Assembly: GCF_001625215.2 (NCBI RefSeq)
Contig: NC_030384.2
Span: forward strand, 30,802,527 to 30,866,526
Reading direction: 5' to 3'
DNA from: Daucus carota subsp. sativus
Taxonomy: Eukaryota; Streptophyta; Magnoliopsida; Apiales; Apiaceae
DNA length: 64,000 nt
Position 1 is the first letter of the stretch; every line of letters starts with the position of its first letter. Positions 1-64,000 of the stretch are shown piece after piece. The position numbers and the translations under genes were made by a program. Under the pieces are notes generated by a model. It worked only from the letters and a program-made list of their open reading frames with translations, did no database searches and had not been told where the DNA came from.

Positions 1-798
1 TATAGAAGAAATCGGCACTGATTCAGGATTAATAAAAATCGGGAATTAATAGGGGTGAAAATCTGCTGTATTTTAATATTAAAATATTATTTTTAATATT
101 TAGTTATTATTATATTTATTATTTAATAACAAATATATTTACTATATCATAAATTCTATAATTGTTCATATTTAAAGTAATATAGTGTTCAATTTTAATA
201 ATTTATTATATATACTTTGATTGAGAAACTTTTATAAAAATTAATTGGATTTTAAAAATTGAATCGGTCGTCCACTTTGTAGGGGATTAATCGGTTAAAT
301 TGAGGATTTTTAGAACACTAATTATATCATTTATATCAAATTAATTAGACTTATTTAGTAGATTTATTAGATTAAATTTTCTATATATTATTTGTCAGTA
401 TTATAACAAATTTATGGTTCGAATATCATCATCAATACATCAAAATATTTATACTATCATTTCTATCCAAAATATTAATAAATAAAAATTGAATCCCACA
501 AATAATATAAAATTATATTTATATATATATATATATTATTTAGTTCTAAAATTACAAACATAATATATTATTGTATTATATTTTAATTTAATTAAAATTA
601 TAATTTATTATTGACATATTTAATTAAATCAATTAAATCAGATGACTAGAATCATTAGATTGAATTTTGTAATATTTCATTATGATGTTATTAAAAGTCC
701 GAGGTTTAATAATTTATCTTTCCACTACGTCCTGTCAATAGCATATTAAAATATATTATGGATTTAAGCACTCAAAATTAATAATTATTATAAATCAT
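1..798. other. AT-rich intergenic DNA, no gene
   Basis: Very AT-rich sequence with no sustained reading frame and no recognisable protein. The right-hand part is probably the body of the Helitron whose 3' end follows; its 5' end was not found and may lie outside the window. Confidence 0.6.
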
Positions 799-825
799 CC
801 GTGCATTGCACGGGTCATAAGCTAG
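799..825 (+). mobile_element. Helitron 3' terminus
   Basis: A 7-bp stem (CCGTGCA at 799-805, TGCACGG at 807-813, one-base loop) is followed nine bases later by CTAG at 822-825 and then T. A short hairpin 9-12 bases before CTRR, with insertion next to T, is the Helitron 3' signature. The 27529-28615 element has nearly the same terminus on the other strand. No helicase gene is visible. Confidence 0.7.
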
Positions 826-1400
826 TTTTAACAATAATTACGCATTACAAATTTAATATATAAATCCGTATTAGATCTTATTAAAATTTATAATAAAATT
901 CAACTAATTTAAAATCAAAATTTTAAATGAATAATTAAATTAACAAACTAATGTCTGAATCGATTATACAATTCCTTCTTTTCTTTTCTTGTTTCTCCTT
1001 CTTCGACCCTTCAAAGCATATATCAATTAAGTTTTGTTTGACACCATCATCTCGATTACACAATCATTATGAATTAAGCAATTGGAACTACAAATTTATT
1101 AATCAAGCAAAATACTATTTAAAATCGTCTTCTGAGCAAATCATAATCCCCAAACGATATCAGTGAAAACCTAAATCAAAAACTCTACCCCGTCGTACAT
1201 CATCATCAACTATCACTAATTTCAACAAGTCTCCTGAATCTTATTATCACCGGATTCTAAATCAATCATTTTAAATGAATAATTATTATTTTTTTTGAAA
1301 CAAAATGAACAATTATTTTTAAAACTATTATTAGCATCAAATAAACACTTCATATCACATGTATCGTAGTCGTGTACCGTATCGTGCATGATTTTGTTTC
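826..1400. other. Intergenic, no supported gene
   Basis: AT-rich sequence. A 71-codon open frame at 951-1166 has no recognisable domain and a composition like its surroundings, so it is not called. Confidence 0.6.
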
Positions 1401-2506
1401 CTTACAGCTAGAGGTGGCCAAACGGGCCAAACCGTCCGGCCCAACCGGAACTGAACCGCCTTTTTAACCGCCCCGGAACCGTCTAAATACGGTCCGGTTC
1501 AAAACCGACCGAATCGTCACTCAACACGGGCCGAATACGGGTTATCAAATATAAAACCGAACCGTAACCGGCCCGGAACCGTTGGAATTCGTTTAAACCG
1601 TCTCGTTTAAACCGTAAAACCGTCGAATCTGTAACCGCCCAGACCGAACCGTGAACCGTGTAATTTAATTATTTTATTAATTTATAATGGTATATTTTTA
1701 ATTATTTTGATAAAAAATTTGTAACTTAATTATACACTTGATAAAAAATATTTTCAAATTTATTATTAAATTAAAGGTAAACTGACCACGGTCACGGTTT
1801 GAACCGTGGAACCCGGAACCGCGGTTCACCGTGGAACCGCTTGAACCACTGGCACCACTTAAATTACATAATCTTTGCAACCATTAAATTACATAACTGA
1901 CATCATCTCAGATTAATTTTAAACTAAATGTCAACTATCAAAAAATTATTTTCAAAATTTTAATTAAATTAATATTAAAATTCTCTCTTTTCCATTATAT
2001 TATATTAGAAAAATATAGAATTTTAAATTTTAAACAAAATAAAAAGTTTATATTTTAATAAAAAGTTTATATTTTAATAAAAAGTGTCTATTTTAATACA
2101 CTCGATATTTATATTTTATTTTTTGTTTTATATGAAAACATTAAAGTTTACATTTTAAAATGAAATTGAAACTTTAAAAAAAGTAAAATTTATATTTTAA
2201 TACACTCGATATTATATATTATACACTCGATAAAAATTATTTTCAAATTTATTATTAAATTAAAGGTAAACCGTTGAACCACGGTCACGGTTTGAACCGT
2301 TGAACCGCGGAACCACGGTTTGAACCGCGGAACCGCGGTTCACCGTGTAACCGTTGGGCCAACGGTAACCTGCTTTCAGTCTGGCACTCTGGCAGTCGCA
2401 GGCTCGCAGCACAGCTCCAACGGCTCCCTGCGTCCAGTCCAGTCGTCCAGACGTCCAGACGCCCTCCAACGGCTCCCTGCGCAACGGCTCCCTCTCCAAC
2501 CCCGAC

Positions 2507-2513
2507 TATATAA
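2507..2513 (+). promoter_or_regulatory. TATA box of the hAT element
   Basis: TATATAA sits in a locally GC-rich stretch inside the hAT element, about 30-40 bp before a pyrimidine-rich CT leader and about 240 bp before the first in-frame ATG of the transposase remnant. Spacing and context fit a core promoter; activity is not shown. Confidence 0.5.
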
Positions 2514-2549
2514 ACCCCCGACCTTCCTCCATTGTCGACACCTTATGTG

Positions 2550-2552
<3 letters not shown>

Positions 2553-2582
<30 letters not shown>

Positions 2583-2610
2583 TCTCTGTGCTCTCTCTCT
2601 CACTCTCTCT
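2553..2610 (+). repeat. CT/TC microsatellite
   Basis: Interrupted (CT)n tract in the presumed 5' leader of the hAT transposase remnant. It keeps several frames open and creates spurious Ser/Leu-rich ORFs on both strands. Confidence 0.9.
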
Positions 2611-2750
2611 CTCACTCTCATCTCAGTCTAAACTCTGCTCTCTCAGTCCTTAACTCTTCCCAGACACCATTTCCGGCCACCTTTAATCCTCGACGAACTA
2701 AAGAAGATGAATATGAAGAAGATCGACATTTTAGTGACATTATTTATGAT

Positions 2751-3455
2751 ATGAAAGTGAAATGGATTGAATATTTTACAGATTTCCCATATATTTATGG
2801 TATTGCATGCCTACTTGATCCCGGTGTTAGACAAGAAGGTTTAGAAAACATGTTAGAACATTATTATAAGGTGTTAGGAGTTTCATATGATCATGTTTTA
2901 TATGTTACTAATTGTCTCAATTTATTGCATCGTCTTATAGACATGTACCTTCCAAGTACTGAAACCGCTATACCACCAAAGACAAGTTCTTCAAATAGAT
3001 TTAATAGTAAAATGTTAGGAATAATAACTAAAAAACAAAAGGTTAGAATTTCTACTACGTCTGCTCCTGTAGCTTCGGCTTCTACTACTATGCTTAGAGA
3101 ATTTTTTTCGTATAACTATGAATTAGACGAAGATTTTGAAATATTAACATGGTGGAGAAGTCATGAGATACAATTTCCAGTTTTATCTAAAATTGCAAGG
3201 GACGTATTAGTAGTCCCTGCCTCTACAATTGCATCGGAGTCGGCTTTTAGTGCAGGTAGAAGAGTTTTGGATGAGAAAAGATCAAGTCTCGCGCCAGATG
3301 CGGTAAAGATTTGTGTTTGTAAAAAAGATTGGGACCAAGCTGCGAAAAGACAACAAGGACTTCAAGAAGATGACTCGGACGAGGAAGAAGATCCTTGGAT
3401 GTTGATGGATACTTCGTCGTCCGAAGGCGGCAATTCGAGAAATGAACAAGAATAA
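2751..3455 (+). CDS. hAT transposase C-terminal remnant (dimerisation domain)
   Basis: From the first in-frame ATG this encodes 234 residues; the frame is open further upstream only through the CT repeat. The second half matches the hAT C-terminal dimerisation domain of RICESLEEPER/DAYSLEEPER-type transposases: a WW pair, FPVLSKIARDVLVVPAS, then ASESAFSAGRRVLDEKRSSL, and an acidic tail. The first part (around DFPYIYGIACLLDPGVR) is the linker normally just before that domain. Full hAT transposases are about 650-700 residues; the BED finger and the first catalytic acidic residues are missing. The remnant cannot be a complete transposase, though the dimerisation module itself is uninterrupted. 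Whether it is translated is unknown. Confidence 0.85.
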   Translation: MKVKWIEYFTDFPYIYGIACLLDPGVRQEGLENMLEHYYKVLGVSYDHVLYVTNCLNLLHRLIDMYLPSTETAIPPKTSSSNRFNSKMLGIITKKQKVRISTTSAPVASASTTMLREFFSYNYELDEDFEILTWWRSHEIQFPVLSKIARDVLVVPASTIASESAFSAGRRVLDEKRSSLAPDAVKICVCKKDWDQAAKRQQGLQEDDSDEEEDPWMLMDTSSSEGGNSRNEQE

Positions 3456-3697
3456 ATAAAAAATTTCTTTCGTTATGTATTTTTTTATTTAGTTTGTACA
3501 AGCGGTTTGTTCCGTTAAATTTTTTAGAGAGGAGTCCTCTCACATTATTTGTAAAACTTTTTTCTAATTTATAAAATTTACAAGAGGTACCGCCCTCTTT
3601 TTATCATTTATTTATTAGTTTATAATAATTTATTATTAATTAAATTAAACAATAACATTTAACAAAAATAAATTGAACAAATAGAAATTCCAGAAAA

Positions 3698-4439
3698 TGA
3701 CTGCCACCCACGTTCCATTCCAAGTCTGCACTTATACTAAAAGCCAAAACATTCACTACAAAACAAAAAAATACACAATCATCAGTTCATCACATGTTGT
3801 ACCACTGCCTGCAGAAGCTGTTGTGTCTGTCGGAGACCGCCGTTCGAACCGCGAACCGCGAACCGTTCGAACCGCGAACCGCGAACCGTGAACCGCATAA
3901 CCCGCCAAACCCGCCAAACCGTATAACACGGTTCCGGTTACCTTCTACACCAGCCCGGCCCAGACCGGCCCGGACCGCCATTCTTGCCGTGCCGGTTACG
4001 GTTCCATCGGTGACGGTTCAAAACCCATTTGAACCGGCCCGAACCGGCACGGCCCGCCCGTTTGGCCGGCTATTGACTGCCACCCACGTTCCATTCCAAG
4101 TCCGCACTTATACTAAAAGCCAAAACATTCACTACAAAACAAAAAAATACACAATCATCAGTTCATCACATGTTGTACTACTGCCTGCAGAAGCTGTTGT
4201 GTCTGTCGGAGACCGCCGTTCGAACCGCGAACCGCGAACCGTTCGAACCGCGAACCGTGAACCGCATAACCCGCCAAACCCGCCAAACCGTATAACACGG
4301 TTCCGGTTACCTTCTACACCAGCCCGGTCCGGACCCGGACCGCCATTCTTGCCGTGCCGGTTACGGTTCCATCGGTGACGGTTCAAAACCCGTTTGAACC
4401 GGCCCGAACCGGCACGGCCCGCCCGTTTGGCCGGCTCTA
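3698..4439 (+). repeat. Tandem duplication of the hAT 3' end, period about 376 bp
   Basis: Copy 1 (3698-4073) and copy 2 (4074-4439) both begin TGACTGCCACCCACGTTCCA and are nearly identical; copy 2 lacks one 9-bp GAACCGCGA-type unit. Each copy ends with the terminal-repeat motif GCCCGTTTGGCCGGC, so an internal copy of the right terminus lies at about 4057-4072. The near identity points to a recent duplication. Confidence 0.9.
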
Positions 4440-4447
4440 CTTACAGC

Positions 4448-7400
4448 TAATGCTAGTGAATTAAGAAGGCCGTCTGAATATGGCCGTGTCAGGGCCTTCC
4501 GAAGTCCGGACTAACGAGTTGTTTTTTTTTTGACAAGAACGAGTTGTTAATTGAACGTCTTTCATGGATATTTTCATTTTTATTTGAATCAAGTATTCTT
4601 TGAGCCCAAATAGTTTATAATATGGGCCTCCGGGGTGGGCTAGACAAGTCCATTTCAACATCAAAGTGTTACATATATACCCAAATGCTAACTACCTTGA
4701 GACAAAATAATTTGAATAGCATATTAGCATGGTTTGGATAATCAAACATTCAAACCACTTTAACCTATGCAGATTAGGAAAATGAGTTGCTCTTATTTTT
4801 CCATTATGTCATTCTTTATCAGAAACGGCATTATCTAATCATAATATTTTGGCTAATTATTTTAGATATATATTAATCGTTAAACTCTTAGAGTTCTACA
4901 AAAGGTGTTTCTTAATCAATTGATATAAATTAATTTCCTTCTATCATTAAAGATGGTGACGCACAGCCCTACTAGTTAACAACCATTATTGATTAATTGG
5001 CCTAATTAATAACTAATCTATAATAATTACGTGACTACTTTGCTACCTAATGCTGAAAGAGCACACCATGAAATTAATATATAAACCACCGTGGAAAATC
5101 ATAAGAGACGCGAAATGTCAAAGAAAAGAAGCTAAATGACAAGCTAGAATGGTTTAAACGTCCCATTCATGTTAACCCCGATTTTAACAAAACAGTGGCA
5201 TGCAAAACTCTGGGTAGTGAGAGCAGGTTTGGGTGTAGAAATGGTTAACATATATGATTGAGAGCAGGTAATGATGATGAAACAAAGTCCAAGCCAAATG
5301 CTTGCTCTAACTTTCATATTTCATCAGCCACCTAACTCCAATCAGACCTACTACTGAATTAGTGGACTGTTGAATTTTGAGATTTGTAAAATTTTATTTA
5401 AATTTATTTAAAAGAATTAATTTCCGGTGTTAACTCAACAGGTTGGATTTCCCTATGCCTGAAAATTATTAATCTAGTAATATAGATATATTAATAAAAA
5501 GGTTAGAGATTATATTTTGATGATTACAAAAAACAGTTAAATCATTTTTGTTTATTAATATATAAAGAGTATACGAGTAATAATATATCATGCACGAAAT
5601 ATTATATAAAAATATCACAGTTCCACATTAATCGAAATCAACAAATTTGGAGGCATCGTGAGTAGGAATAAGAATAAGAAATGAGAAGGAAGGGTATGAG
5701 ATGAGTGGCATGAGAATGGGTGTTCCAAGAGCAGTGTAAAAAATCATTTACTTTTTAAGTGTGATTGGGTTCTCATTTCATATCATAAAATTACAAATTC
5801 AAACACCAACATATGAATTTGAGATTCTGATTTTTATAACAGGACTCATTAATCATAAATCAGATGCGTCATAAATAACAGATGCCGGGGACTAAGACAT
5901 CAATAATATGGCAACTTGAATAATCTACCTCTCTGATGTTGACTCTGAGTTTTCCTCATTATAGCTGAAGTCAATGTTAACAGTGTTTATAGTTGTAATT
6001 AGAATACTAAGGTCGCACTACAATTATATTAAATATCTAAAAATTATTACTACATGCTATGAATAAAAAGGTGGAGACTATGTAAAAAAACTCAACTCCA
6101 ATACTACATCTCCTTCGGTCATAAATATAGTCAAACATCTACTAATTTATAAGATATGGGTAAGAAGATTTCATATCATTTATGATCATATTAAAGTGAT
6201 ATACAGAAGCGATGCTTAGATATCTCAAACTGCTATTTTCTCAAAATGTCTTCAAATAGATGATGCGTAAATTTGGGATGATTATATTGGTGAGATTAAT
6301 GTAACTCCAAGAGATCCATGTCTATTTATTGATCTTATATCTAATAGAAAGATGACACGTGAATTTGCGGATTTTTTTTGGGATACCTAATTTTTTCTTT
6401 CTAATTTATTACAATATAAAATATTAACAATATATTATTTTTAAAGTATAATCAAATAATATAGTCAATAACATCAAAATAATAATATATATTACTGAGT
6501 ATTACAAATTTTACACAATGCTACGTGTATAATTTAATCAAACTTTTATATAATAAATCTTTTGTTTACCTTGCTCATTTTGTTATGATTTTGTAAGAGA
6601 GCTGGAAGGGACTACCGACATAGCTCGATGTTACTTATTAAATTATGTAATTGGTCAAAACCTAATGTCTTGTCATTTGGCTAAATCAAATATGAAGAAA
6701 TATGAAAATCAATCCTTTCTTAATTAATATCAGCGCCCCTCGGATACTTAGAATTCTTTACTTAACATAAAAAAGTCACTTATGAAATTGTTTTAAGTGT
6801 TTTAAGTCACTTACAAAGTTGGTTATAGTGATAAAATAATTTTTAATTATTTGTTGAATAGATATATTATTACTACGTATAAAATTATTATTGTAATAAT
6901 AATAAGTATTCTAATTTTTTTTGAAAAGTGTTATATAGATTTTTATTGTTCAAATTTAAAATTCAGAAGAATAACCAAAAAAATTTAGTCAGACGTTTAA
7001 AAGCAGCCAAACAAACCACCGTCGGGGTCATTTTCTTCTCACATTAGTGCGCACAAGTTATCTCGAATACTATTAAAAAAAAAGTTATCTCGAGTACTCC
7101 ATACAAAAAAAACTATAAGAATATAATCATATATATGTTTAAGTGAGATTTTGCGAGGGTCTTTTGTCGTACTTCATGCCAATTTTACGTCACTGGATAA
7201 AATATTAAATTACTCGCGCGTGGTGGGCATTTGTCCCCTTTTGCAGTGATACGGATCTTTTCTTCTCTTCTTTCCGTTATACCGATTTTATATTTGAAAA
7301 TTTATAATCTTATTCATTATAGTATTAATCTATAGAACATATAAAATTTGATTTTAAGTTTGTTAATCGGTACAGCACATTATAGTCTTAGTATCATACA

Positions 7401-7594
7401 AGGGATTATTTAATTCGAGTTTCACTGGTATCCCGTAATCCATTCGTGTCGATTGATCGTTAATATTTTTGAATAAAAATTTGATACGTATCTTAAAACT
7501 CATATATAATATTGTCTAATTAATCATAATTTTTCTGAATAACAATTTAAAATTAAAATTTTATTTAAAAATATATTTAAAAATAAGTTATGAA
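4448..7594. other. Gene-free intergenic region
   Basis: No convincing coding frame on either strand. It is AT-rich, with several unresolved degenerate repeats (for example the GAATAAGAATGAGA-like stretch near 5660-5740). Confidence 0.6.
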
Positions 7595-7604
7595 ACTATA
7601 TGTA

Positions 7605-8065
7605 GGGGAGGGTTCTGGTACAAACTTACAAACTTTTTTTTTTCAACACATATATAACTTGAGTTTAACATTTTTTAGGATATTTTGTTGAACATCGATC
7701 AAAATTGTGTTGGAGAAGTACATAAACTAATTTTTCAATATAAGAACTAAGTTAAACGCATTATATAACCAATATTTATATTTCTATACCCTACCCAAAC
7801 CCCAGAGGGATAGCTTACGCATCTTTATAACTATATTCAACACAATGATAATTAGTGCTCTACACCCGATGTTGAACCTCAATTACAAATGTGTTGAATG
7901 CACGATTTATTTATGCGTTATTTTTAAAAATTGTGATGTTTTTTCAAGAATTTTCAACATGAATACTTTCTATAACTAAAGATTAACATGATGGGAGAAT
8001 AAAAAAATTCAAAAAAAAAGTTTGTAAGTTTGTAACTTAAAATTTTTTTTATTTGATCCTATCCC
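7605..8065. mobile_element. Mutator-type MITE with 10-bp target duplication
   Basis: A perfect 10-bp direct repeat, ACTATATGTA, flanks the element at 7595-7604 and 8066-8075; 9-11 bp duplications are typical of Mutator-like elements. The left end starts GGGGAGGGTTC and the right end read in reverse starts GGGATAGGATC. Further in, TACAAACTTACAAAC followed by a T-run occurs inverted near both ends. The interior is about 460 bp and non-coding. Confidence 0.8.
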
Positions 8066-8167
8066 ACTATATGTATATGTCTTGAAAATACTTGTCGAAG
8101 TAATGTAAAAGAATGTTAACAACCTAAAAGAACATAATGATATGATTTATGTTAATTTCGAACACAT

Positions 8168-8893
8168 AGGTTGTGTTTGGTTGAAAAATTTCTTCCTTCA
8201 AACAATATTCATTCATTCGACCTAGACCCGGCAATTTGACACGAAACACGCTAACACGACACGAAAAAAATTGATATGAGTTTTGATTTTTGATACACGA
8301 AAGTACACGAACACGAAATTACATGATAGATTTCGTGTCAGATATGGATTTTCATTTTGGGTACACGAAATACACGAAAGTGCACGAAATATTTGTACAT
8401 AATTTTTATTATATATATGTAATAATATACTAAATATACAATTGCGTAAAAAAATACATATTTATATGTATATGTATATGTAGATATATATTATAGATAT
8501 ATTAACAAATTTGTATTGTATTGTATGCAAGCATGAATATATCCTTCATATTTAGTAGAATTATAGATGAAAATATATATATTAAAATTACTTTCTGATT
8601 AAAATTACATTAATATTTTTATATATAATATACACGAAAAGTACACGGAAAATACACGAAACGTTTCGGAACAGATACACGTTTCAAATTAGGTACACGA
8701 AATTAATAACGGACGGATACGGGTTTCACCTTCGAATACACGAAACACGAAAATATATGAAACCAAACGATTGCCATCTCTAATTCTACCACTCAACCTA
8801 GCATATGATATCATATATAATACTTCAATCCCGTGTTACCTTAACCTTCCTAGTTTCAATTGCATACCACTCTCCAACCAAACGTCCCCTAAA
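8168..8893. mobile_element. Short TIR element (outer MITE) split by a hAT insertion
   Basis: The left flank has AGGTTGTGTTTGGTTG and the right flank, read in reverse, TAGGGGACGTTTGGTTGG, sharing the GTTTGGTTG core common in PIF/Harbinger and hAT MITEs. The outer element is about 165 bp once the inner hAT at 8223-8782 is removed. Its own target duplication is not clear. Confidence 0.5.
8223..8782. mobile_element. Non-autonomous hAT MITE
   Basis: The left end is TAGACCCGGCAATTTGACAC and the right end read in reverse is TAGAGATGGCAAT. Flanking 8-mers are ATTCGACC (8215-8222) and ATTCTACC (8783-8790), one mismatch apart, as expected for a hAT insertion. Subterminal DNA is rich in ACACGAAA repeats. 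There is no coding capacity. Confidence 0.85.
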
Positions 8894-9664
8894 GAAAATT
8901 TATTAAAATTATTCAATTGAATATACACACACACCTATATATTTCATTTAATATTTTTAATGATGCTCAAATTTGTATTTCGTAAGTAATATACTAAAAT
9001 TTATACATTAATATCTATCCAAAATATTAAATAATATTAAATCTCGTAATAAACATATCAAAATTGTATTATATATAATTTAGTTCTAAAATTACAAAAA
9101 AAATGTAAAATATATTTTATTCTTAATTTAATCAAAAATTATGATTATTTATTAACATTAATTATTCTGATTATATATAAATATATGAAATATATAATTT
9201 TAATATTAAAAATATAATAAAAAACACCTGTGCATGATATAAATTGTTATAGATAATACACAAAATACAAATTATATAAAGGTAATTTGGTTTTCCCTCT
9301 ATTATGGAAAAACGGTTTTCAAAAAAATTAATTTTATTTAAAAATGTTTATTTTTATTCCATTTTCAATATTTACTTAATGTTATTTGTATTCCCATGAG
9401 ATATAAATACTCAAACTTAATTTGTTTAATCAGTAAGAGTATTCTGGTAAAAAAATAGTTAGTAACACCAATGATGAGAAATTCATTTTTCTCTACCAAT
9501 CTTAAGAAATAAATATTTTATGGCAAAAAAAAAGGAACAAATATTTAGTAATAGAGGGACAAAATTATGAGAATTTGTGACTTATTGACAACTCTAATTA
9601 GAAAAAATTTCATACCAGGAAATGAATAACTTTAAATATTATTCTTTTCAATTTTGAGACATGA
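8894..9664. other. Intergenic, no gene
   Basis: AT-rich sequence; nothing recognisable on either strand. Confidence 0.6.
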
Positions 9665-9825
9665 CACTAGAAAAAAAAAAGAGACAAAACCGACCGTTAA
9701 AAACGATCGATTGCGTTGTACAACGGTTAGAACTGACCAGCAAAGGTGGTCGATTTTAACCTGATCGATTTTGACAGATTAGTCAGGTTTAAGGTATAAA
9801 ACCGATCACCCTGGTGGTCGGTTTT
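9665..9825 (+). mobile_element. CACTA (EnSpm) terminus fragment
   Basis: It starts with CACTAGAAAAAA and continues with short direct and inverted repeats of GGTGGTCGATTTTAACC and ACCGATCACC type, the usual look of CACTA subterminal arrays. No matching CACTA terminus was found in reverse orientation nearby, so only one end is supported. Confidence 0.5.
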
Positions 9826-10462
9826 CTCAATTGCAAATACTCGCTACGAGCCCTACATTGCCATCTGGTGTCATATGAACGCAACTCAGTATTTGTTCTT
9901 TCGCAATATTCTAACTTTCCCAAATAATTGCCTTTCCTTGATAATGTATAAAAATAATTAATGGTTATATATTTGCGATCTTTAAATTTTTATAATTTTG
10001 TTTAATATTAATGATGCCCGTTTTTGGTAAAATTCTAGATGCGCCACTAATAATAGATGCACACAAGCAAAAGGAATAAACATAAAAAAAGCAAAAGAAA
10101 AAAAATATAAAAAAACAATTATGCACAATGATTACATTTGTAGCAACTATTAGATGTTTCGTTGCTTTCAAAGGAAGAAAGCTATTGCCGGCAATTTCTT
10201 CACAAAATATAATACTCGCATGCATACCTTTACGTAAAACAATATATAAACTGGAGAGTTGACAATGCTTATGAACCCCTATTGGCAACCATTTCAGTAT
10301 AAGCTGCCTGTAATCTCACTACAACTAGCTTGCTTCTACTCATCATGTTCTTGTCCATCTCAAGGGTGCAAATCATTCTTTGTCTACGTGTTTTCTAAGT
10401 AGTTGCTTTCGATAAATTCGGCATTAGAATCTTAGTTAAGTAGTGATCAGCCAGAAATCAGA
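9826..10462. other. 5' flank of GT61-1, no other gene
   Basis: No coding frame stands out. A minus-strand frame at 9965-10288 is low-complexity Phe/Cys-rich and not credible. The proximal few hundred bases presumably hold the GT61-1 promoter, but no clear TATA or motif is distinctive. Confidence 0.5.
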
Positions 10463-12387
10463 ATGTTGTATGATCCTATATTTAGTAAGAGCTTCAGTCG
10501 ATTTGAGCAGCAGAAAATCGGACGCTTCGCGTTTCTGGCATGTGCGGTGATTGCATTGAGCATTTGTACTGTGTTCAAACCACAATATCATGTTCGAATA
10601 GTTCGTAAGTGTTGATAATTACTTGATTTTTATTGTCAAGGGAAAAATTTATTTTTGAAAATGGGGTTCGGTATTGTTGCCTGATCTATGTTCTGTTTTG
10701 ATTGTTATAGCCTCGATCAGCTTGCAGTTTCCGAGGAGTGTTGGTGGAGTTGACACCGCGGTTATCAAGGATCGAAACATATCCGAGCCATTGCAGTACC
10801 TATCAGTCGGTACTGATGCAGAAGTTGACAATGAAGCAACCAGGGATACCTTGCAACTGTCTGCTAATGATGGTGTGAATGCCAGAAGGGCAGAAAAGGA
10901 TGTAATCGCGTCCAATCTAGTGAAGTCATCGACTAATGATGGTGTGAAAGAAAGACAAGTAGCCAAGGATACGAGTTCCTCAGTGTCATTGTTAGAGGCT
11001 AATGGTGGCAATGTGAAAGACACATATATAACCAAGGATACTACTGGCACGAAGCCGTTGCAGTCATCAACTGGTGAAGGTGTAAAAGACGTCGTAGCTA
11101 GCAATGAAGCGCTTGCTCCTGAGCCAATAGGTATTGTAATCTATATTCTATATTTAGATTAAGGTCAGATTTTACTTCAATTCTGATAAAGTCTCTGTTT
11201 TTTTTTCAGGACTTGAAGCTAAGCTGATTAAGCTGGTATGTAGTTTATCAGAACCTGTATCGGATTACTGTGAACTCGAAGGAGACATTAGAATTCATCC
11301 AAATTCTTCCACCATATTTGTGGTCTCCCACCGGACTGATAGTTCGTTTCAAATTGGCACTTCATGGGTTATAAAACCATATGCTCGAAAAGGAAATGAA
11401 GGAGCCATGGAGAGTGTCAAGAGTTGGACTATCAAAGTCATATCATCTCATCAAACTCCTCCTAGTTGCACTGCAGATCAAAGCATTCCAGCTATTCTTT
11501 TCTCGCTAGCAGGATACTCCGGAAACCACTTCCATGATTTTTCTGACATAATCATTCCCCTGTTTTCAACATCGCGAAAATTTGATGGTGAGGTACATTT
11601 TCTGGCTACTGATTACAAAGCCTGGTGGAGTTCTAAGTACCGAGGAATTCTTGGAAAGCTATCTAAACATAAGGTAAATGATATTGACAGAGAAGAAGGA
11701 ATCGTGTGCTATAAAAGCATGATCATTGGCCTTAAAACTCGAAAGGAGCTAGGCATTGCACAATCATCAAATATTTACCAAGGGTTGTCCATGAAAGATT
11801 TCAGAGACTTCTTAAGGTCTGCCTACTCATTGAAGACAAAAAATGTGACCAAGATGAGAAAAGGCACGACTGAAAAGCCTCGTATGATGATTATATCGCG
11901 GAAAAAATCCAGGACACTAGTCAATGAAAATAAAATTACCAAAATGGGTGAAAACATGGGCTATGAAGTCATTGTAGCTGATGCAACCCTTTCCACAGAT
12001 TTGTCCAAGTTCGCGGAGCTAGTCAATTCTTGCAGTGTTCTGATCGGAGTCCACGGAGCAGGGCTTACGAACATGGTCTTTCTCCCGGACAATGCTGTCG
12101 TGATTCAAATAGTTCCGCTGGGAATCGAATGGTATGCCAGACGTGATTTCGAAGAACCTGCATTGGATATGAACATAAGGTACTTGAGTTACAAGATAAA
12201 AGTAAAAGAGAGCTCTCTGATTCAAGAATATTCAGTTAAGAGTGCAACGATTAGGAATTCATTGTCTGTAAATAAAAATGATTGGGGTGTAATTAGGTCT
12301 GTATATTTGGATAGACAGAACGTAATTCTTGATGTTCGTAGGTTCAGGAGGACCTTGTCAAAAGCTTTCAAACTTTTGCATCAGTAG
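10463..12387 (+). CDS. GT61-1: GT61 glycosyltransferase with long repeat-rich stem
   Basis: Three exons: 10463-10604, 10711-11130, 11210-12387, giving 1740 nt and 579 residues. All junctions are GT-AG and phase 1. Exon 1 encodes a short basic N-terminus and one membrane helix (about residues 21-40, FAFLACAVIALSICTVF), a type II Golgi anchor. Exon 2 encodes a 140-residue hydrophilic stem of four imperfect repeats. Exon 3 is the GT61/DUF563 catalytic domain, with AGYSGNHFHDFSDIIIPL and VHGAGLTN at about residue 468. The family transfers xylose, arabinose or GlcNAc, in plants mostly onto xylan (XAT, XYXT1, MUCI21); donor and acceptor cannot be read from sequence. It is the most divergent and longest array member, and it looks intact. 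Confidence 0.9.
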
Positions 12388-12603
12388 CAAGTAAAAATGA
12401 TCATTTTCTTTCGTTTTGTGTCTCGTGAAGTTCACTCTTACAACTTTACGTGATTTTTAATTTGATGCACTTTCGATTTCCCAAGTCGTCAGGGAGAAAA
12501 GTGCTCAAAAATTGTTTAAGGAATCAACGCTAGTTACTTGCATAAATTATTAGTGGGAAATGATTAAACATGATTACCGATGATTAAAACCGTTAGAAGT
12601 ATA

Positions 12604-13310
12604 TAGAGCTGAACAAAAAGACCGGGCCTAAAAAGACCGTCTGGTCTGGCCCGGTAAAAAGACCGGATAAAGCCCGTCTACTAAAAGCCCGGCCCGGTCT
12701 TTATCTGGCGTGCAAGTCCTTACAAGTCCTTGATTTTTTGTCAAAAATCTGGCCCGGCCCGGCCCGGCAAAAAATCTGGCCTGGATAAAGACGGGCCTGA
12801 TAAAAGACCGGTCTAAAGCCTGGATAAAAGCCCGAAAAGCCCGGATGAAAAGCCCGATTAACCTATAAATCGGAGTTTTTTACACATCCAAGTCCATGTA
12901 TAAATATTAAACATATCCCCACATCAACTAGATTAATTAATGCTACACGTACTGACACAAATTTATATACAAAATTTAAAATTAATTTCAATCAATTCAA
13001 GATATGTATACATATATATCACGTCAATTCATTTATACAACTCAAATTTCAGTTAAATAGAATGATATGGAAAAACTCAATAAAAAAAGGTCATATAATT
13101 ATTTAAAATCATAACTAAAAAAAGCCCGGATAAAAGCCCGGTTAAATCTGGCCCGGCCTGGTAGGCCGAAGTAGGCCTCATTTTTTCATAATAAATCTGG
13201 CCCGGCCCGGCCCGGTTTTTGAAAAGCCCGGTCCGGGCTTTTGAAAAAAAGTCCGGGCTTTTGAAGGACCGGTCCCGGACCTAGTGGGCCGGTCCTTTTG
13301 TTCAGCTCTA
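12604..13310. mobile_element. Non-autonomous hAT element, 707 bp
   Basis: A perfect 8-bp target duplication, GAAGTATA, lies at 12596-12603 and 13311-13318. Both ends read TAGAGCTGAACAAAA inward, followed by GACCGG-type motifs. The interior is full of AAAGCCCGG/CCGGGCTTT repeats and has no coding frame. The intact duplication suggests a fairly young insertion, about 200 bp downstream of the GT61-1 stop. Confidence 0.92.
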
Positions 13311-13318
13311 GAAGTATA

Positions 13319-16300
13319 TGGTCCTCAACTTTTTATGCTACAGTCGGTGTTTCGTGTAAAAGCACTCAAGCCCCAAAGTCTTTCAACTTGATCCAGTTTT
13401 ATCATAAATTCATTTTTCTTAAACACACTGGCAGGTTAATAATTTAGAAAATCAGCAATTTTTTATTATTTATAATAAAGAAAGTCTACTTAAACAATTT
13501 GTATTATTAAAATCTATTTAAGATAATAATTGGTGCTCGATTATTGATGATCAGTTATAGTTTTACGAGGTCTATGATGGTAGTAAGTAATGAGAGGAAG
13601 TGTGTAATGATGTTAAGTAGTCTAATTGTGATAAGTTGTGGTGACAAATAGAGGTTGGCTATTAGTGATGGTGGGCAACGGTGCCAAGTAATAAAAAGTT
13701 CTGATAATGGTGATAATGGTGGCAGGAAGTCTATTACAGATGAAAATAATGATCATACATGTTGTATATGTGTATACGCATGTATGTACGCACGTGTGTA
13801 TGTATATATTTATATTTGAGACTTGAGAAATATGTTATATATTAAATAGTGATTTGTGCGAACTAGTAATTTTGTAGTTCAAAATAGCAATTAAAAATTA
13901 GTCAAGGACTGGTTTTTAGTTTATAAGCTGATTTCATTTGTATTTGGAACACACACACATATATATCCCAGCATACTTATGCTGGGGAGCCAATATCCAA
14001 CTCACGATTTTTCGACCATCAGATGGCGCGCTAGGCGGCTGTGATCAAAAGTATCGCCCCGTCTAGCGCTTAAAAACCGCTAGACGCTATGTGTCTAGCG
14101 CTTTTTAAGCACTAAACGTGTAAAATTTGTTTAAGCATCCAAAGCTTAAAAAGCGCTTGAAGCACACGTAACCAATTCACTACAAGTTCACAAAACCTAC
14201 TAAATTTCCTCATACCGACAATTCATCAAACACATTAAGCGCGAGAAATAAACAATCATAATCACATTTTTTTTGTTCTCCCTACTCTTTTTCGGTGTTC
14301 ACACAATGTATAAGGACTAACAAGAATGCATATTCAACGATCAAAATCATATCGTGTGAAAATCGTGTGGCACGACTCATATATACCTGAGTAGTGTGAG
14401 CGTGTGAATTTCTCTAATTCTGTGAATAAGAATGATAACCAAAATTGCTTATGTTCGCTTATGAAGTCCTAAATCACATAAAGTTGAAAGGGTTTTTGAA
14501 ATTCATTGTGTTCTTCGTTTATGATCTCCCGCTCACCCCTCCTTGTTTTTGTTCTTTTGTTATTTATTTTCTTTAAAGTAGTATTGTGCTTTGGGCGTTT
14601 AAAAAGCGTTGTACGCTAAAAATAAAAAATAAATTCAGACGTCTGGTGCTTAAAAAGCGCTAGACACGTAGAAAGTCAATATAGTAAATATGGACAAACA
14701 TGGAAAAAAAAACAATCATTTAATTTAATATTTGTAATATGTGTAATATGTGTGAAATGAGCAAAAGGCTCGTCTAAATTGGGACGAAGGGAGCATCTTA
14801 ATTTTAAACATGTAAATTGAGTTGTTCGCCTCGTACCCTGAAACCTTCTGGCCCGAGCACACTATGGGGAGATCGGAAACTTGTGAAATTTGAAGTGTTT
14901 TATCTGCAAGCTACTAAGTACTAACCTGCATTATTAATCAGAAAGATTGAGACTGATTTGCACTGGGACTTGCTACCTAGCATTGACTTACAAAAGATAG
15001 CAACTATCTGTCCCCTCCCCTCTCTCAACTCTCAATATATCTTCACCATATATACAAATAAATGACATTTCTTCCTGTCCATTATGGCTAGCTGTGGGTC
15101 TGGGGCAGAAAAGAGAGTATCTATAATTGTTTAGTAAAAATATGGTGAAACATCTCCGCTTAATTACAACACTAATAATGCAGTGGATGTTAATTATTTA
15201 TAATAGATAATGTCTCTCCCACGCGCACATATATGTTCAGTGTTCCTGTGGTTGGTGCAAAACGTTTCAACTTTCATCTGCTAAATCATGCATACCATAA
15301 AGGTTAAGCCAGAGCTAGCTAACCAGGAGGTTGAAATGTCCGATATTTTTTGTACCAAACATAATCGATTATTTGGACTCCACACACTTGTTCAATCTCA
15401 AGGAATCCTAACAACTTTTGTAATATATATGTGCTGCTGCTCTGATACTTTTTTTTTTTTTTTTTTTTTTTGTCAGGGTCTACATACTCGTAGATGAGTT
15501 GGATCTCGAGATACAATAAGCCGCTACAGGGAATTTCATTCATTCAAAAAAGATTATCATCTAACCGAAAGACATGCAAAGATATCTCCGGACGCTTAGA
15601 TAATAATGCTTTAATGTCTGATAGGAAAATACCCATTTAACACCTCCCAAGAATCCTGCAAAAACACACGAAAAAAGAAGAAGATAAGTTCATATACAAA
15701 ATTATATAATTTAAAAATTATAAAGGATAATATATCCAATAATTAAGTATTATAGAAGTGTGTGTTTATATTTCTAAAGTTGAAAAATTAGAATAAAGTC
15801 TAACCAAAGAAGGATCTTTGGTTAGACACTAAAATAATTAAATATATTTGATTGCTTCTTACAAGCCAAAATATACGCCATCATTTATGGCCACCCATGA
15901 ATGGTACAAATTCGCCTCAATCAAGGCACAAAAACAATTAAATCATTTATAAAAAATTATGACATCAATCAATTCAATTTAAAAGAGTCAATCACTACTT
16001 AATGTAATATCTCACCATAATATGAATTTATTACGGTCAAATAAAATTAATGAATTTAAAACATTTAGAAAATATATTTATTAGCAATTACTCGGTAAAC
16101 AAAAATTCAAAAATCAGCATCAATCAAACAAGTCAAATAAAATTCAAAAATTAGCACAAATTAAGCAAGTCAACTAGAGATATAATATAGCTAAAATTAA
16201 ATACATCATTTACTACTATTAAAGCCAATTAAATAAAATTAAAAATGGCACCAATTATACCAAACAAACCTTAAATCATGCAAGAGAATTATTCAATAAT

Positions 16301-17727
16301 ATATTATTTCAAAATCACAGTAAGTGATAGCACCATCTCATCAACATTGAAGCACTTTTGTCACCAACAGTAACGATATACAAACTCTAACTCTTACAAA
16401 CTCAAAAAACACAATTGCAAATAAACTTGACGAACTATACCAACGAACCAACATTGACTAAATTTTTTTCACACATTTCATTGGAGAAATTTGAAGAAAA
16501 AGAAACAACAAGTAATCACAAAACCAATCAAATATTAATAAAAACAAATAATAATCTTAAAGTGTAAACTAGCAAAAGTTAGTGCACAAGAAACTTAAAC
16601 TTTTAAACAAGAAATAATCCTTCAAAAGACTATGGCGATTAACCAAAACAACTATAGTACTAGTCTTCAACATCTCATAACAAAGTGATCGAGAAAAAAT
16701 AACAAGTAGCAGATACATGAATTCAAGACTGTCAAAATTCACGTCTACATCTAACACTTATAAACATAAAACCCAACAAAATCAATATAATAATAACGAA
16801 TCTTCAAAAGTTTAAAATAGCGTACCTTGATTGTGGTGTAAATACACACAAAAAAATTCATAAAATGACAAAAAGCTAAAGAAAAACATGTTAAAACATT
16901 GATCAATAATCATGTAGCAATATCTTCTAGTCATCATATTCCCCATGTTCCGATGAATTGAATCTCGGATCCAACGTCTTTGTTTCCCGCTGCAAAAGTA
17001 TATTACTTTTGTTCCAAAAGGAAATTTTGAATCCTGAATCAGTTCGAAATACCACAATAGCCGAAATACTAAATCTGGCCATGAGTGAGAGAGAGAGGGG
17101 GGGAGGGGAGAGAGAGGGGAGAGAGAGGGGGATCTCCAACATCCTTAGTATTGCTACTCTGATACTTAATCATGCGTAATACCTCTATTCTAAATGTCGG
17201 TGATCAATCGCAATTAATCACTTGTTTCGTAGTTCGTCGAACTGATTAAATATCTTATTATTCAGTTAAATATCCGATTATCCAGTTAAACATCCGATTA
17301 ATCATCGATCAATCCAATTGATCTCCGATTAATCTGGAACACTTCACCGATTAAATTTAATTCCCGCTTTTTACAACAGTGCGTAATACACACAATAACA
17401 AATAAGCACATTTACGCCCGAATGTCATGCTCGCGCACAACTTGTTCGTCAAACAGTAAACAGAGAAGTAGCTTTGAGCAAACTACTATTACATTTTATT
17501 TTATTATATTACGAACGTGGGGAGCAATCATCATAATAAATATTAATATGCACCTTAATAACAAGAGCTTTGTCCATTGAAAGTTCTGACTGTTTCTACT
17601 TAGATTCTTAAGGATTTTTACAGCTTGGACTGGTGTTCCAGATAAACCAGTATAAGAAGCCCGGCTATGTGCATTTGTATCTTTGGTCTATGCATATGTT
17701 AGTTCTTTAAACAAAATATATCATATG
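13319..17727. other. Gene-free region between GT61-1 and GT61-2
   Basis: No supported gene. It contains a perfect 9-bp stem with a two-base loop (CCCAGCATA, 13967-13986), dispersed repeats of AAAAAGCGCTAGAC type at about 14040-14680, a long T-run near 15450-15471 that may be the reversed tail of a retroposon, a GA-rich microsatellite at about 17086-17131, and a block of degenerate CGATTAATC repeats near 17200-17340. Confidence 0.6.
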
Positions 17728-19516
17728 ATGTACAAGTCTATTTTCGCCAGAAGTTTCAGTGAGCATGAGCAGAAGAAGATGGGCTGCGGAGCTTTTATTG
17801 GTTGTTTGATCATCGCATTCTGCATCTGCGCCTTCTTCAGCCCTTCTCTCGCCCCTCTACCAACTCGTAAGTACACGAAAGAATGCTTGATGCATTATAG
17901 TATTTATAGTGATTTTCATGCACTTTATAGTATGTTACAGACATGCATGATAAGTAGTAGCTAATTAAGGTAATGATCTCTTCGAAAAATAATTTTTTCC
18001 AGGTGAGTTGAAGTTCGCAACAGGAATTAACCTCAAGATGCTGAGGAATACTGTGGAAGCAAGCAAACCTCAAAACTTAAGTACTGTGGAAGCAAGCAAC
18101 CCTCCAAACTTGAGTACGTGCACGGATTATCTTTTACCATAATGTGATTAATTAGCATCTGTACTATATGTTTGTGTGTGTACAGAGGTGCAACTAATGA
18201 AGTGAACTGGTCCATGTCAGAGGCGGAATCAGGATTTCGAGAAAGTTGGAGCTAAAAATATATTTTCCACTGATGTTTAACTTAAAATGAGAGTCTAAGA
18301 AAAGAATTTTACGAGTTTATAATGTAATTAACTTTGATGTAATCCTAATTTTGAAGGGGCAGATGTGATTACAATGGAATCCCAGATAATTTGCAATTTT
18401 ACAGAAGCAGCGTCAGATTTTTGTGAGATGCATGGAGACATAAGGATTCATGGCAACTCATCAACGATATTCGTGCCTGGTTTTAACCTAGAAGATACAT
18501 TTACTGGACAAAATTCACTAGGCATAAAGCCTTATGCAAGAAAAGGAGATGAAGGTGCTATGGAAACTGTAAGATCATTCACATTTTCTCCGGAAATGCC
18601 CGGCTGTACAAGTAATCACAGTGTTCCGGGTATAGTTTTCTCCATTGGAGGATATGCAGAGAACAACTTCCACGGCTTCACTGATGTAGTCATTCCATTA
18701 TATCTAACTTCCCGAAAATTTAAGGGTCAGGTAAAATTCCTTCTAGCAGACAAGAATGCGCGGTGGACTACCAAGTTTAAGATTATATTAGAGAAGTTGT
18801 CAAATTATAAGGCTATTGACATAGATAAAGAAGAGGGAGTGCATTGCTTTCCAAGAATCATACTTGGTCTCGAAAAACATAAGGAGCTGAATATTGATCC
18901 CCTGAAATCACCACATTACTCAATGAAGAACTTTCGGGAGTTCTTAAGAAGTTCATACCACTTGAAGAGGGAATACGCGATTACACTGAGGCACGGAGAA
19001 AAGAAAAGGCCAAGGCTCCTCATTATTTCAAGAAAAAGAACCAGGGCTTTTATGAATGAACAGGAACTAGTTAAAATGGCTCAGAATTTGAAGTTTGATG
19101 TAGTACTTCTAGAGGCCCACTCGAATTTAACAGAGTTTTCAGAGGTGGTGAATTCTTGTGATGTGATGATGGGTGTGCATGGTGCTGGACTAACAAATCT
19201 TGTTTTCCTCCCAAATAACGCTGTTTTTATCCAAGTTGTACCATTAGGACGTCTGGAATGGCTTGCTAGAACTGATTTCGGAGATCCTTCGAAGAATATG
19301 AACTTAAGGTACTTGGAGTATAGGATTGAACAGAGGGAGAGCTCCTTGATACAAAAGTACCCACCTGAGGATATAGTGTTTAAGGACCCTTACTTAATCC
19401 AGAGAAGGGGTTGGTCTGATTTTAGGTCTGTGTATTTAGACAATCAGAATGTAAAACTTGATGTACGTAGGTTTAGAGCAACTTTGGTGGAAGCTCTTCG
19501 GATGCTGAGTATGTAA
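17728..19516 (+). CDS. GT61-2: GT61 glycosyltransferase with short duplicated stem exon
   Basis: Three exons: 17728-17866, 18003-18113, 18357-19516 (1410 nt, 469 residues), all phase 1 with GT-AG. An ATG at 17725 is equally possible; 17728 aligns with the starts of the later copies. Residues about 20-40 form the signal anchor (FIGCLIIAFCICAFF). Exon 2 encodes a 37-residue stem with an adjacent duplication, TVEASKPQNLS then TVEASNPPNLS. Exon 3 is the GT61 domain with VHGAGLTN and a C-terminus ending [10 protein letters not shown]. This is the only intact member of the type that also gave rise to fragments A1-A3. It is probably a Golgi xylan-decorating enzyme; the substrate is unknown. Confidence 0.92.
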
Positions 19517-19850
19517 ATACTAAATGTTTCAGTATTGATGCAAATTCTTCACAATGTTGTCTGTGCATTTTAAATGTCCGTAAATATGTTATTGTTATCT
19601 GTGGCGGATCTAGTAAGGAGCACGGAGAACATGTGTCCCTCCTAAAATACTTTTTGATATTTTTTCACAATTCCAAATTTTAAAAATTTGTTAAAGTGGA
19701 AAATTTGAAAATATATAGAAGTGTACCTTCATTAAAAAGTTGCTTGTTTTTGTGAGTTTCATAAATTTGTGTTGACAAAACTCCACAGTACCACCAAATT
19801 ATATTACAAACGTGTTATATTAACATACACTGAAGAATTAAATTAATCCC

Positions 19851-19864
19851 CATGCATAATGCAT
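19851..19864. promoter_or_regulatory. RY-like palindrome conserved upstream of array genes
   Basis: CATGCATAATGCAT lies about 235 bp before the GT61-3 ATG. The same motif stands in the same context at 25456-25469 (psi5), 30057-30070 (GT61-6), 32823-32836 (GT61-7) and 37375-37388 (GT61-8), and with one change at 22050-22063 (GT61-4). It contains CATGCA, the RY core known to bind B3 factors of the ABI3/FUS3/LEC2 type. The surrounding 300 bp is also conserved through recent duplication, so conservation alone does not prove function. Confidence 0.4.
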
Positions 19865-20083
19865 TTACACTAAAAACAGATCTTCTTCCTTCACTGCCAT
19901 CCAATATTGATATTTCTTTGACTATTTTCTACTTAGATTCTAAGCTAGTGACTGATCTTTCATCTTCAAGCTAATTACGATGTCACCATATGCATATTTA
20001 TATCTTGTATCTTTAAACATATATGTATCTCCAGGCAAGCTTGTATTAGTTGTGTATGCTTAAGTAGTCATTCTCTCGAAAAA

Positions 20084-21695
20084 ATGTTGTATGACTCCAT
20101 ATTCGCCAGAAGTTTTAGCCATCATGAGCTGAAGAAGATGAGATGTGGAGCTTTTTTTGGTGGTTTAGTTCTTGGATTCTTCATTTGCATATATTTTACT
20201 CCTTATCACGGGCCTTTACCATTTGGTAAGAATATTAAGTGTGCATAGAAATGTACTACTGCTGTTTATAGTATATGATCTGTTTATTGAATTCTACTAT
20301 GAAATTTAAGCTTTAAGAGCATCGGTGACTTAACATGATATGAGAGTTAAGATGTAGCGATCATTTTTGAATTTGACCAATCCTACCCCCATTGATTATT
20401 TTTAATAAAATTTATATCTGTGTATTTGATTGATGGGTGCATCTTGTTCTTGTCCGTGCATTCGTACATAATGAGAATGGTTATTTGCACAGAGACTTAT
20501 TAACTTTGATGTTACTTCTAATTTTAAAGGGGCAGGTGTGACTACTCGTGCGAAGTCGTCCCGGATAGTTTGCCATTTTACAGAACCGGAATCAGATTTT
20601 TGTGAGATGCATGGAGATACAAGGATTCTTGGCAACTCGTCAACAATTTTCCTTCCTCATTTTAGCGTAGCAGATATGTTTACAAAGAACAATTGGCCAA
20701 GAATAAAGCCTTATGCAAGGAAGACTGATGAAGGTGCAATGCAACATGTGCGAAAATTCAAATTTTCTCAAGAAATGCCCAGATGTACACAAAATCACAG
20801 TGTTCCGGCTGTACTATTCTCCATCGGAGGATACACAGAAAACTACTTTCACAGCTTCAGTGATGTGGTTATTCCATTATATACTACTACCCGGAAATTT
20901 AAAGGTCAAGTGCAATTTCTTCTAGCAGACAAGAACGTTTCTTGGACTACAAAGTTTGAAGTAGTGTTAAAGAAGTTGTCAAATTATGAGGCTATTGACA
21001 TAGATAAAGACGAGGGAGTGCATTGCTTCCCAAGCATGATAATTGGTCTCAAAAAGCATAAGGATCTGAGTATTGATCCACTGAATTCACCAGATTATTC
21101 AATGACAAATTTCAGGGAGTTCTTAAGAAGTTCGTACTATTTAAAGAGGGAATATGCCATTAAGTTAGGCTCAAAGGGGAAGAAAAGACCGAGGCTGCTA
21201 ATTATTTCAAGGAAAAGAACTAGAACATTTATGAATGAAAATGAGATTGTTACAATGGGGCAAAATTTAGGGTTCGATGTTGTTCTTGCAGAGGCCAGGT
21301 CAAATATATCAGAATTTTCACAGTTGGTGAATTCTTGTGATGTGCTGATGGGAGTACATGGTGCGGGCCTAACAAATATTGTTTTTCTTCCCAAAAATGC
21401 TGTTCTCATCCAAGTGTTACCATTTGGTGATTTCGAATGGATTGCTAGAACTTTTTTTGAAGATCCTTCAAAAACTATGAACTTGAGGTACCTAGAATAT
21501 AAGATTAGTGAAAAAGAGAGCTCTATGATACAAAAGTACTCGCTAGATGATGAAGTCTTCAAGAACCCTCCCTCAGTTGCAGAAAAGGGTTGGTCTTATT
21601 TTAAGTCTATGTACTTGGACAATCAAAATGTAAAACTTGATGTATGTAGGTTTAGAGCAACTTTGGTGGAAGCTCTTCGGATGCTGAGTATGTAA
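20084..21695 (+). CDS. GT61-3: two-exon GT61 glycosyltransferase
   Basis: Exons 20084-20225 and 20530-21695 (1308 nt, 435 residues), one phase-1 GT-AG intron. The N-terminus MLYDSIFARSFSHHELKK is followed by a membrane helix at about residues 21-38, then PLPF and the catalytic domain. There is no stem exon, unlike GT61-1 and GT61-2. GT61 motifs are GGYTENYFHSFSDVVIPLY, a basic KKRPRLLIISRKRTRTFMNE block and VHGAGLTN at about residue 323. Its last 30 residues ([17 protein letters not shown]) match GT61-2 better than the later copies, which end LLEALQMLSM, suggesting gene conversion or an intermediate position in the array's history. Confidence 0.93.
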
Positions 21696-22288
21696 ATACT
21701 AGTGTTTCAGTATTGATGCAAATTCTTCACAACATTGTCAGTATTTTAAATGTCCGAGTATAAGTTATCTGTGTGGGCGGATCTAGCAAGGAGCATGGAG
21801 GACTCGTGTCCCTCCTAAAATACTTTTGATATTTTTTCACAATTCTAAATTTTACAAAATTATAGAATTGGAAAATTTAAAAATATATAAAACTGTACCT
21901 TCAATAAAAAGTTGTTTGTTTGTTCTGAGTTTCATGAATTTTGTGCTGACAAAACTCCACAGGACAACCAAATTACAAACGTGTTATATATCAGCTTGCA
22001 TATCAAGTAAACAGAATATTAACATACACTCAAGAATTGAATTAATCCCCATGCATAATGCTTTTACAGTAAAACTAGATCTTCTTCCTTCAATGCTATC
22101 CAATATTGATATTTCTTTCACTATTTTCTCCTTAGAATCTAAGCTAGTGACTAATCTTTCAGTTTATTACGTTCTCACCACATGCAAATTTATATCTTGT
22201 AAGAAGACCATCTATCAACATATATGTTTCTTTCAGGCAAACTTGCATTAGTTGTGTTTGCTTAATTAGTCATTTTCTCAGAAAAGCT

Positions 22289-24309
22289 ATGTACGACTCC
22301 ATTATTGCCAGAAGTTTTAGCCAGCATTGGCAGAAGAAGATGAGATGTGGAGCTTTTTTTGGTGGTTTTATTCTTGGATTCTTCATTTGCATATACTTCA
22401 CACCTTATCAAGGCCCTTTACCGTTTGGTAAGTATATTATGTGTACTGGTATTGCTATATATACAGTATATGATCCGTTTATTGAATTCCACGATCAAAT
22501 TTGAGCTTTAAGAGCATCGGTGACTTAACATGATATGAGAGCTAAGATATAACGAGCATTTTTGAATTGAGCCCTCCTACCCATTGATTATTTTTCAATA
22601 AAATTTCTATCTGTGTATTTGATTGATGTGTGCATCTTGTTCTTGTCCGTGCATTCGCACAGAATGAAAAGGGTTAATAGTATATTCTATGTTCAGGTAC
22701 TCTTTCGAATTCTATGCATTTGAGGAAGAACATGAATGTTGGAATTTTTACATTAATGTCTGTTTGGGAATTTGGATTTCATGAAATTAAGGATTTGATC
22801 AAATGACATGTTTGGATACATACAAAAAAGCTGGATTCAGATTTCATTTGAAATCCAGAACATTCAAATGCTAGTATAAAACTGAGAATTTGAAATGACA
22901 TCTCAAACCATGTCATTTGAAATCCAAAATTTGAAATGAAATACATGTTTCCAAACACAATCTAATAGAATTTGATCATTTCCAGAAAAATATCTAATAT
23001 GGGCACCATATATATTTTTAACTTGTTCTTTTCGATTATGATTTATGTATGCAGTAGGCTGATGATGGATGATTCTTCTCATCTTATCTGAAAACAGTGT
23101 ATTGCACAGAGACTAACTAACTTTGCTGTTACTTCTAATTTTCAAGGGGCAGATGTGACTACTGGTGTGGAGTCCCGGATAGTTTGCCATTTTACAGAAC
23201 CGGAATCAGATTTTTGTGAGATGCATGGAGATATAAGGATTCTTGGCAACTCGTCAACAATTTTTATTCCTCATTTTAGCGTAGCAGATATGTTTACAAA
23301 GAACAATTCGTCAGGAATAAAGCCTTATGCAAGGAAGAGTGATGAAGGTGCACTGGAACATGTGCGACAATTCAGATTTTCTCAAGAAATGCCCAAATGT
23401 ACACAAAATCACAGTGTTCCGGCTGTACTATTCTCCATCGGAGAATACACAGGAAACTACTTCCACAGCTTCAGTGATGTGGTTATTCCATTATATACTA
23501 CTTCCCGGAAATTTAATGGCCAAGTACAATTTCTTCTAGCAGACAAGAAAGTTTCTTGGACTACAAAGTTTCAAGTAGTGTTAAAGAAGTTGTCAAATTA
23601 TGAGGCCATTGACATAGATAAAGAAGATGGAGTGCATTGCTTCCCAGGCATGATAATTGGTCTCAAAAAATATAAGGAGCTGAGTATTGATCCAGTGGAA
23701 TCACCAGATTATTCAATGACAAATTTTAGGGAGTTCTTAAGAAGTTCGTACTTTTTGAAGAGGGAATATGCCATTAGATTAGGCTTGAAAGGGAAGAAAA
23801 GAGCGCGGCTGCTAATTATTTCAAGGAACAGTACTAGAACATTTATGAATGAAAATGAGATTGTTACAATGGCTCAAAAGTTAGGGTTCGATGTTGTTCT
23901 TGCAGAGGCCAGCTCAAATATACCAGAATTTTCACAGTTGGTGAATTCTTGTGATGTGCTGATGGGAGTACATGGTGCTGGCCTAACAAATATTGTTTTT
24001 CTTCCCAAAAATGGCGTTCTCATCCAAGTGGTATTATTTGGTGGTGGCGAATGGCTTGCTACAACTTATTTTGGAGATCCTTCCAAGAATATGAACTTGA
24101 GGTATCTGGAATATAAGATAAGTGAAAAAGAGAGCTCTCTGATACAAAAGTACCCGCTCGATCATGAAGTCTTCAAGAACCCTCAATCAATTGCAGAAAA
24201 GGGTTGGCCTTATTATAAGTCTGTGTATTTGGACAATCAAAATGTAAAACTTGATGTTTTTAGGTTTAAAACAACCTTGTTGGAAGCTCTTCAGATGTTA
24301 AGTATGTAA
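22289..24309 (+). CDS. GT61-4: two-exon GT61 glycosyltransferase
   Basis: Exons 22289-22427 and 23147-24309 (1302 nt, 433 residues), phase-1 GT-AG intron of 719 bp. It has a type II anchor at about residues 20-37 (AFFGGFILGFFICIYF), then the GT61 domain with VHGAGLTN. A short signature, VVLFGGGEWLATTYFGDPSK, groups it with GT61-7 and psi5. The intron holds a 205-bp MITE also present in GT61-6 and GT61-8. All catalytic-region motifs are kept and the frame is open throughout, so I treat it as functional. A fragment of a second GT61 gene (A1) starts only 40 bp after the stop. Confidence 0.92.
22758..22962. mobile_element. MITE in the GT61-4 intron (PIF/Harbinger-like)
   Basis: The left end is GTCTGTTTGGGAA and the right end read in reverse GATTGTGTTTGGAAAC; TAAT flanks both sides. 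Orthologous copies lie in the introns of GT61-6 (30781-30973) and GT61-8 (38039-38232). The GT61-7 intron has an uninterrupted TAAT at 33531-33534 in the same context, an empty site. Confidence 0.75.
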
Positions 24310-24349
24310 AAGTTATCTTGACAGAAATCTTGCAGAGAGTGAAATGGTT

Positions 24350-24627
24350 TTACCATTAGGAGGTTTGGAATGGCTTGTACAACTGATTTCGGAGATCCTT
24401 CCAAGAATATGAACTTAAGGTACTTGGAGTATAGGATTAAAGAAAGGGAGAGCTCTCTGATACAAAAGTACCCACTTGAGGATATAGTGTTTAAGGACCC
24501 TAACTTGATCCAGAGAAAGGGTTGGTCTGATTTTAGGTCTCTGTATTTAAACAATCAAAATGTTAAACTTGATGTACGTAGGTTTAGAGCAACTTTGGTG
24601 GAAGCTCTTCGGATGCTGAGTATGTAA
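24350..24627 (+). pseudogene. Fragment A1: C-terminal piece of a GT61-2-type gene
   Basis: Aligns to the last ~90 codons of GT61-2 (from the [17 protein letters not shown] region to [10 protein letters not shown]). The upstream catalytic half is missing, and a one-base deletion is present near 24374 (GGCTTGTACAACTG against GGCTTGCTACAACTG in the relatives). An 85-residue frame resumes after it. It has no promoter or anchor and is best read as a dead fragment left by unequal exchange directly behind GT61-4. Confidence 0.88.
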
Positions 24628-24711
24628 ATACTAATGTTTTGGTATTGATGCAAATTCTTCACAATATTGTCTGCACTTCAAATGTCAGAAAATATGTTAT
24701 AGTTATATGTT

Positions 24712-24905
24712 GACGGATCTGGTAAGGAGTCCGGAGGACACGTGTCTCTTCTAAAATAATTTTTGATATTTCTTTCATCATTCTAAATTTTATAGAGTTA
24801 TAAAATTAAAATGGCTCTAGAAAATTTTGATATATGTAGATACTTTTTGAAAATTTGTTTAATACCCTCGAAAATTATCATGCCAGGTCCGTCACGGTCG
24901 GTTGC
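24712..24905. repeat. Recurrent 3'-flank repeat (about 190 bp)
   Basis: A GCGGATCTRGTAAGGAG... ACACGTGTC... segment follows the stops of GT61-2 (from about 19610), GT61-3 (from 21776), A1 (here) and A3 (from about 35950). A reverse-oriented, independent copy sits inside fragment A2 (28844-29026). It behaves like a short mobile element inherited with the array; its family is not determined. Confidence 0.55.
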
Positions 24906-25687
24906 TATACATTATTGATCAACTGAGCATGTACCATCTAGGCAAGTGAGCGGAGGACTGACCAAGATTCAAATATGGTTAAAAAATAATTGTGATATCA
25001 TATTGAGAACCGATTTATCTAAAACTTTAATGTCTGAAGAAGGACACAAATGGCTCTTATGCTATCACAATATAATATGAACAGGAAGGTATTAATTGCC
25101 CCGAAGCTGGCCGTAAATGATCCACTCATTATTCCAAAAAAATGAGATTTAAAGTAAGGGAGGGTGTTGAAATATAACATAAAATCCATTTGGGGACTTT
25201 TTTTAACATCTTATAATTTTAGATGAATCGATTCTCAACAAATACCGAGCTATATGTACGTGCCGGATTCTCGAAAGACGGGCTTGCCCACCATATTTAG
25301 AAAATAGTCAAGAGAAGAGAACTGTACTTCTGAGTTTTCATAAATTTTGTGTGGACAAAACTCCACAGTACCACCAAATTACAAACGTGTTCTACATAAG
25401 CTTGCATAGCAAGTAATCAGAATATCAACATACACTCAAGAATTAAATTAATCCCCATGCATAATGCATTTACAGTAAAACCAGATCTTGATCTTCCTTC
25501 ACTGCCATCCAATATTGATATTTCTTTGACTATTTTCTACTTGGATTCTAAGCTACAGACTAAACTTTCAGCTAATTACGTTCTCACCATATGCATACTT
25601 ATATCTTGTATCTTTAAACATATATGTATCTTTCAGGCAAGCTCGTATTAGTTGTGTTTGCTTAAGTAGTCATTTTCTTAAAAAGTG

Positions 25688-26724
25688 ATGGACAACTCCA
25701 TTGTAATTGCCAGAAGTTTTAGTCAGCATTGGAAGAAGGAGCTGAGATGTGGAGCTTTTTTTGGTGGTTTTATTCTTGGATACTTAATTTCCATATACTT
25801 CACACCTTATCAAGGCCCTTTACCGTTTGGTAAGTATGTTATATGTACTATTCAAGTGTGGTATTGCTGTTTATGATTCTTCTCATCTGATCTGAAAACA
25901 GAGTATTGCACAGAGACTAATTAACTTTGATGTTACTTCTAATTTTAAAGGGGCAGATGTGACTACTCCTGTGAAGTCCCGGATAGTTTGCAATTTTACA
26001 GAACCGGAATCAGATTGATTTTTGTGAGATGCATGGAGATATAAGGATTCTTGGCAACTCGTCAACAATTTTCATTCCTCATTTTAGCGTAGCAGATATG
26101 TTTACAAAGAACAATTGGTCAGGAATAAAGCCTTATGCAAGGAAGGGTGATGAAGGTGCACTGAAACATGTGCGACAATTCAGATTTTCTCAAGAAATGC
26201 CCAGATGTACAAAAAATCACAGTGTTCCAGCTGTACTATTCTCCATCGGAGAATACACAGGAAACTACTTCCACAGCTTCAGTGAAGTGGTTATTCCATT
26301 ATATACTACTTCCCGGAAATTTAATGGTGAAGTACAATTTCTTCTAGCAGACAAGAATGGTTCCTGGACTAAAAAGTTTCAAGTGGTGTTAAAGAAGTTG
26401 TCAAATTATGAGGCGATTGACATAGATAAAGAAGACGGAGTGCATTGCTTCCCAGGCATGATAATTGGTCTTAAAAAGCATACGGAGCTGAGTATTGATC
26501 CAAGAATATGAACTTGAGGTACCTGGAATATATGATTAGTGAAAAAGAGAGCTCTCTGATACATAAGTACCCGGTCGATCATGAAGTCTTCAAGAACCCT
26601 CAATCAATTGCAGAAAAGGGTTGGCCTTATTTTAAGTCTATGTATTTGAACAATCAAAATGTAAACTTGATGTTTTTAGGTTTAAAACAACTTTGTTGGA
26701 AGCTCTTCAGATGTTAAGTATGTA
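25688..26724 (+). pseudogene. psi5: broken two-exon GT61 gene
   Basis: Exon 1 (25688-25829) is intact and keeps the anchor and a good GTAAGT donor; the intron shrinks to 121 bp. Exon 2 (from 25951) carries a 4-bp insertion (GATT repeated at about 26014-26019) giving an early stop, then an internal deletion of about 640 bp at about 26492-26500 that removes the region from LSIDP to GDPSK including VHGAGLTN, and a one-base loss near 26662. What remains is closest to GT61-4 and GT61-7. Without the catalytic motif it cannot be a glycosyltransferase. Confidence 0.93.
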
Positions 26725-26879
26725 AAAGTTATCTTGACAGAAATCTTGCAGAGAGTTGTCTGCACTTAAAATCTAACAAAAAGTTTACTTTTTAAGCTGA
26801 TTGATCACTGATAATCTTACGGAGAACTCTTTTTGAGTTTTGTGGTAGACCTGTCTTGATTCGCACTGATAAGTTCACT

Positions 26880-27376
26880 GATGGCTTATAAGGGCACCCA
26901 AAACTCTTTTTGAGCTTTGTGGTAGACCTGTCTTGCTTCGCACTGTTTTTTCACCAAATTAATCAAATACATAGGTCAAATAACAAGTACTCAGACGCTT
27001 CAGCGTCTACCTTAGCCTGAGCCATCAGCAAAAGAATCAACTTTCAGTCTCTTACTGAAAAATCTGTTAAACTTTCTAATTTTTCCAATTATAAAAAAAA
27101 TATTAACCTCGACGGAACTGGTGATGACTCTGAGGAAGTTCCAACTAGTTCTGACTTGGCCTTCCAGAGTCTCACAAGAAAGTTCGAATGAAAATATGAT
27201 ATGATGCATTGCAGGCTTCAAAGCTCGCACTATCATGGTTCTGAGCTTTTAAAAGAGGCTTATACTTGAGGTTTAATGAAAATTTAAAGTATTAACGATA
27301 TTACCAAAAACATACTATCTGAATCTTTTTTAGATAATAATTATTATCCTTCTGAGGAATTATATATGGATTATAT
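26880..27376. repeat. Dispersed repeat, copy 1
   Basis: About 500 bp that also occurs at 42371-42842, with roughly 85-90% identity by eye (GGCTTATAAGGGCACC..., ...GATAATTATTATCC). A partial duplicate of its left part precedes it at 26823-26872. It separates psi5 from fragment A2. One plus-strand frame looks protein-like in both copies, but I do not recognise the family. Confidence 0.75.
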
Positions 27377-27528
27377 TAAGGCACGGAGAAAAGAAAAGGC
27401 CAAGGCTCCTCATTATTTCAAGAAAAAGAACCAGGGCTCTAATTATGAACGAACAAAACTAGTTAAAATGGCTCAGAAGTTGAAGTTTGATGTAGTGCTT
27501 CTAGAGGCCGACTCGAATTTAACAGATA

Positions 27529-28615
27529 CTAGTTTATAACCCGTGCCAAGCACGGGATTATATGAATTTTTAAGTTTATTATTTATTGAAAATATAATAT
27601 TTATAATATAGTTATTTAAATTATTATTGTTGAGATACAAAACTTATTATGCATTAACATATTAATATTTAATTATGATTAAGTTTTATTTTTCAAAATA
27701 ACTATTCTCAGGATACATGTTATTATATGAATTTATTTTAAAATGGTACGTTTTATTTTAATAAAATCATTATGTTGTCTTTGATTGTAGATAGATGGAA
27801 AAAAAATTCAACACCACCATATATAAATTGGCTGAGAGTGCATTCAATCTTTAATAAAACTTAATTTTTTAGTTCATAATTGTTTTAGACGTCTAATAGA
27901 TACTATTAAGTGTAACGCTAATTCAAATTCTTGTAAATTTAATATTGATGGATATTTGTCAAATTCATATAAAACTATAGCAGAGATTATAAATTAAATG
28001 AATTTAAAATTAATTTATTTATTTGAATGCTGATATATGATAGGAGTTTTACAGAATTGTTTCATAAATTAAATTATTTGAGTTCAAAGAAATAAAAAAT
28101 AAATAATTTTATTGGTGGTCTAACTGTTGCATTACAAAATCCTAACAACGTTGGAAGTCTTTTTTTAATAGTATAAGATTGAAGTCTTTAATTATAAAAT
28201 TCTAATCAATATCAAAGTCTGATAATTATAAAATCCTAACCAATATTAAAATCTTTATTTATAAAATCATAATAAATATGAAAGTCTTTTCATAATAATA
28301 TAATAAAATTATAAAATCCTAACCAATACGACATTTTTTTCATAATAATTTAATGATTATCATTATTAAGTAAAAAGTTTATATTGATTATAAAATCCTA
28401 ATAACTATAGAAGTCGTCTTTAATTATAATATCTTAAAATATTATAAATTCCTGACCAATATAAGTCTTTTAATGATAATATAATATTTTTAATAGGAGT
28501 ATAATAATTATAATAATAATAATAATTAAATATGATATAAGATGACCAAATTTTGGTACTTTTAGTACCGATGTTCCACTGAAACGCGGTTTCCCTTATT
28601 AATAAGGGGTATTGA
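27529..28615 (-). mobile_element. Non-autonomous Helitron in fragment A2
   Basis: On the minus strand the 3' end is hairpin CCCGTGC/GCACGGG, then TTATAAA and CTAG (27529-27532), followed by T; the 5' end is TCAATACCCC (28615). Removing 27529-28615 rejoins AACAGATA to TTTCACAG, which aligns base for base in length with AACAGAGTTTTCACAG in A3 (from about 35652). There is no target duplication, and insertion is between A and T, as Helitrons do. No Rep/helicase is encoded in 1087 bp. Confidence 0.9.
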
Positions 28616-28843
28616 TTTCACAGTGGGTGAATTCTTGTGATGTGATGATGGGTGTGCGTGGTGCTGGACTAACAAATCTTGTTTTTCTCCCGAATAACGC
28701 TGTTTTTATCCAAGTTTTACCATTAATTAGGAGGTCTGGAATGGCTTGCTACAACTGATTTTGGAGATCCCTCGAGAACTTAAGGTACTTGGAGTATAGG
28801 ATTAAAGAAAGGGAGAGCTCTCTAATACAAAAGTACCCACTTG

Positions 28844-29026
28844 CAGGCCGGATGTAGAAACGAAATCTTAGGGGTACTGAGCAAATTTTCGAAAAACACT
28901 TATATATTTTTAAATTATGAGAGGTACTTCTGTAATTTTATAAAATTTAGAATGATGAAAATATATATAAAAAAATTTTAAAGGGAACACGTGTCCTCCA
29001 TGCCTCTTCCTAAATCCACCCATGCT
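28844..29026 (-). mobile_element. 183-bp insertion in A2, same family as the 3'-flank repeat
   Basis: It interrupts the A2 homology exactly between YPL and DIVFKD codons. CACTTG occurs at 28838-28843 and 29027-29032, a likely target duplication. Read in reverse it matches the repeat found after several array genes (GGAGGACACGTGT, ATCATTCTAAATTTTATA). Confidence 0.7.
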
Positions 29027-29190
29027 CACTTGACGTACGATATAGTGTTTAAGGACCGTTTTTTAATCCAGAAAAGGGGTTGGTCTGATTTGAGGTCTGT
29101 GTAGTTGGACAACCAAAATGCAAAACTTGATGTACGTAGGTGAGCAACTTTGGTGGAAGCTCCTCGGATGCTGAGTATGTAAAAATACTA

Positions 29191-29471
29191 CTCCCTCCGT
29201 CCCATTTAATTCTATACACTTTTCTTGTTTGGATGTATCACTCAATTATATATATTTCAAAACTTTTTCAAAATAATCAAGTTTTATAATATAAAAATCT
29301 CACCCACCCACTACTTTCAACTATTTTTCCAAATCTATCAATTATATATTGACGGATTCCACTACTTTACCTATTTTTCTTTCTCTTTCTTCCTACTTTA
29401 CATTACTTTATACATTTTTCTTAGTCTCCGTGCTCAATCCATATGTATACAATTCCGAGAGATGGAGGGAG
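29191..29471. mobile_element. Stowaway-like MITE (Tc1/mariner), with empty site in paralogs
   Basis: TA duplicates flank the element at 29189-29190 and 29472-29473. The ends are CTCCCTCCGTCCC and, in reverse, CTCCCTCCATCTC. The other array members read AAATACTAATGTTT here, without the insert, so the insertion postdates their separation. Confidence 0.92.
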
Positions 29472-30300
29472 TACTGTTTTAGTATTAATACAAATTCTTC
29501 ACAATGTTGTTTGCATTTAGCAAGGAGTATGGGAATTTTATAAAATTGTACAAGTTGTCTCAGAAAATTTGAACATATATAAATATTTTTTGAAAATTTG
29601 TTTGATTGCTCGAAAATTATTATGCTAGTCATCCACTGTCTCTGTCTCTTACTATATATTATTGATCAATCGAGCATGTATTGTGAGCACCCATATCTAT
29701 TCATGCACCCATCTTATCAGACAAGATTCGAAATATCGAAATCCGACAAACGGAACAATCTATTCACGCAATTCGAAATCTCGAACTCCGGTAAGAGGGC
29801 GGAGGACTGACCAAGATTCATATACCGAACTATATTTATGTGCTTGGGCGCCGGATTGCCCACCGTCTTTAAAAAATAGTCAAGAGAATAGAACTATACA
29901 TTCATTAAATTAAAAGTTTGTTTGTTTTTCTGAGTTTTCATAAATTTTGTGTGGACAAAACTTCACATTAACACGAATTTACAAACGTGTAATATATAAA
30001 ACTTGCATAGCAAGTAATCAGAATATTAACATACACTCAAGAATTGAATTATTGCCCATGCATAATGCATTTAACATTGAAAATAAGATCTTCTTCCTTC
30101 ACTGTCATCCAATATTGATATTTCTTTGACTATTTTCTCCTTAGATTCTAAGCTACTGGCTAATCTTTCAGCTAATTACGTTCTCACCACATGCAAATTT
30201 ACACTATCTTGTAAGAAGACAGTCTATCAACATATATGTATCTTTCAGGCAAGCTTGCATTAGTTGTGTTTGCTTAAGTAGTCATTTTCTCGGAAAAGCG

Positions 30301-32325
30301 ATGTACAACTCCATTGTTGATGGAAGTTTTAGCCAGCATTGGCAGAAGAAGATGAGACGTGGAGTTTTTTTTGGTGGTTTGGTTCTTGGATTCTTCATTT
30401 GCATATACTTCACACCATATCAAGGCCCTTTACCGTTTGGTAAGTATATTATGTGTACTATACAAATGTGGTATTGCTGTTTATAGTATATGATCCGTTT
30501 ATTGAATTCCAATATCAAATTTGAGCTTCAAGAGCATCGGTGAACTTGACATGATATGAGAGCTAGGATATAGCGAGCATTTTTGAATTGAGCGCTCCGA
30601 CCCCCATTGATTATTTTTCAATAAAATTTCTATCTGCGTGTTTGATTGATGTGTGCATCTTGTTCTTCTCCGTGCATTTGTACAGAATGAGAAAGGTTAA
30701 TAGTATATTCTGTGTTTAGGTACTCTTTCGAATTCTATGCATTTGAGGAAGAACATGGATGTTGGAATTTTTTCATTAATGTCTGTTTGGGAACTTAGAT
30801 TTCATGAAATCCTACATTTGATCAAATGACATGTTTGGATACACAAAAAAAACTAGATTTGAAATCCAGAACATTCAAATGCTAGTATAAAACTGAGAAT
30901 TTGAACTGATATCTGAAACCATGTCATTTAAAATTAAAAATTTGAAATGAAATACAAGTTCCCAAACACAACCTAATAGAATTTGATAATTTCCAGAAAA
31001 ATATCTAAATGGGCACCATATATATTTTTAACTTCTTCTTTTCAGTTATGATTTATGTATGCAGTAGGCTAATTATGGATGATTTTTCTTATCTGATCTG
31101 AAAACAGAGCATGGCACAGAGACTAATTAACTTTGATGTTACTTCTAATTTTCAAGGGGCGGATGTGACTACTCGTGTGAAGTCCCGGATAGTTTGCCAT
31201 TTTACAGAACCAGAATCAGATTTTTGTGAGATGCATGGAGATATAAGAATTCTTGGCAACTCGTCAACAATTTTCATTCCTGATTTTAGGGTAGCAGATA
31301 TGTTTACAAAGAACAATTTGTCAGGAATAAAGCCTTATGCAAGGAAGACTGATGAAATTGCACTGGAACATGTACGACAATTCAGCTTTTCTCAAGAAAT
31401 GCCCAGATGTACACAAAATCACAGAGTTCCGGCTATATTATTCTCTATCGGAGGATACACAGGAAACTACTTTCACAGCTTCACTGATGTGGTTATTCCA
31501 TTATATACTACATCCCGAAAATTTAATGGTCAAGTACAATTTCTTCTAGCAGACAAGAATGGTTCCTGGACTACAAAGTTTCAAGTAGTGTTAAAGAAGT
31601 TGTCAAATTATGAGGCTATTGACATAGATAAAGAAGACGGAGTGCATTGCTTCCCAAGCATGATAATTGGTCTCAAAAAGTATAAGGAGCTGAGTATTGA
31701 TCCACTGACATCACCAGATTATTCAATGACGAATTTCAGGGAGTTCTTAAGAAGTTCGTACTATTTGAAGAGGGAATATGCCATTAGATTAGGCTCGAAA
31801 GAAAAGAGAAGACCGAGGCTGCTAATTATTTCAAGGAAAAGAACTAGAACATTAATGAATGAGCATGAGCTTGTTACAATGGGGCAAAATTTAGGGTTCG
31901 ATGTTGTTGTTGCAGAGGCCAGGTCAAATATATCTGAAGTTTCACAGTTGGTGAATTCTTGTGATGTGCTGATGGGAGTACATGGTGCTGGCCTAACAAA
32001 TATTGTTTTTCTTCCCAAAAATGCTGTTTTCATCCAAGTGTTACCAATACCATCTGGTGATTTCGAAAGGATTGCTAGAACTTCTTTTGGAGATCCTTCA
32101 GAAACTATGAACTTGAGGTACCTGGAATATAAGATTAGTGAAAAAGAGAGCTCTCTGATACAGAAGTACCCGCTCGATCATGAAGTCTTCAAGAACACTC
32201 ACACAATTGCAGAAAAGGGTTGGTTTTACTTTAAGTCTATGTATTTGGAAAATCAAAATGTAAAACTTGATGTTCTTAGGTTTAAAACAACTTTGTTGGA
32301 AGCTCTTCAGATGTTAAGTATGTAA
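30301..32325 (+). CDS. GT61-6: two-exon GT61 glycosyltransferase
   Basis: Exons 30301-30439 and 31157-32325 (1308 nt, 435 residues), phase-1 GT-AG intron. A frame that seems to start at 31111 is only intron read-through. The anchor is GVFFGGLVLGFFICIYF; exon 2 carries GGYTGNYFHSFTDVVIPLY, EKRRPRLLIISRKRTRTLMN and VHGAGLTN. A two-residue longer loop (VLPIPSGDFERIARTSFGD) is shared only with GT61-8, its closest relative. R replaces the W found at that place in all other members (DFERIA against DFEWIA), which may be neutral or may matter. It is followed by a WAT1 fragment, as GT61-8 is followed by the true WAT1 gene. Confidence 0.92.
30781..30973. mobile_element. MITE in the GT61-6 intron
   Basis: Same insertion point and ends as the GT61-4 intron MITE (GTCTGTTTGGG on the left; TAAT on both sides). 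Confidence 0.72.
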
Positions 32326-32588
32326 AAGTTATCTTGACAGAAATTTTGCAGAGAGTTGTCTGCACTTCAAATGTAACAAAACATCTACTTTAAAGTTGAT
32401 TGATCACTGATACAAGTCACTAATGGAAACCATGAATGTTACGACTAGATTAAACATTGATTTCTATTACAATCTCATCATATGTAAAAGATTCAACTTC
32501 TAACATTTGAGCTACATCACCAGGAAGGCAATTAAGAAACTAAGGCTGTGTTCACTTGGATGGAATAGAATGAGGAGGAATGATGAAA

Positions 32589-32774
32589 TAAGATGGACTT
32601 TCCCTGCTAATAAGATGGCACCAAGAATTGCAGCTACTATCATTGACAGGTGAAAGTTGTCACAAAGACCGGACCCTTTAATTTGTTCACATAACCCTGC
32701 ACATGATACGCAGGGTACTCCTTTAATGTAATTGACTGCAGTTCATCGAAACAAATGATGACAAGTGATTGCAT
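32589..32774 (-). pseudogene. WAT1 gene fragment trapped in the GT61 array
   Basis: Aligns to WAT1-1: parts of exon 6 (AGATGGCACC, ACAAAGACCGGACCCTTT) and the start of exon 5, ending in intron 4 at TTGCAT. A gap of about 225 bp relative to WAT1-1 lies inside it and removes intron 5 with the adjoining exon ends. The sequence before it (32455-32588) matches the 3' flank of GT61-8 at 39705-39836, so gene flank and WAT1 piece were duplicated together. Too little remains to encode a transporter. Confidence 0.9.
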
Positions 32775-33061
32775 AGCAAGTAATCAGAATATTAACACAC
32801 ACTCAAGAATTGAATTAATCCCCATGCATAATGCATTTACACTAAAACCAGATCTTCTTCCTTCACTGCCATCCAATATTGATATGTCCTTGACTATTTT
32901 CTCCTTGTATTCTAAGCTACTGGCTAATCTTTCAGCTAATTACGTTCTCACCACATGCAAATTTATACTATCTTGTAAGACCATCTATCAACATATATGT
33001 ATCTTTCAGGCAAGCTTGCATTGGTTGTGTTTGCTTAAGGGGTCATTTTCTCGAAAAAGCG

Positions 33062-35367
33062 ATGTACAACTCCATTGTTGCCAGAAGTTTTAGCCAGCAT
33101 GGGCAGAAGAAGATGAGACGTGGAGCTTTTTTTGGTGGTTTGGTTCTTGGATTCTTCATTTGCATATACTCCACACCTTATCAAGGCCCTTTAGCATTTG
33201 GTAAGTATATTATGTGTGCTATACAAATATGGTATTGCTGTTTATAGTATATGATCCATTTATTGAATTCCACTATCAAATTTGAGCTTTAAGAACATCG
33301 GTGACTTAACATGATATGAGAGAGAGCTAAGATATAGCAAGCATGTTTGAATTGAGCCTCCTACTCCCATTGATTATTTTTCAATAAAATTTCTATTGGT
33401 GTATTCGATTGATGTGTGCATCTTGTCCTCCATGCATTCGTGCAGAATGAGAAGGTTATCATTCTGTGTTTAGGTACTCTTTTGAATTGTGTGCATTTGA
33501 GGAAGAACATGGATGTTCGAATTTCTACATTAATAGAATTTGATCATTTTTTCTGGCAAAAAAAAAAAAAAGAATTTGATCATTTTCAGAAAAATATCTA
33601 ATATGGGCACCATATATATATTTTTAACTTATTCTTTTGGATTATGACTAATGTATAAAGTTGAATATATAATTCTCGCCATGCAGTACGCTAATGATGG
33701 ATGATTCTTCTCATCTGATATGAAAACAGAATATTGGAGAGGGCTATAAATGAACCGAGCTGGTCGAAAAGTCGACTCGACTAGACTCTAGAAAAGATCG
33801 ACTCGGCTCATTAACGAGTTGAGTTCGAACGGCCAATAATGTTCAATAAGCTTGACGAGTCGAACCAAACTTTTTAGTTGTTCGAGTCGACTCGTTAAAT
33901 ACTCGGACTCGCGTTCGACTCGACTTGGTTTTTAACGAACTCGAGTTCGAATCGGAAAAAAAAGAAGATCAATAAGTTTATCGAGTTTGGCTCGACTCGG
34001 TAAGAAAAAACTCGACTCGAACTCGGTTCGTTTAAGGCCCAATTGCACAGAGACTAATTTTCTATTTGACAAATATGGCTTATAGCCTTACAAATGAGTA
34101 TCTGTTCTACGACACTCAGAGGATAAGCTCTTAACCACTGAGCTATCCAACCGTGCTCATTGCACATAGACTAATTAACTTTGATGTTACTTGTAATTTT
34201 GAAGGGGCAGATGTGACAACACCTGTGAAGTCCCGGATAGTTTGCAATTTTACAGAACCGGAATCAGATTTTTGTGAAATGCATGGAGATATAAGGATTC
34301 TTGGCAGCTCGTCAACAATTTTCATTCCTCATTTTAGCGTAGCAGATATGTTTACAAAGAACAATTCGTCAGGAATAAAGCCTTATGCAAGGAAGAGTGA
34401 TGAAGGTGCCCTGGAACGTGTGCGACAATTCAGATTTTCTCAAGAAATGCATAGATGTACACAAAATCACAGTGTTCCGACTGTACTATTCTCCATCGGA
34501 GAATACACCGGAAACTACTTTCACAGCTTCAGTGATGTGGTTATTCCATTATATACTACTTCCCGGAAATTTAATGGTCAAGTACAATTTCTTCTAGCAG
34601 ACAAGAAAGTTTCTTGGACTAAAAAGTTTCGAGTAGTCTTAATGAAGTTGTCAAATTATGAGGCCATTGACATAGATAAAGAAGACGGAGTGCATTGCTT
34701 CCCAGGCATGATAATTGGTCTCAAAAAGCATAAGGAGCTGAGTATTGATCCACTGGAATCACCAGATTATTCAATGACAAATTTCAGGGAGTTCTTAAGA
34801 AGTTCGTACTATTTGAAGAGGGAATATGCCATTAGACTAGGCTCAAAGGGGAAGAAAAGACCGAGGCTGCTAATTATTTCAAGGAAAAGAACTAGAACAT
34901 TTATGAATGAAAATGAGATTGGTAAAATGGCTCAAAAGTTAGGGTTCGATGTTGTTCTTGCAGAGGCCAGCTCAAATATATCAGAATTTTCAAAGTTGGT
35001 GAATTCTTGTGATGTGCTGATGGGAGTACATGGTGCTGGCCTAACAAATATTGTTTTTCTTCCCAAAAATGCTGTTCTCATCCAAGTGGTATTATTTGGT
35101 GGTGTCGAATGGCTTGCTACAACTTATTTTGGAGATCCTTCCAAGAATATGAACTTGAGGTACCTGGAATATAAGATTAGTGAAAAAGAGAGCTCTCTGA
35201 TACAAAAGTATCCGCTCGATGATGAAGTCTTCAAGAACCCTCAATCAATTGCAGAAAAGGGTTGGCCTTATTATAAGTCTGTGTATTTGGACAATCAAAA
35301 TGTAAAACTTGATGTTTTTAGGTTTAAAACAACTTTGTTGGAAGCTCTTCAGATGTTAAGTATGTAA
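33062..35367 (+). CDS. GT61-7: two-exon GT61 glycosyltransferase with a heavily invaded intron
   Basis: Exons 33062-33200 and 34205-35367 (1302 nt, 433 residues), phase-1 GT-AG. It has the anchor AFFGGLVLGFFICIYS, then the GT61 domain with GEYTGNYFHSFSDVVIPLY, KKRPRLLIISRKRTRTFMNE and VHGAGLTN. The loop VVLFGGVEWLATTYFGD makes GT61-4 and psi5 its nearest relatives. The 1004-bp intron holds a hAT MITE, a SINE whose duplicated target ends 28 bp before the acceptor, and a 22-bp poly(A) insertion, but lacks the MITE seen in GT61-4, -6 and -8. The coding sequence itself is undamaged; whether splicing tolerates the SINE so near the branch-point region is the open question. Confidence 0.9.
33549..33570 (+). 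mobile_element. Minimal retroposition footprint: 22 bp with poly(A)
   Basis: TTTTCTGGC followed by 13 A residues is bracketed by a perfect 14-bp direct repeat, AGAATTTGATCATT (33535-33548 and 33571-33584). Other array introns have this 14-mer once. Poly(A) tail plus long target duplication is the LINE-machinery signature. Confidence 0.75.
33741..34041. mobile_element. hAT-like MITE in the GT61-7 intron
   Basis: The left end is GGGCTATAAATGAACCGAGC and the right end in reverse GGGCCTTAAACGAACCGAGT. The interior is repeats of CGAGTCGA/TCGACTCG type. Flanks ATTGGAGA (33733-33740) and ATTGCACA (34042-34049) match at 6 of 8 bases, and the paralogs have one uninterrupted ATTGCACA. Confidence 0.72.
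34060..34158 (-). mobile_element. tRNA-derived SINE in the GT61-7 intron
   Basis: On the minus strand it begins GAGCACGGTTGG and contains TAGCTCAGTGGTTAAGAG, an excellent tRNA A box for RNA polymerase III; it ends in an A-rich tail. Direct repeats of 18 bp, ATTGCACAGAGACTAATT (34042-34059) and ATTGCACATAGACTAATT (34159-34176), differ at one base. Paralogs carry the 18-mer once. A B box is not clear, and the element is short (99 bp). Confidence 0.82.
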
Positions 35368-35447
35368 AAGTTATCTTGACAGAAATCTTACAGAGAGTTG
35401 TCTGCACTTAAAATGTAACAAAAAAGTTTACTTTTCAAGTATATTAC

Positions 35448-35870
35448 ACTGAGGCACGGAGAAAAGAATTTCCTGGGGTATGCCCTTGTAGATTGTCCTT
35501 TTTTTATAAAATTTTTAATTAGAAAAAAAAAACCCTAGCCTCCTCATTATTTCAAGAGAAAGAACCAGGGCTTTTTTGAATGAACAAAAACTAGTTAAAT
35601 TGGCTCAGAAGTTGAAGTTTGATGTAGTGTTTCTAGAGGCGACTCGAATTTAACAGAGTTTTCACAGGTGGTCAATTCTTGTGATGTGATGATGGGTGTG
35701 CATGGTGCTGGACTAACAAATCTGTTTTTCTCCCGAATAATGCTGTTTTTATCCAAGTTGTACCATTAGGAGGTCTGGAATGGCTTGGTACTACTGATTT
35801 CGGAGATCCTTCGAAGAATATGAACTTAAGGTACTTTGGTGGAAGCTCTTCGGATGCTGAGTATGTAAAT
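35448..35870 (+). pseudogene. Fragment A3: GT61-2-type remnant
   Basis: Homology to GT61-2 runs from the HGEKKRPR block through VHGAGLTN to [10 protein letters not shown]. An extra ~70 bp interrupts it at about 35467-35539, a one-base loss occurs in the AATCTTGTTTTTC stretch (about 35728), and a deletion joins RYL directly to TLVEAL near 35834. No promoter or anchor remains. Its position behind GT61-7 mirrors A1 behind GT61-4 and A2 behind psi5. Confidence 0.9.
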
Positions 35871-36080
35871 ACTAATGTTTCAGTATTGATGCAAATTCTT
35901 CACATTGTTGTCTGCATTTCAAACATCGGAAAATATGATATAGTCATGTGTAATCGGATCTGGCAAGGAGTAAGGAATATAGAAGTTGCCTCAGAAAATT
36001 TGAAAATATATAAAAAAGAATTGAAAATTTGTTGGGTGCCCCCGAAAATCATCATGCTAGTCCGTCTCTCTGTCTATTAC

Positions 36081-36996
36081 TGTTGGTTTTTTAAGATACA
36101 AGAGGGAGAGAGATGTAATATATTAGGTGGAAGCTTATAGGAGAGACATGGAAACTTATATTTTTATTAATCAAAAGCCTCTTTATATAGAGCTCACATC
36201 AAACAAATAAGCATGATTAGTGCCACTCATATAGCCTAATCAATTACAAATATTCCTCCAATCAATCAACATTAAAACAAAATCAACTAATTAATATTTC
36301 AATTACAATTTTGAATCATAGTTTCAACACTCCCTCTTGATTCGAAATTGTAATTTTTATTCAGAATTTGAAAATGACGATGTACTTCTCATCATCACCA
36401 AGCATGGAGCACTTCTCTCCACAACCGTGAAGCACTTCTCTCCACAAACGTGGTACACTTCTCACCACAAACGTGGAGCACTTCTCTCCACAAACATTTT
36501 TCTTATCATTATGACACTCATCTTGGTGCCTCTTGTTATTTGATCCTCTTGACCCCCTTCATGTTCTTTCTCGGGAGGTTTGGTTGACTCGTCTTCAAAA
36601 TCCCTTATTTGATTTAGTGTTGGATTGTATCCAAGAGGTTGCATCTCCCTCTCAGATTCAATTCTCCACCAACTTGAACTTCTCATAGCGGAAGTCATGA
36701 ACTCACATTGATAGATCCCTTAAGATCATTGAAGCTCTGATACCATTTGTTGGTTTTTTAATATACAAGAGGGAGAGAGATGTAATATATTAGGTGGAAG
36801 CTTATAGGATAGACATGGAAACTTATATTTTTATTAATCAAAAGACTTTTTATATAGAGCTCACATCAAACAAATAAGCATGATTAGTGCCACTCATATA
36901 GCCTAATCAATTACAAATATTTCTCCAATCAATCAACATTAAAACAAAATCAACTAATTAATATTTCAATTACAATTTTGAATCATAATTTCAACA
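36081..36996 (-). mobile_element. TRIM-type LTR retroelement (fossil, non-coding)
   Basis: Two 249-bp direct long terminal repeats, 36081-36329 and 36748-36996, both TGTTGG...TCAACA. Next to the right repeat, GCTCTGATACCA (36734-36745) read on the minus strand is TGGTATCAGAGC, the initiator-tRNA-Met primer site; a purine-rich tract adjoins the left repeat. Flanks ATTAC and GTTAC suggest a 5-bp target duplication. The 418-bp interior encodes nothing recognisable. The repeats differ at about 6 of 249 bases, implying roughly 1-2 million years at commonly used plant rates. Family: terminal-repeat retrotransposon in miniature. Confidence 0.93.
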
Positions 36997-37615
36997 GTTA
37001 CTATAGTATTACAGTATTGATCAACCGAGCATGTACAATCTTCTGAGAACCCATCTATTCACGCACCCATCTTATCATACAATGATTCAAAATCTCAAAA
37101 TCCGACAAGCGGATCGAAATCACGAACTCTGGTAAGCGGGCGGAGGACTGACCATGATCCAAATACCGAACTATATTCAAAAGATGTACTTGCTCACAGA
37201 AAATAGTCAAGAGAAGAAAACTGTGTCTTCATTAAAAAGTTGTTTGTTTCTCTGAGTTTTCATAAATTTTGTGTGGACAAAAGTCCACTGTACCACCAAA
37301 CTACAAACTTGTTAAATATAAGCTTGCATAGCAACAGCAAGTAATCAGAATATACTTAAGGATTAAATTAATGCCATGCATAATGCATTTAACATTGAAA
37401 ATAAGATCTTCTTCCTTCACTGCCACCTAATATTGATATTTCATTGACTATTTCCTGCTTCGATTATAACTAGTGATTAATCTTTCAGTTAATTAGGTTC
37501 TCAGTACCATATGCATATTTGTATCTTGTAAGAAGACCATCTATGAACATATATATCTTTCAGGCAAGCTTGTATTAGTTGTGTTTGCTTAAGTAGTCAT
37601 TTTCTCGAAAAAGCG

Positions 37616-39585
37616 ATGGACAACTCCATTGTTGCCAGAAGTTTTAGCCAGCATTGGCGGAAGAAGATGAGACGGGGAGCTTTTTTTGGTGGTTTGGTTC
37701 TTGGATTCTTCATTTGCATATACTTCACACCTTATCAAGGCCCTTTACCCTTTGGTAAGTATATTATGTGTACGATTCAAATGTAGTATTGCTTTTTGTA
37801 GTTTTTGTAGCTAAGATATAGCGAGCATTTTTGAACATTTTAGAATTGAGCCCTCCTACCCCCATTGATTATTTTTCAATAAAATTTCTATCTGTGTATT
37901 TGATTGATGTGTGCATCTTGTTCTTCTCCGGGCATTCGTACAGAATGAGAAGGGTTAATAGTATATTCTGTGTTTAGGTACTTTTTCGAATTCAATGCAT
38001 TTGCGGAAGAACATGGACGTTGGAATTTTTACATTAATGTCGGTTTAAGAACTTGGATTTCATCAAATCCTGCATTTGATCAAATGACATCTTTGGATAC
38101 ACAAAAAAAAATTGGATTTGAAATCCGGAACATTCAAATGCTAGTATAAAATTGAGAATATGAAATTACATCTCAAACCATGTCATTTGAAATCCAAACT
38201 TTAAAATGAAATACATGTTCCCAAACACAATCTAATTAAATTTGATCATTTCCAGAAAAATATTTAATATGGGCACCAGATATATTTTTAACTTATTCTG
38301 TTCCATTATGATTTATGTATGCAGTAGGCTAATGATGGATGACTCTTCTCATCTGATCTGAAAACAGAGTATTACACAGAGGCTAATTAACTTTGATGTT
38401 GCTTGTAATTTTAAAGGGGCAGACGTGACTACTCCTGTGAAGTCCCGGATAGTTTGCAATTTTACAGAACCGGAATCAGATTTTTGTGAGATGCATGGAG
38501 ATATAAGGATTCTTGGCAACTCGTCAACAATTTTCTTTCCTCATTTTAGCGTAGCAGATATGTTTACAAAGAACAATTGGCCAAGAATAAAGCCTTATGC
38601 AAGGAAGACTGATGAAGGTGCACTGGAGCGTGTGCGACAATTCAGATTTTCTCAAGAAATGCCCAGATGTACACAAAATCACAGAGTTCCGGCTATATTA
38701 TTCTCCATAGGAGGATACACAGGAAACTACTACCACAGCTTCAGTGATGTGGTTATTCCATTATATACTACTTCCCGGAAATTTAATGGTCAAGTACAAT
38801 TTCTTCTAGCAGACATGAAAGTTTTTTGGACTGCAAAGTTTCAAGTAGTGTTAAAGAAGTTGTCAAATTATGAGGCGATTGACATAGATAAAGAAGAAGG
38901 AGTGCATTGCTTCCCAAGCATGATAATTGGTCTCAAAAAGTATAAGGAGCTGAGTATTGATCCACTGACATCACCAGATTATTCAGTGACGAATTTCAGG
39001 GAGTTCTTAAGAAGTTCGTACTATTTGAAGAGGGAATATGCCATTAGATTAGGCTCGAAAGAGAAGAGAAGACCGAGGATGCTAATTATTTCAAGGACAA
39101 GAACGAGAAAATTAATGAATGAGCATGAGCTTGTTACAATGGCGCAAAAGTTAGGGTTCGATGTTGTTCTTGCAGAGGCCAGCTCAAATATATCAGAATT
39201 TTCACAGTTGGTGAATTCTTGTGATGTGCTGATGGGAGTACATGGTGCTGGCCTAACAAATATTGTTTTTCTTCCCAATAATGCTGTTTTCATCCAAGTG
39301 TTACCAATACCATTTGGTGATATCGAATGGATTGCTAGAACTACTTTTGGAGATCCTTCAAAAACTATGAACTTGAGGTACCTGGAATATAAGATTAGTG
39401 AAAAAGAGAGCTCTCTGATACAAAAGTACCCGCTTGATCATGAAGTCTTCAAGAACCCACCCTTAGTTGCACAAAAGGGTTGGTCTTACTTTAAGTCTAT
39501 CTATTTGGAAAATCAAAATCTAAAACTTGATGTTCTTAGGTTTAAAACAACTTTGTTGGAAGCTCTTCAGATGTTAAGCATGTAA
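37616..39585 (+). CDS. GT61-8: two-exon GT61 glycosyltransferase, last in the array
   Basis: Exons 37616-37754 and 38417-39585 (1308 nt, 435 residues), phase-1 GT-AG. The anchor is AFFGGLVLGFFICIYF, followed by the GT61 domain with GGYTGNYYHSFSDVVIPLY (Y where other members have FH; the H is kept), EKRRPRMLIISRTRTRKLMN and VHGAGLTN. The VLPIPFGDIEWIARTTFGD loop makes GT61-6 its sister. The intron carries the shared MITE (38039-38232). It lies tail-to-tail with WAT1-1, stop to stop about 525 bp, with a PIF-like MITE between. Confidence 0.93.
38039..38232. mobile_element. MITE in the GT61-8 intron
   Basis: Third copy of the shared intron insertion; TAAT on both sides and a slightly eroded left end (GTCGGTTTAAGAA). 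Confidence 0.7.
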
Positions 39586-39795
39586 AGGTTATCTTGAAAG
39601 AAATCTTGCAGAGAGTTGTCTGCACTTAAAAATGTGTCAAAAAATATTATTTTGTAAGTTGAATAATAAGCCAAAAGTTTACCGACTGAGGGAAAACTAG
39701 ACTAAACATTGATTTCTATTACAATCTCATCATATGAAAAAGATTCAACTTCTAACATTTGAGCTACATCCCCCGGGAGGCAATTAAGAAACTAA

Positions 39796-40084
39796 GGTTG
39801 TGTTAACTCGGATGGAATAGAACGAGGAATGATGAAGTTTGTACTCTTATTTTTACTCTTACTTGAGGAGATTGCGGAAGACGTGTGTAATTTCAGTCCT
39901 TTCATTGCATTACAAACAAGAAACAACTGAACCAGAATTTTAACTCAATGCCCCATTCCAGTTGCTCACCATTTTCCCTACAATCTTCATCATAGAAAAC
40001 TTAGATTCAATCGTGTTCATTCAGTATTCTCTCATACATTCTTCTTTCTTCATAAAAAAAATTTCACATGAAGTGAACACAACC
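39796..40084. mobile_element. PIF/Harbinger-like MITE between GT61-8 and WAT1-1
   Basis: TAA duplicates at 39793-39795 and 40085-40087. The left end is GGTTGTGTTAACTCGGATGG and the right end in reverse GGTTGTGTTCACTTCATGTG. Its left half also survives at 32540-32587 behind GT61-6, so the insertion predates that duplication. Confidence 0.78.
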
Positions 40085-40111
40085 TAAGTGATACAAACAA
40101 ATGTATAAACT

Positions 40112-41958
40112 CTATGGCTCTCCTGAATCAGAAATCTTCACTACATTAATCTTTGGGAGCATGAATGGTCCATTGAGACTGTCATGAGCTGATTTAGTTA
40201 TACTATTTTCCTGAACTACTGGTAACTCGGTATTGAGTTTACTTGGTTCTTCACTTGTTAAGATTTGATCATCTTTGCTCTTTCCCCACACCACTGAGTA
40301 AAGGCCAATGACTATGACACAAGCTCCGAGCAAGCTGAGATACACGATACTCATTAGTTCTTCAGAGTTACACATCAAATATAACATTATTTTTACTTAA
40401 ATTAGACTCATTCGATTGTTACCTTCCAAGATGGACTTGCTCTGATAATAAGATGGCACCGAGAATTGCAGTAATTATCATTGACAGAGGGGTGAAAGCT
40501 GTCACAAAGACCGGACCCTTTACTTTGTTCACATAACCCTGCACATAATACGCGATTCCAGAGCAAACCACTCCCTGAACAAAAAATTCAAATTATTCAT
40601 TTCATAATGATTAACATTTGAAAACCTATGTAGATGTATGTAACTCACAGAATAAGCAGCAGCTAGAAGTCTGAAATCGAAAGCAATAGCCCAGGCAGTC
40701 ATGTCACGTTCCATGACAAGAGCGACAATGCCACCTTCTACCATCCCCATAAAACATACTAAACTTGTTAATGACAGCTCCGCAGGGTACTCCTTTAATG
40801 TGATTGACTGCAATTCATCCAAACAAATTATCAAGTGATTGCATGAGCTCACAATCAAATTAAGTTGTGTAAGTGCACAGTACGTAGCTAGTAAAGGACC
40901 TTTGTGTGTGTGCACCGGTGAGTATTATTGTTAATTACTGAGTGATAAAATCAACTTACTTGAACAATAAAGAAAGCAGACCAACCAACGCAACAGAGAA
41001 GTAGCATTAGTGTTCCAGCGGCCCAATGCTGAGCAGAGGATGTAGCACTAGAGTTTTGGTGGCCAGATCCAGGGGAGTAGCCAAAGATATCGACTACAGG
41101 ACCTTTGTACAAAGTCATTAACATTGCTCCAGAAACTGTAAGTGATGTTCCAATAACCTTCGCTAGCCCGGGTTTTTGTTTCAAGTTAACTCTTTCCATC
41201 CTACACATTTGATTGTTGTTACATCACAAAAAAATTAGTGCTAAATAGTGCTCTGTTGCTAAATATAATATCTAGTCCTGTGTCACATATGTATTTGTAA
41301 TTCTAATATACAAATCAATGAGACTCTTTTAATGAGAGAATTTCAAACTAGACAGCATGCATGCAGAAACAAACCTGAAAAGGATTGCCATAACAAAGGT
41401 AAGAGCTGGGATGACATTGTTGGTGGCAGATGCAAATGTTGCAGAGGTGAACTTCATCCCCACATAGTACAAATTCTGGTCTATTACTGGCCTGAAATCA
41501 AGAATTATAATTTATGGCACGAGTTTAGAATCAGAAGGTGCAAATCATTTAAGCATGTAATGTTAATGCATGCAGTTCTTCGAGATAGTTTAGAGCATTA
41601 CTCTAGTAATCCCAGGAGCATTACTTTGAGAAACACCGAAACTGTCAACTTTGGCCGTATTTTCCTACAGATTATGGAAACTAGAGTGTTAAAGGCATGC
41701 AATACAAACACATGAAAGACAAGGAGATTTTAGCTGAAGTATATTAGGAAGAAACCTTTCAAGAACAAAAGCAAATGGAGCAATAGCTAACGTGGCAAGC
41801 AGATGACGATAGACCACAAGCACCCAATGACTCATGCCTTTCTGCATTGCAATCATGACAATGATAAACATTCCTGCAAATCCAAACTGCAAAAACACCA
41901 TAGCCAAGTATGGCTTTATCTTCATCAGCATGCTGTTCATCTGTGCTATAGCAACCAT
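40112..41958 (-). CDS. WAT1-1: WAT1-related EamA transporter-like protein
   Basis: Seven exons on the minus strand: 41756-41958, 41602-41664, 41375-41491, 40960-41200, 40649-40807, 40423-40574, 40112-40334 (1158 nt, 385 residues). All introns are GT-AG and exon sizes follow the classic plant WAT1/MtN21 pattern. The protein has about ten hydrophobic helices in two EamA repeats. Family marks include VIDQNLYYVGMKFTSATFAS, NVIPALTFVMAILFR, LYKGP and SVVWGKSKD near the C-terminus. Relatives act at the tonoplast or plasma membrane, WAT1 itself exporting auxin from the vacuole; the substrate here is unknown. It sits tail-to-tail with GT61-8, and part of it was copied into the array. No damage seen. 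Confidence 0.93.
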
Positions 41959-43956
41959 GATTAGCTAGATAGCTCTGATATGCAATAACTTGGTAGAAAC
42001 AAGTGAAAACTTATGGATTTGAAAGCTTTGAATCACCCTCTATTTATAACAACAAAAGTGCTGCAAAGTGCAAAGTAAGCTATGCTTTTCTTAATTAAAC
42101 AGGGGACCCGAGGATCAATATTCCTATCTAGGCTTGCCACACAAAAAAACACTAATCCTGTAGTGGCATATGGTGCAACGATACGCGGCCACAGATACTC
42201 AGAGGTGACTTTAATTGCTGAAACATTGAACTTGTTATTACTTTTGGTGCAACATGTTGGCCAAGACATTGAATTTGCTATAGCAAACTCCTAAATAAGA
42301 TGAATGTAAGATGATGAGTGGTAGGCCTTGCAGGTCCGGTGCTGGATCATAGCAGTAAGTGCACCTGCACATGGCTTATAAGGGCACCAAAAAATCTTTA
42401 TGAGCTTTGTGGTAGACCTCTCTTGGTTTGACTGTTTTTTCACCAAAAAAATCAAATACATAGGTCAAATAATAACTACTCAGACGGTTTAGCGTCTACC
42501 TAATATTCAGTCGCTTCTTACTGAAAGATCTGTTGAACTTTTCTAATTTTTCCAATTTTAAGAAACATATTAACTTCTAGGGAACTGGTGATGACTCTGT
42601 GGAAGTCCCAACTAGTTCTGACTTGGCCTTCCAGAGTCCCACAAGAAAGTTCAAATGGAAACATGATATGATGCATGGCAGGCTTCAAAGCTCGCGCTAT
42701 CATGGTTCTGAGCTTTTAAAAGAGGCTTAAACTTGAGGTTTAATGGAAATTTAAAGTATTAACGACATTACCAAAAACATAATATCTGAATCTTTTTTAG
42801 ATGATAATTATTATCCTTTTTGAGGTATCATGTATGGATTACAGGGTGTTGAAGTTCAAGTCTCATAGAAAGTATAGTGCAAGTTTTCATAGTTGAATGC
42901 ATCTAAAAAATATCTATTCACATAAATATCTTGAGATTAAGTGTGGTTGTGAAAAAACCATCATGGCAATGTATGAAAAGTTATGAAAATGAACCATTTT
43001 GTGTGGGATATTATCCTGATATTATTCTGTAAACATAATAATGGAGCAAACTTGATGAATATGCTTTTGAAGGTACAGTATGAATAAATTCTATTCAGAA
43101 ACATTTTATGTAGTCCAAGGATGGCTTGGTTAAATGAACGGATGAATCTTTTTGGTCTTTTAGTGGAACCGAAAACATCTGCATCAATTTTGGTAATGGT
43201 TCCAGATTTTTGACATAAAAAAGCAACGACGCGAGTTCTTTTATTGCATCGACTCTCAGATGACGTTTGGCAAAGACTTTCTCCTGCGAAAGAATGTAGT
43301 ACATGTATGAGTGCAGGGTTGTTGATAGGGACGGAGAGATCAGAGATGGTTCAAGTGGCCTATGCATTAGTACTGACAGAAACTGACCTCTGATCAGAGA
43401 AAGAATGAGGAAGATCTTTAGGCGCAAACAGAAGAACAGAAGATAGTACGTAGAGTAGTCTATAGGGAAGTTGTTCATGCAGAAAATTGCAAGAAAATGG
43501 TCTGGACTGAAATACCCGAAGGGACCGCAATTTCAGAAAATTAGGACCGAACCGGACCGAAATAATTCGGTCGGTTCGGTTTTTCGGTTTCGGTTCAGTT
43601 TTGCTCAGCCCTAACGACGCCTTTTAAACATCTTTATTATTAGTGTATCTTGCTTGCAATTATTAAAGTCCACTCAAGAAACACAAAATTAAGAATGTAA
43701 TTATAGAAATAATCATTAGTGGTGCACAGTTGTAGAAGTACAATACATGAAGCCTCAAAATCTGACAACCTGGTCATGCCAACTGACCATTTGAAACAGT
43801 AAAAAGCCTAAAACAACTTAGAAATGGGCTCCTCATTTGGATTATATTTTAATCAAAAGAATAATGGAAAGACACTGATGTTTAGATTTACATGTATGTA
43901 CTGAGAGTATCTCAGACATGAGACAGCAAGTCATCCATTTGAATTCTTTTGTTTGA
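41959..43956. other. Intergenic between the two WAT1 genes
   Basis: Contains the second copy of the dispersed repeat (42371-42842) and one end of a hAT-like element near 43540-43607 (in reverse, TAGGGCTGAGCAAAACTGAA then CCGAACCGACCG repeats). A 127-codon minus-strand frame (43095-43478) looks weakly protein-like but matches nothing I know, so it is not called a gene. Confidence 0.6.
42371..42842. repeat. Dispersed repeat, copy 2
   Basis: Matches 26880-27376 along its whole length, including GCTTTGTGGTAGACCT and ACTGGTGATGACTCTG. It is a mobile or duplicated element of unknown family. Confidence 0.75.
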
Positions 43957-46009
43957 TCAAGGGATGTCTGTCACTCCAACAGCACATTCTTCAGCTTGTC
44001 TCTCCACAGGATCAAGAAGATGCTTTGTGAGCGTATCTTCCTTTAAACTGTTTTCCACCCTGGTTTCCTCACTTTTACCCCATAGAACTGTGTAGAGACC
44101 GATCACAATCAGAATTGCCCCCATGATTCTGCAGTCAAGAACTTGGCAGGTTAGATATATCAGAGAATACATGCATGTACTACATGGAAGTAATAATGAA
44201 GTGATCAGACCACCAAACTATATCCTTGGGAAATAAAACCTAACAAATGGTACTGTAAAATCGTGTAGCATAAAGCATTTAGTTCAAGCTTAGCCTTCCA
44301 TCATTGCAATGAAATTAAGACGGTTTCATGAAATGTATGCAGAACCTACTGTAACTTCCCACATGAATACGTATCCCAAGTGTCAAATTTGACAAATTTA
44401 AGAAAATGTTGCACTTTTTGCTCAAAATAAAGTGTATGAGTGTCTATACGCATGTCAGAATTTGTACTGAATTGTAAATATGAACATGAGCATACCCTCC
44501 AGAGTATAACTGATCACCAAGAACTATAAATGCCATAATAGCAACTAAAACGGTTTGCACTGGTTGGAAGATGGCAACGAAAACTGGACCTCCTTTGTAA
44601 ATGCACCATGTTTGGAGAGAAATGACTACTCCAGAGGCAACAATACCCTAAACAAAACACAATATAGTAATTTATTAAGAACGTGTATACATTCAAATGA
44701 ACAATACACACGTATATGATGTTGCAAAAGCACTTACAGCATATAAGATTGTAAATATCTCCTCCCCTGACTTGATTTGCCAATTCTTGGGATCCCTTTC
44801 GAAAAATGCTGCTATTATTAAGAACTGAATCAGTCCAAAAAAGCATGTAAATGATGTCAGTGATAGTTTAGCTGGATACTTCTTCACCACTGGAGCCTGG
44901 AAAATTAGAGAGACAATAGCTTAACAAATGTATCTTAGCATAGAGTGGTTATATGTGCATACACAAAGATATAAATTTTTAAGTTCAACTTGTAAAAGAG
45001 AAAAAAAAATATTAATGATATAGGAGAGTGAACTATTTGTAATCAGGTTAAATACCTGAAACACCATCCAACCAGCCCATGATAAGCAGTGTCCAAGAAT
45101 GTATATACAACCCCACGTATAGTTCTGCGTTTTATTGGCTAGGGAATGAACTTCTAGTGGTTGCTGCGACTGCTGGTTGTGTAGCAGAGGAGGACCTTTA
45201 TACAGGGTAATGATAGTTGCACCTCCTACGCTAGCAATTGTTCCAAGAATTTTGGCCAATCCATCCCTCCTCAAAATGTTAACCTTTTCTATTCTGGAAA
45301 CAACCATCACAAATAAAGGAATTAATACAAAAACATATTCCCGGAACTAGCTCTTTTCTGTATACAACATTTCATGTGTTCATATTTGTTCTATTTTCTT
45401 ACATATAATATTACCTTAAAGCAGAAGCCATGACAAAGGTTATTGCAGGCACAGAGTTTTGCATAGCAGATGCCAACGTTGGGGATGCATAGTACAATCC
45501 CAAGATATAAAATCCTTGATTTGCAGTAATTCTGATTATGGAAGGAATAAAAAGTATCAGTTAATAAACGGAAATGACTATGACACAGCTAGCTAAAGTG
45601 ATGTTGCTGCAATCTAGCTTACCCAACAAGTGCCAGCAAGAAAAACTGAACCAGTAAGGAAAACGTAAGAGGTGGCCTTTGATCCCTGAAAACTCAAAGA
45701 ACGCATAGTAAGAACTTGAAATTTCCAAATATCCTTTCACAAAAAAATAGTTCCAAGTATATTTTTATTGAATACTAGTTCTAATCATGTAAATTAACAG
45801 ATGTGAAGAACGTACTTCTCATAGAAATAAGCGAAAGGGCCTAGCAAGAGCAATGCAATGATGTTCCTATAGATTGGATAAACAACTTTGCTAACACCAA
45901 TGTTAAGTGCAACTCGAGAGACAATGTGAAACCCTGCATAGCAACACTGCAAAGTAAGCAATGCTATGAGAAGCTTCATTTTATCCGAAAAGAACATATG
46001 TTTCCCCAT
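43957..46009 (-). CDS. WAT1-2: WAT1-related EamA transporter-like protein
   Basis: Seven exons: 45816-46009, 45623-45685, 45415-45531, 45056-45293, 44738-44896, 44496-44647, 43957-44128 (1095 nt, 364 residues), all GT-AG, with internal exons of 63, 117, 159 and 152 nt identical in size to WAT1-1. Marks include GITANQGFYILGLYYASPTL, NSVPAITFVMASALR, TLYKGPP, a Gln-rich loop after it, and YTVLWGKSEE near the C-terminus. Residue identity to WAT1-1 is low by eye, so this is an old paralog pair in tandem, probably from different subclades. About ten membrane helices are expected; the substrate is unknown. It appears intact. Confidence 0.93.
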
Positions 46010-47876
46010 TCTTAAGATTCTCCCTTTTCTCTCTTCTTACTCTTGCACTTACAGTTTTGAAGTCTATACAAACACAAGACAGTGACTGCTATTTATAGAA
46101 GAACTGTACATCAATCATTTTCCTTCTAAAAAAAATTAATGCATAATTAGGTGCCAATACTATGGACAGAAACAAAATTGTTGATAAGTCATCTCAAGTC
46201 CATGTTAAGTTTAAAGTTGAAGGACCATGTTGTTCATTATTAGTACTTGGGGGACTCTTCTGCAAATAACTTCTTACATAAAAACATATGGAAAAGAACT
46301 GGCTTGTTTGCAACTTTGCTAATGATTTGCTAATCATATGTTTGAAATAATTAAATTTGATTGTTGACTAAAATTTGAACTCTGTGTAGGAGACAAATTG
46401 GAGGTAAAGCATGTTGTCCAGGCAGCTATGGCATATGATGAAAGACAGACTTCTTCTATTCATTGATTATGGCACAATCTTTCTCCCAAAATATATTACT
46501 TTTTGTTGGGTCTGACCATTATATATAATCACCAAACTAATATCACAGGCCACTTGAGATTAATTGTAATCATCTTCCATTAATATATAATTAGTGTTAA
46601 GCAGACACATGAGATTTTTTTGATTTTGTTTTGAACTTGTATACCAATGCCACCAGAATTTGGTACTAGCTTTTACCCTTTATTTCACGTTGCATAAATT
46701 TTTTTGGAAAATTATCTCATCTCCAAGACTACAAGAACCACATTCCAAAAAAAGTTTAACTATTATAAACTGCGTAAGATGAGTCGACTCTGTTTATCCA
46801 ACTGCAAATATGTTAAACAAATTTCCGAAAAAGAAGCCGAAAATGATAATTCAAAGGCCAAAGATAAATGAAACACTTAGAATTAGTTTAAACATCTTCA
46901 TCATCACTAACCTAACGAAAATCATAACTACTTAGATTTTGATGGTGTAACATCTCGTGATCATAATTGAGTCACAGGGGGAGCAAACTTGCTTCCCAAA
47001 AGAATAAATAAAGCTGAAAAATTGGGTAGCAATCAGAGATATCATGTGTCCTTCCAATGATTTTGCATATAATTGATTAGATGAAGTTTATAATAAGGAA
47101 CCGAAACACATGATGATAAGCTATATAGATACCATTTGTATATGTTGGCAATGCTAGATGAGCTGAAAGATGCCATGCCACCGAGACCAGACCGCGATGA
47201 ACATTGTATCTACAACTTCGTCATTGTATATATGTAGGAATTATAGCTGCAACTATAATGTTTCCTATCAACCCCAAGTATATGGCACAGTAACTGAAAT
47301 TAATAAAATTACGAAGATATTCTATCTTTCCAGTCCCTATAAAAGACTGCTTGTTGCAGCCCCATTTGGCAATAGAAAATAAACTGCAATAATTTACTAA
47401 TATGCTATGATTCATGCACTTAACAGAGTCTGATTACTGTATCACTGAGTGTCAGAATATAAATGGCAACTTGTTAGGAATTTGCCGTATTCATGAACCT
47501 TGTGGTTTATTCAATCAACTTGGCCCCCAAAAGGTTGCCACAGAGGTGCAAAGAACTTAGATTATGAGAATATTCCTTCATAACATATAATTTAAGAAAT
47601 TTTGTTCACGGTTCAATCAAACAACAGTATTGTAATATGAATTGAAAAGGTACACATATTTGGATGTCTTGAAATGAAACAATAATGTCTGATATACTAA
47701 TTTACAACCACTGATTTCACTAATGACATCAAACACTTCAATTAAGTATCTGACATCACTGAGGTACTGAAAGGCAGCCAACTTGTAGAACACAACATAA
47801 AAATAGTAGACATGTCCTAGTAACAAAGTTGCTTGGGCAAGAAAACTAATTATACAAGATTAGATTCTCGATTATG
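46010..47876. other. Intergenic between WAT1-2 and the PP2C gene
   Basis: Upstream region of WAT1-2 and downstream region of the phosphatase. No credible coding frame or repeat boundary was seen. Confidence 0.6.
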
Positions 47877-57518
<9,642 letters not shown>

Positions 57519-57720
57519 TTTCTGCTCTTAGATTTTTTGTTGCTTCGACAACTCTTTGACAATCCCTGGTTGATTACTCTCTTTTTTTTATGCTTTTAAC
57601 AGCACAAGACTACAATAGTAATTTTTTCTCGCAGGTCAAAACTATGTATTTTACATTTTTCTCCGAAATTACCAGCATTCGCCATTCTGCATTAGAAATG
57701 TGACGCAGGTCGAGAATAAA

Positions 57721-58220
57721 GGATTGTATTTAATCGGGATTTTAATGAATTGTTTTTAATTTTTAGATTTTTAGATTTTAAAGAATTTTATCTAATTTTG
57801 ATTTTATACGGATTCTTAGTAAAAAGTAGCAGGTTGATATAGATTTTTTAAAATTTAAGCACATGTTTTCAAAATCTCATAATTTTTGGTGAGATTTTAA
57901 AAAATTTAAAATACACTTAACAAATTAATCTCACAAAATCCATCAATTTGTGAAGTACAAAAAAATTCATCAATATTTGAATATCATCATATTTTAATAA
58001 ATTTTAAACAATATCAATTGAATATCATTGGATTTTTAAGCATAATTTGAAATTCTGGTTGAATTTTGATTTGTTGTCGTGCTACGTAATACCACTAGAT
58101 TTTGTAGTAAAATCTCAATTGAATTCCTCAAAAGTTTGATACATTTTTTAAGATCCGAATTATATGCCCTCGAATTTCATGAATGAAAAACAATTTTTTA
58201 AAATCTTAATGGAATACACC
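57721..58220. mobile_element. Possible long-TIR MITE upstream of the PP2C gene
   Basis: GGATTGTATTTAATCGGGAT on the left and, in reverse, GGTGTATTCCATTAAGATTT on the right share a TGTATT...GATTTTAA...AATTGTTTTT pattern over about 40 bp. No target duplication seen. It starts about 200 bp before the PP2C start codon. Confidence 0.4.
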
Positions 58221-58786
58221 TCTGGAAGAGTAATATTTTGTTTCTTATTTTTCTTTTCTGGAAGACTCATTTTGCAGTCTGAGATATGGTATCACGTGTT
58301 ACTCATTCCGAGATAGGGTATCTATTAGGAATATGGTGTTTTTTAATGATAAAACAAAATACTTGGCATAATTTTGTATAAGTAAATGTAGATGATTAAT
58401 GGATAACATATTATCTCGTTTCCGTTGATCAGGTACTCATCAGCGAATGATATATTTTGTAACAAAATATGTGCTTTATAAATCAGCAATTCATAGGACA
58501 CGTTAATCAACAAATATAGTTTTGATTTATCAATAGATGTGTGGTTAGGATGATAAATTATAAATTTTAAATGTCATGTAAATTACTCAAGTGAAGTGAA
58601 GATCAACTGCTATATCAAAGCTATCAACGGATGAAGAATAAAAGTTCAATAACTATTATCCAAATCCATCAACGGCTAGTGAAGAACAAGTTATCGGCTA
58701 ATAACTATGGAACCTATCAACGGCTAATCATTGAAGCTATCAATACTACTTAAATAACTTATCAATGGGTAACTTTGAGTTTATTA
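58221..58786. other. Intergenic, degenerate short repeats
   Basis: No gene. Imperfect repeats of ATCAACGGCTAAT type occur near 58620-58760. Confidence 0.55.
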
Positions 58787-59066
58787 CTCCCTCTGTCCCT
58801 CTAAATTCCTTACAGTTTTCTCTTTTGGATGTCCCCCTCATTTCTTTACATTACAAAATTTTCTAAAATAGTTAATGGGTCCCACCACTTTCCCACTTTT
58901 TCTTCCTTTTCACACTACTTTTACTCCACTATCTCCCTTTTATATATTAAAAATCAATGGGTCCCATCACTTCACCCACTTTTCTTTCTCTTTTCCACTA
59001 CTTTATACATATTTCTTAATCTCCGTGCCCAAACTCAATGTAAACTATTGAGGGGGGCGGAGGGAG
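58787..59066. mobile_element. Stowaway-like MITE
   Basis: TA duplicates at 58785-58786 and 59067-59068. The left end is CTCCCTCTGTCCCTC and the right end in reverse CTCCCTCCGCCCCCC. It is 280 bp, the third member of this family in the window. Confidence 0.88.
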
Positions 59067-59201
59067 TAGTTGATAAGTATTGTTTAATGAATAAAACAAG
59101 TGTCACGTGGGTAAGTTGATCAAATAAAGTACAATTTTGGAACATAGTTAAACACATATTTGAATCTTATATTTATAATATAAAGGAGGGTCTTGAATGG
59201 A

Positions 59202-59211
59202 TGACGTGTCA
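59202..59211. promoter_or_regulatory. ACGT-core (ABRE/G-box-like) near-palindrome
   Basis: TGACGTGTCA lies at the start of the pyrimidine-rich leader of the 59-62 kb locus. GACGTGTC is a known bZIP (ABA-responsive) binding form. It is a single occurrence, so regulation is only inferred. Confidence 0.35.
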
Positions 59212-59219
59212 TGTCTTAG

Positions 59220-61677
59220 GATCCTCCCTCTAATTTTTCTCTTTTTCTAGCACTTCCGGATTTTTGCTGTTTTCGTTTTATTGAAACCCTTTTTTAAAAT
59301 CTCATTAATTATTCAGTTACAGAATTTTGGCTTTTCATTTTGCACGATCTTTTGCTTTCCATGCCTTCAGAGCCAGTCTGAGCCAGTCTTCTCTCTCAAT
59401 CACTTTTATCGTCACAGTCATCACCTTTCTTCTAAGGGTTTTCAGTTCATCTTTTCATTATGCAGAGGTAATTCTCAAGCTCTCTCCTTTTTTTAGTGCT
59501 TGCATGTATTGATATGTTGTATATATTGATTTAGAGGGGTTCAATTTGTGATTTTCATTTCATCAGTTTTTTGGGTTCTGTGTTTATCAATTTGGTGATT
59601 CTTTGATGGGTGTTTTGGATTTTTGATTTTCTTGGTGTCTCTGGATTGTGATCTTTTTGTGTTCTTCAAATTTAGTTTTTCACATTTTTTTAGTGTTTTA
59701 GACTACTTTATCACCTGGGTTTTTTCTGTTATGGCCGAAATTTGACTTCTAAGGAGCCTCATGAGGGTGATCACTGTTGAATGCGGCCTTGGTGCTTCAG
59801 ATACCTGTTTTCATGAATATAAGGTACTTGAATTCTGTATAATGTGCATGAAATTTCCGATGAAAATGTCGAATTTTGTATGTTTCTTTACAAGGATTTG
59901 TGTTGCAATTTATGCTTTGATGATGGATTCATCTTAAGATTAGAGACTTTCTTAATCTGCAGAAGCTTTTTGGTTTAAAAGTCTGCTATAATGTTATCAG
60001 CAAGTGATTAGTGATATATGGCATCTTCCAAAATCCTCCTTTTAGGTATTCCTGTTTTTCTAGTACTCCTCTGTTTTCTCTTTTTTTAGTGTGTATTTTA
60101 ATTCTCTGTTTCTATAGCTTATTAATTACTATCGGTTACTGATTCCTTATTTTCCATTTCGCGCATCCTTTTGCGTTTCATGCCTCCGGGGCTTTTCTAC
60201 GAGTTTGCCGCTCTCTTTCTCTGCAATTCTAACTCTCGCTCCTTCTATCCGTTCTTTTTAGTTCGATCTCATTTTGTTTGCTTCTTTATTTGAATTTCAG
60301 GCTTTTAGGTGATAAGCCTCCGTTCTCACAGCAGAATTTACAAGGCCAAGGAATGGATCCTGGTTAAGGTGATAAGTCTTCCCATATTTGTTCTCTTATC
60401 ACATTATTCTCTAATTCAGTTTCTGAATGGTGATCAATAGTGATTGTGACAGGATGGCTATCTTCTTATTTCCAAATTCTTTGATTTTCTAGCTTTTTTA
60501 TATTTTGTTGATCAAATTTTTTCCTAGCTTCTTTATATTTTGTTGGTCAATTTTTTCCTTTACAGATTCGGGACAATGAAAGGTTAATATGATCGGATCG
60601 TCTGGTGACTCTTTACTGTCTAGCAGTATAGTCTTGATTAACCATTGCCCAGTCATCTCCGAGCATATGCACTGTATGTGAAAATATTATAACAACAACT
60701 TTTTCCGTGATCTCTGTCTACTTAAAAAAGTAATTACCCAGGTGGAGGCAGATGATCCTGCTACTATTAATGCCATCAAAGTGTCTGCTGCTGTTCAACT
60801 CAAGGTTCTGCTCTTTCTTTTTATATTTATCTACTTCTTTCTATTCTTTTGTTTACTCTTAAATTTTGTTTAAGTTGATAGCTTTGCTGATATGGGTTCC
60901 GGATTGAATGTTGTGCCATGTGACTTTTTTTGTTAGTTTTGTTTGAGTTGATTGTTTTTGTGTATGTGTGATCTGATTGTGTTAGAGGGAAGTTTTCAGA
61001 GCTAAAGTTGTTATTTTCTTCACCACTTTCTAATTGTTAGTATAAATTATTATTGTTTTTTACGGTGATCATAACCGCTGATTTTCTGAGCCAGTAGGCT
61101 GATTTTTCTTTCACGGATGATGAGTAATTGATTGTCGCAAACAAGTTCTGATCTTTTCTTCAACTGGGCTTGGCTCAAGTTTGGGTTGTTTCCACTGTGT
61201 GTGTGTGTGTGTGCACGAGTGGTTTTTAACTTTGAGTGGTTACTAAATTTATATTATCATTTTGGTCTTCTTGAGTTTTGTTCATCAGATAGGATTTTAG
61301 GCTAATTTAAAAAAGGCCTTTGTCTTTATTACGGTTTGGGAGTTGGATTTGGTTGGAACGTCCTAATTTATGGTAATTTTATGTTGACATGATTACATGT
61401 TTGTTAAGTGAGTCAAGGTTTGTGTGGTCAAATTCTAGATTAATTTGGAGAAAGATTGAGGACTGTTGTGGATTATTCGGTGATTTCAGTATACAGAGCT
61501 TTGGGGTTTCTTATGAAATGTTAATTTATTTTGTGAGGGTCGATTGAGTAGAGTGGAATTTCAGTATACATGTGGTCACTGCAAATCTCCCCAAATTTTG
61601 ACTAGAAGTTAATATTGATTTAACTTATTCATTGGAATTTATATTGGTTGGGGGACTAGATTATTGTATTTGAAACT
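59220..61677 (+). other. Long 5' leader with candidate non-coding exons
   Basis: T-rich sequence with several exon-like islands, for example one ending CATTATGCAGAG|GTAATT near 59467, one ending CCTGGTTAAG|GTGATA near 60369, and 60742-60804 (after CCCAG, before GTTCTG). It is likely 5' UTR and introns of the downstream locus. Two stretches (about 59305-59375 and 60120-60200) resemble each other (TTTGC then TTCATGCCT), pointing to an old leader duplication. No long coding frame exists. Confidence 0.5.
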
Positions 61678-62318
61678 ATGGCCGTCTCTTTAACTAGATT
61701 TTCTTGGTGGGTATGGGGTGGAAAAGAGAAAGAGCCTGTTGTGCATAATGGTTCTTCACTGAACTCCTCTTCTGATTGGGGTTTGGGGATGAGGGAAATG
61801 GATTTTTTGGAAATTTTCATCTGCAAAGGGGGCTAAGATGGCTTCTTCAAGTAGGAAAATCAAGAAGAAATGGAACAGTAGGGAGGAAATGAGAATTGGT
61901 AAAGAGTATGACGTTTTGGTGCCATCAGACGGTGTTTGTTTGTGCGGTTCTGAATCCAATGATTCGGGCTGGTCGATTGGGTGGCTGGAACCACATGCCC
62001 CTGATTTCCAGAGTGATGATGAGGCCGATGATAGCTTTGCTGTGCTGGTTCCTTGCTACAGAAATGATCTTAAGGAATCAGAGGACATGGCAAATAACCA
62101 GTTATTGACTTAAAAGAGTCCCTCGGCTGAGCATTCTGATGGCAAGTATATGAAATGATGTTTGGTATCACTGATTTTGTTCATGAATCTGTAATCTCTT
62201 CTTGTATCTATTCGTTTATTTTTCCCTTCTGTTTATGTTAAACTGAATAGCTTCCTACACTTTTGCAGAGCGCCAAAAGTACATGCAGCAGTGGCTTTCA
62301 TCTCTTCAGAACTTCTAA
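61678..62318 (+). pseudogene. Small conserved plant protein gene, apparently broken
   Basis: ATG at 61678 opens a frame reading MAVSLTRFSWWVWGGKEKEP that stops at 61834-61836. A +1-shifted frame continues as KFSSAKGAKMASSSRKIKKK from about 61811 (own ATG at 61838), through GSESNDSGWSIGWLEPHAPD and DDSFAVLVPCY, to TAA at 62111-62113. Past that stop the same frame runs to 62141, then a GC-AG intron (62142-62268, donor GCAAGT) joins exon 2 (62269-62318), encoding RQKYMQQWLSSLQNF and a stop. I recall plant homologues of unknown function having these blocks in one frame, so one extra base near 61808-61810 and the TAA look like real lesions. A 91-residue product from 61838 remains possible. Confidence 0.65.
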
Positions 62319-62903
62319 ACCCTGCAAATATGCTGCTTGCTCTTGCTTAAATACACTGTGCTGTGAAACCACCTGATTTCACCTAAAGTAGTTTGTCATG
62401 CATGATCTGTTTTGCGTTCCCTTGGCAAGCCATGTTTTGCATCCTCTTTGTCTTTCTCCTTGACGTGGTATCTATGATATGAGTTTGCATTATCGATTGG
62501 TATTGATCAGAACTATATTCTTGGGACTAATCCTCTTTGTTTTAAAACTGGTTTGTACGTTCTTCGTTGTATTTTCTTAGTTTTTGTTTTTTTTTTTGGA
62601 GGTTTGTTCAGGTGTTTGTTTTGTTTTAATTTGAGGGAGTCCTCTCTAACATTTATGTATAGTGTTCTTCCTAATTTTTATATTATATGAGGTATCTTTA
62701 TATTATATGAGGTATCTTTCTCATTTGCTCACAAAAAAAAATAATTAAATTGCAATATAGTTAAATGTTTGATTCACTCTTACACTCTTTATAGCTATCA
62801 ATTTTTTTTTTATATCCTCACAACAAACACAAAATAAAAGGACTCAGAAATTATAAGTCGTAAGAATTTTAAAAAATATATATATTATATTTTTTTTTTC
62901 ACT
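62319..62903. other. 3' flank, no gene
   Basis: Likely 3' UTR of the preceding locus, then AT-rich DNA. A 21-bp direct repeat pair (TTTATATTATATGAGGTATC, about 62677-62718) and a palindrome-bearing GGAGTCCTCTC motif at about 62636-62646 are present. Confidence 0.5.
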
Positions 62904-62929
62904 CGCGCGAAGCGCGTTTCTTTCACTAG
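62904..62929 (+). mobile_element. Helitron 3' terminus
   Basis: Stem CGCGC-GAA-GCGCG (62904-62916) is followed by TTTCTTTCA and CTAG (62926-62929), then T. It differs in hairpin from the terminus at 799, so it is a separate family. The 5' end was not found. Confidence 0.7.
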
Positions 62930-64000
62930 TTATATCATATTAAAGAACTGGAAACTTCCCATTTCTACTTAGTATTTGAGTATAAAAAAATACAATATGC
63001 CACAAGACATATATTTTCAAGAATGTACAAGTTAAAGGAATGAGCATAGAAGCTGTTTTTGTTAGATACAAAAAGCTAGTTTATTTGTTTTCTAATAAAG
63101 AATTTAATTTTGAGATATATAACCAAGTAATGTTTTATTTTAAACATATCCATCACACGGAGAAAGAAGAGTATTGCTTAGAATTGTTAAGAAAAATCTT
63201 GTACAAGCAAACTGTCAATTTTCATATCGTATGTAGTTGTGTTGATTAAACACAAAAAAGTTCATCAATATAAAAATCTCTAAGACGGAGAAACATTGTA
63301 TGTATGTAGTTGTGTTGTGTTAGGAATTCGTTTTCATTTACAGATTATCGATTTTAAGTTTGTAATTCGAAATCTAACTCCAACAAGTTCAAGGGATATA
63401 TGCGTATTATATAAACATCAAGGGTGCTATAAATCTAACACAATGGTTAGTTACAATGACAACAAATCACAACTATCTAAGCTCTAGCTTTTTACGAATC
63501 TATCTCTCTACCTTTGCTTAATGTTTGTGAGTGTGTAGTGTGCATAATGAGTATTATATATTGTTGATTTCAAATGAAACTGACACTACTTGACTATTTA
63601 TAAGCTTCCATTCTAACCATAAGCGGTTAAGCAGTTGGTTCCTTGGGCAGCTTGTATATATATATGTATAAGAGAGTTGGTGCTTGACTTGTCTATACAT
63701 ACATCAAGTGGCACCACTTCACATTACTTAGACCAATATGCCTAATAAAGTTTATTGTTTTGACATTTTGTTCAATAGTGGGACTTTTTATGAGTTGATA
63801 GTGTCATTTAAACTGTTAGTAGTAAGATGTAATTCCGCATCAAGGAACCAAAAAAAAAAAATTATTTCCAGAAACATTCAAAACATCAAATTTTAATTTT
63901 GCAAGGTTCATCATTCTTATATGTATAATAAATATTTTAAACATGACATATCAATATTTCGAGTTAATACACAAACAATTAAATATCTATACAGTATGAA
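62930..64000. other. AT-rich intergenic DNA, no gene
   Basis: Short open frames at 63040-63249 and 63296-63487 have no recognisable domain and read like background. Confidence 0.6.

Follow-up and report, generated by a model that had tools for sequence, protein, structure and literature searches.

A GT61 glycosyltransferase tandem cluster in carrot with mosaic copies and truncated fragments

Gene content of the array

The window analysed here is a stretch of 64,000 nucleotides of the carrot genome (Daucus carota subsp. sativus, contig NC_030384.2, positions 30,802,527 to 30,866,526), and eleven GT61-derived units lie at 10463-39585 of it, all on the + strand. Seven ORFs of the window, used as tblastn queries against the whole of it, and a self-blastn of the window retrieved the units; the tblastn search gave no match at E<=1e-3 outside 11158-39582. 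The first exon was absent from the ORFs and was located upstream of each of seven copies, the ATG of g1 being at 10463, and the spliced models of these copies, whose phase-1 introns have GT-AG borders and which are free of internal stops, showed them to be intact. The spliced models, the Pfam matches, the frameshift and deletion of the broken copy and the trees bore out the first-pass annotation, which had listed seven intact genes, one broken copy and three fragments in one orientation. The features are as follows.

10463..12387, + strand: g1 (GT61-1), intact; exons 10463-10604, 10711-11130 (a 140-codon stem exon) and 11210-12387
17725..19516, + strand: g2 (GT61-2), intact; exons 17725-17866, 18003-18113 (a 37-codon stem exon in which a 33-bp repeat occurs about twice) and 18357-19516
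20084..21695, + strand: g3 (GT61-3), intact, chimera; exons 20084-20225 and 20530-21695
22289..24309, + strand: g4 (GT61-4), intact; exons 22289-22427 and 23147-24309
24347..24805, + strand: A1, 2-type 3' fragment including its 3' flank
25688..26725, + strand: psi5, broken copy with exon 1 open
27367..29190, + strand: A2, 2-type fragment broken up by two insertions into the pieces 27367-27526, 28616-28843 and 29039-29190
30301..32325, + strand: g6 (GT61-6), intact; exons 30301-30439 and 31157-32325
32590..32774, - strand: truncated EamA-like copy between g6 and g7, marking a block-duplication junction
33062..35367, + strand: g7 (GT61-7), intact; exons 33062-33200 and 34205-35367, with inserted DNA in the intron at about 33737-34158
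35443..35976, + strand: A3, 2-type fragment in pieces 35443-35468, 35521-35834 and about 35843-35976; its true start is earlier than the main BLAST match
37616..39585, + strand: g8 (GT61-8), intact; exons 37616-37754 and 38417-39585
40115..41958, - strand: pieces of exons from an EamA-like transporter gene that follows g8 and bounds the array

Protein identity among the intact copies was 47-93% over 380-410 residues by tblastn, far above chance. The product of g1 shared 47-49% of its amino acids with the other intact copies and its NG86 dS was not computable; by its sequence, GT61-1 is a distant paralogue rather than a copy that arose recently in the array. Scanning the window for Rfam families and tRNAs gave no match. 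The Pfam search covered the seven intact genes and the psi5 piece 26017-26499; all seven genes matched PF04577 with E-values between 3.7e-13 and 6.1e-16 and scores of 50.4-59.4 bits, above the curated cut-off of 27, and the psi5 piece queried by itself had no Pfam match. The alignment of the seven sequences found no relatives in bacterial or archaeal contigs and none in viral contigs, as expected for plant genes.

N103, H106, R226 and R230 are invariant in the seven intact proteins, and in a profile alignment matched to published residue numbers they align with N245, H248, R372 and R377 of EOGT, so that the N-R-R UDP-binding triad and the neighbouring His of GT61 are present in all seven. EOGT and POMGNT2, the GT61 members with solved structures to which these residues correspond, differ from the array proteins in being animal ER GlcNAc-transferases, and only about 195 residues can be aligned. 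Plant GT61 enzymes are type II proteins with a short N-terminal cytosolic tail and a single membrane anchor; in psi5 and in all seven intact copies, exon 1 encodes a basic tail followed by about 20 hydrophobic residues, as judged by eye. We infer that the seven genes encode type II membrane enzymes of the Golgi that use UDP-sugars, and the predicted activity of these enzymes is most likely the addition of pentose side chains onto xylan, the xylan role being taken from knowledge of the family.

Mosaic structure of the copies

The first-pass annotation had paired GT61-4 with GT61-7 and GT61-6 with GT61-8. This pairing stood for the 3'-terminal ~920 nt of exon 2 (support 100/99 and 99/98) and failed upstream, where the tree of the 1.5 kb preceding region, built without the g7 intron insert, gave it no support. 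Among 46 informative sites for g4, g6, g7 and g8, the 4/7 versus 6/8 split was found at 33 of 34 sites to the right of a breakpoint at 23360-23415 as compared to 4 of 12 to the left (permutation p=0.0006). To the right, the AU test rejects 4+6 (3.6e-8) and 7+8 (5.5e-5); to the left, the tree is star-like and none of four tested pairings was rejected (AU p 0.24-0.39), and because this left-hand tree does not resolve, the exact order of events was not recovered. The PHI test on exon 2 of g3, g4, g6, g7 and g8 was significant at windows of 50, 100 and 200 (p=0.0015, 0.018 and 0.001, respectively). A whole-unit PHI test gave p=0.0005 on an alignment including the g7 intron insert, and our conclusions use the exon-2 test only. 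Since the pairing is confined to the 3' part, the copies are recombinants and no single tree describes them.

The tail of g3 is of the 2-type, comprising the last ~60 nt of the CDS and the 3' flank up to 21876, with the switch between 21626 and 21644; 2-type states occupy all eight sites in the tail versus 2 of 172 before it (p=0.0002). The broken copy psi5 carries a 4-bp insertion (GATT) near 26012, a deletion of ~390 nt at 26499-26502 that takes out R-R, HGAGLTN and the loop region, and a late 1-nt deletion. The loop VVLFGG.EWLATTYFGD had been assigned to GT61-4, psi5 and GT61-7 alike; a scan of the three forward frames found VVLFGG.EW and TTYFGD in g4 and g7 only, and psi5 lacks the loop because its position falls inside the deletion. 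Three segments of what remains of psi5 exon 2 were compared, and in each the closest copy was g4 or g7; g8 ranked second in the first segment. In the spacer psi5 is nearest g7 (10.6%), yet g4 is the nearer of the two for exon 1 and for two of the three exon-2 segments, and judged by these distances psi5 is not clearly the sister of g7.

Loop classes, selection and exchange with the fragments

Downstream of the breakpoint, 10 of the 27 amino acids that separate 4/7 from 6/8 fall within codons 338-361 (scan p=0.0003), a cluster beginning 10 residues past the uridine-pocket motif HGAGLTN, whose last residue aligns with H432 of EOGT, a uridine contact. An AlphaFold2 model of the exon-2 protein of g4, built with six paralogues from the window, was too poor to use (mean pLDDT 36.5, pTM 0.38), so the loop is placed at the active site by sequence only. 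The two loop classes past this motif, VVLFGG.EWLATTYFGD and VLPIP.GD, may prefer different donors or acceptors, and the first-pass annotation had gone further in reading the local expansion as a hint of selection for sugar-side-chain diversity. Besides the position of the cluster beside HGAGLTN, such selection would fit the raised dN/dS of the array (w 0.56 versus 0.22 on the older branch, p=0.0004) and of the stems of the 4/7 and 6/8 pairs (w=0.83 versus 0.32, p=0.018), and for the commelinid arrays positive selection is reported on one ancestral branch, A6 (PMC6297846). On the other hand, the raised w stays below 1, and relaxed constraint after duplication accounts for the dN/dS values equally well; the site models M1a and M2a, run with our own GY94 script, found no site class above 1 (M2a vs M1a p=1), clustering of overall amino-acid variability was not significant (scan p=0.16), and the 27 nonsynonymous versus 8 synonymous diagnostic sites are roughly what unconstrained change would give, an expectation that was estimated and not computed. 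The claim was thus not borne out, and we regard selection for side-chain diversity through loops of different donor or acceptor choice as a possible but rather unlikely driver of the expansion.

Less probable still is the proposal that the 2-type fragments donate short conversion tracts which rewrite the loop of neighbouring 4-type genes. It is suggested by 24044-24089, where g4 and g7 have 2-type states at five sites, by densest-run p values of 0.042 and 0.013 for totals of 11/172 2-type states in g4 and 9/172 in g7, and by the G346 and T352 codon states, which are common to the fragments and g4/g7 and absent from g2 and from g3/g6/g8. The sites, however, are few and the p values weak, the region was chosen after the motif had been seen, exchange could have run either way, and ancestral retention could explain some of the sites. 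That the retained fragments form a local sequence store, from which cassette-like gene conversion of the donor-pocket loop yields enzyme variants within the array, is a speculation to which we give very little weight.

Origin of the array and its meaning

A1, A2 and A3 are 5'-truncated GT61-2-type fragments, and two trees group them with g2 (support 100/99 and 100/100). Their divergence of 8.2-9.8% is close to the g4-g7 dS of 0.089. The starts of A2 and A3 map, to within about 5 bp, to a single position of GT61-2, and A1 starts ~255 bp further in; judging from these positions, one truncation common to all three would cover A1 only if A1 had been cut a second time. The spacers 3' of A1, A2 and A3 are homologous, and the segment common to them is unmatched in the g2-g3 spacer at E<=1e-6. 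In the EamA-like gene after g8, four pieces joined by hand matched EamA at E=2e-4 and 22.1 bits, under the curated cut-off of 28.2. The remnant in the g6-g7 spacer is 88.9% and 90.9% identical to this gene and keeps the nine-residue exon peptide SITLKEYPA. The presence of this piece between g6 and g7 implies that a block consisting of a 2-type fragment, a 6-type gene and part of the EamA-like gene was duplicated. The repeating composite unit proposed earlier was therefore largely right and is refined by the homologous fragment spacers, the coincident A2/A3 starts and the EamA remnant.

Homologous spacers, chimeric copies and conflicting phylogenetic signal, by which a tandem array shaped by unequal crossing-over and conversion is recognised, are all found here. 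Very probably, unequal crossing-over enlarged this GT61 cluster in blocks of several genes, and sequence exchange among the copies subsequently reshuffled it. An old divergence separated g1, the 2-type (g2) and the 3-8 type, with a dS of about 0.65 between the latter two. Later, at pairwise dS 0.09-0.16, the 3-8 type multiplied along with truncated 2-type copies, and one duplicated block, reaching into the adjoining EamA-like gene, produced A2, g6 and the EamA remnant followed by g7, A3, g8 and the EamA-like gene, with psi5, from the order of the units, as the probable head of the first block. Exchange left the mosaics, namely g3 with its 2-type tail and the 4/7 and 6/8 pairs, whose likeness is confined to the final ~920 nt of exon 2.

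Repeated tandem duplication of single genes, with the fragments as independent decay of full 2-type genes and the loop pairing as plain descent, is distinctly improbable. Colinearity between the g2 and g3 units extends over ~2.2 kb and reaches into the following unit, A1 has a start point of its own, and the tree is star-like both upstream of the breakpoint and for the fragments with g2 (constraining A1-A3 to a clade without g2 gave a lnL lower by 0.57, AU p 0.25), all of which would suit it. Against it stand the EamA remnant, which already counts against it for g6-g8, the coincident A2/A3 starts, the chimeric g3 and the signal that conflicts along the gene. An assembly artefact of collapsed or falsely expanded haplotypes, which had been raised at the outset and to which tandem arrays are generally prone, found no point in its favour here and can practically be dismissed, because the CDS differ by 4-22% among g2-g8 (4-9% among g3-g8) and identical stretches shared by two of ten units, g1 excluded, reach 112 bp at most; upstream spacers among the g3-g8 units, psi5 included, differ by 11-18%, and g7, A2, A3 and the A3-g8 spacer each have private insertions.

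Plantago ovata, likewise a eudicot with many GT61 genes, has 19 of them; nine form a cluster on chromosome 4 and also fall together in the tree (clade A), and the passages available from that study describe no repeat anatomy, fragments or recombination (PMC9883528). The commelinid OG-GT61-A loci are also tandem GT61 arrays formed by local duplication; they differ in having mixed orthogroups side by side, inversions and colinearity between species, whereas the carrot copies are mostly recent and in one orientation, and their within-species site models (p 0.0486, 0.42, 1 and 0.43) were taken by the authors as no signal, with raised dN/dS and a branch-site signal on the ancestral branch A6 (PMC6297846). 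Among the matches listed for gene conversion, no paper indicated by its title exchange within GT61 arrays, from which we do not claim absence from print. Because monocots are known to have tandem clusters of GT61 genes, and Plantago a large group of them, the carrot array is a well-documented case of an already known kind of gene cluster and no new system.

Enzymes of wall polysaccharides are often encoded in tandem clusters, and their function is usually assigned from whole-gene trees. Whole-gene pairing misleads here, since the upstream and downstream parts of one copy differ in their closest relatives, and chimeras like g3 would be misfiled. The two loop classes offer a small, ready set of natural variants for probing how plant GT61 enzymes select a donor or acceptor.

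Content of the array and its surroundings

By its genes and introns the window appears to be plant chromosomal DNA; its G+C content is 25-39% per 2 kb, and seven long ORFs within it encode GT61 proteins. A tblastn search of these ORFs against the window found eleven GT61-derived units, all on the plus strand, and self-blastn of the window recovered the same eleven along with their spacers, which confirmed the number and single orientation given in the first-pass annotation. The first exon is absent from the ORFs and lies 0.1-1 kb upstream in all seven intact genes (g1-g4 and g6-g8) and in the broken copy psi5. This conserved exon encodes a short basic tail followed by a hydrophobic stretch and ends in GTAAG, after which come a phase-1 intron and the next exon. 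Splice sites were placed throughout by conservation and phase, not by transcripts. An extra stem exon shrinks from 140 codons in g1 (10711-11130) to 37 in g2 (18003-18113); none is modelled in g3, g4, g6, g7 and g8, in which the reading phase is still kept and the anchor is almost directly joined to the catalytic domain. Each of the seven intact genes gives a full-length protein with a PF04577 match, and all seven proteins have, without exception, the Asn-His and Arg-Arg that line the UDP site in the solved structures of EOGT and POMGNT2.

The broken copy psi5 retains exon 1 and the beginning of exon 2, and carries a 4-bp insertion, a ~390-nt deletion whose ends overlap by 4 bp, and a later 1-nt deletion. 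The Arg-Arg, the HGAGLTN motif and the loop VVLFGG.EWLATTYFGD were lost in the ~390-nt deletion, so psi5 cannot share this loop with g4 and g7, as had wrongly been claimed. A1, A2 and A3 derive from the 3' part of a g2-like gene and are joined to g2 in two trees with support of 100/99 and 100/100; they differ from g2 and among themselves by 8.2-9.8%, and their tree with g2 is a star with zero supported inner branches.

Other elements in the window
2514-3455: hAT transposase dimerisation-domain ORF (PF05699, E=1e-22)
26881-27373 and 42371-42841: ~490-bp repeat, 85.7% identical
33737-34158: insert in the g7 intron, one piece with apparent terminal inverted repeats and another tRNA-like, types judged by eye
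36081-36329 and 36748-36996: 249-bp direct repeats after A3, 97.6% identical, 418 bp apart
40115-46036, minus strand: tandem pair of EamA-like genes, which we take to be WAT1-like; four exon pieces, protein identity 32-50%; EamA assignment of the gene after g8 by a weak match
50855-51088: short reading frame with RNA polymerase beta subunit domain 6 (PF00562, E=6.9e-18)
52278-57527, minus strand: protein phosphatase 2C gene in exon-like pieces, PF00481 in one piece

A direct duplication (3698-4071 and 4074-4436, 95.7%) adjoins the hAT ORF, and the ~490-bp repeat lies directly at the A2 start and again just past the EamA-like gene. The 249-bp pair resembles a small LTR-type element of recent origin, its type judged by eye, and the frame at 50855-51088 looks like a piece of plastid rpoB transferred to the nucleus. 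The tRNA-like piece is flanked by an 18-bp near-repeat; ARAGORN found zero tRNA genes within the window, this insert included. One of the three phosphatase pieces reached PF00481 in Pfam (53410-53721, E=2.9e-4), and the other two, unmatched, were judged by eye.

Block duplication

Three marks in the sequence show that blocks of the array were duplicated. The spacers 3' of A1, A2 and A3 are mutually homologous and contain a segment unmatched after g2; the starts of A2 (~27367, beside another repeat) and A3 (35443, adjoining the 3' flank of g7) coincide on g2 within about 5 bp; and the g6-g7 spacer carries, at 32590-32774 and with orientation unchanged, 185 bp derived from the first of the two EamA-like genes downstream of g8. 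The duplicated block thus ended inside the EamA-like gene, and its duplication gave A2, g6 and the remnant in one block and g7, A3, g8 and the EamA-like gene in the other. Judged by order, psi5 probably headed the first block; by distance it does not stand out as the sister of g7. The divergence of the EamA remnant (~9-11%) and the dS of g4-g7 (0.089) and g6-g8 (0.092) are similar in size to the divergence of the fragments. The composite repeating unit proposed earlier is largely supported, as block duplication. A1 starts ~255 bp further in than A2 and A3, immediately after 31 bp of the 3' flank of g4, and was truncated differently from them, or truncated again.

Exchange between copies

Across the unit, with the g7 intron insert excluded, 46 sites were informative for g4, g6, g7 and g8. 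The proposed pairing of g4 with g7 and g6 with g8 holds to the right of 23360-23415, where 33 of 34 sites support it, the two pairs have support of 100/99 and 99/98, and the alternatives 4+6 and 7+8 are rejected. To the left it is unsupported (4 of 12 sites, against 5 for 4+6 with 7+8 and 3 for 4+8 with 6+7; permutation p=0.0006 for left versus right); no pairing was resolved there and none of those tested was rejected, which shows a lost pairing, not a firm alternative one. The PHI test on exon 2 of g3, g4, g6, g7 and g8 gave p=0.0015, 0.018 and 0.001 at windows of 50, 100 and 200.

Judged by 180 sites distinguishing g2 from g4, g6, g7 and g8, g3 is clearly a chimera with a g2-like 3' end: the first 172 sites include 2 with the g2-type state, the last 8 have it throughout (p=0.0002), its 3' flank is likewise g2-like, and the g2-g3 dS is 0.80 over the 276-codon body and 0.17 over the last 30 codons. 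At 24044-24089, g4 and g7 have g2-type states at five sites (p=0.042 and 0.013, weak statistics; the region was examined after the motif had been seen), and the codon states of Gly346 and Thr352 are common to the fragments and g4/g7 and absent from g2, g3, g6 and g8. Conversion between a fragment and a gene over a short tract may explain this stretch.

Known clusters, selection and the loop region

In a survey of 13 angiosperms, GT61 genes number 4-7 in dicots and 15-39 in commelinids, and tandem loci occur; of four within-species site-model tests, one had p=0.0486 and the other three at least 0.42, and positive selection was seen on one ancestral branch (PMC6297846). Plantago ovata has 19 GT61 genes, nine of them clustered on chromosome 4 (PMC9883528), and GT61 duplication in Plantago has been linked with mucilage heteroxylan (PMC5181589). 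Activities of plant GT61 enzymes have also been described (PMC12579940, PMC13123520). Given the commelinid and Plantago clusters, an array of this size is of a kind already known.

Using our own codon-model script on 276 codons of the 3' body, the single overall w was 0.36; w was 0.56 on array branches versus 0.22 on the branch to g2 (p=0.0004), and 0.83 on the stems of g4/g7 and g6/g8 versus 0.32 (p=0.018), and M2a brought no improvement over M1a. A 432-codon set, which is a mixture of recombinant parts, agrees (0.54 versus 0.27, p=0.002; 1.02 versus 0.35, p=0.007). Right of the breakpoint, sites separating g4/g7 from g6/g8 number 33 on the unit alignment and 35 on the codon alignment, the latter comprising 27 nonsynonymous and 8 synonymous sites. 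The separating residues are concentrated in codons 338-361 (10 of 27, 307 codons; scan p=0.0003), and overall amino-acid variation showed no significant clustering (scan p=0.16). These codons, around the loops used earlier to sort the genes (VLPIP.GD in g6 and g8), start 10 residues past HGAGLTN, the last residue of which aligns to the uridine contact H432 of EOGT. Because the differences cluster just after the uridine-contact motif, changed donor or acceptor handling between g4/g7 and g6/g8 is plausible, but relaxed constraint fits the selection and clustering data equally well.
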